Source of the DNA: Candidatus Uhrbacteria bacterium
GTDB taxonomy: Bacteria > Patescibacteriota > Patescibacteriia > UBA9934 > GWF2-40-263
Direction of reading: 5' to 3'
Length of the DNA stretch: 54,623 nucleotides
Assembly (NCBI GenBank): GCA_016188475.1
Contig: JACPHT010000005.1
Span: 1 to 54,623, forward strand
Shown: positions 1 to 54,623 of the stretch, in pieces
How the letters are laid out: every line of letters starts with the position of its first letter
Numbering within the stretch: position 1 is the stretch's first letter
The notes under the pieces: model-generated
Told to the model about the DNA's origin: nothing
What the model saw: only the letters and a program-made list of their open reading frames with translations
Database searches by the model: none
Made by a program: the position numbers and the translations under genes

Positions 1-2361
1 AACCTCGAATGCGCCTTCAACATAGAGTGAGTCATCTGCTGTTGCATCCCCAGGAACTCCAGTATCACCAACTCGTGTGTATCCAGTCGCAGACAAACTC
101 AAGTTTCCATCTGAAGTTACATCATCGCCGTTAACTGCAAGGTCATCGGTAAGAGTGACAGCTCCAGTTACACCAAGAGTTCCTGCAAAGGTTCCATTTC
201 CAGAATCGTTCAATGTAAACGCGGCAACGCCGTTGTCTTGAACAATAAAATCACCAGAACTTGAAAGATTAACAACTGTATCGCCTGTTCCACTGTTCGT
301 AATTGTAAACGCTTCTACTCCGTCTTGAGTGATTGAAGTGCTTGTGTCAAGCGCAAGAGTGTCAGAGAGTTCAGTGAAGTCTAAACAGTCAACACATGAT
401 ATGTCTCCAACAGTTGCAGTGCCTGCAACATCAAGTGATGAATCAAAGTCAACTGCTCCGTCAACATACAAACCGCCATCGATTTCGGCAGTGCCTTCAA
501 CGAATAATGAATCGTCAGCAAGAGCGACAAGATTGTCCGGCACTGATCCTGTTCCAATTCTCTGACCTGACGTAACAGTCAAATCTGTTCCGACAGTGAC
601 ATCGCGGGTTGTTGAAACACCGCCTGTTAGAGAAACGTCATTCGAAGCATTAGCATCTGTTGTTATTGTTATCGCTGTTACAGAAGCAGAACCGAATGCA
701 AGTGAAGTCGCTGTTGTTGTTCCAAAACTTAGTGCGCCTGCCGCGTTTGCATCCACTCGCGAACTTGGATCAATCAACACGTTTCCACCGTCGGTTATAT
801 TTCCAGAGCTATCAATATCAAACGCGCCTGCGGCCGCTGAAACAGCTCCAGTAGAACCTGTGACATCAAAATTGGTTCCATCAATGTTATTTGCATCGAT
901 CGTAAGTGTACTATCAAAATAAGCTGTCCCATCAACCTCGAATGCGCCTTCAACATAGAGTGAGTCATCTGCTGTTGCATCCCCAGGAACTCCAGTATCA
1001 CCAACTCGTGTGTATCCAGTCGCAGACAAACTCAAGTTTCCATCTGAAGTTACATCATCGCCGTTAACTGCAAGTACATCATCGCCGTTAACTGCAAGAT
1101 CGTCTGTAAGAGTGACAGCTCCAGTTACACCAAGAGTACCTGTGATAGACGCATTCCCTGTTGTTCCAGCATCAGTAATACTAAAGAGTGTGTTTGTTCC
1201 GTCTCTGAAAATAAATGATCCTGTATTTCCAACATCAATGTTCCAAGTTGTCGCTGTTGAAGTAAGATCACCACCATTTACAGCCAAGTCTCCTGTTAGA
1301 GTTGTGTTACCAGTGACTCCAAGCGTTCCTGCAAATGTTCCATTTCCAGAATCATTTACAGTAAATGCGGCAACACCGTTGTCTTGAACAATAAAGTCCC
1401 CTGTACTTGAAAGATTAACTATCGTGTTTCCTGTTCCACTGTTTGTAATGGTAAATACTTCTGCTGAATCTTGAGTAATTGAAGTGCTTGTGTCAAGCGC
1501 AAGAGTGTCAGAGAGTTCTGTGAAGTCTAAACAGTCAACACATGAAAGATCACTAACTGTCGCTGTTCCAACAAGATCAATCGCTCCATCAACGTATAAA
1601 TTACCTTCAATACCAGCGTCGCTTGCAACAAATAAATCATTCCCGCTTAAAGAAAAAGCAACATTTGCAATAGTTTCGGTCGCTGATGTTGAAGCACCAA
1701 CAACTAAATCATTATCAATAAATCCATCGCCCATTACTTCGATTTCATCTGCCACACGCAAATCTCCAACACCGCCAGAACCATATGAAAACGCTGTATC
1801 GGCACCCACAATCGCCGCTGCATCATCTTCATAAGAACCGTTAGTACCAACTTCCCAAAGTTGAATCACTGACAAATCAATTCCATCAAGCGTGTCCGCA
1901 TTCAATGCGTAAGGTGCTGCGACAAGTTGTTTGCGCGGAGTAAGTGTTTCACCGGCAATGATTACCTCAAGATATATTCCTGTGTTGTCCGCAAAAGTTG
2001 AATCAGAAATCGCCGCATAAGGAGATGCAATCGAAGTATCACCTAAATTTTCTGTGAACAATCCGTTTGTCAAAGTCACTGTTCGCGCGGTTGTTGAACC
2101 AGGAGTATTGCCATCGCATGTCGAAGACGAGTTTGACCAAATACAAGTTCCGCCAGACAAAGAAGAGTACAAGAAAAACTTCATCGAAGCAGATGAACTT
2201 GAAACCGGGACTCCGTTTGCGTCAAGAACACGTCCTTGGTAGGTAAGAATATTTGGCGGACTGGCAGCATGTACCGGAAGCACAACCCAACTTATAACCA
2301 TCGCAAGCATGGAGACGATGGTTATGATGCTGATCCGTTTATTTTGAATTTTGAGATTCAT
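1..2361 (-). CDS. Partial secreted repeat-rich surface (fiber-like) protein
   Basis: The frame is open for 787 codons from an ATG at 2361 to the window edge, so the C-terminus is missing. A hydrophobic signal segment at about residues 12-32 ends near VHAA. It is followed by a NILTYQGRVLDANG region and an APYALNADTLDG motif, a start typical of tail-fiber-like surface proteins. The rest is a Gly/Thr/Ser/Asp-rich beta-repeat array with recurring phrases such as CVDCLDFTELSDTLALDTS and LAVNGDDV. DNA-level repeats are strong: 1-180 matches 934-1138 and 181-435 matches 1327-1581. The start overlaps the upstream gene by 23 bp, so it is the last visible gene of the operon beginning at 7521. A surface adhesin or fiber role is inferred from composition only. 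Confidence 0.8.
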   Translation of the reverse strand, partial: MNLKIQNKRISIITIVSMLAMVISWVVLPVHAASPPNILTYQGRVLDANGVPVSSSSASMKFFLYSSLSGGTCIWSNSSSTCDGNTPGSTTARTVTLTNGLFTENLGDTSIASPYAAISDSTFADNTGIYLEVIIAGETLTPRKQLVAAPYALNADTLDGIDLSVIQLWEVGTNGSYEDDAAAIVGADTAFSYGSGGVGDLRVADEIEVMGDGFIDNDLVVGASTSATETIANVAFSLSGNDLFVASDAGIEGNLYVDGAIDLVGTATVSDLSCVDCLDFTELSDTLALDTSTSITQDSAEVFTITNSGTGNTIVNLSSTGDFIVQDNGVAAFTVNDSGNGTFAGTLGVTGNTTLTGDLAVNGGDLTSTATTWNIDVGNTGSFIFRDGTNTLFSITDAGTTGNASITGTLGVTGAVTLTDDLAVNGDDVLAVNGDDVTSDGNLSLSATGYTRVGDTGVPGDATADDSLYVEGAFEVDGTAYFDSTLTIDANNIDGTNFDVTGSTGAVSAAAGAFDIDSSGNITDGGNVLIDPSSRVDANAAGALSFGTTTATSLAFGSASVTAITITTDANASNDVSLTGGVSTTRDVTVGTDLTVTSGQRIGTGSVPDNLVALADDSLFVEGTAEIDGGLYVDGAVDFDSSLDVAGTATVGDISCVDCLDFTELSDTLALDTSTSITQDGVEAFTITNSGTGDTVVNLSSSGDFIVQDNGVAAFTLNDSGNGTFAGTLGVTGAVTLTDDLAVNGDDVTSDGNLSLSATGYTRVGDTGVPGDATADDSLYVEGAFEV
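1051..1098. repeat. 24-bp perfect tandem duplication inside the surface-protein gene
   Basis: A 24-bp unit at 1051-1074 is repeated exactly at 1075-1098. It adds eight residues (LAVNGDDV twice) without a frame change. The related block at 1-180 has a single copy, so this looks like a recent in-frame expansion. Confidence 0.9.
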
Positions 2362-5300
2362 ATGTTTCTGTATCAGTAGATGAATGCGGATGCATTTCTA
2401 CATCAACAGCAAAGTCTTGGGATCCTTTTGCGCCGCGCAAATCGATTGGACGCACTTGTGTTGACCGATATCCTGCTTTTTCAAACACAGCAAAGTATTC
2501 ACTCGGCCCGAGCAAGAACGCATAACGACCTTTGCTGTCTGTCATCTGTGTATCGAGAAGTTTGTTGTAGCGCGGCTCAAAAATTCTCGCAACAACGTTT
2601 GCAAGAGGACGTTTTGTTTCTGTGTCGTAAACAATTCCCCAACTCTTGGGTTTACGTGGTTTGGCAAGTCGTCGCGCAAGCAGATAAACCAGGATCTGCA
2701 CGAAAACCATCACGGCCGCAAGCACGGAGGGCCTGATGATAACGACAGCCACCGAAACAATCACGCCACTTATAGCGATGAAATGTTGTAGCAAGCGCAA
2801 CCGCCCTTGCCAAACCACACGTTTCGGTTTTTCAACTACTGTCACTTGAGCCGAATCAAGTGGAACATTAGGAGTGATTACAGCATCCTTTTCTGTCACC
2901 TCGATGAACTCACCGTGGTAGACGTCCAGGAATACGCCGTCATCCTTCACCCCATTAAGATATTCCGATGGAAATCGGAATCCGGCTTTTGTGACTGTTA
3001 GGCGATATGTTCCTGGTTGTACCAAGAAGAAGAATCGTCCTTGTTTGTCAGTCACACGGCTTTTAACAAGCCGTCCTTGACCAGGATTTGTCTTATCCTC
3101 TATTTGGAATAGACGAACCACAGCCAAATCAACCGGAGTTTTGGAAATGGCATAATAGACCGTGCCAAATCCTTTACGTTTGCGCCTCCAAAAAAGAAGA
3201 ATAGGCGCTGTGAAAAGATATTGAAGGAACGGAAGGAAATCGAATGCCACTGTCATAATGAGCAAACTGGCACCGGCTGTGACAGCAAGAACTGGCGTGG
3301 CAATTACTGTTGCGTTTTGAGCAACACGATTATCTCGAACTGTTTCAAGCGCTTGTTGTACTGTCTGTTTAACAGGCGTCTGAAATACATTTTCAATTTG
3401 CGCGGACAATTTTTCCGTTTCTGGTTTTGGAATCGCTGTCAAAACAATTTTCTTGTTGACAATATTATTATCAACAATAAATGTTTCTCCAGAATACGGT
3501 TTAAAACCCTTTGCTGATGTTTCCAAACGATATGATCCATCAAGAACATACCACCCATATGTTCCATTTGAATCTGTTGTTGTTGGATTGTACTGACTGT
3601 ATGGTGACCCATCCCATACAACCAACTTTCCATCAACGAGTTGTGAAAGAGTCAGACTAACTCCTTCAACTTTAGCTTCTTCACCATCGATGTCTTGTGT
3701 TGTGATGCCCCATGGCAACACATTCAAGAGGGAAGAAACACTTTCGTTTTTCCCGTCAGCATACTCAACCGCAATCTCCAGCTTATAGAGTTGCGCGAGT
3801 GCAGGCGTTATTATGTCCGCCATGTAAAGAGCGTCTCCACCTTGCTCATCTTCAAGGCGAAGTAGGTACATATCCGACCCAATAGAAGCCTGCAGGACCT
3901 CTACATTATCGGAAAGTTCGTCTTCTGAAATTTGCAGACGGATTTGCGTGCTTGGCAAAACATCGAACGTCCCTTTCTCACCCAAAGAAAGGGTAATGCT
4001 GCCATTTGCAACAACAATTATCACGTCCTCAATTTCAAGTGCCGCTTTGACAGCACCGAGAAAAGTTGGCGAGCTTCCCACCGGCTCTCCAGATGGAACC
4101 TCAATCGGTTCCTCCGAAGGCACTTCTGGCAGTGGCTCAGTACCTGGTTCTGGCTTGAGCTCGGGTTTTGATTCCGGCTCAGGCTTTGGAACAACAGGTG
4201 GCACCTCTTCTTCTAAAGCGGTTGGTGTACCTGATCCAACCGCTCCAGAAGCGAATTGCCCTGCAGCATCATAAGAGAACACTCCATAATAGTATGTGAG
4301 TCCATTTGTAAGATTGGTGCGTAGAAGACTTGTTGCAAGCGCGTTCAAAACTTGCGTGCACGATGAATCACTTGGTCCTGTCGGATATTTACTTTGACAC
4401 TCAAGAACTTTGATTCCAGCCAAGTCAGAGTCGTTTGGATTTGTCCAAGACAAAGATAATGATTTGTTCCCTGCTGTAATTGTCAATCCTGAAACATTTG
4501 CAGGTGCGAAATCCTGTGAAGTCGTAAACGTATTATCACCGGACAATACTGTGTTACTAGAACTATCAACTGAATCAACACGAAAGTGATACAGTTTCCC
4601 AGATTGAAGATTAGTCAAAATAACACTGTGATCTGTAACAAGTGAACTGCTACTCTTGGACGAATCATAACTTTCATTAAGTCCATATTCGACAACACTC
4701 GTGGAAGCCTCATTTGTGTTCCAAGTTACTCGCGCGCTTGATTGAGTAATGTCAACAACACTAATGTTTGAAATTATCGGAGCTGTTTGATCAAGAGTTG
4801 AAAACGATTGTGTGGAAGACGTTGCTTGATTGGAACTTAAATCCTTTGATCGAATGCGGAAGTAATAAGTCTTCCCTTCTTGCAAGCCTCCAAGTCCAAG
4901 CGAATGATTTACAACATAAGAAGCGTCAAAAGTTGTTCCTTCTTCAAAGGATTGAGTCAAGCCATAATCAATCGCACTGTCGGACGACTCATCAGTTGTC
5001 CAACTTACAACAGCCGCCTTGGCTGTCACTTGTGAAACAACAATGTTACTGATAACCGGAGCAGTTGTATCTCCCTGTGAACCGCCACCACCTCCATTAT
5101 TTCCGCCACCACCTCCAGGATTGGAAACACTTACGTTTACAGAGACTTGGTCTTGAGAACTGACCGGAAGCGCAATTGATCCAAAATCTCCAAAAGTTCC
5201 GCCGATTGTCACGAAGTATGTTCCAACACTTGATGGATTGGTTATGCGATTTGTTCCTGTTCCAGAACTTGTTGAGTTTGTTCCAATCTCTATTGCGACT

Positions 5301-5692
5301 TGGCTTGACGCGGCTATCGCGCCACTATCTCCGGCACAGATTGTGATTGTAAGAACATCACCAGCCATGACAACGGAGGCTTTTTCTGTTCCAGCGCAGT
5401 TTGCCGCTGTCGTAAGATCAACTCCGTCGTCTGAAATATCAACATCATCTTCAATAATCGAAGATGTGTTGAAAGACGCAGAAAATGAAAGAGTAATTGT
5501 TTGTCCTTCTGCTACACCAGATGAAGTTGTAAAGAGCACTTGGTGGTTCGAGCTTTGACTTGCCTGAAGCGTTGTCGGATAATCATTCGCGCTTGTGACA
5601 GTCGCGGCGTTTACTGAAGACACCAAAATCGTTGCCGTTAGAACAACGGAAACGGTTGCGATGCTCCAGATGTTGCGAACAAAATTTTGCAC
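2339..5692 (-). CDS. Large membrane-anchored surface protein with FN3 and carboxypeptidase-regulatory-like domains
   Basis: 1117 aa with a GTG start at 5692, five bases after the previous stop. In order: N-terminal signal segment (about 8-30); beta-rich domain; Gly-rich linker (about 192-206); three fibronectin type III-like repeats beginning at DTTAPVISNIVVS (about 207), TAPIISNISVV (about 303) and APANVSGLTI (about 397); Pro/Glu-rich spacer (about 490-540); further beta domains; a hydrophobic span near 835-860 followed by basic WRRKRK; a regulatory-like beta domain; a hydrophobic hairpin near 975-1015; and a last regulatory-like domain (YDTETKRPLANVVARIFEP). This suggests an envelope scaffold with an extracellular FN3 stalk and beta-sandwich domains near the membrane. 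It is the third gene of the surface operon. The exact role is unknown. Confidence 0.85.
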   Translation of the reverse strand: MQNFVRNIWSIATVSVVLTATILVSSVNAATVTSANDYPTTLQASQSSNHQVLFTTSSGVAEGQTITLSFSASFNTSSIIEDDVDISDDGVDLTTAANCAGTEKASVVMAGDVLTITICAGDSGAIAASSQVAIEIGTNSTSSGTGTNRITNPSSVGTYFVTIGGTFGDFGSIALPVSSQDQVSVNVSVSNPGGGGGNNGGGGGSQGDTTAPVISNIVVSQVTAKAAVVSWTTDESSDSAIDYGLTQSFEEGTTFDASYVVNHSLGLGGLQEGKTYYFRIRSKDLSSNQATSSTQSFSTLDQTAPIISNISVVDITQSSARVTWNTNEASTSVVEYGLNESYDSSKSSSSLVTDHSVILTNLQSGKLYHFRVDSVDSSSNTVLSGDNTFTTSQDFAPANVSGLTITAGNKSLSLSWTNPNDSDLAGIKVLECQSKYPTGPSDSSCTQVLNALATSLLRTNLTNGLTYYYGVFSYDAAGQFASGAVGSGTPTALEEEVPPVVPKPEPESKPELKPEPGTEPLPEVPSEEPIEVPSGEPVGSSPTFLGAVKAALEIEDVIIVVANGSITLSLGEKGTFDVLPSTQIRLQISEDELSDNVEVLQASIGSDMYLLRLEDEQGGDALYMADIITPALAQLYKLEIAVEYADGKNESVSSLLNVLPWGITTQDIDGEEAKVEGVSLTLSQLVDGKLVVWDGSPYSQYNPTTTDSNGTYGWYVLDGSYRLETSAKGFKPYSGETFIVDNNIVNKKIVLTAIPKPETEKLSAQIENVFQTPVKQTVQQALETVRDNRVAQNATVIATPVLAVTAGASLLIMTVAFDFLPFLQYLFTAPILLFWRRKRKGFGTVYYAISKTPVDLAVVRLFQIEDKTNPGQGRLVKSRVTDKQGRFFFLVQPGTYRLTVTKAGFRFPSEYLNGVKDDGVFLDVYHGEFIEVTEKDAVITPNVPLDSAQVTVVEKPKRVVWQGRLRLLQHFIAISGVIVSVAVVIIRPSVLAAVMVFVQILVYLLARRLAKPRKPKSWGIVYDTETKRPLANVVARIFEPRYNKLLDTQMTDSKGRYAFLLGPSEYFAVFEKAGYRSTQVRPIDLRGAKGSQDFAVDVEMHPHSSTDTETYESQNSK

Positions 5693-5696
5693 ACAT

Positions 5697-6611
5697 TTAT
5701 TTCCTACGATGAGCCAATGAATAAATAAACAGAATCACTAATATTAGGAGAACATCAAGTGACATTATCTGCCATGGAAAATACCAGAATGAAACACTTG
5801 ATGTAATCGTTTGTTCAGACTGGCCATACTTCAACAACAATTCGGCAGTCATCGGACCAAAAGCTAATACTTTCATCTGATCTTTTGCGCTTTGATAATA
5901 ATTCTTAGTTTCCTCTGATCCAACGACATATGTTCTTGTTGAGTTTGGCAGAACTCGTCCTAATGATGGATTTGCGTCTAGCTTCGCAACAATTCTTCCA
6001 AAAATATCTTTCACTTGAATTATTCCTTTTGGCGAAACATGAACGTTTCCTTGATTCTGCAATCTGAAATCATATTTTCCATCAATCCGACTAGATAATC
6101 GTGCTGAATCTTTTCTAAAGTCCAAAAGTGAAAGTTTTTCTCTTGTATCGCCTTCGACTGTAAGCAAGATTAAAGCTGCGGTTTTTGCCTCAACCATTGC
6201 TCCATTATCGGCAACAAGTTCAGAAGGTGATTGTGAAACAGTAAGCGCGGCATAATATCCGCCAGACAAAACATCAGATGGAATAGAAACATCAAACGGT
6301 ATCTCTCCTTTTGTGTTTGCCGGAACTCTAACTTCAGTTGAAAAAAGTTGAATCCACTGCGCAAGCCCAGAATTATCATCTTCAAATGGAATAAACTTCG
6401 GCCCTTCCCCATTTTCTTGTGGTTCAAATTTTAAAACTCCAAGATAGTACGTCTGCTCAATATCTCTTGTGTTGATCACGGTAATTTTTTCGTGAAGAAC
6501 ATCTCCACGAGCGCCGCTAATTTCCAAAACTGACGGAACAACAGAAGCGGCTCCGACAGATATCGGGATCAATGCAAGAATGATTGAACTTATCAAAAGT
6601 CGAAATTTCAT
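5697..6611 (-). CDS. Secreted Ig-like protein with C-terminal membrane anchor (DUF916-like)
   Basis: 304 aa. The ATG at 6611 (MKFRLLIS) lies one base after the preceding stop and starts directly at the signal peptide; a TTG seven codons upstream is less likely. The signal segment covers about 1-22. A long beta-sandwich region follows (ENGEGPKFIPFEDDNSG, VPANTKGEIPFDVSIPSDV, GGYYAALTV), like the extracellular Ig-type domains of peptidoglycan-associated DUF916 proteins. A C-terminal transmembrane helix (WQIMSLDVLLILVILFIY) ends in basic AHRRK. It is second in the surface operon, tightly coupled to its neighbours. Family assignment is by overall pattern and therefore moderate. Confidence 0.75.
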   Translation of the reverse strand: MKFRLLISSIILALIPISVGAASVVPSVLEISGARGDVLHEKITVINTRDIEQTYYLGVLKFEPQENGEGPKFIPFEDDNSGLAQWIQLFSTEVRVPANTKGEIPFDVSIPSDVLSGGYYAALTVSQSPSELVADNGAMVEAKTAALILLTVEGDTREKLSLLDFRKDSARLSSRIDGKYDFRLQNQGNVHVSPKGIIQVKDIFGRIVAKLDANPSLGRVLPNSTRTYVVGSEETKNYYQSAKDQMKVLAFGPMTAELLLKYGQSEQTITSSVSFWYFPWQIMSLDVLLILVILFIYSLAHRRK

Positions 6612-6612
6612 A

Positions 6613-7521
6613 TCAGTAATTTCCGGAAGCAATGAATGTTGTTGTGTTGCTGTAAGTTAGCGCTGCCGTATTTGTTGTGGTTCCGGCTTTCAAAATAATG
6701 AAAGACCTGTCATCAAACGCAAATGTGCTTTTTGTAACAATATCTTGCGCTGTTGAAGTTATCGCAGTATCGGCTGTATCAAATGTACTTGTTAAAATTG
6801 TTGTGTCTGACGATCTTGCGCCATATTCTTCGGCTGTCGCTGTAACAGCCCCATCTGCGACATCGTCAAGTGACGCGGCTCCGTTTTGTAAATCTGTATT
6901 TTCTAAAATCTGAATGCTGTAACCGTTGTCATTATCAATCGTCACCTCAAAACCGATGAGCCCAGTTCCAACAGTTGTTGAACTAATGTTTTCAAGAGTA
7001 AGGATTGAACCATTAAGCTGATAAAGATAATCCTGGGTTCCGTCAATAACTGGAGAACTAGCTCCAACAGTAAGGCTGTCTAAAACAATACTACCAACGC
7101 CAACGGACGAAATTTTTCCAAATCCAACAATTTGACTTGCTCCAAGATCTTGAACAACAGCAACGTAGTCGTTTGCGGAAAGACCTGCTGTTGATGTCAT
7201 TGAAACAGTTGTTCCGGAAATCGATGTTATGGCTCGCTCATTGCTTGAATTTTGAATGTAAAGATCGAAGGAAATGATTTGATCGAAAATTCCAGCACGG
7301 TAACCGTTTGACACTTGATAGGAGGAGCTTGATGCAGTACCCCCAGGACCGATCAGGGAACTGTCACGCAAGGAGTAAGAGGCTGAACTTGAATTATCTG
7401 AACCTCCGGTTGAGATTGTGTCCCACCGAATTTCATAATTCGTGGAGGTCATTCCGGCAGAAGCAATGCTCGCCCATACAAAAAACCCCACAAGTGCAAA
7501 GGTGATGATTCGATTGAACAT
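6613..7521 (-). CDS. Secreted beta-rich surface protein, first gene of the operon
   Basis: 302 aa with a signal peptide at about 1-22 (MFNRIITFALVGFFVWASIASA). The mature start has the pattern TNYEIRWDTISTGG, then SASYSLRDS and SSSYQVSNGYRAG, a Gly/Ser/Tyr-rich motif set common at the start of secreted CPR proteins of unknown function. The rest is Thr/Ser-rich and beta-prone without a membrane anchor, so it is probably secreted or held by its partners. The start is supported by AAAGGAAATGT before the ATG and by a strong promoter just upstream. No enzymatic motif was seen. Confidence 0.75.
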   Translation of the reverse strand: MFNRIITFALVGFFVWASIASAGMTSTNYEIRWDTISTGGSDNSSSASYSLRDSSLIGPGGTASSSSYQVSNGYRAGIFDQIISFDLYIQNSSNERAITSISGTTVSMTSTAGLSANDYVAVVQDLGASQIVGFGKISSVGVGSIVLDSLTVGASSPVIDGTQDYLYQLNGSILTLENISSTTVGTGLIGFEVTIDNDNGYSIQILENTDLQNGAASLDDVADGAVTATAEEYGARSSDTTILTSTFDTADTAITSTAQDIVTKSTFAFDDRSFIILKAGTTTNTAALTYSNTTTFIASGNY

Positions 7522-7540
7522 ACATTTCCTTTACAAAAGT

Positions 7541-7569
7541 AGTATATCATGAATACAAAAAGTAGTCAA
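7541..7569 (-). promoter_or_regulatory. Sigma70-type promoter of the surface-protein operon
   Basis: On the minus strand, TTGACT (7564-7569) and TATACT (7541-7546) are separated by exactly 17 bp. The start codon at 7521 lies about 20 bases downstream of the -10, giving a very short leader with a weak SD. Confidence 0.75.
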
Positions 7570-8101
7570 GCTGTCTTTTGGCTAAATTTAGCAAATAAAG
7601 AAAGATTTTGAGACACAAAAACTGTGGATAAGTGCTATTTTTTTCTTCAAACTACCAAAAGTTGGAAATTATCCACCATTTACACCCGTTTGCATACACT
7701 AGTGTAAACAAAAAAGTTCGGATATCGTACTTTTTTAAAAAATTGAACAATTTAAGTGTTCATCTTAATTTTTCAGAAAAAAATCCTTCTAATAAACCTT
7801 TTACTAAACGTCTATTCGTCTGAAGTTATCCTACTTGGAGCACAACTATTTTTTACTTCCAAATATTTTCAAATTATTCCAATTTCCGTAAACAATCTTT
7901 CAATAGATTTCAACAGTCATGGTATTTATTAGTAAATTCTTTATGTTCCCTACTATTTTATAGAATACCATTCGGAATTTCTGCCTCTGTCTCTCTCGCT
8001 TTTTTACAGGAACTGGCTCACTCTTCCGAAGTTTGGGTGGTCTAAAATGTGAAGAAGTTCATATTTTAGACGTACCCTTCGGATCCCAACCTTAGTATAT
8101 A
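7570..8101. other. AT-rich intergenic region with DnaA-box matches and a hairpin
   Basis: No credible gene was found. It holds a perfect DnaA-box match TGTGGATAA (7623-7631) and an opposed near match TTATCCACC (7669-7677). An imperfect hairpin at about 8041-8073 pairs TCTAAAATGTGAA with TTCATATTTTAGA. The rest is very AT-rich. Confidence 0.5.
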
Positions 8102-8138
8102 AATACAATATGCCAAGTAAAACTTGGCATATTGTATT
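8102..8138. repeat. Perfect 17-bp inverted repeat abutting tRNA-Ala
   Basis: Arms at 8102-8118 and 8122-8138 are perfectly complementary around an AAA loop. The right arm ends in the last base of the tRNA CCA, so on the minus strand it forms a hairpin directly after the tRNA. It may act as a 3' processing or termination signal, although no long T-run follows. Confidence 0.75.
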
Positions 8139-8213
8139 GGTGGACCGTTGGGGATTCGAACCCCAGGCCTTCGCAATGCGAATGCGACGCTCTACCAACT
8201 GAGCTAACGGCCC
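8138..8213 (-). tRNA. tRNA-Ala(CGC)
   Basis: A full cloverleaf reads on the minus strand. The acceptor GGGCCGT pairs with ACGGTCC and includes the G3-U70 wobble that is the alanine identity element. The anticodon loop TTCGCAT gives CGC, the T-loop is TTCGAAT, and CCA is encoded. Confidence 0.95.
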
Positions 8214-8393
8214 ACGAGCGAGCGAAAAGGCCAGGTTGTTATGACCTGTCGTTGAAGTAAAAATGTTAAAGGGAAATATAATTTCACTTCTATTTTTAAT
8301 ACAACGACAAACCACTAGGTTGGTTTTTTCCGAACGAGGCCATTAACTCCTAACGCTCCAAAGCTTGGCGAAGGCACTAACGACCCGTATTTT

Positions 8394-8409
8394 TGTTTCA
8401 CGTGAAACA
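8394..8409. promoter_or_regulatory. Consensus parS site
   Basis: The 16-bp palindrome TGTTTCACGTGAAACA exactly matches the well-known bacterial chromosomal parS consensus bound by ParB. It lies in the non-coding gap between tRNA-Ala and tRNA-Arg, about 29-30 kb from dnaA. The rest of the gap (8214-8439) shows no gene. Confidence 0.85.
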
Positions 8410-8439
8410 TTTCACTTGAAAACTATATTATAAAAATCT

Positions 8440-8515
8440 TGGTGTCCTCGGAGGGAATTGAACCCCCATCAACTGCTTAGGACGCAGTTGCTCTATCCAG
8501 TTGAGCTACGGGGAC
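8440..8515 (-). tRNA. tRNA-Arg(CCU)
   Basis: Cloverleaf on the minus strand. The acceptor GTCCCCG pairs with CGAGGAC with one C-A mismatch. The anticodon stem is ACTGC/GCAGT and the loop GTCCTAA gives anticodon CCU (codon AGG). The T-loop is TTCAATT and CCA is encoded. Confidence 0.93.
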
Positions 8516-8559
8516 TCAACAACTTATGTGTCGTAAAATGAAATAGATATTAAATGTGC

Positions 8560-8565
8560 TATACT
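8560..8565 (+). promoter_or_regulatory. Possible extended -10 element for rmuC
   Basis: TGCTATACT (TGn plus TATACT) lies about 58 bases upstream of the rmuC ATG. No convincing -35 is visible at 17 bp, consistent with an extended -10 promoter. Confidence 0.45.
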
Positions 8566-8622
8566 AATGACGCGAGCATAATACGTAAAAAATCAATCCT
8601 CGTCAAAATCTAAACATGCAAT

Positions 8623-9759
8623 ATGACTACTGAACAATTCTTAATTTTGATGGTAATAATCCTCGTAATCGTAATTGTTGTTCTTATTGCGAAACGAAAT
8701 CACCCAAACATCGACTCAGGAGATAAAATTTATAACCTTTTCAATGATCTGAGGAAGGAAATTCAGGAAACTACAAACACTCAACGTCGTGAAGTTCATG
8801 AAAAACTTGATGTAATGCACAACCGTCTTGTTCAAAACATGACAGATTCTTCATCAACTCTTCAAAAACATTTCCATGAAACAGCAAATATGTTTAAGGA
8901 CGTGAACGAGCGTTTATTCACTTTAGACAGTACAAACAAACAAATTCTCAACTATTCAGATCAACTAAAAAGTCTTGAAAACATTCTTAAAAATCCAAAA
9001 CAACGAGGAATACTTGGCGAGTATTGGCTTGAAACATTATTGGGACAGGTTTTAACAGTTGGACAATACAAAATGCAGTATCAACTTGGAATTGATGAAA
9101 CAACCGGACAAAAACTGATTCCTGATGCGGTAATTTTTGTAAAAGAAATGATAATTCCTATTGACGCAAAATTTTCGTTAGAAAATTATAACAGAATTGT
9201 GCAGGAAACTGATCCGATCAGACGTGATGAGCTTGAAAAACAGTTCAAATCAGATGTAAAGATAAGAATTGACGAAACTTCACGTTATATTCAGCCAGAA
9301 AAAGGGACAACCAACTTCGCGTTTATGTTTGTTCCAGCGGAAGGTGTTTATCATAATCTTATCAATGCTGATATTGGCGCAGTAAAGGTCAATTCTCGAA
9401 ATTTAATTGAATACGCATTTGAAAAAGGCGTTATGATCGTCTCACCAACTTCATTTTTTGCTTATTTGCAAACAGTGTTGCTTGGACTCAAAGCGCTCCA
9501 GATTGAAGAGTCTGTAAAAGAAATCCAAAAACACGCCGAACTTCTCATGCGCCATATGAAAGCATATGAAGAACATCACAATCGTGTTGGAAAACATCTT
9601 GAAACAACTGTTCGCGCATTCACAAGCTCGTCAAACGAACTCAAAAAGATAGATAAAGATATATTCCGAATAACAGAAGGAACAGCCGGGAAGCAACTTG
9701 ATATTCTTGAAATTGAATCAGGAACTGAAGGCGACGAAGTTGTTGAGCAGTCTGATTGA
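8623..9759 (+). CDS. rmuC: DNA recombination protein RmuC
   Basis: 378 aa. An N-terminal membrane helix (about 5-25, ILMVIILVIVIVVLIA) is followed by a coiled coil (about 35-125) and the RmuC nuclease-like core (LKNPKQRGILGEYWLETLL, LIPDAVIFV, PIDAKFSLENY, PAEGVYHNLI). RmuC proteins limit DNA inversions and are thought to act on DNA at the membrane through a PD-(D/E)XK-like fold. The Asp in PDAV and the DAK motif fit that fold. The start ATG is preceded by AAACATGCAAT with no SD, as for other housekeeping genes here. It is followed by a separate transcription unit whose promoter overlaps its stop codon. Confidence 0.93.
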   Translation: MTTEQFLILMVIILVIVIVVLIAKRNHPNIDSGDKIYNLFNDLRKEIQETTNTQRREVHEKLDVMHNRLVQNMTDSSSTLQKHFHETANMFKDVNERLFTLDSTNKQILNYSDQLKSLENILKNPKQRGILGEYWLETLLGQVLTVGQYKMQYQLGIDETTGQKLIPDAVIFVKEMIIPIDAKFSLENYNRIVQETDPIRRDELEKQFKSDVKIRIDETSRYIQPEKGTTNFAFMFVPAEGVYHNLINADIGAVKVNSRNLIEYAFEKGVMIVSPTSFFAYLQTVLLGLKALQIEESVKEIQKHAELLMRHMKAYEEHHNRVGKHLETTVRAFTSSSNELKKIDKDIFRITEGTAGKQLDILEIESGTEGDEVVEQSD

Positions 9760-9784
9760 CATTCTTTATTTTTATATGTTAAAT
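9756..9784 (+). promoter_or_regulatory. Promoter of the 162-aa membrane-protein cassette
   Basis: TTGACA (9756-9761), a 17-bp spacer and TTAAAT (9779-9784). The -35 box overlaps the rmuC stop codon, so the downstream gene has its own promoter. Confidence 0.7.
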
Positions 9785-9830
9785 CAATTCGCCAAAGTGG
9801 CAAACTTAGTTAACGAAAGGAAAGGTAAAA

Positions 9831-10319
9831 ATGGACAGTATAAAAACGCTGGCGACTTTTCAGGGGGCTGTGTTGACGATTTTTTTGGGCGTGTCCGAAT
9901 CGACAATGACACTGAATGATCATGATGTGTCGACATTGAGCGTAATCGGCGCAATGTTCGCTATTGCCTCAATCTCGGCATTGATCGCGGCGATATTCAA
10001 ATCAAGACTTGCTCTCTACATCATGACCGCTTCCATAATCGCTTTTGCCACAGTATTCGGAACGTTTGCAACCTTCCCTACGGATATCATCGTTTTTGTG
10101 GCACTTTGGATCTGTTTCATGCGCACAGTAGATGAATCCAGACTTTTGCCGGTTTGGGTCTTACCACTCGCAATCACAGAAATACTTGGTATATTTCTGC
10201 CGCTTCGTCTCAATGAACCTGTCGGTTTCATTATCGGAATAGCGTGCGCAATAGCTCTTATTGGATGCGGTAACTTTCTCAACGATCAAAAAGCTCTCAA
10301 ACCCTCTTCTCCCGCATAA
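9831..10319 (+). CDS. Small polytopic membrane protein, unknown function
   Basis: 162 aa, almost entirely hydrophobic, with about five transmembrane helices (near 40-60, 62-80, 82-102, 112-130 and 134-152). No motif was recognised. The start is fixed by a strong SD (GAAAGGAAAGG) at the usual distance. A separate promoter lies upstream and an intrinsic terminator overlaps the stop region, making an independent one-gene unit. Codons are visibly G/C-richer than in rmuC or rpsT. It belongs to the cassette-like class described in the findings. Function unknown. Confidence 0.75.
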   Translation: MDSIKTLATFQGAVLTIFLGVSESTMTLNDHDVSTLSVIGAMFAIASISALIAAIFKSRLALYIMTASIIAFATVFGTFATFPTDIIVFVALWICFMRTVDESRLLPVWVLPLAITEILGIFLPLRLNEPVGFIIGIACAIALIGCGNFLNDQKALKPSSPA

Positions 10320-10348
10320 CCATCGTGTTGTGCGGATTTTTTCTTTTC
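10312..10348 (+). terminator. Intrinsic terminator of the 162-aa gene
   Basis: Stem CCGCA (10312-10316)/TGCGG (10331-10335), extended by an inner AC/GT pair and followed by TTTTTTCTTTT. Confidence 0.8.
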
Positions 10349-10435
10349 CAACATGACTTAACGCGGTCGTTCACATTCTATATTCGCTGACACTTGTTTT
10401 AATGAATGATTAATTTCAAATACCATTGATAGTAG

Positions 10436-10499
10436 CAGTTGTGCTATGTCGTAGGGAACAGCGGCGACAGTCCGATGGCCCGGAGACATGGCGCAACTG
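10436..10499. ncRNA. Unassigned hairpin RNA candidate
   Basis: A 15-bp helix joins CAGTTGTGCTATGTC (10436-10450) and GACATGGCGCAACTG (10485-10499), all pairs Watson-Crick or G-U. It closes a G/C-rich 34-nt apical region in otherwise AT-rich intergenic DNA (10349-10594). The conserved SRP RNA loop (GGAAG...AGCAGCC) is absent and I recognise no riboswitch class. Either strand could be transcribed. Confidence 0.45.
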
Positions 10500-10594
10500 A
10501 TACTAATGCCCAATTAAGACATTTGATCATTTGACATTTGATATTTTCAGATACAGCGGTCAAGAACAGAGGATGTACACAACCAGCTCACAAC

Positions 10595-10622
10595 TTGACT
10601 CTTTTCAACCATAATGTAAACT
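10595..10622 (+). promoter_or_regulatory. Probable rpsT promoter
   Basis: TTGACT (10595-10600), a 16-bp spacer and TAAACT (10617-10622), about 110 bases upstream of rpsT. Confidence 0.55.
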
Positions 10623-10648
10623 AACGCCGTTCTTAAACAAAACCAATT

Positions 10649-10666
10649 CCACGGCTAAAGCCGTGG
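10649..10666. repeat. REP-like palindrome
   Basis: CCACGGCTAAAGCCGTGG is a palindromic hairpin. A degenerate relative (CCACG...CGTGG around GCTTTAGA) occurs at 32632-32649, suggesting a dispersed small repeat. Confidence 0.6.
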
Positions 10667-10731
10667 GCTACCAATCTCATCACTAAAGCCTGCGGCTACC
10701 AAAAACCCAAAACCTAAAACCTGATTATTCT

Positions 10732-11001
10732 ATGCCTATCCTAGAAAACGCCAAAAAAGCGCTTCGACAAAGCGTGAAACACGAAAAACGAAATCAGACT
10801 ATCAAAGCCGAGATTCACTCTTTGCGTGTTAAGCTTCGCAAAGCTGTCACATCAAAAAAAATCGATGAGGCAAAAGAGGTCGTCAAACTAATTGGAAAAA
10901 AGCTCGACAAAGCGCAATCAAAAAAGATTTTCAAAAAAAATACCGTGGCTCGATTAAAGTCACGAATGATGCAAAAAGTAAACGCGCTCAAGATTTCGTA
11001 A
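10732..11001 (+). CDS. rpsT: 30S ribosomal protein S20
   Basis: 89 aa, standard length and composition for S20: very basic, helical, Ala/Lys-rich, with the typical start MPILENAKKALRQSVKHEKR and the KNTVARLKSRM segment near the C-terminus. S20 binds 16S rRNA early in 30S assembly. The ATG follows a low-complexity leader (AAACCCAAAACCTAAAACC) with no SD. The 3' end overlaps convergent holA by 14 bp, and the likely terminator lies inside holA. Confidence 0.97.
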   Translation: MPILENAKKALRQSVKHEKRNQTIKAEIHSLRVKLRKAVTSKKIDEAKEVVKLIGKKLDKAQSKKIFKKNTVARLKSRMMQKVNALKIS

Positions 11002-11968
11002 GTAAATGGTCTGTAACAAGATCAGTTGCAAGATCGGCCGAAATCCGGCCGGTTTTTATTTTCAAATCATATTCAAACAAAAGATCATGAGCTGTTTTCA
11101 AATCATTGAATGTAAAGAGTCGCGCTTGATCCAAAGATTTTTGCGCAACAAATGGATGAACACCAAGCTCTTCTGCAACTGTTTGCTTTGTTACACGCGG
11201 ATCTTGATCGAGCAGTGCGCGAGCTCCAAGCAAAATCCGAACCTGTCGTCCGAGCATTGTCAAAAGATAGTGATCGTCCGATCCTGCAGAACGTTCTTCT
11301 TCAAGTAAACGAATCGCGCGCGATGTTTGTTTTTTAGAAATCGCATCAATGAGCTCGAAAATCTTTCCTTCAAATGTTGCGTGCACAAGTTCATCAACCA
11401 TTTCTTTTGTGATGGTTTTGCCGTTACTGAAAGCAACTAGTTTTTCAATCTCATGCGACATTTGCCACAAGTCACTTCCAACTCTTTCAATAATCGCTGA
11501 AAGCGCGTCTGGTTCGATAAAACCTCCAAGTTTTTTCACGCGATCTGATATCCATGTTGTCAATGCAATACCAGAAAGAACAGGAAATGAATAAGTATGA
11601 ACTTCTGCCGTTTTTGAAAGTTCCTTTACCCAAGTTTTTTTCTCTGCAGCTTTTGCCTCGATTGCTTCCCAAAGAATAACAATACTCGATTCTGGCATGC
11701 GGCCAAATCCATCAAGCCAAATTTTTTCATCAGGTTTTTTCAAAAAAGAAAATAAACCGTTCACAAGCACCATTCGACGAGAACCTAAAAAAGGAAACGA
11801 GCACATTGATTGTAAAACATCTGACACTTCAAGTTTGTTTGAATCATCAGACGGAAAATCAACAATATTGTATCCTGTTGGATCAAATTTTTGTCGAAAC
11901 GCGTCTTTCAGTTGCCGAACTTTTTCCACAACGCGAAATGCGTCTTCACCGTAAACAAGAATGAGCAT
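10988..11968 (-). CDS. holA: DNA polymerase III delta subunit
   Basis: 326 aa. This is the clamp-loader subunit that opens the beta clamp. Matching features are the start MLILVYGEDAFRVVEKVRQ, the SMCSFPFLGSRRMVLVNGLF segment used for clamp interaction, a central LWQMSHEIEKLVAF region and the C-terminal helical collar (LLTMLGRQVRILLGARAL). The start lies one base after the polA stop, so polA and holA form an operon. The 3' end overlaps rpsT, and the rpsT terminator is embedded antisense in its last codons. Confidence 0.92.
   Translation of the reverse strand: MLILVYGEDAFRVVEKVRQLKDAFRQKFDPTGYNIVDFPSDDSNKLEVSDVLQSMCSFPFLGSRRMVLVNGLFSFLKKPDEKIWLDGFGRMPESSIVILWEAIEAKAAEKKTWVKELSKTAEVHTYSFPVLSGIALTTWISDRVKKLGGFIEPDALSAIIERVGSDLWQMSHEIEKLVAFSNGKTITKEMVDELVHATFEGKIFELIDAISKKQTSRAIRLLEEERSAGSDDHYLLTMLGRQVRILLGARALLDQDPRVTKQTVAEELGVHPFVAQKSLDQARLFTFNDLKTAHDLLFEYDLKIKTGRISADLATDLVTDHLLTKS
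11035..11062 (+). terminator. rpsT terminator inside the 3' end of holA
   Basis: Stem CGGCCG (11035-11040)/CGGCCG (11046-11051) with an AAATC loop, then GTTTTTATTTTC. It is oriented for rpsT but lies in antisense holA coding sequence. Confidence 0.8.
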
Positions 11969-11969
11969 A

Positions 11970-14552
11970 TTATTTCATCTCTCCCCAATTTGGACCTACT
12001 TCAATTTCCACTATTAAAGGAACTTCAAATGACGAGACGCTTTCCATCATTTCTTTTACTCCACGCGCGACTTGATCCGCAACATCGCGATCAGCTTCAA
12101 AAACCAATTCATCGTGAACTTGCATAAGCATCGTTGCAGAAAGCTGGCTTTGTTTTAACCATCCGTCAACTGCTAACATTGCTTTTTTCATTATATCAGC
12201 CGCTGTTCCTTGAATTGGCATATTGATTGCCATTCGTTCAGCCGCGGCAATAAGCATTGGAACTCCTGAATTGATTTCTGGAAAATAGCGACGGCGACCA
12301 AACATTGTTTCAACAAATCCATCAACATGAGCTTTGGTTTTTGTTTCGTCAAGATAAATTTGAATTGCGTGATGAATTTCAAAATAACGATCAATAAAAA
12401 TTTTGGCTTCTGAAAACGATAAACCAGTTGAACGAGAAAGGGAATGGGGCCCCATGCCGTAAAGAATTCCAAAATTGATCGCTTTGGCGGCACGACGTTG
12501 TTCTTTTGTCACTTGATTTTCATCAATCTCCCAAATCTCAGAAGCTGTGCGTGTGTGAATGTCAGCACCTTGTTTGAAAGCTTCAATAAACGGCTTGTCT
12601 TTGGCAATTATAGCCGCGAGTCGAAGTTCAATCTGCGAATAATCAGCCGCGATCAAAACCTTTCCTTTCGGAGCAACAAACGCTCGACGAATTTCACGTC
12701 CAAGCTCGGTTTTGATCGGAATATTTTGCAAATTAGGTTCAGAAGACGAAAGACGACCGGTTGATGTTACGGTTTGATTATAAGTTGTGTGAACACGACC
12801 GTTTTTATCAACCAATTTTGGAAGCGCTTCAACGTAAGTTGATTGTAATTTCGCAAGTTCGCGGTGCTCGCTGATAAGTGGAATGATCTCGTGAGCGTCC
12901 CAAAGTTTTTCAAGTTCAGAAGCGGCAGTTGAATAACCAGTCTTTGTTTTTTTGATTCCTTTTGTTGGCAGTTTTAATTTTTCAAACAAAACTTCAGCAA
13001 GCTGGATTGGCGATTGAACATTAAAATCAACTTCAACGAATGAATGAATTTTTTTCTCAAGTTCTGACAGACGTTTTTCTAAATTTTTCGCAAAAATTTC
13101 AAGCGCTTTTGTATCAAGAAGGACTCCATGTTTTTCCATTTCAAACAAAATCGAAATAAGCGGCATTTCCATTTCTTCAAAAATCGAAAAAACATTTACG
13201 CTCTTTAATTTTTGTTCAAGTTGTTCAGCAAGTTTTGAAAACGTCGCAACTAATCGGCCAAGACGTTCATAATCTTTCTGCGTTGCGTACGAATTTGGCA
13301 ATTCCGGAGACAAATCTTGCGAACGCGAACCGGAATTCAATAGATATGTTGCGATCATAATATCGAATGATTGTTTAATAACCCAATCTGTTTGATGCAA
13401 CAAACGCTTGAGATTGTGTGTGATGACAACAGATTTTTCAAAGACTTTTTTTATTTCAACAAAATGTTTTTGAGCTGGATTTGGAACAACGATCGTTGTT
13501 TTTCCATCAGACACGGCGATCGCGGCTTGTGTTGAACCAAAAAGATCAGCTTGCTGTTCAGCAATAAAAATACCAAGCCGGCTGTTCATTTTATCCAAAA
13601 CTTTTTTGATCTCTGTCTCATCTCGCAAAATTTCGATCGCCCCCTGTTGGGCTTTCTGCTGTTTTTCCTGTTTCACTTCTCCAGCATGTTTCCTCAACAA
13701 CGTTCTAAACTCCAAACGCTGATACATCTCACGAACAGCATCCCAATCAGGCTCTTTTGTTTGCGCTGAAGAAAAACTAAAATCTGTTTTTACATTGCAA
13801 ACAACAGTAACCAATTCTCTCATTTCTTTCGCTTGCTCTTCTTTTCCTCGTAATTTTTTTGCAATTTTTTCTTCGATCTTTCCACTTTCAAGAGCAGAAA
13901 AAATTCCATTCAAAGTTTTATATGTTTTTAATAAATCTGTCGCTGTTTTCTCACCAATCCCGACAACTCCAGGCAAATTGTCAGACGGATCACCACGAAG
14001 CGCTTTGTAATCAATCAACTGTTCTGGTTTCAAACCATATCGTTCTTCAACAGCTTTTTCATCGTAAATTTTTGTTTCTGAAATTCCTTTTTGAAAAAAA
14101 ACAACCTTTGTGTGAGGTTTAACAAGCTGAAGCGAATCTAAATCTCCTGTAACAATCAACGTTTCAAAATTTTTTTTCTCTGCAGTGTTGGCAAGAGTTC
14201 CAATAATATCATCGGCTTCAAAACCTTTTGCTGAAATCGACGGAATGTAAAAAGTTTTCAAAATATCCTGAATGATCGGAATCTGATCATAAAGTTCTTG
14301 TTCTTTTTTTTCGCGCGTGGCTTTATATGCCTCGTATTTTTCGTGTCTGAATGTTTTACCAGGCAAATCCCACGCAACCGCCATGTAATCAGGTTTGAAC
14401 TGTTCGCGCATTTTTTCTAAAACCATTGAAAATCCATACGCGGCATTCACAACTAAACCGTCTTTTGTTGTAAGCGGTGGGATAGCGTGCCACGCCCGAT
14501 GAAGAAGGGCATTGCCATCAAGAACCAAAAACGTTTGCGCTTGCTTTGACAT
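11970..14552 (-). CDS. polA: DNA polymerase I
   Basis: 860 aa. The N-terminal 5'-nuclease (about 1-290) shows VLDGNALLHRAWHA, GFEADDIIGTLA, GDLDSLQLV and the helix-hairpin-helix GVVGIGEKTATDLL. The middle exonuclease-like domain (about 300-470) has lost the proofreading DxE motif: the equivalent stretch reads LGIFIAEQ, and HNLKRLLH lacks the usual Asp. It is probably inactive, as in Taq polymerase. The polymerase domain has motif A ADYSQIELRLAA, motif B RRAAKAINFGILYGMG with Lys, Phe and Tyr of the O-helix, and motif C QVHDELVFE. It works in Okazaki fragment processing and repair. It is translationally adjacent to holA (one base) and 9 bp from the upstream regulator gene, so the three may be one operon. 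Confidence 0.97.
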   Translation of the reverse strand: MSKQAQTFLVLDGNALLHRAWHAIPPLTTKDGLVVNAAYGFSMVLEKMREQFKPDYMAVAWDLPGKTFRHEKYEAYKATREKKEQELYDQIPIIQDILKTFYIPSISAKGFEADDIIGTLANTAEKKNFETLIVTGDLDSLQLVKPHTKVVFFQKGISETKIYDEKAVEERYGLKPEQLIDYKALRGDPSDNLPGVVGIGEKTATDLLKTYKTLNGIFSALESGKIEEKIAKKLRGKEEQAKEMRELVTVVCNVKTDFSFSSAQTKEPDWDAVREMYQRLEFRTLLRKHAGEVKQEKQQKAQQGAIEILRDETEIKKVLDKMNSRLGIFIAEQQADLFGSTQAAIAVSDGKTTIVVPNPAQKHFVEIKKVFEKSVVITHNLKRLLHQTDWVIKQSFDIMIATYLLNSGSRSQDLSPELPNSYATQKDYERLGRLVATFSKLAEQLEQKLKSVNVFSIFEEMEMPLISILFEMEKHGVLLDTKALEIFAKNLEKRLSELEKKIHSFVEVDFNVQSPIQLAEVLFEKLKLPTKGIKKTKTGYSTAASELEKLWDAHEIIPLISEHRELAKLQSTYVEALPKLVDKNGRVHTTYNQTVTSTGRLSSSEPNLQNIPIKTELGREIRRAFVAPKGKVLIAADYSQIELRLAAIIAKDKPFIEAFKQGADIHTRTASEIWEIDENQVTKEQRRAAKAINFGILYGMGPHSLSRSTGLSFSEAKIFIDRYFEIHHAIQIYLDETKTKAHVDGFVETMFGRRRYFPEINSGVPMLIAAAERMAINMPIQGTAADIMKKAMLAVDGWLKQSQLSATMLMQVHDELVFEADRDVADQVARGVKEMMESVSSFEVPLIVEIEVGPNWGEMK

Positions 14553-14561
14553 GATGCCAGT

Positions 14562-15323
14562 TTAGCATGGCTTCTCGGCTTTGTCCCAAATCAAGTCAAA
14601 AAGCGTTTCATAGCTTCTAGCAATATCGCCGGATGCCAAAATAATCATTGTATTTTCCTTTCGTGTTGTGATGAACGCAACGTTCCCAGCAAAAGTAATA
14701 ATGGTGGCAGGAAGAACAGTCCCGGCTGGAAGGAAACGAGACTCGCGCAATTCTTCTTTGTCTTTTTCAACTATCTTTTTTCCATCGCGACTTTTTGGTA
14801 TAAGTTGGCGACTCTTGATCCCACGTTTTATTCTTTCCGCAATCACTCGTTTCACAATGTAATGCTCTTTTACATAATCAAGAAGTCCAACCCCTGTTGT
14901 TATCAGACGATATTCTTTTACACCGGACTGAAAAAGTTGTTTCCACATTCGCTTGAATCCGTCTGTGCCTTCATAAATCGTAACCCCAGGTCCTTCTTCA
15001 ACTGTATCTTTGAGCAACTGAAGCAAAGGTATTGTTTTTAAAAATAATTTTCCTCGTTCTCTCATTACCATTTCAAGAGTGTCTGGTGGTTCTGCAATAT
15101 AAACTGTTGTTTTTTTCTCTTTACCCAAACGAAAAACTTCGTGGCGAACCAGTCGCTCTAAAATTGGATATAAAGTTGTGCGAGGTAATTCTGTACGTCT
15201 TGAAAGGCCAAGGACTGTTGAAGATCCAAGTTCAAGACCAGCCAAATATACTTTGACTTCTTTCTCGTCAAGTCCGTACGCGCCAAGTCCCTTTATGAGA
15301 TCCGGCGGATATTTCATACGCAT
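14562..15323 (-). CDS. TrmB-family transcriptional regulator
   Basis: 253 aa. The N-terminal winged helix-turn-helix (about 12-75) fits TrmB: LGAYGLDEKEVKVYLAGLEL, SRRTELPRTTLYPILERLVRHEV. A C-terminal effector-like domain (about 105-250) carries GVTIYEGTDGFKRMWKQLF. TrmB proteins are common in archaea and CPR and usually sense sugars or other metabolites. It lies upstream of and co-directional with polA-holA, and is divergent from the DUF3307 gene. The shared intergenic region has two AAAATAGGA direct repeats 20 bp apart, a possible autoregulatory site. The ligand is unknown. Confidence 0.82.
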   Translation of the reverse strand: MRMKYPPDLIKGLGAYGLDEKEVKVYLAGLELGSSTVLGLSRRTELPRTTLYPILERLVRHEVFRLGKEKKTTVYIAEPPDTLEMVMRERGKLFLKTIPLLQLLKDTVEEGPGVTIYEGTDGFKRMWKQLFQSGVKEYRLITTGVGLLDYVKEHYIVKRVIAERIKRGIKSRQLIPKSRDGKKIVEKDKEELRESRFLPAGTVLPATIITFAGNVAFITTRKENTMIILASGDIARSYETLFDLIWDKAEKPC

Positions 15324-15350
15324 ACATAATCACAATAGATTGATTTTTCT

Positions 15351-15379
15351 AAAATAGGAAGTGTTGTCGAAAAATAGGA
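15351..15379. promoter_or_regulatory. Possible operator: two direct repeats
   Basis: AAAATAGGA occurs at 15351-15359 and 15371-15379, a 20-bp period (about two helical turns), in the divergent region between the TrmB-like gene and the DUF3307 gene. A possible -10 for the rightward gene is TATAAA at 15404-15409. Confidence 0.4.
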
Positions 15380-15447
15380 CACATTCTATTGGAATATTTT
15401 CACTATAAATTACTCTGTCATTAGACAACAGAAAAAGGGGGTGCCCC

Positions 15448-15792
15448 GTGATCGCTTTGACCATGTTCAACCTTTCGATCCTGTACTTGTGCGCGCACTT
15501 CATTGGTGACTTTGCCTTCCAGAGTGCGTGGATGGCAATGGAGAAAGGGAAGAACGTCGAAGTGCTGATCTATCATAGCGCGACATACACAGCTCCGTTC
15601 GCGGCCTTGCTCGCACTGCTCGATGGTCGCTCACCACTGGTTCCAAGCGTTCTGTTCGCACTTGTTATCTTTGGAACGCATGTGCTGATCGACACGCTCT
15701 CGGCACGACTGAAGGTAATCAAGACAATCTGGGCTGACCAGTTGTGCCATTTCGCAGTGATTGCGCTTCTGCTCTTTGTCGGTTGGCTTTGA
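15448..15792 (+). CDS. DUF3307 membrane protein
   Basis: 114 aa. Recognised by the DUF3307 pattern: CAHFIGDFAFQSAWMAMEKG at the N-terminus, a central His in IYHSATY, FGTHVLIDTLSARL, and ADQLCHFAVIALLL near the end. About four hydrophobic helices. Spaced His/Asp residues in the membrane helices are typical of the family, whose function is unknown and which is often found in phage, plasmid and accessory regions. The GTG start is set by the strong SD AAAAAGGGGGTG. Codons are G/C-rich compared with flanking polA. It has its own strong terminator, so it is a cassette-like unit. Confidence 0.85.
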   Translation: MIALTMFNLSILYLCAHFIGDFAFQSAWMAMEKGKNVEVLIYHSATYTAPFAALLALLDGRSPLVPSVLFALVIFGTHVLIDTLSARLKVIKTIWADQLCHFAVIALLLFVGWL

Positions 15793-15801
15793 ACCGACTC
15801 T

Positions 15802-15856
15802 AGCTCCCACACCATGCCCGCCAAAGCCTTGGCGACGGCGGGTCGGGAGCTTTTTC
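15802..15856 (+). terminator. Terminator of the DUF3307 gene
   Basis: Nested stems AGCTCCC (15802-15808)/GGGAGCT (15845-15851) and CCCGCC (15817-15822)/GGCGGG (15837-15842), then TTTTTC. The inner part resembles a common dispersed palindrome (CCCGCCAAAGCCTTGGCG). Confidence 0.85.
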
Positions 15857-15860
15857 TTCA

Positions 15861-15900
15861 AAATAAAAAACCGCACTTTCGGAGTTTCCGATTATGCGGT
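15861..15900 (-). terminator. Terminator of the 348-aa gene (leftward)
   Basis: On the minus strand, ACCGCA pairs with TGCGGT with an inner CGGA/TCCG helix, followed by TTTTTTATTTT. Confidence 0.8.
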
Positions 15901-15928
15901 AGTTGAGAGCATCAGAACGCGAGCATGA

Positions 15929-16975
15929 CTAGGCGATTGCTCTTGAAAAGTCGCCCGAGGTTGCGCGATCGATCATGGCGGTGAACGCAGTGTTGCCGGC
16001 CGCGTATCCCTCGATCGTTGTGATGTGCAGACGATTTGGTCCACCATTGTTCTGCCTTGCGGCAACGAAACCGGTCTCGACGTCGATTCTCTGCGGGGCC
16101 GGGTCAGTTTTCTGTATTTCGATCACTGACTGGCCGATGCACAGAGTGATCTGGAAACCTTTTTCGCTGGTCAGAGACACTACGGCCGGAACGAGCAACC
16201 GCTTGCCGTTCTTCACGGCAGTGACAATGATCGTCGTGCCGTCTTTATCGACTGGAAGGGAAAAGTCCTCGATCTTGTCGACTGACAGGCCTTTCACGAT
16301 CCACTTCGGACGCTCGCCAGTTTCGAACACCTGCGTGATCTGATCAGTATTGATCGCGAAGACCTGTTGGCCGTCCATCTGCGCAACGATCACGATATTT
16401 TTGCAAGCGATCCCGAAGGTCGGAATCCCTGCATTGATCGGAGTCATTATCTCGGTCAGCTGATCAGTTCCTTTGTTTCTGCTCGCGCACAAAGTACGCT
16501 CACCCTGGCGGGAAAGGAGCAGAAGTGTGGACGATTCAGAACTAAAGACGTTTCCGTCAGTATCGAATATGGCTTCACAGAAGTTTTCGTACGCCTTGTC
16601 GGTCAGCCTGTCGGTCCTGATTCCTGTGTCCCATGCAGAGACTATGACTCCGCTGTCCATAGCCGAGATGAATGAAGCGTAATTGTGGCCCGGAAGAAGC
16701 ATTTCGATTGCGTCTTCCTTTGTGATGACTCCAGAGATCGATGCGATGTCAGCTGCTGTACAGCCGATGAGAACTTCGGGATCTACGAAAATCAGGTGAG
16801 CATTCGTGCCGTCCTGACTTATTCCGAAGCAGATGATTCCTGCAGGAGGTAGCCCATTGGAAACCAACTGGCTGGTGAGCTCGGCGATCTGCTTCTGGGG
16901 GCCAACCGCGCTTTTGAGCGAGGTTATGCCCCCTTTTCCCCTGAAGTCGATCTGCCTCTCATGGATCTGTTTCAT
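15929..16975 (-). CDS. Unknown 348-aa beta-rich protein of the cassette class
   Basis: The ATG at 16975 (MKQIHERQIDFRG) was chosen because AAAGAGGG lies just upstream; the frame stays open to 17086 but that extension has no SD. The protein is predicted soluble and rich in short beta strands with regular Asp/Gly turns (FGISQDGTNAHLIFVD, FDTDGNVFSSESST, VDKDGTTIIVTAV), which could be a beta-propeller or repeated sandwich, but no family was recognised. Codons are G/C-rich. A TTGACA -35 box (17078-17083, minus strand) and an intrinsic terminator flank it, so it is a self-contained unit. A role in the cytoplasm is assumed from the lack of a signal peptide. Confidence 0.75.
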   Translation of the reverse strand: MKQIHERQIDFRGKGGITSLKSAVGPQKQIAELTSQLVSNGLPPAGIICFGISQDGTNAHLIFVDPEVLIGCTAADIASISGVITKEDAIEMLLPGHNYASFISAMDSGVIVSAWDTGIRTDRLTDKAYENFCEAIFDTDGNVFSSESSTLLLLSRQGERTLCASRNKGTDQLTEIMTPINAGIPTFGIACKNIVIVAQMDGQQVFAINTDQITQVFETGERPKWIVKGLSVDKIEDFSLPVDKDGTTIIVTAVKNGKRLLVPAVVSLTSEKGFQITLCIGQSVIEIQKTDPAPQRIDVETGFVAARQNNGGPNRLHITTIEGYAAGNTAFTAMIDRATSGDFSRAIA

Positions 16976-17093
16976 CGAACCCTCTTTCTTTTTTGCCCTG
17001 TTCGGGCCGTTTAGCTGTGCTTTACCTGAACATACAGGCAAGCAGGCGACCGATAGTGTGCCTGAAGAAAAAATAAGTGTCAACATGATAGGT

Positions 17094-17173
17094 CACTCAA
17101 GTGGCTTTTGTGGTCTACAAAAAAACCACAGAACAAATCTGAGGTTTTTTTGTGGGGCGACCACCGGGAATTG
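17094..17173. repeat. 80-bp direct repeat, copy 1 (truncated tRNA-His 3' end plus terminator)
   Basis: Identical over 80 bp to 17273-17352. It contains the tRNA-His 3' part from the T-loop to CCA and the following hairpin terminator. Between the copies is a 99-bp G/C-rich insert with palindromes CCTCTGCAGAGG and ACGGCGTC/GACGCCGT. Confidence 0.95.
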
Positions 17174-17272
17174 CCCGCGCCTCTCGCCTCTGCAGAGGCT
17201 CGGGCTGGGCACCGCCTCGCCACGGCGTCTGCTGACGCCGTATGGCTCCGGCGTTCAATTCCCGACAAAAGC
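17174..17272. other. G/C-rich palindromic insert between tRNA-His repeats
   Basis: 99 bp, much richer in G/C than the surroundings. The edges form an inverted repeat CGGGAATTG/CAATTCCCG with the neighbouring repeat copy. Internal palindromes are CCTCTGCAGAGG, GAGGC/GCCTC and ACGGCGTC tgct GACGCCGT. No gene is credible. Confidence 0.7.
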
Positions 17273-17352
17273 CACTCAAGTGGCTTTTGTGGTCTACAAA
17301 AAAACCACAGAACAAATCTGAGGTTTTTTTGTGGGGCGACCACCGGGAATTG
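17273..17352. repeat. 80-bp direct repeat, copy 2 (at intact tRNA-His)
   Basis: Exact duplicate of 17094-17173. Its right end lies inside the intact tRNA-His gene at the T-loop. Confidence 0.95.
17297..17331 (-). terminator. Terminator after tRNA-His
   Basis: AAAAAAACCACAG pairs with CTGAGGTTTTTTT with one mismatch around AACAAAT, so it can act in both directions. The same structure is duplicated about 179 bp to the left. Confidence 0.75.
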
Positions 17353-17407
17353 AACCCGGATCAGGAGAGCCACAATCTCCTGTGTTAACCGTTACACCAT
17401 GGCCGCC
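17332..17407 (-). tRNA. tRNA-His(GUG)
   Basis: Cloverleaf on the minus strand. The extra G at -1 opposite C73 is the histidine identity pair. Acceptor GCGGCCA/TGGTCGC, anticodon stem GGAGA/TCTCC, loop TTGTGGC giving GTG, T-arm CCGGG/CCCGG, encoded CCA. Its 3' portion is duplicated downstream. Confidence 0.95.
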
Positions 17408-17419
17408 ATACTAAACAAG

Positions 17420-17496
17420 TGGTGGCCCGAGAGGGAATCGAACCCCCAACCTTGAGTTTAGAACACTCCTGCTCTATCCAGTTGAGCTATCGGGCC
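17420..17496 (-). tRNA. tRNA-Arg(UCU)
   Basis: Acceptor GGCCCGA/TCGGGCC, D-arm GCTC/GAGC, anticodon loop GTTCTAA giving TCT (codon AGA), T-loop TTCGATT, encoded CCA. It lies 12 bases upstream of tRNA-His on the same strand, probably co-transcribed. Confidence 0.94.
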
Positions 17497-17596
17497 GCGC
17501 AGACAGTGTAATCTATCTTGCTTTTTTTGTTGAGTCAATAGACTTGACAAGCACAAAAAAATATGGAAAACTGCGATGTCAGAAAAGGAGGGCTTG

Positions 17597-17800
17597 ATGA
17601 GCCAAGTCACGGAAGGCACACTTTCAATCTCTTACGGTCATGGCGGAAGATTCTACTGCAAAACCAAGCGCAGAAAAGTCTTGCTCGGAAAATGTCTTGA
17701 CGATTATGTAAACATGAACGCACTTGAAAGAACAAAGGCCGCGTGCTGGAAATGCGGTCAGGGCCGCAAAGTGCGAACAAACTTTTCAATGGAAGGCTAA
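17597..17800 (+). CDS. Cys-rich mini-protein A, putative zinc binder
   Basis: 67 aa. The ATG at 17597 was chosen over one seven codons earlier because AAAGGAGGGC precedes it at ideal spacing. Four Cys at 21, 33, 50 and 53 sit in the pattern Y-C-K(x10)K-C-LDDYV ... C-W-K-C-x-QGR. The protein is very basic. The downstream gene encodes a paralog with the same pattern and spacing, and the genes overlap as TAATG, implying translational coupling. TTGACA at 17544-17549 may be its -35. Metal and nucleic-acid binding are inferred from the Cys spacing and basic charge; no known family was recognised. Confidence 0.72.
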   Translation: MSQVTEGTLSISYGHGGRFYCKTKRRKVLLGKCLDDYVNMNALERTKAACWKCGQGRKVRTNFSMEG

Positions 17801-18102
17801 TGGAAATGCCAGATATTGAAAGCGACTTCTATTGCAAGGGAAGACGAAGGAGGGTTCAGTACGACAAATGTCTAGATGACTACGTGGATGCTAACTTTTC
17901 AAGGGAGTCTGCCAACGACCTACGAAAAGTCATGGAGGACAGGACTAAGCTCTGTTTAATACATAAGAAAGCAAAAAAGTCTTCATGCTGGCGCTGTCCA
18001 CAAGGGCGTAGAATCAGAGAAGTATTTGCCGAAGAAGGCTTCGCTCTTCTGACCAGTATGACACTTGTGGACGTGCTTCGGATGTTGAGATCCTTCGACT
18101 AA
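17800..18102 (+). CDS. Cys-rich mini-protein B, paralog of the preceding gene
   Basis: 100 aa with the start at the ATG overlapping the previous stop. FYCKGRRRRVQYDKCLDDYV and SSCWRCPQGRRIREVF align directly with protein A. Cys at 12, 24, 63 and 66 keep the same C-x11-C and CWxC-x-QGR pattern, with one more Cys at 52. It differs by a 20-residue insertion before the last Cys pair (RKVMEDRTKLCLIHKK) and a C-terminal amphipathic tail. The pair probably arose by tandem duplication and may act as a heterodimer. A terminator follows at 18109. Confidence 0.72.
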   Translation: MEMPDIESDFYCKGRRRRVQYDKCLDDYVDANFSRESANDLRKVMEDRTKLCLIHKKAKKSSCWRCPQGRRIREVFAEEGFALLTSMTLVDVLRMLRSFD

Positions 18103-18108
18103 TTCTCT

Positions 18109-18145
18109 GAGCGGCTTCACGATAAGTCGCTCGTTTTTTTATTTT
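18109..18145 (+). terminator. Terminator of the Cys-rich pair
   Basis: GAGCGGCTT (18109-18117)/AAGTCGCTC (18124-18132) with one mismatch, then GTTTTTTTATTTT. The right arm and T-run lie in the 3' end of the convergent Xer gene. Confidence 0.8.
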
Positions 18146-19088
18146 GCCCATGAAACTTTTTGTGAACTTCTTTCATCTGCTTGTTTGTTATGTGAGTGTA
18201 AACTTGTGTTGTGGTAATTGATTCATGTCCAAGCATTGATTGAACAGATCTTATATCAGCGCCAGACAGTAATAAGTCTGTCGCGAAAGTGTGTCGCAGT
18301 GTATGTGGTGTAATTTTTTTTGTAATTCCTGCTTCTGTCGCATCTCGCTCAACAATTCTCTGAATAGACCGCGCAGTGATCGGCCCAGTACTTTTTCGTC
18401 CCGCTTTTGCGCGGTCATGAGACACAAACATAAACGAGGAAGTATCATGACGTTTAGCAAGATATAATTTCAAGGCTTCTTTTGCTGAATCAGACAAAAA
18501 AACAATCCGTGGCTTGTCGCCTTTGCCGCGAACAGTAAATTCATCGCGCTTCAAATTCACTTGTTCAATTTTCAAATTTGCAAGTTCGCTAACGCGCATT
18601 CCAGTTGCAAATAAAAGTTCCAAAATCGCAAAGTCACGCATACCAATAATTCCAATGGCTTTCTTTTTTGCGACTGAAAGCAAACGATTCAATTCTTCAG
18701 CTTCCAAAAATTCAACAGTTCGTTTTGATTGTTTGGCAAGTTCTATCTGTTCTGGAGGAAGTGAAGAAATATTCTGACGAACAAGATATTTCAAAAAAGA
18801 TCGAAGCGCGATGAGATGATAATTCTGCGTGCTTTTTTTCAAAGTCTCTCCTTCACGACCTTCTGTTAAACGATTTAACCAAAGACGATATCTGTGCACA
18901 GTCTCTCGACTAATTTTTTTTGCGATTGGACTCCCAGCCCATTTTGAAAATCGTTTCAAATAAAAATCATAATTACGAATCGTTCTTTGTGAACGTCCTC
19001 GCTCGACTTCAAGGTATTCAAGAAAATCCGTAATTAACGCATCAATCGACTTCATATGACTTAATTGACTATGTTGACTTTCCTTCAT
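18117..19088 (-). CDS. Tyrosine recombinase XerC/XerD type
   Basis: 323 aa. The N-terminal SAM-like core-binding domain (about 12-110, LITDFLEYLEVERGRSQRTI) precedes the catalytic domain with Arg in LFATGMRVSELANL, Lys in VRGKGDKPR, His and Arg in TPHTLRHTFATDL, His in LGHESI and nucleophile Tyr in TTQVYTHI, so all catalytic residues are present. Xer enzymes resolve chromosome dimers at dif. The length matches chromosomal Xer proteins rather than phage integrases. The start at 19088 is 11 codons before an alternative Met (MKSIDAL) and neither has a clear SD. It is next to the tRNA cluster and accessory block, so an integrase role cannot be excluded. Confidence 0.88.
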   Translation of the reverse strand: MKESQHSQLSHMKSIDALITDFLEYLEVERGRSQRTIRNYDFYLKRFSKWAGSPIAKKISRETVHRYRLWLNRLTEGREGETLKKSTQNYHLIALRSFLKYLVRQNISSLPPEQIELAKQSKRTVEFLEAEELNRLLSVAKKKAIGIIGMRDFAILELLFATGMRVSELANLKIEQVNLKRDEFTVRGKGDKPRIVFLSDSAKEALKLYLAKRHDTSSFMFVSHDRAKAGRKSTGPITARSIQRIVERDATEAGITKKITPHTLRHTFATDLLLSGADIRSVQSMLGHESITTTQVYTHITNKQMKEVHKKFHGQNKKTSDLS

Positions 19089-19188
19089 TATACGACACTT
19101 TTATCCTTTCCTCATCTTAACCCTTTATGCTAGTATGTGTTTACTAAACTTCTCTAACTTCTTGCTTCTTTATCCTTGCTTCTAATTT

Positions 19189-19941
19189 ATGCCAAACTCA
19201 TTTTTTGATTCTCTCCCATCCAAAACCTCTTTTTGGATAGGCTTTGTTACAGCAATCCTTGTGCTCGGAACACTTGGATTTATTCTATTAGGAAATTGTG
19301 TGCTAAAAGGCTCATGTTCAATTGGATCATCAGAAAACAATAGCAAGGTTGCGGCGGATACCAACACTGACCCTACTGTTGCAGACAATGGAACAGAACC
19401 AACTCCGGAAGCTGTGCCTGTTGTGAGTGACGATGACCATATTCGCGGCGACAAAAATTCTCCAATCACAGTTGTCGAGTATTCGGATTTTGAATGCCCA
19501 TTCTGCGGTCGTTTCCATCCAACCATGCAACAAGTTATGACAGATTACAGCGGAAAGGTTCGGTGGATTTACAGACATTACCCGCTTTCTTTCCATCCAG
19601 ATGCTCTGCCAGCGGCAAATGCGGCAGAGTGTGCGTCTGAACAAAACAAATTTTGGGAGTACGCTGATAAATTGTTCGCAAACCAAGATTCACTTGGAGA
19701 CGATTTCTACAAACAAACAGCAACAGAACTTGGGCTAAATGTTAGCCAATGGCAAACTTGCTTTGACAACTCCAAGTACAGCGATAAAATTGAAACCCAA
19801 TATCAAGGAGGTGTGAGCTCTGGAGTGACTGGGACGCCTGGATCATTTATTATTGATCAAGATGGAAACGCTATTCCTATAAAAGGTGCGCTACCATATA
19901 GCTCTGTTTCAGCCGCGATTGACCAGTTGCTTGCAAAATAA
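19189..19941 (+). CDS. Membrane-anchored DsbA-like thiol-disulfide protein
   Basis: 250 aa. An N-terminal membrane anchor (about 14-36) and a Ser/Thr/Asp spacer lead to a thioredoxin-fold domain of the DsbA/BdbD type. The active site is C103-P-F-C106 in EYSDFECPFCGRFHP, and the cis-Pro loop is GTPGSFII. It probably forms or repairs disulfides in exported proteins outside the membrane; the helical insertion has two further Cys (AAECASE, WQTCFD). No SD; the leader is a pyrimidine-rich degenerate repeat. A bidirectional terminator separates it from the convergent MFS gene. Confidence 0.9.
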   Translation: MPNSFFDSLPSKTSFWIGFVTAILVLGTLGFILLGNCVLKGSCSIGSSENNSKVAADTNTDPTVADNGTEPTPEAVPVVSDDDHIRGDKNSPITVVEYSDFECPFCGRFHPTMQQVMTDYSGKVRWIYRHYPLSFHPDALPAANAAECASEQNKFWEYADKLFANQDSLGDDFYKQTATELGLNVSQWQTCFDNSKYSDKIETQYQGGVSSGVTGTPGSFIIDQDGNAIPIKGALPYSSVSAAIDQLLAK

Positions 19942-19960
19942 AAATGATAATAATAATAAT

Positions 19961-19995
19961 AATATTGCCTGAGCTAGTCGAAGGCAATATTTTTT
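19961..19995. terminator. Bidirectional terminator between dsbA-like and MFS genes
   Basis: Perfect 10-bp stem AATATTGCCT (19961-19970)/AGGCAATATT (19982-19991) followed by T-runs. The loop contains the GAGC-GTCGAAGG core of the dispersed palindromic repeat. An ATA microsatellite precedes it (19945-19962). Confidence 0.8.
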
Positions 19996-21187
19996 ATTCT
20001 TGCGTTTTATATCGAGCGAGCCAATTCACTCCAAGCGAAACAATAGCCGCGATAAAAAATGCAGAACCAATTGAAAAATTCATTGTGACTGGAATCAAAA
20101 TAATCAAAATCACAACCCTCCCAATTCCTATTGCCATTTCGCGGAGAACAGTGAATTCATCAATATAATGTCCGGAATCAGCCGCTTGTTGATAGCTCAT
20201 TGTGTCAAGCGGCATGCGCATCATAATTGAACCAAAACTGTGAAAAGTCGAAGCCGCAAAAACTCCTGTTATGGTTTGAACAAATCCTTTTGCAATCCAT
20301 CCAAGCGCATAAATCCACGAACCAAATTTCAGCATTTTCCGCGCTGTAAGACGATCAATTTGGCGGCCAACAATAAGTTCAACAATCATGCTGATAACAA
20401 CAATCACGGCTGTTGCAAAACCAACTTCCAAATAATTGCCTTGAAAAACGGAGAACAAAAAAATAGGCCACACAATTACGCCGACAATGTTTTCAGCGCC
20501 GAGCGCCGCCATTGAAAGCGTCATTGCAATGTATTTTTTTGAAAAAAGTTTTCGGAAACTTTCAAAATAACCAAACTCATAAGTTACTTTATATTTTGAA
20601 ACGAAAAAAAGTGGAATTATTGAAGCCGCAGTGAGTAATAATCCAACAAAAAAATTCATCTTATAACCAAAACGCGTCAAAATAAACGCGGCCGTAATAG
20701 GAGTCAGGATGCTGATTGCTTCCTGCAAACCATAATACATTCCAAGTTGTTTGCCTCTGTGATTTGCGTCTGAAAATTTTGCAAAATCAATGTGATACGG
20801 CGACCAGTAAAAAACTCCATCAAGCATAAGTCCTCCAATTCCGATTGCCATCAAAAAAAATGGGTTTATCGAACTTCCGTGATCCAAAAGAAAAAACATC
20901 CAATAAAAAATGATGAGTCCGATTGTTCCGAGCACCATACTCGCAACAAGTCCTGTCTGAGAAAAAATTTTTGCTGCTATAACGTAAAATGGAAGTTTGA
21001 ATGCAAAATTGATTGCAAACCAAGCAAGAACAAACGGAAGTGACAAGCCAAAAAATTCAAAAATGTAAATTGGAAGAAAAACTCCAACCATACTCGAACC
21101 AATAAATGCTATCATTCGGTTTGACGCAAGTGTTGGTAAAGCTGAAAGATGAGCAAAAGAACGTTTATGAGCCGATTGGATAGACAT
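19994..21187 (-). CDS. MFS-type membrane transporter
   Basis: 397 aa with 10-12 hydrophobic helices across the whole length and short basic loops, as in the major facilitator superfamily. The Arg/Gly-containing loop between helices (KFSDANHRGKQLGMYYGLQE) and the second-half GRQIDRLTARKMLKFG loop resemble MFS loop signatures. The substrate cannot be told; similar CPR proteins are annotated only as MFS. The start ATG at 21187 is divergent from rpsO. It ends at the shared terminator with the dsbA-like gene. Confidence 0.8.
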   Translation of the reverse strand: MSIQSAHKRSFAHLSALPTLASNRMIAFIGSSMVGVFLPIYIFEFFGLSLPFVLAWFAINFAFKLPFYVIAAKIFSQTGLVASMVLGTIGLIIFYWMFFLLDHGSSINPFFLMAIGIGGLMLDGVFYWSPYHIDFAKFSDANHRGKQLGMYYGLQEAISILTPITAAFILTRFGYKMNFFVGLLLTAASIIPLFFVSKYKVTYEFGYFESFRKLFSKKYIAMTLSMAALGAENIVGVIVWPIFLFSVFQGNYLEVGFATAVIVVISMIVELIVGRQIDRLTARKMLKFGSWIYALGWIAKGFVQTITGVFAASTFHSFGSIMMRMPLDTMSYQQAADSGHYIDEFTVLREMAIGIGRVVILIILIPVTMNFSIGSAFFIAAIVSLGVNWLARYKTQE

Positions 21188-21208
21188 ATTGGAACATTAT
21201 ACACCGCC

Positions 21209-21237
21209 TTGACACTCCATTGTTTTTGAGATAAATT
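21209..21237 (+). promoter_or_regulatory. rpsO promoter and leader
   Basis: TTGACA (21209-21214), a 17-bp spacer and TAAATT (21232-21237). The roughly 70-nt leader before rpsO could hold an S15 autoregulatory structure, but I did not find a clear pseudoknot. Confidence 0.65.
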
Positions 21238-21315
21238 GCGTGCGTAATTCATTTCCACGACAGCTCGGTAAAGGAATGAGCGCCTTTTCTTGGCAGATCG
21301 TGTAATTAAATATCT

Positions 21316-21579
21316 ATGCTCAACATCAAAAAGAAGCAAAAAGTCATTGAGAAATTCCGCACACACGCCTCCGACACTGGTTCGCCACAAGTTCAGATCG
21401 CGATTTTGACATCCGAAATCGAAGAGCTCACAAAGCACATGCGAGATCACAAGAAAGATTTTTCTTCTCGACGCGGACTTATCAAAAAAGTGAATGAACG
21501 CCGACGCTTGCTCAAATATCTTGAGCGCGAAGACGAAAAAGCATTTTTGAAAATCAAAAAAGATTTAGATTTGAAATAA
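21316..21579 (+). CDS. rpsO: 30S ribosomal protein S15
   Basis: 87 aa, full length. Typical S15 motifs are FRTHASDTGSPQVQIAILTS, HKKDFSSRRGLIKKVNERRR and LLKYLEREDEKAF. It binds 16S rRNA helices 20-22. The ATG has no SD. It lies upstream of the NYN nuclease and pnp genes, the common rpsO-pnp order with one gene inserted. An intrinsic terminator follows immediately. Confidence 0.97.
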   Translation: MLNIKKKQKVIEKFRTHASDTGSPQVQIAILTSEIEELTKHMRDHKKDFSSRRGLIKKVNERRRLLKYLEREDEKAFLKIKKDLDLK

Positions 21580-21580
21580 T

Positions 21581-21602
21581 CCCGCTAATTTGGCGGGTTT
21601 TT
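21581..21602 (+). terminator. rpsO terminator
   Basis: CCCGC (21581-21585)/GCGGG (21593-21597) with TTTTT, ending only eight bases before the next ATG, so it may act as an attenuator for downstream genes. Confidence 0.8.
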
Positions 21603-21609
21603 AATACAT

Positions 21610-22233
21610 ATGTTCAAACACAAAGACCAACGTGTCGGCGTTTTTATCGACACTCAAAACATGTACTACAGCGCCAGACACCTTTTTCAACGAAAAGTTA
21701 ATTTCAAAAGCATTGTTGAAGACGCAGTCGCAGGTCGCCTCCTCATTCGCGCACTCGCTTACGTTGTTAAAACAAAAACAGCTGATGAGCAACCTTTCTT
21801 TGATGCTCTTCAAAAATCCGGAATCGAGACTCGCGAAAAAGATTTGATGGAATACGCATCCGGCCACAAAAAAGCAGATTGGGATGTCGGACTTGCGATT
21901 GATGTAGTTCACATGCTAGACATACTCGATGTTGTTGTGATCGTTTCAGGAGATGGAGATTATCTACCGCTTGTCGAACACATTCAAAGTCGTGGGCGCA
22001 TCGCTGAGGTTATGGCATTTGGTGAAACAACGTCGTCAAACTTGGTTAATTACGTTGATGACTATATTGATCTTTCTCAAAATAAAAAACGATATTTAAT
22101 CGGCCCGATCGTAAAATCAGATGGAAAGGATGAAATGGGTGAAGAAAAGGAAGAGGATGAAGAAGACGATTTCTTTATTGAACCGCCAAAAAATGATCAA
22201 GGAGATTCGAGAACGCGAAGACTAGAATTTTAA
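21610..22233 (+). CDS. NYN-domain (LabA/DUF88) nuclease
   Basis: 207 aa. A PIN-like NYN fold is seen from the Asp-rich active-site motifs GVFIDTQNMYY at the N-terminus, KKADWDVGLAIDVV in the middle and IVSGDGDYLPLVEH after it; together they supply the conserved acidic metal ligands. The last 40 residues are strongly acidic (MGEEKEEDEEDDFF), an unusual tail that may mask the active site or bind a basic partner. NYN proteins are thought to be ribonucleases. Sitting between rpsO and pnp, it fits an RNA-processing role. Confidence 0.88.
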   Translation: MFKHKDQRVGVFIDTQNMYYSARHLFQRKVNFKSIVEDAVAGRLLIRALAYVVKTKTADEQPFFDALQKSGIETREKDLMEYASGHKKADWDVGLAIDVVHMLDILDVVVIVSGDGDYLPLVEHIQSRGRIAEVMAFGETTSSNLVNYVDDYIDLSQNKKRYLIGPIVKSDGKDEMGEEKEEDEEDDFFIEPPKNDQGDSRTRRLEF

Positions 22234-22243
22234 TTTTAAAAAT

Positions 22244-24454
22244 ATGGCACAAAAAAACCAGTTCCAAACAGAATGGGGAGGAAAGATATTAACGATCGAG
22301 GTTGGAAAATACGCAAGTCAAGCTGGAGGATCTTGCGTTGTCCAATATGGCGATACTGTAGTGCTTGCGGCGGCAACAATGAGCAATGAAACAAAAGAAA
22401 GCATGGGATTTTTCCCACTCACTGTTGAATTTGAAGAAAAACTTTATGCGGCTGGACGCATTAAAGGCAGTCGTTTTATTAAAAAAGAAGGTAGGCCAAC
22501 TGATGAGGCTGTTCTTTCAGCACGTTTTATTGATCGCGCAATCCGTCCGTTATTTGATGATCATATCCGAAATGAAGTTCAAGTTGTTGTTACAACACTT
22601 GCTTTTGATGGAGAAAACGACCCCGATGTTTTGGGACTGATTGGTGCAAGTTGTGCGCTTCATATTAGTGATATTCCATGGAACGGTCCGATCGGCTGTA
22701 TTCGTGTCGGACAAATCGAAGGGGAGTGGGTAATAAACCCAAGTTATACAGCACGAGATAAATCACTTCTTGACCTCGCAATCGCTGGAACAAAAGAAAA
22801 AATCATAATGGTCGAAGCTGGCGCAAATGAAGCGCCTGAAGAAACTGTTTTGGAAGGATTTTGGTTTGGACAAAAACATATTGACGCGCCAATCAAACTG
22901 ATCAAAGAAATTCAAGCTGTTGTTGGAAAAGAAAAACGAAATTTGATTATTGAAAAAACAGAAGAAGAAAAAGAAGTCGAAGCTATTGCTGTTCCATTTC
23001 TTGTTGATCAAATCAAAGAGTTATTTTTTGGAACTCCGAAAGCTACAAAAGCCGACCGCAATCAACAAAAACAAATCCTAAAAAATAATCTAAAATCATT
23101 CTTGATCGAAAAAAGTGTTAAACCGGAATTGATTCACATTGGAACAGATATGATACTTGAAATTCTTGAGCGTGAAGTCTCAAGATCAATTCTTGAAAAT
23201 AACAAACGTGTTGATGGACGATCAATCACGCAAATCCGACCGCTTGTGAGTGAAGTCGCTGTTCTTCCTCGTGTTCATGGCAGTGGACATTTTATGCGTG
23301 GAGAAACACAAGTGCTTACCGTTGTAACACTTGGAGCTCCAGGGGACCAACAAACTCTCGATGGAATGGAACTTGTTGGAACAAAACGATTTTTCCATCA
23401 CTACAATTTTCCTCCATATTCAGTCGGGGAAGTGAAGCCAATGCGTGGGCCATCTCGCCGCGATATTGGTCATGGAGCTCTAGCAGAAAAAGCTATTCAA
23501 CCAATGCTTCCTGACAAAGAAAAATTTCCATACACAATTCGTGCGGTTTCCGAAGTATTCGGCTCAAACGGATCAAGCTCAATGGGATCAACTTGCGGAA
23601 CAACTTTGGCGCTCATGGATGCTGGTGTTCCTATAAAGGCTCCGGTTGCTGGAATAGCGATGGGGCTTGCTACTGATGAAAAAGGAAAATGGAAAGTAAT
23701 AACTGACCTACAAGATTTGGAAGATGGAAAAGGTGGAATGGATTTCAAAATCGCTGGATCAAAAACCGGAATCACTGCGATTCAAATGGACACAAAAACA
23801 GATGGTCTAACTCGAGAAATTATTGAAACAACAATAAAACAAGCTCGCGAAGCCCGTTTGGAAGTGTTGGACGTTCTAACTTCTGCAATCGCAGAGCCTC
23901 GTCCAGATCTTTCGCCATTTGCTCCACGAATTATTGTCATGCACATCAGTCCGGAACTCATTGGAAGCGTTATTGGGCCAAGCGGTAAAACAATCAATGA
24001 AATTATCTCAACAACCAACGTTCAAGCAATTGACATCGAGGATGACGGACTTGTAATGATCACCTCAACTGATGCGCAAGGCGCGATAAAAGCGCAAAGT
24101 ATTATTGAACAACTCACTCGGCAAGTCGTTGTTGGAGAAATTTACAAAGGAAAAATAACACGCGTTATGGATTTTGGCGCGATTGTCGAATTTTTACCAA
24201 AGAAGGATGGAATGGTTCATGTAAGCAACATGGCACCGTGGCGTGTTGACAAAGTAAGTGATATTGTAAAAATGGGAGATGAAGTGAGTGTCAAAGTTAT
24301 GGACCTTACTCCTGACGGAAAAATCAGTCTTTCAATGAAAGATGCGCCAGGGAACATATATCCTGAAAGACCAGCTCATAGTGATCGTCCACAAGCTCCA
24401 TCACGCGATCGAGGTCCTCGCAAACCATTTAGACCGTTTAACAGAAATCCATGA
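22244..24454 (+). CDS. pnp: Polyribonucleotide nucleotidyltransferase (PNPase)
   Basis: 736 aa, full length. Two RNase PH-like halves flank a helical linker: the first with VVQYGDTVVLAAATMS and RFIDRAIRPLF, the second with RGETQVLTVVTLGAPGD, GPSRRDIGHGALAEKA and the catalytic region SSSMGSTCGTTLALMDAG. They are followed by a KH domain with IGPSGKTINEI and an S1 domain (GKITRVMDFGAIVEF, DGMVHVSNMA). It degrades RNA phosphorolytically. The start ATG has no SD. The stop overlaps the next gene by ATGA. Confidence 0.98.
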   Translation: MAQKNQFQTEWGGKILTIEVGKYASQAGGSCVVQYGDTVVLAAATMSNETKESMGFFPLTVEFEEKLYAAGRIKGSRFIKKEGRPTDEAVLSARFIDRAIRPLFDDHIRNEVQVVVTTLAFDGENDPDVLGLIGASCALHISDIPWNGPIGCIRVGQIEGEWVINPSYTARDKSLLDLAIAGTKEKIIMVEAGANEAPEETVLEGFWFGQKHIDAPIKLIKEIQAVVGKEKRNLIIEKTEEEKEVEAIAVPFLVDQIKELFFGTPKATKADRNQQKQILKNNLKSFLIEKSVKPELIHIGTDMILEILEREVSRSILENNKRVDGRSITQIRPLVSEVAVLPRVHGSGHFMRGETQVLTVVTLGAPGDQQTLDGMELVGTKRFFHHYNFPPYSVGEVKPMRGPSRRDIGHGALAEKAIQPMLPDKEKFPYTIRAVSEVFGSNGSSSMGSTCGTTLALMDAGVPIKAPVAGIAMGLATDEKGKWKVITDLQDLEDGKGGMDFKIAGSKTGITAIQMDTKTDGLTREIIETTIKQAREARLEVLDVLTSAIAEPRPDLSPFAPRIIVMHISPELIGSVIGPSGKTINEIISTTNVQAIDIEDDGLVMITSTDAQGAIKAQSIIEQLTRQVVVGEIYKGKITRVMDFGAIVEFLPKKDGMVHVSNMAPWRVDKVSDIVKMGDEVSVKVMDLTPDGKISLSMKDAPGNIYPERPAHSDRPQAPSRDRGPRKPFRPFNRNP

Positions 24455-25707
24455 GCCAACAACTCCACATACAATTAACAAGATACCAAAAAACAACCCG
24501 CCGACCAAGGTGGGTTGTTTGGCTTCCGGCTCTATCTTTTCTTTTAATTTTTATATTTATCTATCAGATAACAACACTTTTTCTCACAAGAAACACTGTT
24601 TTTTCTGCTGCACCTGAAAATACTAAAATAGCAATCCAACTTTTGGTAAATGAAAAAACATTGCCAATTCTATCAAAAATCCTAAACACGGTTCCACTTA
24701 TTTCAAACAGAAGTTTCACACTGAAAGACATCCAACCTTTTGTTCATGGTGAAATTGGATGGTTTTTTCACGAAGATGGGGGCAGATCAATTGCGGTTCG
24801 ATCAAAAAAAAATGAACTTCCAACAAAACTTTTTGATGCAAACCAAATAATAGTTCAACAAATAAATTCTGATGTTTTTCTGCTAACAGACAAACTTCAA
24901 CCAATAGGCGGAATCAAATCAAAACATTCACTTGGAAACCTCATACCGTCATTTAAGCAAAAACTTGGAATGTTTTATGAGAAAGGGAAAAAGTCTGTCG
25001 TGATATCAGCGACAAAAGATGGAATCGTAATCCCTCTTTCAAATCAGGAAGCAATAAGCACATTTGATAGCAAAATAATCCAAGAAAATACATATATAGC
25101 ATTGAAACTTCCTCTTTTGGAAAAGGAAAATTTCGATATGTACCAAACTTTGTTTAAAGATCAGAATATCTTGCGATCTTTTTTTTCAACAGATGGGTTT
25201 TTGATGATGAAAGAAATCGAAAATCCAAAGTTTTTGCTTGTTTCAAAATCTGAGATGAACGATGAAGAAAAAATATCATTCTTACAAACAGAAATTGCGT
25301 TGAAAAATCCTTCAATAATCACTAAAAAACTTCCAGATAATACTCAAATGCAGGAATTTGTGTCAGATCCGAGTCTTGTATCGGTTGAACAAAAAATGAT
25401 CGAAGGTTTGGAATTCTACAAGGCGTCAACAAGTAATGAAGCTATTTTTGCAAGTAAAAAGGATGACTTAATAATTTCAAATAACGAGGAAATGATCAGA
25501 ATCTGGCTAAAAAATGAACAGAATAATAAAGTGTTAAAGATTTGTGACGCAAATGTCGCATTTTTATCTTTGAACGAATTTATTGAATCAAATTCGTTCA
25601 CGACCGAATTTTATAAAAACGATGTTTTAAGAACTCTCGCCGCAAATTTTAGGGTCGCATCTCTCGAAAAGAGCTGGAATTCAACAAAATTGAGGTTGTG
25701 TTTTTAA
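24451..25707 (+). CDS. Unknown single-pass membrane protein downstream of pnp
   Basis: 418 aa. A short basic N-terminus (RYQKTTRRPRW) leads into one transmembrane helix (about 27-47) and a long extracytoplasmic domain with no recognised family, loosely like DUF3352-type envelope proteins. The ATG overlaps the pnp stop by four bases. The first codons contain a perfect 9-bp hairpin (AAACAACCC/GGGTTGTTT, 24491-24520) that looks like a pnp terminator lacking a strong T-run. Codons are AT-rich like pnp. The orientation, cytoplasmic N-terminus and outer domain, is inferred. Confidence 0.7.
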   Translation: MSQQLHIQLTRYQKTTRRPRWVVWLPALSFLLIFIFIYQITTLFLTRNTVFSAAPENTKIAIQLLVNEKTLPILSKILNTVPLISNRSFTLKDIQPFVHGEIGWFFHEDGGRSIAVRSKKNELPTKLFDANQIIVQQINSDVFLLTDKLQPIGGIKSKHSLGNLIPSFKQKLGMFYEKGKKSVVISATKDGIVIPLSNQEAISTFDSKIIQENTYIALKLPLLEKENFDMYQTLFKDQNILRSFFSTDGFLMMKEIENPKFLLVSKSEMNDEEKISFLQTEIALKNPSIITKKLPDNTQMQEFVSDPSLVSVEQKMIEGLEFYKASTSNEAIFASKKDDLIISNNEEMIRIWLKNEQNNKVLKICDANVAFLSLNEFIESNSFTTEFYKNDVLRTLAANFRVASLEKSWNSTKLRLCF

Positions 25708-25708
25708 C

Positions 25709-25748
25709 TGTGGATAACTTATCAATAAGTATATATTATTGTGGATAA
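25709..25748 (+). promoter_or_regulatory. Two perfect DnaA boxes
   Basis: TGTGGATAA (exact complement of TTATCCACA) occurs at 25709-25717 and 25740-25748 in the same orientation, 31 bp apart, with ACTTAT/ATAAGT between them. It lies right after a stop codon, 11.5 kb from dnaA. Confidence 0.75.
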
Positions 25749-25830
25749 CTTTTTAAGTTTTTCAAACCATTTGAACACATCATTGTTTCAAAAAAACATT
25801 TTTTTGCTAAATTAAGCCAAACTTTGCTTA

Positions 25831-25859
25831 TTGATAAAATTTATTTTTTCTGATATCAT
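25831..25859 (+). promoter_or_regulatory. Probable promoter of the structured RNA
   Basis: TTGATA (25831-25836), a 17-bp spacer and TATCAT (25854-25859). Transcription would begin near 25866, at the GTGACC/GGTCGC hairpin. Confidence 0.6.
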
Positions 25860-25865
25860 ATAAGT

Positions 25866-26257
25866 GTGACCAAAATGGTCGCATCGTTCTTTATCTACAA
25901 TCTTGGGAGGTTTTCCGAAAGCTTTTTTGCAGGTGTCCCACGCTTGCTATCGCTATTCGGAAAACGTCTCACCGCTCTACTGTTCTGATAATAAAACAAA
26001 AACAGAACAGAAATAAATCTAGGTTAACTCGCAATAATATGAATTCATTCGAATTCATCGTGGGTAAAACCATGGAATGGTAGAGAGGTTGTGAACTTAG
26101 AGGAATAAATATGTGTTCACAGGGCGTCGAGTCGTACAGTTCAAATACTTGGACTTTACAGCCCGACGCCTATAGAACCGTATTTCCTCAATACTACGGG
26201 GCATAGCCGAAAAACACACTACATGTTACGCGGCTCACTGCCCTTCTTCTTTTTTTA
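25866..26257 (+). ncRNA. Large structured RNA, class not recognised
   Basis: About 390 nt without an ORF but with many perfect helices: GTTTTCCGAA/TTCGGAAAAC (25910-25919/25956-25965), CTGTTCTG/CAGAACAG (25980-25987/26003-26010), ATGAATTC/GAATTCAT (26039-26046/26051-26058), TGTGAAC/GTTCACA (26090-26096/26115-26121), GGCGTCG/CGACGCC (26123-26129/26164-26170) and a long-range CTCTA/TAGAG. A promoter precedes it and a GGGCA-GCCG/CGGC-TGCCC terminator with a T-run ends it at about 26257. Size fits tmRNA or RNase P RNA, but I see neither the tmRNA tRNA-like ends nor the RNase P GAGGAAAGTCC core, so it is left unassigned. Confidence 0.7.
26199..26257 (+). terminator. Terminator of the structured RNA
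   Basis: GGGCA (26199-26203)/TGCCC (26239-26243) and GCCG (26206-26209)/CGGC (26231-26234) form a two-step stem, followed by TTCTTCTTTTTTT. Confidence 0.7.
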
Positions 26258-26320
26258 GGAATATCTTTATTGATTCACTTTTCAATCAACTCGACATTGT
26301 CTCCATTTCTTCATAACTCT

Positions 26321-26349
26321 TTGCACAGATTCTGATATACTGATAGAGT
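26321..26349 (+). promoter_or_regulatory. Possible promoter of the dksA-like/lspA operon
   Basis: TTGCAC (26321-26326), a 17-bp spacer and TAGAGT (26344-26349). An alternative -10 TATACT lies at 26336-26341. Confidence 0.45.
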
Positions 26350-26370
26350 ATTTAGACTCAAAGAAACAAT

Positions 26371-26745
26371 ATGAACAAAGACTTTTACAATAAAATGAAG
26401 CAAAAACTGATTGAAGAAAAACAGGGGCTCGAACTTGAATTGTCAAAATTTGCGCATCGAAATCCAAAAGCGGCTGAAACTGATTTCAGCACGGATTTCC
26501 AAAACTTGGGCGATAAAGAAGATGAAAACGCATCCGAAGTGGCACGCTTTTCTGATAACCTTTCCCTTGAAGAAGAATTGGAAAAAGCATTGCGAGATGT
26601 TGAAAGCGCTCTTGCGATGATTGAAAACGGGACGTACGGAAAATGTAAATACTGTGGTCAAGAAATTGATGAACGCAGACTTTCCGCTCGCCCAACTTCA
26701 ACTTCATGCATTCAGTGTAAAAAAACATTGACACAAGAAATGTGA
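26371..26745 (+). CDS. TraR/DksA-family zinc-finger protein
   Basis: 124 aa. A coiled-coil N-terminal half (about 1-85, with an acidic DEN segment) is followed by a C4 zinc finger, C92-K-Y-C95 and C113-I-Q-C116. The IENGTYGKCKYCGQEIDERR block is the family hallmark. DksA-type proteins enter the RNA polymerase secondary channel with ppGpp; short family members in CPR are of unproven role. No SD. The stop overlaps lspA by ATGA, forming a two-gene operon. Confidence 0.9.
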   Translation: MNKDFYNKMKQKLIEEKQGLELELSKFAHRNPKAAETDFSTDFQNLGDKEDENASEVARFSDNLSLEEELEKALRDVESALAMIENGTYGKCKYCGQEIDERRLSARPTSTSCIQCKKTLTQEM

Positions 26746-27215
26746 AGCCTCGCTTTTTTATCTATTTTATTTTGATTCCAAGCGCGCTTATTGTTTTTTT
26801 TGACGAATTAATAAAATCCGTCGCAATAAAAAATTTCCCTGAAGAATCTTATCTCGCTTCACCAAAATTCCTTGAATTCGCAATTCACAAAAACTACGGT
26901 CTTGCCTTCGATATTCCGTTTAGACTCGAATTTGTAATAATCATTTCTGTAATACTTGGAATTTTTTTGCTTAGAATCGTTTTGAAAAATATATTCTTAA
27001 AACCTCGTATCGCTTTTTCAGTAATTCTTATTCTTCTTGGCGCGTCTGGAAATTTCTATGATCGGATAGTTTATGGATTTACTGTTGATTACATTATATT
27101 GTTTGGAAAAAGCGCAATAAATTTTTCAGACCTTATTATTATTCTCGGTGTTCTTTCTCTGTTATTGCTTTCATCAAAAAAACATTTGACAAATAATGAA
27201 ACTGTGATAGAATAA
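26742..27215 (+). CDS. lspA: Lipoprotein signal peptidase
   Basis: 157 aa, normal length, four transmembrane helices. Catalytic motifs are present: GASGNFYDRIVYGFTVDYI carries one active-site Asp and NFSDLIIILG the other, and KNYGLAFDIP is the conserved extracytoplasmic Asn-Gly loop. It cleaves prolipoprotein signal peptides after lipid modification. It is translationally coupled to the preceding DksA-like gene. The terminator after it ends exactly at the comM start codon. Confidence 0.95.
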   Translation: MKPRFFIYFILIPSALIVFFDELIKSVAIKNFPEESYLASPKFLEFAIHKNYGLAFDIPFRLEFVIIISVILGIFLLRIVLKNIFLKPRIAFSVILILLGASGNFYDRIVYGFTVDYIILFGKSAINFSDLIIILGVLSLLLLSSKKHLTNNETVIE

Positions 27216-27231
27216 TCATAGAAATCATAAA

Positions 27232-27260
27232 CCTCCCGTGACCTGGGAGGTTTTTGTTTT
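27232..27260 (+). terminator. lspA terminator adjacent to the comM start
   Basis: CCTCCC (27232-27237)/GGGAGG (27245-27250) with TTTTTGTTTT; the comM ATG begins at 27261. Confidence 0.8.
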
Positions 27261-28769
27261 ATGTTTCCAATAATATCTTCAGCAATTTACGGAGTTCGAG
27301 CGATTCCTGTTTCAATTGAAACAGATATTTCCGCTGGTCTTCCGCAATTCACAATCGTTGGTTTGCCAGACGCTTCTGTTCGCGAATCACGCGATAGAAT
27401 TCGTTCTGCCATAAAAAACAGCGGTCTCCATTTTCCAAGAGGTCGAGTCACTGTAAATCTCGCCCCAGCACATCTTCGCAAACAAGGCGCTCTTTATGAT
27501 TTACCTATCGCGCTTTCAATCCTGATTCAATCTGGAGAACTAAAGCTAAATACAATTGAACAGTCGGTATTGCTCGGCGAACTGGGACTTCATGGGGAAG
27601 TCAGAAGTGTGCAAGGAGTTCTTCCAACAGCAGTCATGGCAAACATGTTGGCTAAATATCTTTTATTTGTTCCGATCGATAACGCGAAGGAGGCGGCAAT
27701 AATCAGTAATATAAAAGTATTTGGAGTTGAAACATTTAAACAACTTCTAGCACATCTAAATGGCGATTCTTTGCTTGAGCCGTCGCTCCCAGAGCAACAA
27801 ATAGAACAACAGCATGAGATGTGTTTTTCTCAAATCTTCGGACAGTCTTTCGCAAAACGCGGGCTTGAAATCGCTGCCGCCGGCGGACACAACGTTCTGC
27901 TTCAAGGCCCGCCTGGAACTGGAAAAACGCTTCTTGCGCGAACTTTTCCTTCAATACTTCCAGCTCTTTCATACGAAGAAGCAATAGAAGTCGCAAGTAT
28001 CGCATCAATAGCGAACATTCCAAATAAAAACAATTTCCTTTCTTTTAACCGTCCATTTAGAAGCCCGCATCATTCATCTTCTGCTGTCTCACTTATAGGT
28101 GGTGGATCGTGGCCTGCTCCAGGGGAAGTAAGTTTAGCTCATCGCGGTGTTTTGTTTCTTGATGAGCTTCCAGAATTTCAACGTCATGTGCTTGAAAATT
28201 TAAGACAACCTCTTGAAGATGGAATTGTAACTGTCGCACGATCTGCTGGCGCATTTACATTCCCTGCTCGATTTCAACTTATTGCAACTCGTAATCCGTG
28301 TGCGTGTGGATTTATGAATGACCCAAAACGTGTTTGTGTTTGTTCAGCAAGGGAAATAGATAACTATCAAAAACGCCTTTCAGGTCCGCTTCTTGATCGG
28401 ATAGATATGGTAATCGATGTGCCGAATGTTAAACCAAAAGAAATGTCAGAAAGTCTGCAAGGAGAAACGTCAAAACAAATTCTTGTTCGTATTATATGTG
28501 CACGTAAAATACAAGAAGAACGTTTTTGTAAAACAACGATTAAACTCAATAACGAAATGCAATCATCAGATATTAAATCGTTTGCAAACATTTCTAAAAA
28601 AGCAAAAACGCTTCTTGATGAAGCGTTCTCTCATGGAATGATAAGTGCGCGAGGATATTTTCGTATTCAGAAAGTCGCACGCACAATCGCAGACCTTGCC
28701 CAGTCACAGACTGTTGAAGAAAATCATCTATCTGAAGCTTTGCAATTTCGTCTTTCTAAAAAAGAATAA
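27261..28769 (+). CDS. comM: YifB/ComM family Mg-chelatase-like AAA ATPase
   Basis: 502 aa. The N-terminal ChlI-like domain (about 1-170: GLPQFTIVGLPDASVRESRD, VNLAPAHLRKQGALYDLP) precedes an AAA+ core with Walker A GPPGTGKTLLAR, Walker B GVLFLDELPEF and sensor region LIATRNPCACG. A Cys pair/CVC cluster (NPCACGFMNDPKRVCVCS) is typical of the family. ComM is a branch-migration helicase that promotes integration of transformed DNA, and the gene is widespread in CPR. No SD: the ATG directly follows the lspA terminator. Confidence 0.94.
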   Translation: MFPIISSAIYGVRAIPVSIETDISAGLPQFTIVGLPDASVRESRDRIRSAIKNSGLHFPRGRVTVNLAPAHLRKQGALYDLPIALSILIQSGELKLNTIEQSVLLGELGLHGEVRSVQGVLPTAVMANMLAKYLLFVPIDNAKEAAIISNIKVFGVETFKQLLAHLNGDSLLEPSLPEQQIEQQHEMCFSQIFGQSFAKRGLEIAAAGGHNVLLQGPPGTGKTLLARTFPSILPALSYEEAIEVASIASIANIPNKNNFLSFNRPFRSPHHSSSAVSLIGGGSWPAPGEVSLAHRGVLFLDELPEFQRHVLENLRQPLEDGIVTVARSAGAFTFPARFQLIATRNPCACGFMNDPKRVCVCSAREIDNYQKRLSGPLLDRIDMVIDVPNVKPKEMSESLQGETSKQILVRIICARKIQEERFCKTTIKLNNEMQSSDIKSFANISKKAKTLLDEAFSHGMISARGYFRIQKVARTIADLAQSQTVEENHLSEALQFRLSKKE

Positions 28770-28771
28770 AT

Positions 28772-29146
28772 TCAACGTGTCCAAAAATATATTCCAACTA
28801 AAATAATTAGCCACAGAACCGCTAGCCAATCAAGAAAACGCATACGACTCTGAAACTCCGCCCAGCTTGCCCAAGCTCCATGTTTCCACGACCAACGTCG
28901 TCCAAAAATTAAAAGAATAAACAAAACAACAATACCAATAATTGGAACGAACGAAAGTAAAAACCAAATATAAAGCCGAGCTCCAAGCGCCCATCCTTGT
29001 GTAAAAAACATCGCTCCAAGAGACGGACCTCGTAAATATCTAGACTTAAGTTGTTCGTCTGGTTCAAGTACGAGATGAAAACCGCAAGAACTGCATTGTT
29101 TATTCCAAAGTTCAACTTCCTGTTTGCATTGTTGGCATGTTTGCAT
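28772..29146 (-). CDS. Zinc-ribbon membrane protein
   Basis: 124 aa. An N-terminal zinc ribbon (C4-Q-Q-C7, C18-S-S-C21) is followed by two or three hydrophobic helices (about 55-80 and 105-122). Small proteins with this layout are common but uncharacterised. It follows the M23 peptidase gene by 40 bases, likely the same transcript. The leader between them is a purine-rich degenerate repeat (AGTAGCAGAGTAGTAAAG). It ends two bases from the convergent comM stop. Confidence 0.78.
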   Translation of the reverse strand: MQTCQQCKQEVELWNKQCSSCGFHLVLEPDEQLKSRYLRGPSLGAMFFTQGWALGARLYIWFLLSFVPIIGIVVLFILLIFGRRWSWKHGAWASWAEFQSRMRFLDWLAVLWLIILVGIYFWTR

Positions 29147-29186
29147 ATTTTTCCATTTTCTATTCTGCTACTTTACTACTCTGCTA

Positions 29187-30422
29187 CTATCTTACATAAT
29201 CCAAAGGATTTTGGAATTTACCCTTCTTAATAACTTCAAAGTGCAAATGTGTTCCTGTTGATCTACCAGTTGTCCCAGTTCGTGCAAGCGCGTCTCCGGC
29301 TTTTACTACGTCTCCAACAGAAACAAAAAGTTTTGAGTGATGCGCATATCGGGTTACATATCCGTCACCATGATCAACTTCAACGGTGAGTCCATATCCT
29401 CCTCGCCATCCACTATAAATTACAACTCCGTCTCGAGCCGCATAACTATTAGTAGTGTAATCTCCGTCAATATCAACTCCTGTATGTCTCCAGCTAAAAT
29501 ATTGTGTAATCACACGCCAATCAGTTGGCCAAAGCCAATAACCTTCAACTGGTGGAGTTGATGAAGGAGGAACAAAGAGATTTGCAACAGATGAAGAACG
29601 TTTTGGCGCTTGAGAAATCGGTTCCCCGCCAGGAATCAAAAGTTCATCTCCAATTGAAAGACGGTCAGCACTAGCAAGTTTGTTTTGTTCAAGAATTTTT
29701 TCCGGCTCTACACCATAGCGTTGTGAAATTCTTGAAATAGTGTCGCCTGAACGAACGGTGTACAAAATACCGTTTGAAGGCAAGATCACAAGACTTTGTC
29801 CTGGTTGAATCGTACTTCTAAATGTAAGATTGTTCGACCAAAGAATAGTGCTGAGATTCAACCCAAACTTTTCAGAAATCTGACCAAGTGTATCTCCTTC
29901 TTGAACAACATATTTTTCGATATTGTCGCGTGTTGGAACAGAAGAAGCGGTACCAGCTCCTCCGGTTGTTGAAGTTACATACGACTGATCAAGATAGTTT
30001 AAATCTATATGCGCGCCAGCATCCAAAATAGTGTCATTTAGATAGGCGACGCTTGTTCCAGTTGAAATAATACTGTCGCTTGCGGTTACAACTTCAACAT
30101 CTTGCGAGTCGTCAACTGCGATAAGTGAATGCAAAATGCTTTTCTGCCCAAATGTTTGCGCGCGAACTTCGCGTGTGCTTATGTTTGCAAATACAACCGC
30201 AACAACCAAAACAACCATCATCGCATGAACTGTGTAACGATTGGTGATAATGCTTAAAAGCCTATGTTTTGTTGGACGCGCAACACGATAAATAAGATGT
30301 CGAATAAAAAAAGTGAATCGGTAAATTGGAATTCCAATCCATCGAATCAAAAAAAGCCCTATGATTGAAATTGGTTTGGTTATAATGCCAAACCCTGTTC
30401 CAGCGTAGCGCTTGAAGAGCAT
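29187..30422 (-). CDS. LysM-containing M23 family peptidoglycan endopeptidase
   Basis: 411 aa. A basic cytoplasmic N-terminus and a membrane segment (about 66-88) are followed by a Ser/Thr-rich stretch, two LysM domains (YVVQEGDTLGQISEKFGLN and YTVRSGDTISRISQRYGVE, about 160-270) and a C-terminal M23 peptidase with the metal-binding motifs HTGVDIDG and GTHLHFEV plus YGLTVEVDHGDGY. All zinc ligands are present, so it should be an active cell-wall endopeptidase tethered outside the membrane. The start at 30422 has no SD. It is divergent from hppA. Confidence 0.93.
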   Translation of the reverse strand: MLFKRYAGTGFGIITKPISIIGLFLIRWIGIPIYRFTFFIRHLIYRVARPTKHRLLSIITNRYTVHAMMVVLVVAVVFANISTREVRAQTFGQKSILHSLIAVDDSQDVEVVTASDSIISTGTSVAYLNDTILDAGAHIDLNYLDQSYVTSTTGGAGTASSVPTRDNIEKYVVQEGDTLGQISEKFGLNLSTILWSNNLTFRSTIQPGQSLVILPSNGILYTVRSGDTISRISQRYGVEPEKILEQNKLASADRLSIGDELLIPGGEPISQAPKRSSSVANLFVPPSSTPPVEGYWLWPTDWRVITQYFSWRHTGVDIDGDYTTNSYAARDGVVIYSGWRGGYGLTVEVDHGDGYVTRYAHHSKLFVSVGDVVKAGDALARTGTTGRSTGTHLHFEVIKKGKFQNPLDYVR

Positions 30423-30541
30423 GAGCCCGCGTAAAAAACCGAGAAGTCCGCGGACAACAAATTGTTTTATTTTGATTCGAATATATGTGTTATTAAACGC
30501 TTAAAATAATAACAAAAAATGATCGATCCGTCAATGAAACT

Positions 30542-30570
30542 TTGACAAAAAGCATTTTTTTTCCTAATAT
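30542..30570 (+). promoter_or_regulatory. hppA promoter
   Basis: TTGACA (30542-30547), a 17-bp spacer and TAATAT (30565-30570), about 70 bases upstream of the hppA ATG. Confidence 0.8.
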
Positions 30571-30638
30571 ATCCGCGTTCATCTGTTTAATCCTTAATTC
30601 CACTTGCTACTTTGCAACTCTACTACTTTATTTTACAT

Positions 30639-32630
30639 ATGCCTATTACTTACTACGCAATTGGTGCAGGAATTCTGGCACTTCTCTATGGAGTCGCTTT
30701 AATTCAATGGATTCTTAAACGTCCGGCTGGCGAAGGTAAAATGAAAGGTATCGCGCTTGCAATTCAAGAAGGCGCGAACGCTTACATGTCGCGCCAGTAC
30801 AAAGTGATAGCTGGAATCGGCGCTGTTATTTTTCTCATATTAGGATTTGCACTGAACTGGACACTTGCGATTGGATTTTTGGTTGGTGCGATTCTTTCCG
30901 GTCTTGCTGGTATTATCGGTATGTCAGTTTCAGTTCGCGCAAACGTTCGAACAGCAGAGGCAGCAAAAAACGGGCTGTCTGCAGCAATGGATATTGCGGC
31001 TCGTGGTGGTTCAGTCACAGGGCTTTTTGTAGTTGGTCTTGCGCTTATTGGCGTTGCTGGATTTTACGCGATAACAGGTGATGTTCAAGCGCTTGTCGGA
31101 CTTGGATTCGGTGGATCACTTATCAGTGTGTTTGCGCGTTTGGGCGGTGGAATCTTCACAAAAGCCGCTGATGTTGGAGCTGACTTGGTTGGAAAAACAG
31201 AAGCTGGAATTCCTGAAGATGATCCAAGAAACCCTGGAGTGATAGCTGATAATGTCGGAGATAATGTTGGTGACTGCGCTGGAATGGCGGCTGATTTATT
31301 TGAAACATATGCTGTAACAACAGTCGCGACAATGCTTCTTGGTTCACTTTTATTTGAAGGAAATCAGACAATAGTTGTTTATCCTTTGGCTCTTGGAGCA
31401 ATTGCTATTGTTGCATCAATAATTGGAACGTTCTTCATCAAAATCAGCGCGGACAAAAAAATCATGAAAGCATTGTACAAAGGTTTGATTGTTGCCGGAG
31501 TTCTAGCCGCGATTGGTTTTTATCCTGTTACAACAAAAATGCTTTCTGGTGTTTCTGGAATTCAACCAATGAATGTTTATTTCAGCGCGATCGTCGGACT
31601 AATTGTCACAGCTCTCATGATTGTAATAACAGAATTTTATACAAGCACAGCGCACAAACCAGTTCAGGAACTTGCAAAAGCTTCTGAATCCGGACACGGA
31701 ACAAACATTATTGCTGGAATTGCGCTTTCAATGAAATCAACCGCATTACCAGTTCTTTCAATCGTGCTTGGTATATTGGTTTCATATCAATTCGCCGGCT
31801 TGTTCGGAATCGCGATTGCGGCAATGGCAATGTTGTCACTCACAGGAATCATTGTTGCGATGGATGCTTATGGACCAATCACAGACAATGCTGGCGGCAT
31901 TGCTGAAATGGCAGAGCTTCCAAAAGAAGTGCGTGACGTTACTGATCCACTTGACGCAGTTGGCAACACAACAAAAGCAGTTACAAAAGCTTACGCGATC
32001 GGATCTGCAGGTCTCGCAACACTTGTTTTGTTTGGTGATTATATTCACGCAATCAAAGCCGAGGGTGTTGATGTTGTATTTACTCTTGTTGACCCGCGAG
32101 TGATTGCGGGACTCTTTCTCGGCGGTCTTGTTACATATCTTTTTGGCGCAATGGCAATGGAAGCTGTTGGAAAAGCGGCCGGCGCTGTTGTTGAAGAAGT
32201 TCGCCGACAGTTCCGTGAGATTCCTGGAATCATGCAAGGCACTGCAAAACCTGAATATGGAAAAGCAGTTGATATCGTAACTCAATCAGCGCTTCGAAGA
32301 ATGATCGCTCCTGCTGTCTTGGCAGTTTTATCTCCGATTGTTGTTGGATTTTTGCTTGGACCTGAAGCGCTCGGAGGACTTTTGATCGGTTCAATTATCA
32401 CTGGACTCTTTGTCGCAATTTCAATGACAACAGGTGGTGGAGCTTGGGACAATGCAAAGAAATTTATTGAGGCTGGAAACTACGGCGGTAAAGGATCTGA
32501 CGCTCATAAAGCAGCCATAACTGGAGACACTGTTGGAGATCCATATAAAGACACAGCTGGCCCAGCAATCAATCCGATGATAAAAATTTTGAATATTGTA
32601 GCTTTGTTGATCGTAGCGTTGATTGTGTAG
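30639..32630 (+). CDS. hppA: Membrane-bound ion-pumping pyrophosphatase
   Basis: 663 aa with about 16 transmembrane helices. The ATG at 30639 (MPITYYAIG) was preferred to a TTG nine codons earlier. Active-site loops are intact: [45 protein letters not shown] and [14 protein letters not shown]. The GNTTKA motif has Lys where K+-dependent enzymes have Ala, which predicts a K+-independent, probably proton-pumping enzyme. It couples PPi hydrolysis to membrane energisation, useful in cells with limited respiration. No SD; the leader is a degenerate CTACT repeat. An intrinsic terminator follows. Confidence 0.97.
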
Positions 32631-32695
32631 CCCACGGCTTTAGACGTGGCGAAGGAGTGATGAAGTGAGAAAGTAAAGAAAAGCAAAAAAATAAG

Positions 32696-32740
32696 CGACT
32701 TACTGCTAAATCTATCAAAAAGCGGTAAGTCGTTTTTTAT
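32696..32740 (+). terminator. hppA terminator
   Basis: 11-bp stem CGACTTACTGC (32696-32706)/GCGGTAAGTCG (32722-32732, one G-U pair) followed by TTTTTT. Confidence 0.85.
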
Positions 32741-32741
32741 T

Positions 32742-32872
32742 GAGAGATTGTTGCAATACTTCTATTCTTGCCTGAGCTTGTCGAAGGCTGTAGGCAAATA
32801 AGCCAAATTTTACCCATTCGACAGGCTCAGGGAATAAAATTTGGCTTTTGAACAGAGTTTTTCAACGGTCTC
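32742..32872. repeat. Palindromic TIR element, copy A
   Basis: Nested inverted repeats: outer GAGA...GTTG...AC left end versus GAGTTTTTCAACGGTCTC right end; middle CCTGAGCTTGTCGAAGG (32771-32787) versus TTCGACAGGCTCAGG; inner GCCAAATTTTA (32802-32812) versus TAAAATTTGGC (32835-32845). No ORF. Same family as copies at 40035, 43418 and 51178. Confidence 0.8.
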
Positions 32873-32882
32873 TTTGTGCTTA

Positions 32883-32910
32883 TTGACATAAAATAATACT
32901 TGTGTAAAAT
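32883..32910 (+). promoter_or_regulatory. Promoter of the ParB-like accessory operon
   Basis: TTGACA (32883-32888), a 16-bp spacer and TAAAAT (32905-32910), about 60 bases upstream of the first GTG. Confidence 0.75.
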
Positions 32911-32972
32911 AGCCTGTTCATCGCGGATTTGCCGCTTTGGACTTGGTTTCACACAAATATGGAGGGATTTAT

Positions 32973-33707
32973 GTGAGAAGCGAAGGATTGCGAGGACATA
33001 TAGAAGATTGTGTACGTGACCTTGCCGGAAGGCTTGAATCAAGATATCCAAAAGGTTCAAGATCCTGCGCATTCATCAGACAACCAATCGCAGACTTCTG
33101 CGGTGTGGGATTGAAAACCGCCACAAGGTGGCTTCACAGCCCAGACTCTCTTCCAAACGGAACCCAGCTCATAAAGCTCATGTGTTATTTACAAATGATC
33201 GGCTACCGTGTAATTGAGTGGGAGAAAATCCCGGTTGCTCGCAGGAACTTTGCGGAACTTCTAGGATTCGGGATCCTTTCGGTAGAGCAAGCTCGCGTGA
33301 TAATCGGTTACTCCACAACAACCACAACTTATCAAGTCCTACTTGGCCACTACGGTACAAGCAAGGACAAAGATGGGATTATGTGGGAAACGTGGAAATC
33401 GAAAATGGGCGAGCTCGAGGGAGTGAAATCGGATGCTCTGCAAAAATATCGTCTTGATCTCTCAAGTGTAAAACAGCCGAGAACAGAAACTCAAGGACAG
33501 ATTCCTCAAGCAATCGCTCCAACTCGATTTACGGCGATATCCTATTTCATGGACGGCTTGAAAGCACTGCTTGAGGATAAATCTTTCATAAACACTGAAC
33601 TTGACTCTGCTGACGTTGCGCCGCTCAAAGAAACTATAAGCAGACTCCAACAAGTTTTGAGTGTTATACACTCGAAACTGAAAGGAGATGCTAATGACGA
33701 CGAATGA
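32973..33707 (+). CDS. Unknown protein, first gene of the ParB-like operon
   Basis: 244 aa from the GTG at 32973, chosen because GGAGGG lies seven bases upstream; the frame extends to a TTG at 32937 without an SD. The N-terminal 90 residues look like a small helical DNA-binding region: IADFCGVGLKTATRWLHSP fits a helix-turn-helix with a DNA-recognition helix, and NGTQLIKLMCYLQMIGY resembles Xre-type helix 5. The C-terminal 60 residues are helical and may dimerise. No known family. The end overlaps the next start by 14 bases. Codons are G/C-rich. Confidence 0.72.
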   Translation: MRSEGLRGHIEDCVRDLAGRLESRYPKGSRSCAFIRQPIADFCGVGLKTATRWLHSPDSLPNGTQLIKLMCYLQMIGYRVIEWEKIPVARRNFAELLGFGILSVEQARVIIGYSTTTTTYQVLLGHYGTSKDKDGIMWETWKSKMGELEGVKSDALQKYRLDLSSVKQPRTETQGQIPQAIAPTRFTAISYFMDGLKALLEDKSFINTELDSADVAPLKETISRLQQVLSVIHSKLKGDANDDE

Positions 33708-33954
33708 GTACATAGCAACTGTCGAGAAGATCATTCAAAACGGCAAGCATGGACCTTACGCCGTAGCTCGGTGCGAAGAACTTGATTCAATCACTTTCTC
33801 GCTTGACAGAAAAGTCTGGAAAGAAGACGATCTTCCAGAGCCTGGAATGATCGTCGTGCTCTCGAAAGTCAGGAAAAAGCGTGCCGGGTGGCGCGCTTTG
33901 GTCGGGCGGCACATCACTCCGTCTGACAAAGCAACCAGCAGCAGCAAGGAGTAA
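33694..33954 (+). CDS. Unknown 86-aa protein, second gene of the ParB-like operon
   Basis: The second ATG (MTTNEYIATVEKII) was chosen because AAAGGAG is six bases before it, whereas the first ATG touches the SD. The protein is compact and mixed alpha/beta with a basic beta-hairpin centre (PGMIVVLSKVRKKRAGWRALV) that could be a small OB or SH3-like nucleic-acid binder, but this is only a resemblance. It is followed four bases later by the ParB-like gene. Function unknown. Confidence 0.68.
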   Translation: MTTNEYIATVEKIIQNGKHGPYAVARCEELDSITFSLDRKVWKEDDLPEPGMIVVLSKVRKKRAGWRALVGRHITPSDKATSSSKE

Positions 33955-33957
33955 CAA

Positions 33958-34755
33958 GTGAAGGTTGTGGGGATTCGAAGAGTTCGTGTAACTGACCTGA
34001 AGATGAATCTGTTCGTACGAAAAGAGCTCAACACCGAACACGCGCTGTACTTGGGTCAGCTCATTGAGAGTGGTGTCAAGATGAAGGACATGATCGATGT
34101 AACTGACCGCGGTGGAGAGCAGAACGTCGTAGTCGAGGGCCGTCACCGAAAAGAGGGCTACGAACTCGCGCACGTGGAAGATATCGATGTTAGGGTTCTC
34201 GAATTCGAGTCCGAGGCTGAAATGATCGGCTACGCGTACCGAGCCAACACCGGCGGATCTCTTCCTCCGACGCCACAAGACACAGAGCACACAGTCATGT
34301 TGCTCATCGATAAGGGAGAGACAATCAAGCACATCGGTGAGCTTCTCGGACTTCCTGCTAGCATGGCGCGTATTTACGTCAAGTCAGTGAAATCCAAGAT
34401 AGCAAGACAGAACCTTATGAAAGCAACTGCCGCTGTCACAGAAGGCGGACTCACGGTTCAGCAGGCAGCTGAAAAGCACGGTGCGGATTTCGAAGATCTC
34501 AAAACCCATCTTTCTGGCAAGCGCAAACAGCGCAAGAATGGAGTCGCGGACATCCAGCGCTCTCTGACCTCCGCATACAAGTCCATGGGTTCCAGCAACG
34601 CAGCGATGATCAGAAGCCTCCTTGAAAAACTCGAGGACGGCGATGTGACACGCAAGCAGGTGACGGAAATTTTCAATCACCTCACAGCTCTTCAGAAGTC
34701 GGCCTTACGCTCTATTGAAGGATGGAGAAAGAGGTTCGAGGCAAAAAAAGCCTAA
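33958..34755 (+). CDS. ParB/Srx-like nuclease-fold DNA-binding protein
   Basis: 265 aa with a GTG start preceded by AGCAAGGAG. The N-terminal ParB/sulfiredoxin-like domain (about 1-95) shows VVVEGRHRKEGYELAHVEDI, corresponding to the ParB GERRxxA nucleotide-binding box, and the later helix-turn-helix (about 120-150) is IKHIGELLGLPASMARIYVKS. The C-terminal third is basic and helical. The box differs from chromosomal ParB (one Arg replaced by His) and no parA is adjacent, so it is more likely an accessory ParB-fold regulator than the segregation ParB. It is the third gene of a promoter-to-terminator unit 2.5 kb from dnaA. Confidence 0.78.
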   Translation: MKVVGIRRVRVTDLKMNLFVRKELNTEHALYLGQLIESGVKMKDMIDVTDRGGEQNVVVEGRHRKEGYELAHVEDIDVRVLEFESEAEMIGYAYRANTGGSLPPTPQDTEHTVMLLIDKGETIKHIGELLGLPASMARIYVKSVKSKIARQNLMKATAAVTEGGLTVQQAAEKHGADFEDLKTHLSGKRKQRKNGVADIQRSLTSAYKSMGSSNAAMIRSLLEKLEDGDVTRKQVTEIFNHLTALQKSALRSIEGWRKRFEAKKA

Positions 34756-34781
34756 CAACCTCAACTTCTCAAATCACTCTT

Positions 34782-34804
34782 ACAGCCACTTTGGCTGTTT
34801 TTTC
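34782..34804 (+). terminator. Terminator of the ParB-like operon
   Basis: ACAGCCA (34782-34788)/TGGCTGT (34792-34798) with TTTTTTC. Confidence 0.8.
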
Positions 34805-34876
34805 ATTGACAAAATAGTAGTTTGCTATTAGCCTTTAGCCGTTAGACAAGCCTTTAGCCATTAGCTTTTAGACATT

Positions 34877-36169
34877 ATGCCATCAATCAATATCGAGGAA
34901 AAAGAAAAAGCGACTATAAAAATAACCTTCACTGTTACTCAAGAAGAAGCCAGACCTTATCTTGAAGAAGCGGCTGAACGACTCTGCAAGCAAACTCCAA
35001 TCCCGGGTTTTCGCCCAGGAAAAGCGGGTTTTGAAATTGTAAAACAGCGTTTTGGTGAGATGAAAATTTTGGAAGAAGCGCTCGAACCTATTATCAGAAA
35101 ATCATTCGTTGAAGCGGTTCTTTCGCATAACATCGAAACTGTTGGCTCGCCAAAAATCGATGTTGAAAAATTAGCTCCAGGAAATGATATTGTTTTTATT
35201 GCTGAAGTTGCGCGAATGCCAAAAGCGCTCTCTCTTACTGATTACAAAAAACTAACTGTCACAGCAAAACCTGTCGAAATTACTGACAAAGAAATTGATC
35301 TTGCGATCCGTGATATTCAAAAAATGCAAACAAAAGAAGTTCGTTCGAAATCAGGATCTCAAATCAACGAAAAAAATAAAGTGGTTCTATCAATGAGCAT
35401 TAAAAAAGATGGTGTTGCGATCGATGGGGGACAGTCACCTAACCACGCTATCTATTTGTCCGAGGATTATTATATTCCCGGTCTTAAGGAACAATTGATC
35501 GGATTGAAAGAAGGAGACCAAAAAACATTCACACTTCCGTTTCCAAAAGAGCATGTTCAAAAAATGTTAGCGGGAAATAATGTTGATTTTGATATTACAA
35601 TCAAAGAAATTTATAACCTTGAACCTCCTGTAATTGATGACGTGTTTGCAAGTTCACTCGGAACGAAGGACCTAAATGAATTAAGAAAAAAAATCGACAA
35701 AAATTTAAGGGACGAAAAAGAGATTGAAGAACAGACTCGTCAAGAAAAAGAAATGTTTGACCTACTTGTAAAGAAATCTCAGTTTGAAGAAATCCCGGAT
35801 CTTCTTTTGAATGAAGAAATAAATAAAATGATTGATGAACTAAAGCGCAATGTTGAGTCTCAAGGTCTTGAATTTGAAACCTACATTTCAAATCTTAAAA
35901 AGACGCTTGCTCAGCTTAAAATTGATTTTACCCCGCAAGCGTTAACGAGAATCAAAGTTGCGATTGCTCTTCGCTTTGTTGCTGAAAAAGAAAATGTCGA
36001 AATAAAAGATGATGAAGTCGACGCGGAGCTTGATAGAATCGCTGGACATTACGAAGATCCTGAAATGAAAAAACGAGTTTATGAACCGTCATTTCGAGAA
36101 TACATTGAACGCGTGCTTATAAATCGAAAAACTATTAGTTTGCTTAAACAGCTCATGGTGAAAGTATGA
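34877..36169 (+). CDS. tig: Trigger factor
   Basis: 430 aa, normal length. The N-terminal ribosome-binding domain has the signature loop GFRPGKAGFEIVKQRFG, slightly diverged from GFRxGKxP. A central FKBP-type prolyl isomerase domain (about 150-240) carries KVVLSMSIKKDG, PGLKEQLIGLKEGDQKTFTLPFP, and the C-terminal helical chaperone arms follow. It binds nascent chains at the ribosome exit. No SD; the leader is a degenerate TTAGCC repeat. The stop overlaps yggU by ATGA. Confidence 0.93.
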   Translation: MPSINIEEKEKATIKITFTVTQEEARPYLEEAAERLCKQTPIPGFRPGKAGFEIVKQRFGEMKILEEALEPIIRKSFVEAVLSHNIETVGSPKIDVEKLAPGNDIVFIAEVARMPKALSLTDYKKLTVTAKPVEITDKEIDLAIRDIQKMQTKEVRSKSGSQINEKNKVVLSMSIKKDGVAIDGGQSPNHAIYLSEDYYIPGLKEQLIGLKEGDQKTFTLPFPKEHVQKMLAGNNVDFDITIKEIYNLEPPVIDDVFASSLGTKDLNELRKKIDKNLRDEKEIEEQTRQEKEMFDLLVKKSQFEEIPDLLLNEEINKMIDELKRNVESQGLEFETYISNLKKTLAQLKIDFTPQALTRIKVAIALRFVAEKENVEIKDDEVDAELDRIAGHYEDPEMKKRVYEPSFREYIERVLINRKTISLLKQLMVKV

Positions 36170-36396
36170 TCCTGACAGTTTACGCAAAACCAAGCGCAAA
36201 AAAAAATTCAGTTGAATGGGTCGATGAAGATACAGTGAAAATTTCAGTTACTGCAAAACCTGAAAAAGGGAAGGCAAACGAAGCGATTTTAGAGCTTTTG
36301 TCTGAAGAACTCGATATAAGAAAAACAGCAATGGAAATTATTCGCGGAAAAACTACGCGAATCAAACAAATTGAAATTTTAGACAAGACATCATAA
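36166..36396 (+). CDS. yggU: DUF167/YggU family protein
   Basis: 76 aa. Typical small DUF167 fold with VYAKPSAKKNSVEW, VKISVTAKPEKGKANEAILELLSEEL and IIRGKTTRIKQIEI. The function is unknown; the structure class is a small alpha/beta protein. It is translationally coupled to tig. Its 3' end overlaps yidD, on the opposite strand, by six bases. Confidence 0.9.
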   Translation: MILTVYAKPSAKKNSVEWVDEDTVKISVTAKPEKGKANEAILELLSEELDIRKTAMEIIRGKTTRIKQIEILDKTS

Positions 36397-36642
36397 AACT
36401 GGATCATTTCCACCTTTTGAAAAAGGATTGCACCGCAAAATTCGCTTCAAAGCCATCAAACCACCACGCAAAACACCATATTGATCTATGGCTTGATAAC
36501 CGTAATCTGAACAAGTTGGGTTAAACCGGCAAAAACCGTCTGGATAAAAATACCGAACGAATCCGTGATCAAAAGAAATCGTCTTTTGATATATCCTTAT
36601 AGTGAACAAAACAATTTCTTTGAAAAAAACACGCAAACTCAT
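36391..36642 (-). CDS. yidD: Membrane protein insertion efficiency factor YidD
   Basis: 83 aa. The hallmark CRFNPTCSDYGYQAIDQYG, then LKRILRCNPFSKGGNDPV, gives the conserved Cys pattern. YidD sits at the membrane near YidC and aids insertion. It is the last gene of the rpmH-rnpA-yidD operon and overlaps rnpA by four bases. yidC is not adjacent on this side of the window's origin region. The last Cys-His motif has Asn in place of His (RCNPF). Confidence 0.94.
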   Translation of the reverse strand: MSLRVFFKEIVLFTIRIYQKTISFDHGFVRYFYPDGFCRFNPTCSDYGYQAIDQYGVLRGGLMALKRILRCNPFSKGGNDPVL

Positions 36643-36983
36643 AAAAGTATACGTGTTTTTTGTTTGAGAGTTTTAAAAATTTCTTCTTCAAAATCCTTGC
36701 TTTTTTTCCCAATCGCTTCTTTCTTTGGCATTAACACAACGTCAAACCCAGGACGAAAATTTTTGAGTTGTTTGAAAATTATCGCACTGATTTGTCTTCG
36801 CAAACGATTTCTAACAACGGCGCTTTTTGAAACTTTCGTACCAACAACAACAGCAAACCGAGAAACTAAAATATGATTTGGTCGATATTTGATATTAATA
36901 AGCAAACCAAAGACGCCTTTGCCTTTTGCAAAGAGCGTTTTGATATCTTTATCATTTCGAAGTCGATGCTCTTTTGAGAGCAT
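36639..36983 (-). CDS. rnpA: Ribonuclease P protein component
   Basis: 114 aa. The hallmark basic helix VVRNRLRRQISAI with upstream VVVGTKVSKSA, and MLSKEHRLRNDKDIKTLF at the start, identify RnpA, which assists the RNase P RNA in tRNA 5' processing. It lies five bases downstream of rpmH and overlaps yidD. Confidence 0.95.
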   Translation of the reverse strand: MLSKEHRLRNDKDIKTLFAKGKGVFGLLINIKYRPNHILVSRFAVVVGTKVSKSAVVRNRLRRQISAIIFKQLKNFRPGFDVVLMPKKEAIGKKSKDFEEEIFKTLKQKTRILL

Positions 36984-36988
36984 ACTTT

Positions 36989-37135
36989 TTATTTATCGCT
37001 AACACTCAAACGTTTTCGCCCTTTAGCGCGACGACGTTTAAGAACAGTTTGACCGGTGGATGTTTTCATGCGAGCACGAAATCCATGCACTTTAGAACGC
37101 TGACGTTTTTTTGGTTGATATGTGCGTTTTGGCAT
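36989..37135 (-). CDS. rpmH: 50S ribosomal protein L34
   Basis: 48 aa on the minus strand: start [19 protein letters not shown], then [20 protein letters not shown] and GRKRL, the invariant L34 pattern with a short C-terminal extension (SVSDK). It is the first gene of rpmH-rnpA-yidD, divergent from dnaA as in most bacteria. A possible -10 TATACT lies in the shared intergenic region, next to a DnaA-box-like site. Confidence 0.97.
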
Positions 37136-37166
37136 AGTGTGTTAAGTATAAATAAATACTAACATC

Positions 37167-37237
37167 ATATCCACAACAAATCAACCTATTTACCAACGTT
37201 TCAATAACTTGCCCACATGTGGACAATTAGTTAAACT
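37167..37237. promoter_or_regulatory. dnaA promoter with DnaA boxes
   Basis: DnaA-box matches: ATATCCACA (37167-37175), TTGCCCACA (37209-37217) and TGTGGACAA (37218-37226), the last two forming an inverted pair. A promoter TTGCCC (37209-37214), 17 bp, TAAACT (37232-37237) overlaps them, so DnaA probably represses its own gene. Transcription would start only a few bases before the ATG. Confidence 0.65.
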
Positions 37238-37246
37238 GTCAGCCGT

Positions 37247-38632
37247 ATGAACACCAACGAACTTTGGCAAGCAGTACTAGGTGAACTTGAGCTTTCACTT
37301 AGTAAGGCAAACTTCACAACATGGTTTAAACAAACCTTTATTTCTGAAGTTCGTGAAAACTCTGTAATTGTAGGAGTGCCAAATCTGTTCACAAAAGCTT
37401 GGCTTGAAAAAAAATACGCCAAGGAAATTCTTCAATCGCTTCAAGATCTCACAAATGGATCTGTAAAACAACTTACGTATCGAGTTGAAACCAGATCTCA
37501 AAATCCACAAATCGTTAATATTTCCAAACCAACACCGGAACCAAAAGTTCAATCTGAATCATATCAACCAAGAACAGAGTACGAACCGCAGGAAATTAGA
37601 ACTGGTGAGTTTTCTTTAAATAATAAATACTGTTTCTCCGCCTTTATAGTTGGAAAACAAAATGAGCTTGCTCACGCGGCAGCTCAAGCTGTTTGCGCTC
37701 AACCTGGAGGAGTTTATAATCCGCTCTTTATTTATGGCGGAGTAGGCCTTGGAAAAACCCATCTTTTGCAAGCTGTTGGAAACGAACTTATTAGAAAAAA
37801 CCCGGAAACACGCATTCTCTACGTAACGTGCGAGCGTTTTACAAATGATTTTATAACAGCTCTCAAAACCAACCGAATGGTCGAGTTTAAGAACAGATAT
37901 AGAACTGTGGATGTTTTGTTGGTAGACGATATTCAATTTATTACAGGAAAAGAGGGAACACAGGAGGAATTTTTCCACACTTTTAACCAACTTTATCAAA
38001 ACAATAAGCAAATTGTAATTTCTTCAGATCGACCACCAAAAGCTATTCCAGCACTTGAAAATAGGCTTGTTTCACGTTTTGAATGCGGAATGATGGCTGA
38101 CGTGGGTTCTCCTGACTTTGAAACACGTATTGCGATCCTTGAAACCAAATGTCGAGAGAAGTCTTATATGATGGAAAGAGAGATCTTGCATCATGTTGCA
38201 ACAGTAATTCAAACCAATGTTCGTGAGCTTGAAGGTGCGTTAAATAAAATTATTGCTTTTCACCAATTCAAAAACATTAAACCAACTGCTGAAAGTGTTA
38301 AACCAATACTTTCAAGTTTCCAACCTTCTAATACACGAAAATCAATCACTCCAAAACAACTTATCTTAACAGTAGCTGGATATTTTGACGTTCAAATTGA
38401 AGATCTGCTTGGGCAAAGTCGCCAAAAACGTCTGGCCTTTCCTAGGCAAATAATTATGTACATCATGCGAGAGGAAATGAAAGCGAGTTACCCATCAATC
38501 GGAACAGAGCTTGGCGGAAGAGATCACACAACAGCAATGCATGCGTATGAAAAAATCAGTGGGTGTCTTGAAACAGATGAAAAACTTCAACATGATTTGG
38601 AGCTGATTAAGCAGAAGTTATACGCAATTTAG
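37247..38632 (+). CDS. dnaA: Chromosomal replication initiator DnaA
   Basis: 461 aa. Domain I (about 1-80: LWQAVLGELELSLSKANFTTW), a short variable linker, the AAA+ domain with Walker A GGVGLGKTHLL and Walker B VLLVDDIQFI, the sensor region SSDRPPKAIPALENRLVSRFE, and C-terminal DNA-binding domain IV with GGRDHTTAMHAYEKI. All motifs are intact. It binds boxes in its own promoter and downstream. The ATG lies at the 5' end of the predicted transcript with no SD. Confidence 0.98.
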   Translation: MNTNELWQAVLGELELSLSKANFTTWFKQTFISEVRENSVIVGVPNLFTKAWLEKKYAKEILQSLQDLTNGSVKQLTYRVETRSQNPQIVNISKPTPEPKVQSESYQPRTEYEPQEIRTGEFSLNNKYCFSAFIVGKQNELAHAAAQAVCAQPGGVYNPLFIYGGVGLGKTHLLQAVGNELIRKNPETRILYVTCERFTNDFITALKTNRMVEFKNRYRTVDVLLVDDIQFITGKEGTQEEFFHTFNQLYQNNKQIVISSDRPPKAIPALENRLVSRFECGMMADVGSPDFETRIAILETKCREKSYMMEREILHHVATVIQTNVRELEGALNKIIAFHQFKNIKPTAESVKPILSSFQPSNTRKSITPKQLILTVAGYFDVQIEDLLGQSRQKRLAFPRQIIMYIMREEMKASYPSIGTELGGRDHTTAMHAYEKISGCLETDEKLQHDLELIKQKLYAI

Positions 38633-38883
38633 TCACGTGTTTATATCTGTGTTATAACTCTGTTAATGGTTGAGGAAAAAAGGTAGATAAAAATATGAAT
38701 CAAAAATGTGTTCAAAGTTATCCTGACTTTAATCCTGTAGTTATTATATAGTCTGTCCCCTTTTAGAGTTTGATAAATTCTCTAAAATTAGAGATTAAAA
38801 TAACTTCTCCACTTCATCCACAACCCTTATTACTATTATTGATTCTTATTACTAAATAATTAATATAATAAACCGGTGAAGTT
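38633..38883. other. Probable replication origin oriC (dnaA-dnaN intergenic)
   Basis: 251 bp without a gene. Adjacent DnaA boxes TTCTCCACT (38805-38813) and TCATCCACA (38814-38822) are followed by a short GC cluster (ACCC) and TTATTACTATTATTG (38827-38841), whose complement reads 3'-AAT AAT GAT AAT-5', matching the DnaA-trio. A very AT-rich stretch (38842-38871) follows. This is the B. subtilis-type unwinding arrangement. A weaker box, TTATCCTGA, lies at 38718-38726. Confidence 0.75.
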
Positions 38884-40020
38884 ATGAAACTATCTTGTAC
38901 AAAAGAAAATCTTCATCAAGGATTGGGAATAACAAGTCATTTAATGACAAAAAATGTTAATCTCCCAATACTTCAAAACGTTTTAATGAAAGCAGAAGGA
39001 GGTTTTATTCGATTTACATCAACAAATTTAGAAATAGCAGTTCATTGTTCTGTTAGAGGGAAGGTTGAAGAAGTGGGAGAGAATACAATTCCAGCAAAAT
39101 TATTTTTTGATTACGTTTCTCTTCTTCCAAATGAAACAATTCACATCTCAACAAACAATGAAGTTGTAAATATTGAGTGTGGAAATTACAAAACAAAAAT
39201 AAACGGACTGTCAGCCTTTGAGTTTCCGCTCGTTCCAAAAGTTGAAGGTGAAACAACTTATCAAATTCCTATCGAAGATTTCAAAAAAGCTTTATCACAA
39301 GTATTATTTTCTGTTGCTTCAAACGAGTCACGACCAGAGCTAACAGGTGTGTTGATGAAGTTTTATAAATTCGAAGGGGAGGGGAGACTTAAAATAGCTT
39401 CAACCGATTCTTACAGACTTTCTGAAAAAATAATTCCTGTTATGAGTGAAATTATAGAGGAAAAACAAGTTGTGGTTCCAGCTAGGACACTTTCTGAAGT
39501 TAGTCGAATACTCTCGGTTTTCAAAGATGAAGTTGAACTTCCATCAACAATCACCCTTCAGCTTTCTCAAAATCAAGTTGTTTTTGTTTATGGTCCAGTC
39601 GAGCTTATATCAAGAGTAATTGATGAAAGTTATCCAGATTACGAACAAATTATTCCAAAACAGTTTCAAACAAAGGCTGTTTTGGACAGAGAAGACTTTA
39701 TGAAAGCTGTTAAAGCCGCCAGTTTGTTCTCAAAAAACGGGCTTTACGACGTTACTCTTCAGTTCGATCCTGCTGGTGGTTTGGTTGAGGTCCAATCCAC
39801 AGACGCGATTCGTGGGCAAAATTCAAGTTCTTGCCATGCAGATTTCGTTGGACAAAAAAATACAGTCACTGTAAATTATCGTTATCTTTTGGATGGACTT
39901 CAAGCTATTGACAACGAGCGCATAAATTTTGAGATGATTGATGCCTCAAACCCTTGTCTTCTCACTCCAGAAAGCAAGACAGAGGCTTACAGATATGTTC
40001 TGATGCCTATCAAGGCTTAG
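38884..40020 (+). CDS. dnaN: DNA polymerase III beta sliding clamp
   Basis: 378 aa. Three similar clamp domains; recognisable pieces are NLPILQNVLMKAEGG, IPIEDFKKALSQVLFSVASNESRPELTGVL and the C-terminal MPIKA ending at the partner-binding pocket. It tethers replicative polymerases to DNA and is a ring dimer. It lies directly after oriC, co-directional with dnaA. No strong SD (GGTGAAGTT before ATG). Confidence 0.97.
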   Translation: MKLSCTKENLHQGLGITSHLMTKNVNLPILQNVLMKAEGGFIRFTSTNLEIAVHCSVRGKVEEVGENTIPAKLFFDYVSLLPNETIHISTNNEVVNIECGNYKTKINGLSAFEFPLVPKVEGETTYQIPIEDFKKALSQVLFSVASNESRPELTGVLMKFYKFEGEGRLKIASTDSYRLSEKIIPVMSEIIEEKQVVVPARTLSEVSRILSVFKDEVELPSTITLQLSQNQVVFVYGPVELISRVIDESYPDYEQIIPKQFQTKAVLDREDFMKAVKAASLFSKNGLYDVTLQFDPAGGLVEVQSTDAIRGQNSSSCHADFVGQKNTVTVNYRYLLDGLQAIDNERINFEMIDASNPCLLTPESKTEAYRYVLMPIKA

Positions 40021-40034
40021 GTTTGACATCTGGT

Positions 40035-40158
40035 ATCTCTGCAAAACTCCCAATTATTGCCTGAGCCTGTCGAAGGCTGTGAATAAATGAGCCAAATTTT
40101 ACCCATTCGACAAGCTCAGGGAATGAAATTTGGCAACCAATTCGACTTTTGCAGAGAT
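40035..40158. repeat. Palindromic TIR element, copy B
   Basis: 124 bp. Terminal repeats ATCTCTGCAAAACTC (40035-40049) and GACTTTTGCAGAGAT (40144-40158) differ at one base. Internal inverted repeats are CCTGAGCCTGTCGAAGG / TTCGACAAGCTCAGG and GCCAAATTTTA / the near match TGAAATTTGGC. It lies between dnaN and livK. Confidence 0.85.
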
Positions 40159-40199
40159 CCAATCTAACATTTAACATCTAATATCTAACATCCAAAATT

Positions 40200-41390
40200 A
40201 TGAAATCCAATAGTGCGATATTATGGGCAATCGCGATTGTGATCGTGATTCTAGGGATCGTGTACTTTTCAAAACCTGGTCCAGAAGCGCCAGCAACTCC
40301 AATGGAGGGAGAAGCCGCTTTTGAAATTCCAGATGGTCCAATTGTGCTCGGTGCGATGGATCCACTAACAGGAGAAGGTGCGGTTTACGGTATCCCTCTT
40401 CAGAACGCAACAATGCTTGCTGTGAACGAGATTAACGCGGCAGGCGGTGTAAAAGGTCATCAACTTCAACTTGTCTGGGAAGATTCAAAATGTAATCCTC
40501 AAGACGGCGGTGCGGCCGCGCAAAAACTGATTGAAGTTGATAAAGTTTCGTTCATTATCAGCGGAGATTGTTCTGGCGCGGCTCTTGCGGCGGCGACTTT
40601 AACAGAACCAGCTGGTGTTATGCTTTTTTCCGCAGCGGCATCAAGTCCTGATCTTTCAACAGCTGGGGATTTAGTGTTCCGATCTTACCCATCTGATGCA
40701 ATGGCAGGCCGTGTAATTGCTTCTTATGTTATAAAACAATTGTCTGTAAAAAAAGTTGCTGTTATTTCAGAACAGACTGATTATGCTCAAGGTCTGCGAG
40801 GATCTTTTACAACAGCTTCTAAAGAATTTGGCGCAGAAGTTGTAGGAGATGAAACATACAACACCGGAGACACAGATTTCCGCACACAAATTTTGAAACT
40901 GAAGTCAGTAAGTCCTGATTCGCTTTATGTTGTTCCTCAAACTCCAGTAACAGGTGTTCAGATATTAAAGCAATTAAAAGAAAGTGGATTTAAAGCAGTC
41001 ATATTGGTTTCTGATACGATGCTTGGTTCAGACACAATTTCACAAAACAAAGCTTTGTATGCTGATGTTTACTCACCAACACCAGAACTTGACGCGTCTC
41101 GTCCAGTTACCAAACGCTTTCTTGATAATTTTCAAGCGGCTTACGATCATGCTCCAGAATTTCCAGCTTATATGGCCGCGGCTTATGATCAAGTCTATAT
41201 GTTGAAAGACGCGTTTGAAAAGGTCGGAATAGATCAAAAAGCTGTTCGTGATTGGTTGTATGAAGTTGAAAATTGGCCAGGCGCGCTTGGAGACACTTCG
41301 TTTGATCAGTATGGTGACCCAATTATCGGTTATCACATCAAACACGTTGTAAATGGCGAACAACAAGATCTTGGTGCATATACACCGTAA
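40200..41390 (+). CDS. livK: Branched-chain amino-acid type ABC transporter, substrate-binding protein
   Basis: 396 aa. An N-terminal hydrophobic segment (about 7-24) works as signal or anchor; no lipobox Cys is seen, so it is probably held by the helix. A Pro-rich spacer precedes a type-1 periplasmic binding fold: GPIVLGAMDPLTGEGAVYG, AVNEINAAGGVKGHQLQLVWED, FRSYPSDAMAGRVIASYV, VISEQTDYAQGLRG. It captures an amino acid or similar amide ligand for LivHMGF. Low-complexity leader (AACATTTAACATCTAATATC) with no SD; terminator just after the stop. Confidence 0.9.
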   Translation: MKSNSAILWAIAIVIVILGIVYFSKPGPEAPATPMEGEAAFEIPDGPIVLGAMDPLTGEGAVYGIPLQNATMLAVNEINAAGGVKGHQLQLVWEDSKCNPQDGGAAAQKLIEVDKVSFIISGDCSGAALAAATLTEPAGVMLFSAAASSPDLSTAGDLVFRSYPSDAMAGRVIASYVIKQLSVKKVAVISEQTDYAQGLRGSFTTASKEFGAEVVGDETYNTGDTDFRTQILKLKSVSPDSLYVVPQTPVTGVQILKQLKESGFKAVILVSDTMLGSDTISQNKALYADVYSPTPELDASRPVTKRFLDNFQAAYDHAPEFPAYMAAAYDQVYMLKDAFEKVGIDQKAVRDWLYEVENWPGALGDTSFDQYGDPIIGYHIKHVVNGEQQDLGAYTP

Positions 41391-41398
41391 TAAAATAA

Positions 41399-41436
41399 AA
41401 AAGACCCGCGTTCGTTTACGGGTCTTTTGTTTTTTA
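41399..41436 (+). terminator. livK terminator
   Basis: AAAAGACCCG (41399-41408)/CGGGTCTTTT (41419-41428) followed by GTTTTTT. It may give more binding protein than permease, as seen in other liv operons. Confidence 0.85.
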
Positions 41437-41491
41437 CATAGAATAATCATGGTAAACCTGTCGTAAATTATTAAATTCAAAAAATTTATCT

Positions 41492-41643
41492 CCTGAGCCT
41501 GTCGAAGGAATAAATTTTAAGCTTTTCGTCGTTGGTGTTGTACGGTCTGGCTTTCAGCCAGGCATCGTCCAACCCGTCTCGGAGGTACGAAGCCAAGCAG
41601 TTGGCTTCTTTACTCCTCCTCGACTCCCTTCGACAAGCTCAGG
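41492..41643. repeat. Variant palindromic element between livK and livH
   Basis: Outer arms CCTGAGCCTGTCGAAGG (41492-41508) and CCTTCGACAAGCTCAGG (41627-41643) are almost perfect complements. The inside differs from the main family and holds GAAGCCAA/TTGGCTTC and GCCTGGCT/AGCCAGAC-type hairpins. No credible gene lies in 41437-41684. Confidence 0.75.
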
Positions 41644-41684
41644 GAATAACAACGTTTCATAATTCACAACCCCATGACTTTCTT

Positions 41685-42554
41685 ATGTGGATCATAGCTC
41701 AAATTTTCATAAATGCCATTATCGCTGGATCTGTTTACGCGCTTGTTGCGTCAGGCCTTACTTTTATTTATGCAACAAGCCGCATTTTTCACCTAGCGCA
41801 TGGCGTAGTGATTTTGTTTGGAGCGTACATTTTTCATTTTGTTTGGGTTGAACAAGGTTTGTCTCCAGCGCTTGGTGTTTTATTTTCAATTCTTGGAAGT
41901 GTGGCAATTGGACTTCTTATGAACGAATTGGTTTACGAACAACAACGCAAACGTCATGCAAAACGTTTGGCATATCTGATCTCAACAATAGCGCTTCTAA
42001 TGCTCGGAACTTCATCCATCATTCTGATTTTCAACACAAGTTTAAAATCGTTCAATATTCAAACAACAGTTTATAGGTTTGATCAATTGAATATAACTTT
42101 GATGCAGATTATTTTAATTGTTATTTCGTGTTTTTTACTTTTGATACTTTCCGCAGTTGTAAAATATACTAAATTCGGAAAGGCAATGCGCGCGACTTCT
42201 GACAATGATGAGGTTGCATCAATCATGGGGATCAACACTCGCCAAATTCGTAGATTGTCTTTTGGAATCGGATCGTTGTTAGCCGCTGTTGCCGGAATTT
42301 TGATTGGACTTGAATTTAATATAGATCCAAATATGGGAGTCTATTTGGCAATCAAAGGATTTACAGCAATGGTGATCGGAGGAGTCGGTTCAATCGGTGG
42401 TGCTATTTTTGGTGCGTTTCTTGTTGGTTTTTTTGAACAGATTGCTGTTTGGTATTTTGGTGCTGGTTGGAAAAATTCAATTGCGTTTGTTTTACTTTTC
42501 TTTTTTTTACTTCTTCGACCACGAGGAATTTTTGGCCTAAAGCGATTTAGATAA
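41685..42554 (+). CDS. livH: Branched-chain amino-acid type ABC permease LivH
   Basis: 289 aa from the ATG at 41685; the frame runs upstream into repeat DNA, which is not part of the protein. About eight transmembrane helices. LivH features are AGSVYALVASGLTFIYATS, FHLAHGVVILFGAYIF, RATSDNDEVASIMGINTRQI (the coupling-helix EAA-like loop) and IKGFTAMVIGGVGSIGGAIFGAFLVG. It forms the membrane pore with LivM, three bases downstream. Confidence 0.92.
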   Translation: MWIIAQIFINAIIAGSVYALVASGLTFIYATSRIFHLAHGVVILFGAYIFHFVWVEQGLSPALGVLFSILGSVAIGLLMNELVYEQQRKRHAKRLAYLISTIALLMLGTSSIILIFNTSLKSFNIQTTVYRFDQLNITLMQIILIVISCFLLLILSAVVKYTKFGKAMRATSDNDEVASIMGINTRQIRRLSFGIGSLLAAVAGILIGLEFNIDPNMGVYLAIKGFTAMVIGGVGSIGGAIFGAFLVGFFEQIAVWYFGAGWKNSIAFVLLFFFLLLRPRGIFGLKRFR

Positions 42555-42557
42555 ATT

Positions 42558-43418
42558 ATGTTTGCGTTTTTGATTTATATTTTGACACTCATTTGCATTT
42601 ACTCGATTATCGTGATGTCTTTGAATTTAGCAATGGGATACACAGGTTTGGTTAACTTCGGCCACATTGGACTTTTAGGAGTTGGCGCGTACACGTCGGC
42701 TATTTTAACGACGAAATTTGATGTGTCGTTTATTTTTGCGATCACTTTCGCGGCTATTTTGTGTGCTCTTATTGGGGCTTTGCTTTCTATTCCAAGTCGA
42801 AAAATAAAAGATGATTATTTTGCGCTTCTCACACTTGGTTTTTTGTTTGTTTCTGGAGCTGTTTTTATAAATTGGACAGACATGACTCGCGGCACTCTTG
42901 GAATCAGAGGAATCGTGCGTCCTGAAGGATTTGCAGAACCAATCTCTTTTTTTGTGCTGACCTTTATTATGTCTCTTGTAACTTTTTTTATTCTAGAAAA
43001 AGTTACTAATTCACCTTTTGGTCGTGTGCTTGAAGCGATTCGAGATGATGAGCAAGTTGCTGAGAGTTTGGGAAAAAATATTGATCGCGCGAAAATGGTA
43101 GCAATGACACTTTCAGGATTTTTTGTTGGAATTGCAGGAGTTTTTATGGCGCATTTTATTCGTTTCATAAATCCTGCGAGTTTTTGGCTTGACCCACTTG
43201 TAATCTCTCTCGCCGCTGTTGTGATTGGGGGTCTCGCATCGCTTCGTGGATCAATTCTTGGTGTAATTTTAGTTTTTACAATTTCTGAATCGCTTAGATT
43301 TCTTTCACTTCCGTCAACAATGATTGGTCCAATGCGTGTTATTTTGTTTATGATTGTTTTACTTGTTGTGATTTTGTTTAGACCAAAAGGAATAATTGGG
43401 AGAGCCGATTTAGATTAG
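42558..43418 (+). CDS. livM: Branched-chain amino-acid type ABC permease LivM
   Basis: 286 aa, polytopic. LivM motifs are LNLAMGYTGLVNFGHIGLLG, RGTLGIRGI, GRVLEAIRDDEQVAESLGKN (coupling loop) and PLVISLAAVVIGGLASLRGSILG. It pairs with LivH. The stop codon TAG is part of the left end of repeat copy C, which separates it from livG. Confidence 0.92.
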   Translation: MFAFLIYILTLICIYSIIVMSLNLAMGYTGLVNFGHIGLLGVGAYTSAILTTKFDVSFIFAITFAAILCALIGALLSIPSRKIKDDYFALLTLGFLFVSGAVFINWTDMTRGTLGIRGIVRPEGFAEPISFFVLTFIMSLVTFFILEKVTNSPFGRVLEAIRDDEQVAESLGKNIDRAKMVAMTLSGFFVGIAGVFMAHFIRFINPASFWLDPLVISLAAVVIGGLASLRGSILGVILVFTISESLRFLSLPSTMIGPMRVILFMIVLLVVILFRPKGIIGRADLD

Positions 43419-43511
43419 AGACCTATGCAAAACTCCCATAGCCAAATTTTACCCATTCGACAAGCTCAGGGAATAAAATTTGGCATTTAATTCGAGTTTT
43501 GCAGATGTCTC
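43418..43511. repeat. Palindromic TIR element, copy C (short form)
   Basis: 94 bp. Terminal arms GAGACCTATGCAAAACTC (43418-43435) and GAGTTTTGCAGATGTCTC (43494-43511), two mismatches. The inner GCCAAATTTTA/TAAAATTTGGC arms are kept, but the left CCTGAGC...GTCGAAGG arm is missing. It starts on the last base of the livM stop. Confidence 0.8.
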
Positions 43512-43519
43512 ATTAACGT

Positions 43520-44263
43520 ATGCTTAAACTTCAAAACATTTCAAAATCATTTGGCGGAGTTCAAGCAGTCAAAAACTGCTCATTTGAGATTGAGAAAAAC
43601 AGTATCACAGCACTTGTGGGCCCAAATGGCGCTGGTAAAACAACCGTTTTCAATTTGGTTTCTGGTTTTTCAAATCCTGACAAAGGTGATATTTTTTTTG
43701 AAAATAAAAAACTCAATCATCTTCCAATTTGGAAACGGTCACGGCTTGGAATTTCACGAACATTTCAACTCTCAAGAATGTTCAGAAATTTAAGTATTGA
43801 GGATAATTTGTTGATCGCGCTTCGTGAAGACGATGATAAATTTCTCAAAATGTTTTTACGTGATGTTGAAGGAGACAAACAAGAAAAAAATCGCATCTAT
43901 GAAATAATGGATTTTGTTGGACTTAAAAAAGATCCGAAAACAATAGTAACAGATCTTTCATATGGTCAGCAAAAACTTTTTGATTTGTCCCGAGCGCTTC
44001 TTAACAGTCACGAATTTTTGATGCTTGACGAACCTGTCGCTGGAGTCAATCCGATTTTGCGAGACACATTCAAAAAACTCTTAAAAGAATTAAAAGCCAA
44101 AGGCGAAACAATTCTATTGATTGAGCACGATATGGATTTTGTACGCCACGTTGCGGACACTGTGATTGTGATGGATCAGGGAAGCGTTTTGGCAGAAGGC
44201 GATCCAGAATATATTTTTTCCGATAAAAAAGTTCTCGAAGCGTATCTTGGAACAACAGTATGA
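43520..44263 (+). CDS. livG: ABC transporter ATP-binding protein LivG
   Basis: 247 aa. Walker A GPNGAGKTTVFNLVSG, Q-loop SRTFQLSRMF, signature variant DLSYGQQKLFDLSRALL (LSYGQ in place of LSGGQ, usual for LivG), Walker B EFLMLDEPVAGVNP, and a switch His in IEHDMDFV. It drives transport together with LivF. The stop overlaps the next gene by ATGA. Confidence 0.94.
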   Translation: MLKLQNISKSFGGVQAVKNCSFEIEKNSITALVGPNGAGKTTVFNLVSGFSNPDKGDIFFENKKLNHLPIWKRSRLGISRTFQLSRMFRNLSIEDNLLIALREDDDKFLKMFLRDVEGDKQEKNRIYEIMDFVGLKKDPKTIVTDLSYGQQKLFDLSRALLNSHEFLMLDEPVAGVNPILRDTFKKLLKELKAKGETILLIEHDMDFVRHVADTVIVMDQGSVLAEGDPEYIFSDKKVLEAYLGTTV

Positions 44264-44811
44264 CGCTTATTATTCCTAAACAACCTGACAAAATCACTTT
44301 ACGTGTTGATCATCTTTGGAATGGGGAGGTTTGTCAAAACGATCGTGTTTTTGCAGATATAGAAATTTCAGAACACCAAAACGGATTTAATGTTAAAGTT
44401 GAATCGCCTGTCTTGCATGATCAAAAAATTCCAATAGAAGCCGCGACTGGATCAAGAGTTGAAGGTCTCTGGAATTACGACGTTGTTGAATTATTTTTAG
44501 TTGGTCCTGGACATCGGTATTTAGAAATTGAACTTGGAGCAGGGGGGCATTTTCTTATTTTGGGTTTTGATCGCATTCGCCATTGCTCAAATGAATATAA
44601 AAATTTTCAACCAATTTTAAGTCATAAAAAAACTCTTGGAAAAACTTGGGTTTCAGAATTGATGATTCCGTGGAAAATTGTTCCTGAAAATCTGCGCGCA
44701 CTGAACGTTTTTATGATTGCATCTGGGCAATTTTTATCTTACAGTCCGCTTCCAGGCGATAAACCAGACTTTCATCAACCTGATTTTTATCCATATGCTT
44801 CTTCACATTGA
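44260..44811 (+). CDS. UPF0462 (C4orf33-like) protein inside the liv operon
   Basis: 183 aa. VEGLWNYDVVELFLVGPG followed by RYLEIELGAGGHFLIL closely fits the UPF0462/C4orf33 signature (GLWDYEVVELF ... YLEVELxPxGxxLVL), a DOMON/CBM9-like beta-sandwich family known mostly from animals and scattered bacteria. It starts in the livG stop (ATGA) and overlaps livF by 17 bp, so it is firmly inside the operon. Its job is unknown; a small-molecule-binding beta-sandwich that helps the importer is an inference. Confidence 0.78.
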   Translation: MTLIIPKQPDKITLRVDHLWNGEVCQNDRVFADIEISEHQNGFNVKVESPVLHDQKIPIEAATGSRVEGLWNYDVVELFLVGPGHRYLEIELGAGGHFLILGFDRIRHCSNEYKNFQPILSHKKTLGKTWVSELMIPWKIVPENLRALNVFMIASGQFLSYSPLPGDKPDFHQPDFYPYASSH

Positions 44812-45499
44812 AAATCTTTCAGCAGGTTACGGACAATTACGTGTTCTCAATAATGTCTCGCTTAGTGTTGGTGTCGGGGAGATGGTTGTTTTGATAGGCC
44901 CAAACGGCGCTGGAAAGTCAACCATTCTTAAATCAATTTTTGGTTTGACAACTAAAATGAATGGTCAAATTTTGTTTGACGCGCTAAATATAACATCACT
45001 TCCAACACACTCTTTAATAGAACAAGGAATTGGTTTTGTTCCACAAGGTCGTCTTATTTTTCCAACAATGACAGTTAAAGAAAATCTTGAGATCGGAGGG
45101 TATCTTATTGATCACAAAGAAACACTTCACAAAAGTTTGGATTACGTTTTTGGTCTTTTTTCTGTTTTGAAAGAAAAACAACAAGAGCTTGCTGGAAATT
45201 TATCAGGTGGACAACAACAGCAGTTGGCAATTGGACGTGCGCTTATGATGCGCCCTAAGCTTTTGATGCTTGATGAACCATCTTTGGGCTTATCACCAAA
45301 ACTAACTCAAGAAGTATTTCATATATTGCAAAAAATTCGAGAAGAAGGAACAACTCTCCTTATTGTTGAACAAAATGTTCGTTTGGCTCTTAGTTATGTT
45401 GATCGCGGGCATTTACTCTCTAATGGAAAAATTATTTTTTCTGGCACAGCAAAAGAGCTTGGAGATGAAAAGATAATGCACAACGCATATCTTTCTTAA
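44795..45499 (+). CDS. livF: ABC transporter ATP-binding protein LivF
   Basis: 234 aa from the ATG at 44795 (MLLHIENLSAGYG), the standard LivF start; an upstream in-frame Met lies deep in the preceding gene. Walker A GPNGAGKSTILKSIFG, Q-loop FVPQGRLIFPTM, signature NLSGGQQQQLAIGRALM, Walker B LLMLDEPSLGLSP, His-switch replaced by Gln in IVEQNVRLAL as is normal for LivF. The 3' end overlaps the convergent PBP gene by four bases. Confidence 0.95.
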   Translation: MLLHIENLSAGYGQLRVLNNVSLSVGVGEMVVLIGPNGAGKSTILKSIFGLTTKMNGQILFDALNITSLPTHSLIEQGIGFVPQGRLIFPTMTVKENLEIGGYLIDHKETLHKSLDYVFGLFSVLKEKQQELAGNLSGGQQQQLAIGRALMMRPKLLMLDEPSLGLSPKLTQEVFHILQKIREEGTTLLIVEQNVRLALSYVDRGHLLSNGKIIFSGTAKELGDEKIMHNAYLS

Positions 45500-48417
45500 A
45501 AAAGATCCAAGTCGTTTTGAGGAATAAATAAATCAGACTCTGTTTGTGAATTTGAACTTGTAGGATTTATTGTAATAAGAACTCCCGAAGTTTGAGTTGT
45601 TGTTCCTTGTTTTGTTGTACCTTCCGCAAACAAAGCATAAGTTCCTGTTTGAGGAAGTGTCCAATCAAATGTTGAAAAAACTGTGTTTGGATTTGATTGC
45701 TGACCAATGAGTTGCCGTCCTTCAGAACCTGAAGGATCAACATAAACCCTGATTGAACTGTAATCGTCGGGTTTTTTTACAGAAACAACAATTGTATATT
45801 TTTCCGATGTTCGTTCAATTGTTTGTCCGTGTTTTGGATCAATAATTGTCAGAGAGTCTTCAGACGCGTCTTCTGAAACTTGAACACTAACAGAGTTTGA
45901 ACCTTGATTCTCTGCATCATCAAATGCGACACTTTTGAGTGAATGTGTTCCTCGTCCAATTGAATTTGGAAGTGTTGAATTGAATTTGTATGGAGAAGTT
46001 TCGTCTGATCCCAGATAAGCGCCATCAATATAAAATTCAATTCGCGAAATTTTTCTCGGTGCAGAAGCCAAAACTTCGATGCTTATTTGTCTTCCAATAA
46101 ATTGATTGTCTTGAGGAGACAAGATTTTTACAGAAGGAAAGTTTTCTGGAACATGAATATCGTCGTATTGCGTTGGAGGATCTGATTGAGTGATTTTCTT
46201 TCCAGTTTCTTGCTCTTTTTTTTCAATCCAGTTTTTAATACCAACCTCCCACGGCTCATAATATGGATCAGAGTTTGGGTCTTTTGGAGTATCTCCAGTA
46301 GGGTCTGCTCTGTCTATGTAATGAAGCAGTGAATGAAATTCGGCAAATGTTCTTTCTTCTTTTTGTGATGTCGGTGTGAATTCGGTTGCAAGTTTTCCAG
46401 ATATTTTGTCAATGACCACCGTTGATGCTGCAAGTTTTCCGTCCAAAACCGGCTTCCCAGTTGCTTTGATTATTGGCGGAGTGAAAGTTTCAATGTTTGT
46501 TTTTTCAAGCACTCGTTTCATAAACGCGTTCCATATCGGACCAGCCGCAGAAAAACCTCCTGCGCTTTTTGTCATTTCAGTGTTGTTATTGTTTCCAGCC
46601 CAAACTCCAACAGCAAGAGACGGGGTGTAACCCAAGAGCCAAGCGTCTCTGTTGTTATTTGTTGTTCCTGTTTTTGCAGCGACCGGTCTATCTCCAAGCT
46701 GGAGTGGACTATTTAGGCCAAACACTGCAGAGCGAGCGTTATTGTCCGACAAAACATTCGTAATAGTTCGCGCGATATTTTCATCCATCACTTTTTTTCC
46801 TTCTTTTTGTTTCCATTCTTCAAGAGTTTCGCCGTTTGCATCTTCTATTTTTAGAATTGAAACAGGTTCGAATTGTTTTCCTTCATTTGCAAACGCGGCA
46901 TAAGTGTTTACGTGCTCTAGAAGTTTTACCTCGCCCCCGCCAAGAACAAGAGAAAGACCAAAAGCGCTGTGATCTCCAAACGATGTGTAACCAAGGGAAG
47001 TCGCAAAATCAAGAGCGTTTTCAACCCCAACCATATACAACATTTTTACGGCCGGTATGTTAAGTGAGAGCTGGAGGGCGTCCCTTAGCCTAACAGGCCC
47101 TCGTTCTTTTAGGTCGTAATCGTGTGGTGTGTATGTTCCTGTGACAGTTGGAAAATCAGTTACAACATCCCACACAACAGTGTTTGGCGTGTATCCCATT
47201 TCAAAAGCCTTTGCGTATACAATAGGTTTGAAGCTTGAACCTGGCTGGCGAAGTCGTGTTGCAACATTGACTTGGCCATCAATTGTTTCATCAAAATAAT
47301 CCTTTGATCCAACCATGCTTAAGATTTGTCCGTTTTTTGGATCAATCGCTACAAGCGCGGCATTGCTGAATTTTAAACTCGGGCCTTTTTCATCAACATG
47401 TTTTTTAACCTCTTCTTCAGCAATTTTTTGGTAGTCGTAGTTTAGAGTTGTAATGACTTTTAATCCGCCAGCTTCTGCGACTTGTTGTCCGAATTTTTCC
47501 TCAAGTTGCTCTTTTACATAAAGCACAAAGTGAGGCGCTTCAATGTTTACTAGCTTGACCTTTAATGGTGTTGCTTCTTTTTTTGCTGATTTAAGTTGAT
47601 CTTCAGTAATAAAACCAAGATTTTTCATTTCATTAAGAATATAATCGCGCCGAGCAAGTAAACGGTCTGGGTTGTTGAGGTATGTTGTTGGGGCTTTTGG
47701 AAGAGCGGCAAGCGTCGCGGCTTCAGCAAGGGTGATCTCATTCACACTTTTTTTGAAAAGATTTTGAGACGCCGCTTCTATTCCATAATATGTTGATCCG
47801 TACGGAATTTCATTAAAATAAATTTGAAGGATTTCATCTTTTGTGTACCTTCGCTCAAGTTCAACAGAAAGCATCAACTCTTTTATTTTACGAGTGAATG
47901 TTTTTTCGTTCGAAAGTATCGCATTTTTCACAAGCTGTTGAGTAAGAGTGGAGCCACCAACGCGATTACCTCGCAGGTTTTCCAAAAATGCTCTAACGAT
48001 TCCTTTTATATCAAACCCGCTATGTTTACAAAAACTGCGGTCTTCTGCGGCTATTGTCGCTTGCAGCGCAAAAAGTGGGATCCCGTTTTTATTTGTCTCA
48101 AGATTTTTATCGTCTTTACAAAATCCTTCTTGAACTTTTTTCAACGTTCTATTTTCACTTCCAAAAATTTCATAAAGTAAATGTTCTCCTGTCCGGTCGT
48201 AAATTTTTGTTGTTTGAGAAATACTTCGCTCGGTCAAACTGTTTGGATTTGGCAATTGGCGGCTTGCGAAAGCCATTACACCCACAAGAATAAGCGACAG
48301 AGCAAAACCCAGCGCGATTGCAAGCAGAATCAAATTTTTTATGAGTTGTTTTCGAGAAGAACGCGATCTTGGTTTCCAACCTTGTGTGTTGTGTATATAT
48401 TGTGACATAACGGTCAT
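45496..48417 (-). CDS. Class A penicillin-binding protein (PBP1A type)
   Basis: 973 aa. Basic cytoplasmic tail, one transmembrane helix (about 28-50), GT51 glycosyltransferase with AAEDRSFCKHSGFD (catalytic Glu), GGSTLTQQLVKN and YFNEIPYGSTYYGIEAA, then a transpeptidase with SSFK (nucleophile Ser), SLN and KTGTTNNNRDAW. After the catalytic part come a Pro-rich stretch and two Ig-like domains (VKILSPQDNQFIG..., TIIDPKHGQTIE...) that probably bind the wall or partner proteins. It polymerises and crosslinks peptidoglycan. A cluster of wall genes (M23, 3D protein, LspA) is nearby. Confidence 0.95.
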   Translation of the reverse strand: MTVMSQYIHNTQGWKPRSRSSRKQLIKNLILLAIALGFALSLILVGVMAFASRQLPNPNSLTERSISQTTKIYDRTGEHLLYEIFGSENRTLKKVQEGFCKDDKNLETNKNGIPLFALQATIAAEDRSFCKHSGFDIKGIVRAFLENLRGNRVGGSTLTQQLVKNAILSNEKTFTRKIKELMLSVELERRYTKDEILQIYFNEIPYGSTYYGIEAASQNLFKKSVNEITLAEAATLAALPKAPTTYLNNPDRLLARRDYILNEMKNLGFITEDQLKSAKKEATPLKVKLVNIEAPHFVLYVKEQLEEKFGQQVAEAGGLKVITTLNYDYQKIAEEEVKKHVDEKGPSLKFSNAALVAIDPKNGQILSMVGSKDYFDETIDGQVNVATRLRQPGSSFKPIVYAKAFEMGYTPNTVVWDVVTDFPTVTGTYTPHDYDLKERGPVRLRDALQLSLNIPAVKMLYMVGVENALDFATSLGYTSFGDHSAFGLSLVLGGGEVKLLEHVNTYAAFANEGKQFEPVSILKIEDANGETLEEWKQKEGKKVMDENIARTITNVLSDNNARSAVFGLNSPLQLGDRPVAAKTGTTNNNRDAWLLGYTPSLAVGVWAGNNNNTEMTKSAGGFSAAGPIWNAFMKRVLEKTNIETFTPPIIKATGKPVLDGKLAASTVVIDKISGKLATEFTPTSQKEERTFAEFHSLLHYIDRADPTGDTPKDPNSDPYYEPWEVGIKNWIEKKEQETGKKITQSDPPTQYDDIHVPENFPSVKILSPQDNQFIGRQISIEVLASAPRKISRIEFYIDGAYLGSDETSPYKFNSTLPNSIGRGTHSLKSVAFDDAENQGSNSVSVQVSEDASEDSLTIIDPKHGQTIERTSEKYTIVVSVKKPDDYSSIRVYVDPSGSEGRQLIGQQSNPNTVFSTFDWTLPQTGTYALFAEGTTKQGTTTQTSGVLITINPTSSNSQTESDLFIPQNDLDLF

Positions 48418-48502
48418 AGAATACCTGATTTTTAGGATAAATCAAAGACTTCGACAGTACACATAGATGTTACTTTTTCAACTTTTTTTGTTGATAAGTA
48501 TA

Positions 48503-48531
48503 TTGACAAAAAGTCGTTTTTATGGTATCCT
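48503..48531 (+). promoter_or_regulatory. Promoter of the 3D-domain gene
   Basis: TTGACA (48503-48508), a 17-bp spacer and TATCCT (48526-48531). Transcription would begin near 48538, at the first base of a terminator-like hairpin. Confidence 0.75.
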
Positions 48532-48537
48532 TCCGCC

Positions 48538-48561
48538 ACTCCCAAGAACGCGGGAGTTTTT
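48538..48561 (+). terminator. Terminator-like hairpin at the 5' end of the 3D-gene transcript
   Basis: ACTCCC (48538-48543)/GGGAGT (48552-48557) followed by TTTTT, ending four bases before the ATG. It may be a 5' stabilising hairpin or a remnant terminator. Confidence 0.6.
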
Positions 48562-48564
48562 ATT

Positions 48565-49188
48565 ATGTCGAATATACTTATCAAACAATTTATCGGAATG
48601 CTTGAGGAAGACGCGTTTTTCATGCGAACAGCGATGTATTGGATTTCTGATATCTTTGTGCCCATTCGAAAAATGTTGTTGTCGGCAAAACGTCACACTA
48701 TTGATGTTTCTTTGGCCGCATTCATTGCTATTATTGGAATATACGTCTTTTTTCCAACAATCGTTAACGCCGATATAGAAAAAGAACAAATTAATTTTGA
48801 TACACAAACCATTGGTCTTATTATTGAAGCAATGCAGAACGAAACTCGACCGTATGGTCGTTTGACTTTATCTCATGACGCGGCCCCGCGTCGAAGTTAT
48901 CGTGTTCCGATTACTGCATATACTTCAGAACCAGCACAGACTGATGATACTCCTTGTGTAACGGCTTCCGGACTTGATGTTTGCGAACGTGATATTGAAA
49001 ACGTTGTTGCCGCGAACTTTTTGCCGCTTGGAACCCGTGTTCGTATTCCAGAGTTATACGGCGACCGAGTTTTTTATGTTGAAGACCGAATGAACAAACG
49101 TTACAACTATAAAATGGATATTTGGATGAAAGAAAAATCAAATGCAAAAGTGTTTGGTGTCCAATACGCAACAATCGAAGTATTTTAA
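48565..49188 (+). CDS. 3D-domain (double-psi beta-barrel) wall-associated protein
   Basis: 207 aa. One transmembrane segment (about 52-70, AAFIAIIGIYVFFPTIVNA) and a short linker lead to a C-terminal 3D domain: PITAYTSEPAQTDDTPCVTASG, VAANFLPLGTRVRIPELYGD, FYVEDRMN and the final DIWM with conserved Asp residues. The domain is related to MltA/RlpA-type lytic enzymes acting on glycan strands. The extra Cys pair (TPCVTASGLDVCE) may form a disulfide. It has its own promoter and a terminator after the stop. Confidence 0.87.
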   Translation: MSNILIKQFIGMLEEDAFFMRTAMYWISDIFVPIRKMLLSAKRHTIDVSLAAFIAIIGIYVFFPTIVNADIEKEQINFDTQTIGLIIEAMQNETRPYGRLTLSHDAAPRRSYRVPITAYTSEPAQTDDTPCVTASGLDVCERDIENVVAANFLPLGTRVRIPELYGDRVFYVEDRMNKRYNYKMDIWMKEKSNAKVFGVQYATIEVF

Positions 49189-49191
49189 CAA

Positions 49192-49228
49192 AAAACAGCC
49201 CGGCTAAAATCTGGGCTGTTTTAATTTT
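49192..49228 (+). terminator. Terminator of the 3D-domain gene
   Basis: AAAACAGCCC (49192-49201)/GGGCTGTTTT (49213-49222) followed by AATTTT. It is nearly palindromic and could also end tRNA-Cys transcription leftward. Confidence 0.8.
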
Positions 49229-49232
49229 ATTT

Positions 49233-49308
49233 TGGAGGCCACGGCCGGGGTTGAACCGGCGCATAGCGGTTTTGCAGACCGCCGCGTTAACCACTTCGCC
49301 ACGTGGCC
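49233..49308 (-). tRNA. tRNA-Cys(GCA)
   Basis: Acceptor GGCCACG/CGTGGCC, discriminator U73 (cysteine identity), anticodon stem GCGGT/ACCGC with loop CTGCAAA giving GCA, T-loop TTCAACC, encoded CCA. Confidence 0.95.
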
Positions 49309-49385
49309 ATAAACTCACTGTTCCGAAATGTATCAGAGTTTCTTTTCAAAATCAATGAAACTAGCTAAGATTAATTTTGAATTAT

Positions 49386-49931
49386 ATGAAAAATGGGACG
49401 CTGACAAGAATCATAGCGGAAAGTATGAGAGAGATAGTTTTCGGGTTTGAGGACTCTCTTGTTTCAACTCTTGGCACTCTCACTGGAATTGCGATTGGTT
49501 CTCGAAGTACTTACATCGTGATTCTTTCAGGTTTTGTTTTAATTGCGGCCGAAAGTATGTCAATGGCGGCCGGAAGTTATCTTTCATCAAAATCAGCTTC
49601 TGAAGCAGAGCAGTTGCTTCATGAGAAGGACGGTAAACCATACATTCACGACTCGCATCCTGTCAGGGCTGGAATTGTTATGGGTGTTTTGTATTTTATT
49701 GGTGGATTTGTTCCTCTTTTACCTTATTTTTTCATTTCCGTGTCAGAGGCGATAGTTATTTCAATTCCTCTCACCGCCACTTGTCTTTTTCTTCTTGGTG
49801 TTTGGTCTTCTGAATTTACAAAGCGCAATCCTTTCAAAAGTGGCGTTGAAATGACAGTAATTTCACTTGCCGCGGCGCTAATCGGTTATTTTATTGGTTG
49901 GATAGTAAGTATATATTTTGGCGCGGCATAG
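49386..49931 (+). CDS. VIT/CCC1-family metal transporter
   Basis: 181 aa. The ATG at 49386 was chosen over a TTG three codons earlier. Family motif VFGFEDSLVSTLGTLTGIAIG in helix 1, ESMSMAAGSYLSSKSASEAEQ (helix 2 and the metal-binding start), then three further helices including HPVRAGIVMGVLYFIGG. VIT/CCC1 proteins move Fe2+ or Mn2+. The cytoplasmic Glu-rich metal-binding insert of vacuolar VITs is short here. It lies just 43 bp upstream of nifS, so iron handling next to Fe-S assembly is a plausible link. Confidence 0.85.
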   Translation: MKNGTLTRIIAESMREIVFGFEDSLVSTLGTLTGIAIGSRSTYIVILSGFVLIAAESMSMAAGSYLSSKSASEAEQLLHEKDGKPYIHDSHPVRAGIVMGVLYFIGGFVPLLPYFFISVSEAIVISIPLTATCLFLLGVWSSEFTKRNPFKSGVEMTVISLAAALIGYFIGWIVSIYFGAA

Positions 49932-49974
49932 AAAGCTTGAATTTTTTTTGTTTTTTTGTTAGTCTCGCTTGGCT

Positions 49975-51180
49975 ATGGCAGAACGACAAATTTATCTCGA
50001 CAATGCCGCAACAACTCCTATTGATCCTCGCGTGTTCGAGGCGATGTTGCCGTACTTATCGGGAAAATACGGTAACCCATCAAGTTTCCATACACTTGGG
50101 AAACAGGCAAAAGATGATATGATCGAATCTCGAAGTCAGATCGCAGAGATATTAAACTCGCGTTCTGATGAAATTTTGTTTGCGTCCGGCGGAACAGAAT
50201 CTGACAATCTTGCCGTGCTTGGTTTTGCTCGTGCGAATCAAGCAAACGGGAAACATTTGATTACAACTGCGATTGAACATCATGCTGTTCTTGAAGCGAT
50301 GATTCAACTTGAAAAAAAAGAAGGATTTGAGATCACATATCTAAAACCAGACAGCGATGGTTTGGTGAGTGCGTCACAAGTTTCTGAAGCGCTTCGACCT
50401 GATACGATTCTTGTTTCAGTCATGTATGCAAATAATGAGATCGGAACCATCCAACCAATTAAAGAAATTGGAAATCTAGTTCAAAAATATCGTAAAGAAA
50501 AAAAACAGTCTTGGCCTGTTTTTCACACTGACGCTTGTCAGGCAAGCGGATTTTTAGATCTCGATGTTGAAAAATTACACGTGGATTTGTTAACACTCAA
50601 TGGTTCAAAAATGTACGGTCCAAAAGGTGTTGGGATTTTGTACATGAAACGCGGTATCAAATTGCAACCACTCCAATTTGGCGGTTCGCAAGAACGAGGT
50701 CTTCGTCCTGGTACAGAAAATGTTGCAGGAATAATTGGGATGGCAAAAGCTTTAACACTCGCGCAAAAAGACAAAGTCAATGAATCAAAACGGCTTGTTC
50801 AGCTTCGCGATAAACTAATCAATGGAATTTTGAAATCAATTCCAAAGACACGCTTGAATGGACATCTAACAACAAGACTACCAAATAATGTAAACATTTC
50901 GTTTTTGGATATTGAAGGTGAAGCGCTTGTGTTGTACCTTGATGCCGCAGGTATTTTTGCTTCAACAGGTTCAGCTTGTACAAGTGCTTCGCTTGAGCCT
51001 TCGCATGTTATTCTCGCGCTTGGAATGCCGTATGAAGTCGCGCATGGTTCAATTCGATTTACTCTTGGACATTATACGACAGATGAAGATATAGATTACG
51101 TTTTGAAAACACTTCCGCCTTTGGTTGAAAAATTGCGTTCGATAAGTCCTGTTCGAGTTGATGAAAAATACTATAGATGA
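49975..51180 (+). CDS. nifS: Cysteine desulfurase (NifS/IscS type)
   Basis: 401 aa; the ATG at 49975 follows a TTG two codons upstream. PLP-dependent motifs: YLDNAATTPIDPRV, GTESDNLAVLG, HHAVLEA, HTDACQASG and the PLP Lys in LNGSKMYGPKGVG. The active-site Cys lies in TGSACTSASLEPSHV. It takes sulfur from cysteine for Fe-S clusters and tRNA thiolation. The partner scaffold gene follows after repeat copy D, whose left end begins at this stop codon. Confidence 0.96.
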   Translation: MAERQIYLDNAATTPIDPRVFEAMLPYLSGKYGNPSSFHTLGKQAKDDMIESRSQIAEILNSRSDEILFASGGTESDNLAVLGFARANQANGKHLITTAIEHHAVLEAMIQLEKKEGFEITYLKPDSDGLVSASQVSEALRPDTILVSVMYANNEIGTIQPIKEIGNLVQKYRKEKKQSWPVFHTDACQASGFLDLDVEKLHVDLLTLNGSKMYGPKGVGILYMKRGIKLQPLQFGGSQERGLRPGTENVAGIIGMAKALTLAQKDKVNESKRLVQLRDKLINGILKSIPKTRLNGHLTTRLPNNVNISFLDIEGEALVLYLDAAGIFASTGSACTSASLEPSHVILALGMPYEVAHGSIRFTLGHYTTDEDIDYVLKTLPPLVEKLRSISPVRVDEKYYR

Positions 51181-51303
51181 CCTCTGCAAAACTTCCGATT
51201 ATTGCCTGAGCCTGTCGAAGGCCGCGAATGAATGAGCCAATTTTACCCATTCGACAAGCTCAGGGAATAAAATTTGGTAATAAATTCGAGTTTTACAGAG
51301 TTC
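51178..51303. repeat. Palindromic TIR element, copy D
   Basis: 126 bp between nifS and the NifU-like gene. Ends TGACCTCTGCAAAACTTC and GAGTTTTACAGAGTTCA are inverted repeats with two to three differences. Middle arms CCTGAGCCTGTCGAAGG/TTCGACAAGCTCAGG are kept; the inner AATTTTA arm is shortened. The first three bases are the nifS stop codon. Confidence 0.8.
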
Positions 51304-51315
51304 ATTATAAATATT

Positions 51316-51957
51316 ATGTCTGATGTTACAAGCCGCGACAACAAACAATCATGGTTTTATTCCAACATTGTGAAGGATCATTTTTTTCATCCAAGAAATT
51401 TTATTGAAGATGGAGAAATAGATGAAAATCGATTCAACGCGATTGGAAAAGTCGGATCACCTGCATGTGGTGACGAACTTCGAGTTTGGATGAAAGTTGA
51501 TCCAAAAACAGAACGAATTTTGGAATTTCGTTGGAGAACATTTGGATGCGGAAGCGCGATTGCTTCAACCTCGATGGCTTCTGTTGTTGTGACTGAAAAC
51601 GGCGGAATGACACTTGATGAAGCTCGAAAACTTAAACCTCAAGACATAATTGATCGTCTTGGCGGTCTTCCACAAAGAAAAATTCATTGTTCTGTTTTGT
51701 GTGATAAGGCCTTGCGAGATGCGATCAATGATTATTATCGTAGGACACAGCAGTTTGATAAAATTATCGCGGAGGCATCGCGTGTAATTGATTCAGTTGC
51801 AAAAGTGACAGATCATGATATTGAAGAAGCTGTTCTTGAAGGCGCTCAAACACTTGAACAAGTTCAGCAAAAAACAAAAGTCGGAATTGGAAATCCAAGT
51901 TGTCTGCCGGCTGTTGAAGAACTTATAAGATTCTATAAAGAAAAATATTTTGGATAA
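51316..51957 (+). CDS. NifU-like Fe-S scaffold with degenerate BFD domain
   Basis: 213 aa from the ATG at 51316 (MSDVTSRD); upstream codons lie in repeat DNA. The N-terminal IscU/NifU domain (about 10-145) keeps all three cluster Cys and the Asp: GSPACGDELRVW, FGCGSAIASTSMAS, KIHCSVLCDKALRDA. The C-terminal part (about 165-213) is a BFD/NifU-type [2Fe-2S] domain by sequence (KVTDHDIEEAVLEGAQTLEQ...TKVGIGNPSCLPAVEEL), but the CxC pair is gone and GCxxC is now NPSC, leaving one of four ligands. It is probably a structural or docking remnant. Confidence 0.9.
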   Translation: MSDVTSRDNKQSWFYSNIVKDHFFHPRNFIEDGEIDENRFNAIGKVGSPACGDELRVWMKVDPKTERILEFRWRTFGCGSAIASTSMASVVVTENGGMTLDEARKLKPQDIIDRLGGLPQRKIHCSVLCDKALRDAINDYYRRTQQFDKIIAEASRVIDSVAKVTDHDIEEAVLEGAQTLEQVQQKTKVGIGNPSCLPAVEELIRFYKEKYFG

Positions 51958-51969
51958 CATTTCAATCTT

Positions 51970-52236
51970 ATGAAACTACGAATCAAAGTCGATCCAGACC
52001 TTTGTATTGGCGCGGCATCGTGCGTGACAGTGTCTCCTGAAACATTTCAACTCAATGATGAAAATAAAGCCGTTGTTTTAGATCATTCTCAAGAACCAAA
52101 TGGCAGAACTTATGAGCGTTGGATTGAAGTAAATGACGATGAAAAGGAAAACATTTTTCTTGCCGCGCAATCTTGTCCAACACTCGCCATTTTTATTTTT
52201 GATGAAGAAGGGAAGCAATTATTTCCAGAGTTATGA
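51970..52236 (+). CDS. Single-cluster ferredoxin with three Cys ligands
   Basis: 88 aa. Pattern VDPDLCIGAASCVTVSPETFQ ... AAQSCPTLAIFIFDEEG of short mono-cluster ferredoxins. Only C12, C18 and C69 remain; the Cys normally at position 15 is Ala. This suggests a [3Fe-4S] cluster, or a [4Fe-4S] cluster with one open or non-Cys site. It lies between the scaffold and the FAD reductase (ATGA overlap), so it likely accepts electrons from that reductase. Confidence 0.88.
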   Translation: MKLRIKVDPDLCIGAASCVTVSPETFQLNDENKAVVLDHSQEPNGRTYERWIEVNDDEKENIFLAAQSCPTLAIFIFDEEGKQLFPEL

Positions 52237-53432
52237 GTATGCGCTATGTCATAATTGGAGGTGGAATTGCTGGAACAACAGCGGCGGAAGAATTGAGAAA
52301 ACTCGATCCTTCATCTGAAATCACCATTGTCTCTGAAGAACAGCACCCGATTTATTCGCGGGTGCTCTTGCCTCATTACATAAAAGGAAAAATTCCGCGC
52401 GAGCGTGTTTTTTTGAAAAAAGAAAATTGGTATAGCGAGCAAAACATCGACTGGATGCCAGGAGTTTTGGCTGTTTATTTGGACACAAAAAATAAATTCG
52501 TCACACTTTCAAACGGTCGCGAGATTGAATACGACAAGATGTTAATTGCAACAGGTGGAGAACCAAGGACGATTTTTGAAAATTCACGCAATATTTCTTA
52601 TTTGCGATCTTTGAGCGACGCTGACAATTTTTTAGAACTTCTAAACAGTCGTGAAAATAATTGCAATGGAGAAGTTTTTGGAGGCGGGTTTATCGCGTGT
52701 GAATACATAAATCTGTTCGCTCATTTTAGTATTCCAACTCGTGTATCGCTTCGCGGTGATTTTTTTTGGTCAAAAATTTTAGATCGCGAACCAGCTGAAT
52801 TTGTAAATCAATATTTGGGAAAAAACGGAATCACATTAAGGAAAAATGTTTCGTTTAAGGATTCTTTTATTGAAGAAGAATTGAAAAATAAGAGTTCAAT
52901 TTTTGGAATCGGAATCGGAATTGAAACGGATTTTTCATGGCTGAAAGAATCTGGAGTTGAAATTAGTTCTGGGATTCGAGCGAATGAGTTTTTGGAGACA
53001 AACATTCCAGATGTTTATACAGCAGGAGACGTTGCAGAATTTTACGATGTGATCGTTGGCAGACATTTGAAAATGGGAAATTGGATGAGCGCAATGTCGC
53101 AAGGTCGTGTTGTTGCGCAAAACATGTTTGGAAATAAAATTGTTTTTGAGCTTGTTTCGTCTTATGCCACAAACATTCTGGGTCTAGAAGTGATTTTTAT
53201 TGGCGATGTTTCAAAAGAATCGGCCGATGAAGTGAGGATTATTGGTTCTATTGAAGAAGGCGGGATAACACAGCTGTTCGGTCGAAAAGGTCAGCTGGTT
53301 GGCGCTGTTTTGCTCAATAGAAATTCCGACCGTCAAATTATTACAGATTTTATAAAAAATAAGGGTTTATTGCCTGATAAAAATAGAGAATTATTGCCTG
53401 AGCTTGTCGAAGGCAGTAAAAAACGTGAATAA
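52233..53432 (+). CDS. FAD-dependent NAD(P)H:ferredoxin/rubredoxin reductase-like protein
   Basis: 399 aa. FAD-binding YVIIGGGIAGTTAAEEL, the family loop SEEQHPIYSRVLLPHYIKG, MLIATGGEPR, a second Rossmann site VFGGGFIACEYINLF (NAD(P)H) and the terminal FAD motif VYTAGDVAEFYD, in the order of nitrite-reductase/rubredoxin-reductase-type pyridine nucleotide oxidoreductases. It is co-translated with the ferredoxin (4-bp overlap). The C-terminal tail LPELVEGSKKRE is encoded by a dispersed repeat (53397-53420) that has extended the reading frame. Confidence 0.9.
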   Translation: MSMRYVIIGGGIAGTTAAEELRKLDPSSEITIVSEEQHPIYSRVLLPHYIKGKIPRERVFLKKENWYSEQNIDWMPGVLAVYLDTKNKFVTLSNGREIEYDKMLIATGGEPRTIFENSRNISYLRSLSDADNFLELLNSRENNCNGEVFGGGFIACEYINLFAHFSIPTRVSLRGDFFWSKILDREPAEFVNQYLGKNGITLRKNVSFKDSFIEEELKNKSSIFGIGIGIETDFSWLKESGVEISSGIRANEFLETNIPDVYTAGDVAEFYDVIVGRHLKMGNWMSAMSQGRVVAQNMFGNKIVFELVSSYATNILGLEVIFIGDVSKESADEVRIIGSIEEGGITQLFGRKGQLVGAVLLNRNSDRQIITDFIKNKGLLPDKNRELLPELVEGSKKRE

Positions 53433-53466
53433 TGAACGCCTTACTGCTTCGACAAGCTCAGCAAGT
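53391..53466. repeat. Repeat-derived inverted repeat at the 3' end of the reductase gene
   Basis: TTGCCTGAGCTTGTCGAAGG with GCAGTAA, and TTACTGC with TTCGACAAGCTCAGC, form a long imperfect hairpin across the stop codon. It is the core of the dispersed element and may also act as a 3' stabiliser or weak terminator. Confidence 0.7.
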
Positions 53467-53515
53467 AAGTCGTTCACTCCATGATTTTGACTTCATTACT
53501 TTTTTCCAACATTGC

Positions 53516-53544
53516 TTGACATTTTGACCAAAACATGATATAAA
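53516..53544 (+). promoter_or_regulatory. Promoter of the last (partial) gene
   Basis: TTGACA (53516-53521), a 17-bp spacer and TATAAA (53539-53544), the best promoter match in the window. Confidence 0.85.
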
Positions 53545-53558
53545 GTGCCCTTCTTCTG

Positions 53559-53694
53559 TGTGCGGAAAACCGCGCATTGAGGAAACAAAACCAGTTATTT
53601 TAGGCGAGGAGGGTATCCCTTCTTGTTTTAGATAACTGTTAGTTCGTTTCTGGTTCATTGCAACCATTTGCGCGGTTAAGTACCGCACAGGAGG
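53559..53694 (+). promoter_or_regulatory. Structured 5' leader, possible riboswitch or RNA thermosensor
   Basis: TGTGCGG (53559-53565) pairs with CCGCACA (53683-53689), and CCGCGCA (53570-53576) with TGCGCGG (53669-53675), closing a domain of about 95 nt. Inside are GAAAC/GTTTC, CAGTTAT (53592-53598)/ATAACTG (53632-53638) and GGAGGG/CCCTTC. The same 5' and 3' arms can also fold into two local hairpins (GTGCGG-aaaa-CCGCGC and GCGCGGT-ACCGCAC), so two exclusive folds exist. The SD GGAGG (53690-53694) directly follows the closing helix. Confidence 0.6.
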
Positions 53695-53702
53695 ATTTGA
53701 AA

Positions 53703-54623
53703 ATGGCTTCTTTTGCAGAGGAACTATCCAGAAAGCTCGCTGAAGAGGCGAGCGAAAACACGATGCACGACGCTGTCGAAGGTGCGATGAAGCGTGCGGC
53801 TGATAAGGGCGAATCCGGAAAGGATATCGCAAGGTCAGGACTTCAAGCTCTATTCAGTGATACGAGTCCTGTCATGCGAACTGCTCGCAGTTTGCGAGGG
53901 TTCGTTCCTCGAGCGGCCTATCCGGTTGTCGCAACAGTTGGCGCAACTGCGCTTGCAAAGTGGGCGGATAATTTTCTGCCAGGCGATACTCGTCCTGGAA
54001 TCAAGGAGGCGCGTTTCATTCTCAAGTACGTTGCGCCACACTTGGTCATCGGAGCTGCAGAAGCGTTCGGAGAAGTTGCGAGTCAGATCGATGAACATGT
54101 CGATAAGGTTCGCAGTGATTTCACCGTTTCTGATGCGCTTTGTGACAAGGAACTTGACTTCGTAGTCGAGGCAGATATGTTCCCGGATCGTATTTTCATT
54201 CCTGCTCGCGACAGCGACGGAAAGGTTCAGACAAATTCGGACGGAACACCTGTTGTTCTCGATCGGGACTACGCAATGGCACAACGTTTATGGGATCAGA
54301 CCCACAAGCCCGAAAAGAAGACGAGTGGCGGTGGTAAGAATCAGCCGCAGAGGACTGAAACAATTCCTGCGGCGCCGTTTCCGTGCCGGCTCGTGTCGCT
54401 TAAAGTTGCGCTTGCTCGGATTTCCTCTGGCTCCATGAACAAGGGTGACGTCGAGGCGATCCAGAAGATGCTCAAGAAGCCTGACAGCTGGGGCGCGAAG
54501 CTCTCGGCTCGGGCAAGAGATCTTCTTCTCGCTCTCTCGGTGACGCGATCCAAGAAAGGTCCGCTCGAGCAGTCGCTTGCGGAGGACTTTTTCAAGGACC
54601 TGCCGAACAAGGGCGATATTGCT
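53703..54623 (+). CDS. Partial unknown protein of the cassette class
   Basis: 307 codons to the window edge, with no stop. Start ATG with SD GGAGG at eight bases. The N-terminus is helical and charged (MASFAEELSRKLAEEASENT), followed by Ala-rich amphipathic segments (about 65-90, FVPRAAYPVVATVGATALA) that could associate with a membrane but are not clear transmembrane helices. Later parts are mixed and basic (KKTSGGGKNQPQRTETI linker at about 215-232, then a helical domain). G/C-rich codons. No family was recognised. It has a strong promoter and an elaborate leader, suggesting high or regulated expression. Confidence 0.75.
   Translation, partial: MASFAEELSRKLAEEASENTMHDAVEGAMKRAADKGESGKDIARSGLQALFSDTSPVMRTARSLRGFVPRAAYPVVATVGATALAKWADNFLPGDTRPGIKEARFILKYVAPHLVIGAAEAFGEVASQIDEHVDKVRSDFTVSDALCDKELDFVVEADMFPDRIFIPARDSDGKVQTNSDGTPVVLDRDYAMAQRLWDQTHKPEKKTSGGGKNQPQRTETIPAAPFPCRLVSLKVALARISSGSMNKGDVEAIQKMLKKPDSWGAKLSARARDLLLALSVTRSKKGPLEQSLAEDFFKDLPNKGDIA

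Follow-up and report, generated by a model that had tools for sequence, protein, structure and literature searches.

The genome of this Candidatus Uhrbacteria bacterium contains two classes of genes that differ in codon usage and in start signals, and the division is confirmed to be real and genome-wide. The smaller class, class B, is rather probably a maintained and separately controlled expression class, predicted from its sequence features to have long leaders, Shine-Dalgarno (SD) initiation and a codon usage of its own. Under this reading, two start-signal grammars would operate in one genome. The default class A genes would be AT-rich and SD-less with a T directly before the ATG, and near-leaderless where they are first in an operon; class B would consist mostly of single-gene units, each with its own promoter, leader, strong SD, GC-richer codons and terminator.

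The window, which is the whole stretch of 54,623 nucleotides that was analysed, is contig C8 of a 10-contig, 893,411-base genome that is 97.7% complete. The whole genome was reassembled from stretches, and 781 genes were called with codon models trained on long ORFs. The class labels were set by the codon model only and made no use of the SD; the gene caller was home-made and gave the SD a small bonus in the choice of start. Comparison was made with two genomes of the same genus, G002 and G001 (PNP 94% and 91% identical, respectively), and with many relatives from the family and order. The first-pass annotation had described SD-led, G/C-rich genes in the window, and the starts at 9831, 15448, 16975 (minus strand), 17597, 32973, 33694, 33958 and 53703 were recovered by independent codon-model calling. 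The additional small gene at 17800 is visible in the sequence (Table 1).

GC3 is bimodal across the genome, as the first-pass annotation had proposed, with a two-component mixture (BIC -2013) preferred over one component (BIC -1434) and means of 0.31 and 0.50 at weights of 82/18. Class A comprises about 650 genes with a GC3 of about 0.31, and class B comprises about 115–128 genes at 76 sites, about 1 in 7 genes of the genome, with a GC3 of about 0.5. An SD core of at least 5 nt at the correct spacing precedes 67/114 class B genes (59%) versus 20/647 class A genes (3.1%; Fisher p 1e-46). The chance background is 2.3%, so SDs are near chance level upstream of most genes; the 16S tail carries an intact anti-SD, GGATCACCTCCTTT. 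When the starts were chosen SD-blind as those of the longest ORFs, the rates were 2.5% (A) versus 32% (B). A T at position -1 is found in 77% of class A genes and in 10% of SD-led class B genes. Upstream of operon-first class A genes, a TATAAT-like box peaks at -14/-15, a peak that is absent in class B. This spacing would place the class A transcript start at or adjoining the ATG, and operon-first class A genes are therefore predicted to be transcribed, probably, with almost no leader. About a quarter of the SD genes have low GC3, so SD and GC3 are linked strongly and imperfectly; several class B genes have no SD.

The class B genes had also been described as self-contained units with their own promoters and terminators, and this holds genome-wide. 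A strong -35/-10 is present for 51% of SD-led class B genes versus 27% of class A, a terminator lies 3' of the operon-last gene in 62% versus 23%, and single-gene units make up 76% versus 36%. The recurring small Cys proteins seen in the window are likewise reflected in a Cys content of 2.04% in SD-led class B proteins versus 0.72% in class A. Two further claims stand in part: GTG starts are present as a minority (13/117 class B genes), and the genes, described as scattered, do occupy 76 separate sites but are moderately clustered, with 48 adjacent pairs versus 21 expected. TM-like stretches occur in 36% versus 38% of the two classes, with no membrane or secretion enrichment in class B.

Table 1. 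Class B genes of the window with their signals and the divergent class A regulator
Feature	Position	Strand	Details
Class B gene, 162-aa membrane protein	9831..10319	+	GC3 0.47; SD -7.8 kcal
SD of 9831 gene	9816-9825	+	AAAGGAAAGG
Terminator of 9831 gene	10312-10335	+	hairpin and T-run
TrmB-like HTH regulator, class A	14562..15323	-	divergent partner of DUF3307 gene; named by eye from N-terminal sequence
Palindrome, candidate operator	15365..15381		TGTCGAAAAATAGGACA; intergenic between TrmB-like gene and DUF3307 gene
Class B gene, DUF3307 membrane protein	15448..15792	+	PF11750, E 1.8e-14; PHROG 2470
SD of DUF3307 gene	15433-15442	+	AAAAAGGGGGT
Terminator of DUF3307 gene	15802-15855		
Class B gene, 348 aa	15929..16975	-	no Pfam family; GC3 0.64; weak SD GAGGG
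Terminator of 15929-16975 gene	about 15864-15899		
Class B gene, 67-aa Cys-rich protein	17597..17800	+	GC3 0.51; SD AAAAGGAGGG, -12.3 kcal
-35 of 17597 gene	17544-17549	+	TTGACA
Second Cys-rich small protein	17800..18102	+	TAATG start/stop overlap; AAGG upstream
Terminator of 17800 gene	about 18110-18135		
Promoter of three-gene class B unit	32883-32888; 32905-32910	+	-35 TTGACA; -10 TAAAAT
First gene of three-gene unit	32973..33707	+	SD GGAGGG; G001 homologue 71% aa identity
Second gene of three-gene unit, 86 aa	33694..33954	+	SD AAAGGAG; G001 homologue 77%
Third gene of three-gene unit, weakly ParB-like DNA-binding protein	33958..34755	+	SD AAGGAG; PHROG 1033, E 6.4e-4
Terminator of three-gene unit	34782-34803		
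Sigma70-type promoter of 53703 gene	53516..53544	+	TTGACA-17-TATAAA
Structured leader of 53703 gene	53548..53702	+	arm CCCTTCTTCTGTGTGCGG (53548-53565) pairs with CCGCACAGGAGG (53683-53694) and covers the SD
Class B gene cut by contig end	53703..54623	+	SD AGGAGG; open frames of ~690-880 aa in relatives

The DUF3307 gene is present in 18 of 60 relatives. At almost every homologous locus in the order, it is divergent from the same TrmB-like gene. Its GC3 exceeds that of the class A neighbours in 16/16 loci with a scorable neighbour (mean excess 0.31), each of which has an SD-like motif. The protein distances follow those of the neighbour (Mantel rho 0.36, p 0.005), more weakly than at the 53703 locus. 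In Ktedonobacteria, DUF3307 genes lie away from any detectable TrmB gene and have a GC3 close to the expectation from genome GC, which indicates that the excess is not inherent to the DUF3307 protein. The palindrome between the two divergent genes is a likely candidate operator; its strict form, TGTC[AG]-N-[CT]GACA, is found in the upstream regions of 9/16 relatives and is degenerate in the window copy. A general role of the TGTC..GACA palindrome as a class B operator was rejected, with only 11 intergenic copies genome-wide and few of these at class B genes.

Relatives of the 53703 gene were found in 23 of 60 genomes; the gene adjoins the same oxidoreductase gene in 18/18 relatives with a readable neighbour. 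Its GC3 exceeds that of this neighbour (g0511) in 18/18 relatives, and every relative whose start could be read has an SD. Outside the genus, the proteins are 23–40% identical, and protein divergence tracks that of the neighbour (Mantel rho 0.54, p<0.001). The TTGACA-17-TATAAA arrangement recurs in 14 leaders of its relatives. Across the family, the leader has a 5' arm, CCTTCTTC..TGTGCGG, and a 3' arm, CCGCACA-GGAGG, with the SD inside. The window leader folds with a z of -5.8 (0/200 shuffles as stable), and the native arms pair better than between-species swaps (p=0.0004). In the consensus of the relatives, CCTTCTTC could alternatively pair with GAGAAGG-TTTTT, a terminator-like hairpin. The leader had no match in Rfam at the gathering threshold. 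Clear conservation was seen for this one leader; genome-wide, leader structure shows modest enrichment only (p=0.03), and strong hairpins occur in class A upstream DNA too. Leaders and operators of this kind, namely the TrmB palindrome at DUF3307 and the SD-sequestering leader at 53703, would gate SD-dependent initiation, and selection that acts on the coding sequence in connection with SD-led initiation would hold GC3 high.

Comparison with the closest relative, G002, shows that class B genes are both more often missing and faster evolving. Counting resolved flanks only, 16/55 class B genes (29%) versus 41/427 class A genes (10%) are absent at the syntenic site. Among G002 orthologues, the median identity is 79% in class B versus 90% in class A, and syntenic orthologues below 70% identity make up 33% versus 2%. 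The 9831 gene has its orthologue at the same position with 53% aa identity and the SD kept, and the 15929–16975 protein is 61% identical to its orthologue. Overall, the SD is kept in 28/29 class B genes with a G002 orthologue; only 10/371 SD-less class A genes have one in theirs. GC3 of orthologues correlates at r 0.93 over 71 class B pairs, in many of which 30–55% of fourfold sites have changed. Changes were polarised with G001 as the outgroup, in only 15 SD-led genes and with some G001 matches that are distant and may not be orthologues; this gave 140 GC>AT and 128 AT>GC, with an implied equilibrium of 0.49, near the observed value, versus 0.33 in class A. Class A mutation rates would give about 250 GC>AT and 117 AT>GC, by arithmetic from the observed rates. 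The balanced changes, together with the GC3 kept across genera, show no decay toward host composition.

Raised GC3 and the SD are retained family- or order-wide at three loci, DUF3307, 15929–16975 (GC3 raised in 7/7 relatives with readable neighbours) and 53703. In 16 loci of other Uhrbacteria, the same split is found with class A genes defined by homology: these homologues have a T at -1 in 87/96 cases and an SD in 3%, and SD-led ORFs have a T at -1 in 2/32 and raised GC3 in 27/32. The GC3 offset is not a constant, since it fades or even changes sign in the GC-richest relatives (L196–L198). Across the class, most EF-Tu genes start at a T-ATG and have no SD, with some exceptions. It is conceivable, at a level of confidence somewhat short of probable, that Uhrbacteria, and maybe a large part of the class to which they belong, have such a dual system, in which accessory genes that are SD-led, leader-controlled and distinct in codon usage are held apart from an SD-less T-ATG default by selection over family-level time, and which includes an undescribed SD-sequestering leader RNA.

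Some class B members are lineage-specific. For the 17597 gene, neither the syntenic position in G002 nor any of the G001 stretches examined gave a match, and 17597–18102, C3:16106 and C9:141876 were seen only in the present genome (G000) among the stretches examined, which shows that gain also occurs. The 17800 protein resembles that of 17597 (FYCK..CLDDYV..CW.C..GR). The ParB-like protein was found in only one of 60 relatives, G001, with 74% identity and in the same place before tig. At the site of the 32973–34755 triple, G002 has a clean empty site of about 65 bp instead. The triple is present in this genome and in the less related outgroup G001 and is absent from the closer G002, so loss in G002 is simpler than gain. 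We infer that gain and loss of class B genes are frequent, yet that members are inherited mainly vertically once present.

The first-pass annotation had taken these genes for a mobile or co-regulated accessory pool comparable to integron cassettes or phage morons. Its accessory character is borne out by the excess of syntenic absences, and its self-contained one by the promoters, terminators and single-gene units. A mobile pool of foreign cassettes, spread by insertion from GC-richer donors that use SDs, is unlikely: clean empty sites, patchy and in several cases multi-copy families, and SDs and codons natural to such donors all speak for it, but the traced members lie at the same loci across genera and families, GC3 does not decay, the Mantel tests give a vertical signal and the ParB unit fits loss more simply. 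The synteny comparison proposed earlier was split in outcome, with clean empty sites for some genes and the same neighbours kept by DUF3307 and 53703. An all-against-all BLAST of intergenic regions gave no class B-specific repeat, and the abundant repeats flank A and B genes alike. Empty-site junctions inspected by eye showed no common target motif and no obvious target duplication. A search for DGR-like template/variable pairs that link the reverse transcriptase region with class B genes found none, and viral contigs held no relatives of DUF3307 or the ParB-like protein, the two members searched.

It is quite improbable that class B loci recombine more between strains and that GC-biased gene conversion holds their GC high. 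Their fast evolution, seen in the syntenic orthologues below 70% identity, would fit, as would the GC1 and GC2 values, which are also higher in class B. However, the GC content of class B leaders is little above that of the DNA upstream of class A genes (~0.44 versus 0.39), and the GC shift varies strongly by amino acid (Phe +1.97 versus Ala +0.21 logit); together these disfavour uniform mutation or gene conversion, which would also leave the linked SD unexplained. Still less credible is ordinary translational selection, with class B as highly expressed genes using optimal codons. The codon shifts are strongest toward C-ending two-fold codons, Lys AAG and Gln CAG, all of which have cognate tRNAs, but class A codons are used by EF-Tu, GroEL, ATP synthase and those ribosomal proteins that were checked. 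EF-Tu, GroEL and ribosomal proteins are canonical highly expressed genes, and high expression therefore does not explain the class B codons. An artefact of gene calling or SD scoring can practically be dismissed, since, despite the home-made caller and its SD bonus, the signal holds with SD-blind starts, with class labels independent of the SD and in other genomes with homology-defined genes.

The separately controlled expression class can be set beside known systems. Bacteroidetes are described in two reports as having non-SD-dominated genomes in which most genes have no SD despite an intact anti-SD (PMC3155529, PMC5397173). The Uhrbacteria genome is similarly mostly SD-less with an intact 16S anti-SD; unlike Bacteroidetes as portrayed there, it has a large SD-led minority (about 1 in 7) that differs in codon usage and unit structure and whose regulation is conserved, and default genes with T at -1. 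Mycobacteria, according to two further reports, mix leaderless and SD initiation within a genome and have many leaderless genes (PMC3898074, PMC4633059). Two initiation modes are likewise predicted here. To our knowledge, the mycobacterial split is not tied to bimodal codon usage, unlike that of Uhrbacteria, which is closely tied to GC3 class.

Like integron cassettes and phage morons, class B consists mostly of single accessory genes with their own promoter or terminator and unassigned functions; unlike them, the traced members keep their positions, and no phage context was found. Sites of the attC type are conserved in structure more than in sequence, and the intergenic BLAST, which showed no attC-like and no class B-specific repeat, is sequence-based. 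The class B genes of the window are flanked by housekeeping genes, and no prophage or phage setting was seen around them. The 15448 product is a clear member of DUF3307 (PF11750, PHROG 2470), and the phage moron label of PHROG 2470 does not fit this order-wide, TrmB-linked chromosomal gene. Of the marks of recent foreign genes, a patchy distribution that includes empty sites is seen for a minority of class B members, and compositional decay toward the host is not seen. A search of titles and abstract openings outside subscription papers turned up nothing about SD classes in Patescibacteria, which is weak evidence of novelty.

If this reading is true, the SD, GC3 and base -1 would together be a cheap signature that separates controlled, fast-evolving and mostly uncharacterised genes from the core, and GC or codon outliers in these genomes should not be taken as recent transfer. 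The class B genes would provide a short list for studies of host interaction and regulation in uncultured symbiont-like bacteria, and a natural test of the purpose of SD initiation in a genome that mostly does without it.

The SD-led gene cluster on C1 encodes a RuvB-like AAA ATPase, a protein with a weak JAB match, a ThiF/E1-like protein and two related proteins of ~870-900 aa, and its partner genes are carried by G002, the closer same-genus relative. The cluster has the appearance of a system for ubiquitin-like conjugation or for defence. C1 also encodes a class B (higher GC3, often SD-led) reverse transcriptase (PF00078) near a 68-bp direct repeat, in which A is involved in eight of 11 mismatches. 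A multi-copy class B family of ~203 aa features a C-terminal W.W..W...PAA.LAS motif; a Pfam search with one member returned no match, and G002 lacks one copy at its corresponding site. The two S-adenosylmethionine synthetases are ~32% identical, one being class A (the default genes; GC3 0.29) and the other class B (GC3 0.71).

A REP-like palindrome (CCTGAGCTTGTCGAAGG / CCTTCGACAAGCTCAGG) is present in numerous copies and occupies spacers of class A and class B genes alike. Copies of a dispersed MITE-like element of ~190 bp are 90-96% identical to one another. On C4, seven spacers separating class A genes share repeats of 140-250 bp (90-100% identity), which may represent a repeated promoter or cassette-like array.

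The tRNA-His 3' end and terminator region is present twice, flanking ~100 bp of GC-rich, hairpin-forming DNA; the duplicate is missing from G002. This arrangement may be what is left of an integration at this tRNA, or may have arisen by tandem duplication.

The class B membrane protein DUF3307 is 45-55% identical to its Ktedonobacteria homologues (L170-L191), and some Uhrbacteria copies are more distant from one another than the Uhrbacteria protein is from these homologues. Judged by these identities, an old inter-phylum transfer is possible.

Locations of the features in the window and on other contigs (C) of the source genome
Feature	Location
SD-led gene cluster	C1:60907-71170
Reverse transcriptase	C1:36499-37710
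68-bp direct repeat	C1:36045-36112 / 36423-36490
~203-aa family	C3:25288; C7:3332
S-adenosylmethionine synthetases	C1:132897; C6:49126
REP-like palindrome	window 32769-32840, 53400-53465; elsewhere
MITE-like element	window 41391-41684; C9:142383-142630; C10:84004-84240; C6:45381-45643; C10:106732-107121
Spacer repeats	C4:41800-52900
tRNA-His duplication	window 17086-17355 (17086-17173 vs 17270-17355)

Follow-up and report, generated by a model that had tools for sequence, protein, structure and literature searches.

What is encoded by the stretch that separates the pnp neighbourhood from the traR-type and lspA genes in a Candidatus Uhrbacteria genome? The first-pass annotation of the window (the whole 54,623-nt stretch of DNA analysed here) had proposed a large, heavily structured RNA gene there, and had left the choice between a very divergent housekeeping RNA and a new class.

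A structured RNA gene without Rfam relatives

Within the interval 25866–26257 no ORF reaches 60 aa, in agreement with its description as non-coding. Its predicted fold is multi-domain, with a minimum free energy of −140.1 kcal/mol compared with −89.9 ± 5.6 kcal/mol for shuffled sequences (z = −9.0). Together with covariation in relatives, this stability bears out the proposed RNA gene: the long-range pairing and the six or more perfect helices described initially are all present, the helices now being backed by covariation rather than by a single sequence. The likely promoter, the T-run terminator and the two perfect DnaA boxes upstream were also recovered (Table 1). Judging from the sequence, the interval almost certainly represents a genuine gene for a structured RNA.

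Of the 4227 families in Rfam 15, tmRNA and RNase P included, none reached its gathering score in the window; only chance-level matches were obtained (E up to 5), and no family matched the interval, which settles one of the checks suggested with the first-pass annotation. Comparison of 26 homologous loci with Rfam likewise gave no match, the single sub-threshold match lying outside the RNA, and the open-access literature searched yielded no account of such an RNA from candidate phyla radiation (CPR) bacteria. Our preferred reading is a large structured non-coding RNA (~350–400 nt) of a class not described before, rather than a disguised housekeeping RNA, with a probability of roughly 0.8; this is a joint figure that covers a new class, an own promoter and terminator, vertical conservation, action in trans and DnaA-tied synthesis. 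The novelty is that of an RNA class without family resemblance, as large structured RNAs of unknown function are already known as a broader kind.

Table 1. Features of the RNA locus and its surroundings (window coordinates)
Feature	Position	Strand	Remarks
pnp	22244–24454		
Upstream neighbour, 418-aa protein	24451–25707	+	no Pfam match; follows pnp, whose neighbourhood is retained class-wide
DnaA box 1, perfect	25709–25717	+	TGTGGATAA; immediately follows the stop codon of the upstream gene
DnaA box 2, perfect	25740–25748	+	31 bp from box 1
Conserved element TTGAACACA	25771–25779	+	from alignment; inverse of TGTGTTCAA, which other families carry in the promoter spacer
Predicted σ70-type promoter	25831–25859	+	TTGATA-17-TATCAT; extended −10 (TG before −10); aligned with TTGAC-17-TATNAT promoters of homologues
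Structured RNA	25866–26257	+	
5′ hairpin of predicted transcript	25866–25882	+	7 bp; genus-specific, absent or replaced in other genera
boxA-like element	25886–25892	+	GTTCTTT; from aligned leaders; putative role
5′ domain	25904–25971	+	P1 25904–25908/25967–25971; P2 25910–25919/25956–25965; P2a 25929–25935/25941–25947
Core domain P3	25975–26085	+	11-bp helix 25975–25985/26075–26085
A-rich single strand inside P3	25993–26004	+	AAAACAAAAACA; conserved in most family members and recurring in further families of the class
P3 inner helices	26022–26025/26068–26071; 26027–26032/26060–26065	+	covariation in the family and class-wide
P5 hairpin	26122–26171	+	GGGCGUYGAGU...ACCCRACGCC; A-C mismatch; covariation
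Predicted intrinsic terminator	26198–26256	+	hairpin 26198–26243 (GGGCA..AGCCG/CGGCU..UGCCC), T-rich 26244–26256; from sequence
TraR/DksA-type zinc-finger protein	26371–26745	+	downstream neighbour; neighbourhood kept across the class
lspA	26742–27215		next after the traR-type gene
comM-like Mg-chelatase-family gene	27261–28769		after lspA
dnaA	37616–38098	+	

A single layout was found in all 26 aligned loci, comprising the upstream stop codon, the DnaA-box doublet, a TTGAACACA-like element, the promoter, the RNA, a GC hairpin with T run and traR, with additional sequence between RNA and traR in one of them (L003). At the terminator's position, several homologues (L008, L013 and L015–L017) carry short canonical GC hairpins followed by a T run; the hairpin in the window was left unflagged by a simple terminator scanner, for which its loop is too long. 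The 418-aa protein encoded between pnp and the RNA keeps its position across the family.

Helices covary in the family and across the class

A lack of covariation in relatives had been named at the outset as part of what would refute the proposal. Over 45 core pairs in a MAFFT alignment of 26 family members, the helices instead covary strongly. Changes on both sides were seen in 28 of the 45 pairs (169 cells), 91.6% of core cells were paired compared with 36–47% for slid partners, and none of 500 shuffles did as well. Unconstrained RNAalifold recovered the same structure. Class-wide (40 sequences, in an alignment fitted to the model), 40 of the 45 pairs had changed on both sides and 92.4% were paired, compared with 36–50%.

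In the 5′ domain, 95.2% of cells were paired (40–56% when slid), the clearest part being P2a with two-sided changes in five of seven pairs; its apical loop reads UCCCA here and CCCCAC in most relatives. P5 likewise showed two-sided changes (13 of 18 pairs; 91.9% of cells paired). In P3, for which 97.6% and 93.5% of cells were paired, a U-G pair is invariant (26 of 26 sequences) and the adjoining G-U pair is kept in 23 of 26; the invariance of the former argues that selection acts on an RNA and not on a DNA cruciform.

The A-rich strand within P3 is absent from families f2 and f4 and is thus not essential to the class. In f4 (L093, L097–L105 and L140) a hairpin stands in its place, and the GGG(G) loop of this hairpin is complementary to the P2 loop CCCA. 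No intramolecular partner of the CCCCAC loop was seen in the Uhrbacteria family, and a UGGGG partner loop was seen in f4. Pairing between the GGGG-type and CCCA loops in f4 is only suggestive, the contact consisting largely of a match over four bases that shows few changes.

The RNA appears confined to one class

By DNA search, 26 of the 60 relatives examined gave matches, and these all belong to one family. Of 73 genomes of the order, 54 were positive with a covariance model built on the core (R1), all four families being represented, and a broader model (R2) was positive in 46 of 381 genomes of the class, 14 of them outside the order. In all 14 the RNA adjoins pnp and/or traR, which lends support independent of the model, and in six it shares a contig with dnaA, ~12–23 kb apart. 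Among 380 genomes of the phylum, only two family members (G000 and G012) and one weak match (G427), whose neighbour genes were not found within 2 kb, were obtained; phylum-wide spread was consequently rejected, and the RNA seems to be restricted to the class. Where no match was obtained (19 of 73 genomes in the order and most of the class), the RNA may be lost or may have diverged too far for the model.

Of 99 loci found by pattern search, mostly in other phyla, 95 had no model match; the remaining four were three Candidatus Uhrbacteria and the relative DeMMO3_34. In the single-contig genome G144 (1.17 Mb), exactly one match was found at E up to 5. A single-copy RNA, vertically conserved in Candidatus Uhrbacteria and in further families of their CPR class, accounts best for this distribution. 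The one exact core pattern searched had no match in viral contigs, on which basis a phage origin was weakly rejected.

DnaA boxes accompany the promoter

The proposed 5′ end at position 25866 lies 7 nt past the −10 element, the spacing expected of a start site. A recognisable promoter is present in 64 of 65 homologues, and at least one perfect DnaA box lies in the 420 nt upstream of 64 of 65, compared with 0.01 expected (background of 0.0105 per 420 nt over 800 kb); the homologues share ancestry, so that these counts are not independent events, yet they span many families. In 400 kb of sequence from G005, and likewise from G006, no perfect boxes other than this doublet lie close together. Whether DnaA would control transcription of the RNA is, on this sequence evidence, an even bet; alternatively, the boxes might be part of an origin.

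Between their −35 and −10 elements, the promoters often carry GTGTTCA or a similar sequence, the inverse of TTGAACACA (L019, L086, L092–L100, L103–L106, L131 and L141), possibly a regulator site. GTTC(T/C)TT occurs in nearly all of 18 aligned leaders, and a loose boxA-like pattern in 59 of 65 homologues. These leader starts (GTTCTTT or similar) resemble GYTCTTTAANA, the gammaproteobacterial boxA consensus (PMC5725501). Sequences in the rRNA leaders of four relatives are only loosely similar to boxA, so recruitment of Nus factors is hypothetical here, and a function of the leader element as boxA appears possible though doubtful.

Alternative explanations

As tmRNA and RNase P RNA have a similar size and complexity, we asked whether the candidate might be a very divergent form of either. 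Both RNAs were found elsewhere in the genome, RNase P RNA at G000:C3:44542-45127 (63 bits, E = 1.8e−19) and tmRNA at G000:C10:102752-103142 (141 bits), neither RF00010 nor RF00023 matched the candidate at E up to 5, in line with the absence of their core motifs remarked on initially, and ARAGORN detected no tmRNA, a class marked by tRNA-like ends and a tag ORF, in the window. This identity is refuted for this genome, with a negligible residual probability. RNase P RNA in the genus is unusually long and low-scoring (586 nt and 63 bits at the locus above; 698 nt and 21 bits at G001:C25:17183-17880), which suggests large insertions. Identity as a divergent SRP RNA or as a stand-in for 6S RNA would fit slots that look empty, with 6S models matching in 0 of 72 genomes and SRP models in 0 of 40 and 0 of 25; the 6S and large-SRP models also miss several control genomes, so absence of either RNA is not proven by these counts. 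Against either identity, no Rfam score for SRP (RF00169, RF01854) or 6S (RF00013) families was obtained at the candidate, and 6S RNA forms a rod with a central bubble whereas the candidate is multi-domain. The SRP core (CAGG-stem-loop-AGCAG), searched as a 20-mer with three mismatches, gave two chance-like matches only in 40 relatives, and a relaxed pattern none in G144 or in the window. A first regex search for SRP GTPases found none, and tblastn with E. coli Ffh had no match in G144, where trmD and rpsP were found; an SRP RNA there would therefore lack its protein. SRP or 6S identity is very unlikely. Hence, of the two options left by the first-pass annotation, covariation favours the new class, tmRNA and RNase P RNA being excluded from the other. 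Two Rfam models and the core pattern identified no SRP RNA in G144 and relatives, and G144 gave no Ffh match; the class may lack a signal recognition particle.

The position of the RNA just upstream of traR, on the same strand in most homologues, would suit a cis-acting leader or attenuator of traR-lspA. Such a leader would always lie upstream of, and co-oriented with, one gene; at three loci, however, this arrangement is broken, traR and lspA being inverted relative to the RNA (L127), separated from it by >1 kb (L136) or, in the case of traR, missing from the 1.3 kb downstream (L126). The RNA also has its own terminator, and a promoter-like sequence lies between it and traR, making a leader highly improbable, while action in trans is probable. 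Alternatively, the locus could be a replication origin at which initiation is served in cis by the RNA or by the act of transcribing it, as an activating transcript or a primer in the manner of plasmid RNA II or E. coli mioC/gid. The doublet adjoins the promoter, dnaA lies 11 kb downstream in the window, and the cumulative GC-skew minimum falls near 29.5 kb of the window and 11 and 22 kb from the RNA in G005 and G006, respectively. However, in the closed and more distant genome G144 the minimum (~558–607 kb) is >200 kb from the RNA at 829 kb, and in G085 it is broad; moreover, transcription of the RNA runs away from the boxes, which lie upstream of it, and the elaborate conserved fold exceeds the needs of a primer or of mere transcription. 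Initiation in cis is accordingly improbable. Origin linkage, which holds in G005 and G006, was rejected as a general rule on the basis of G144, and our claim is limited to DnaA boxes at the promoter rather than the identity of an origin. In the window itself, dnaA, the doublet and the skew minimum all fall within 13 kb (25709–38100), probably the origin region of this genome.

Comparison with other large bacterial RNAs

GOLLD, ROOL and OLE (PMC12286853) are likewise large, elaborate bacterial RNAs supported by covariation, and their functions are poorly understood. The candidate differs from them in having no Rfam match, another structure, a length of 350–400 nt and its own DnaA-box promoter; the candidate is chromosomal, in one kept neighbourhood, in contrast to the association of GOLLD and ROOL with phages and tRNA islands. 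Closer in character is the Soda Lake RNA (smtA motif) of Thioalkalivibrio (PMC11109978), also lineage-restricted, >350 nt in length and with strong covariation. It occurs in another lineage and gene neighbourhood and in one genus, compared with several families of a class for the candidate. Size alone is shared with tmRNA and RNase P RNA, which occupy other loci of the genome and whose models give the candidate no score. With 6S RNA the candidate would share abundance and stand-alone synthesis; it has neither the rod with central bubble nor a model score.

Proposed role and implications

In our model of this new RNA class, the RNA folds into a 5′ hairpin domain (P1/P2, with the conserved CCCCAC loop), the core P3 and the P5 hairpin, P3 comprising an 11-bp helix with near-invariant tandem G-U pairs and the conserved A-rich strand. 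Its strong promoter and its terminator, as predicted from sequence, would drive stand-alone synthesis, and on these grounds the RNA is expected to be expressed. DnaA beside the promoter would set transcription and thereby tie synthesis to the replication initiator, and Nus factors recruited to the boxA-like start may make transcription processive. Most likely, the product would be an abundant RNA or RNP of the housekeeping type that acts in trans. More speculatively, and with rather low odds, a DnaA-switched, class-wide RNA might feed back on chromosome replication or growth in these minimal, probably host-dependent bacteria, possibly as an RNA-only homo-oligomer formed via the CCCCAC loop and the A-rich strand.

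CPR genomes are tiny, yet the elaborate fold has been kept across several families of the class, which suggests an important function for a gene of a kind overlooked by protein-based annotation. The apparent absence of SRP in G144 raises the question of what replaces the standard housekeeping RNPs, and the DnaA-box promoter a directly testable one, namely whether a structured RNA is under the control of the replication initiator.
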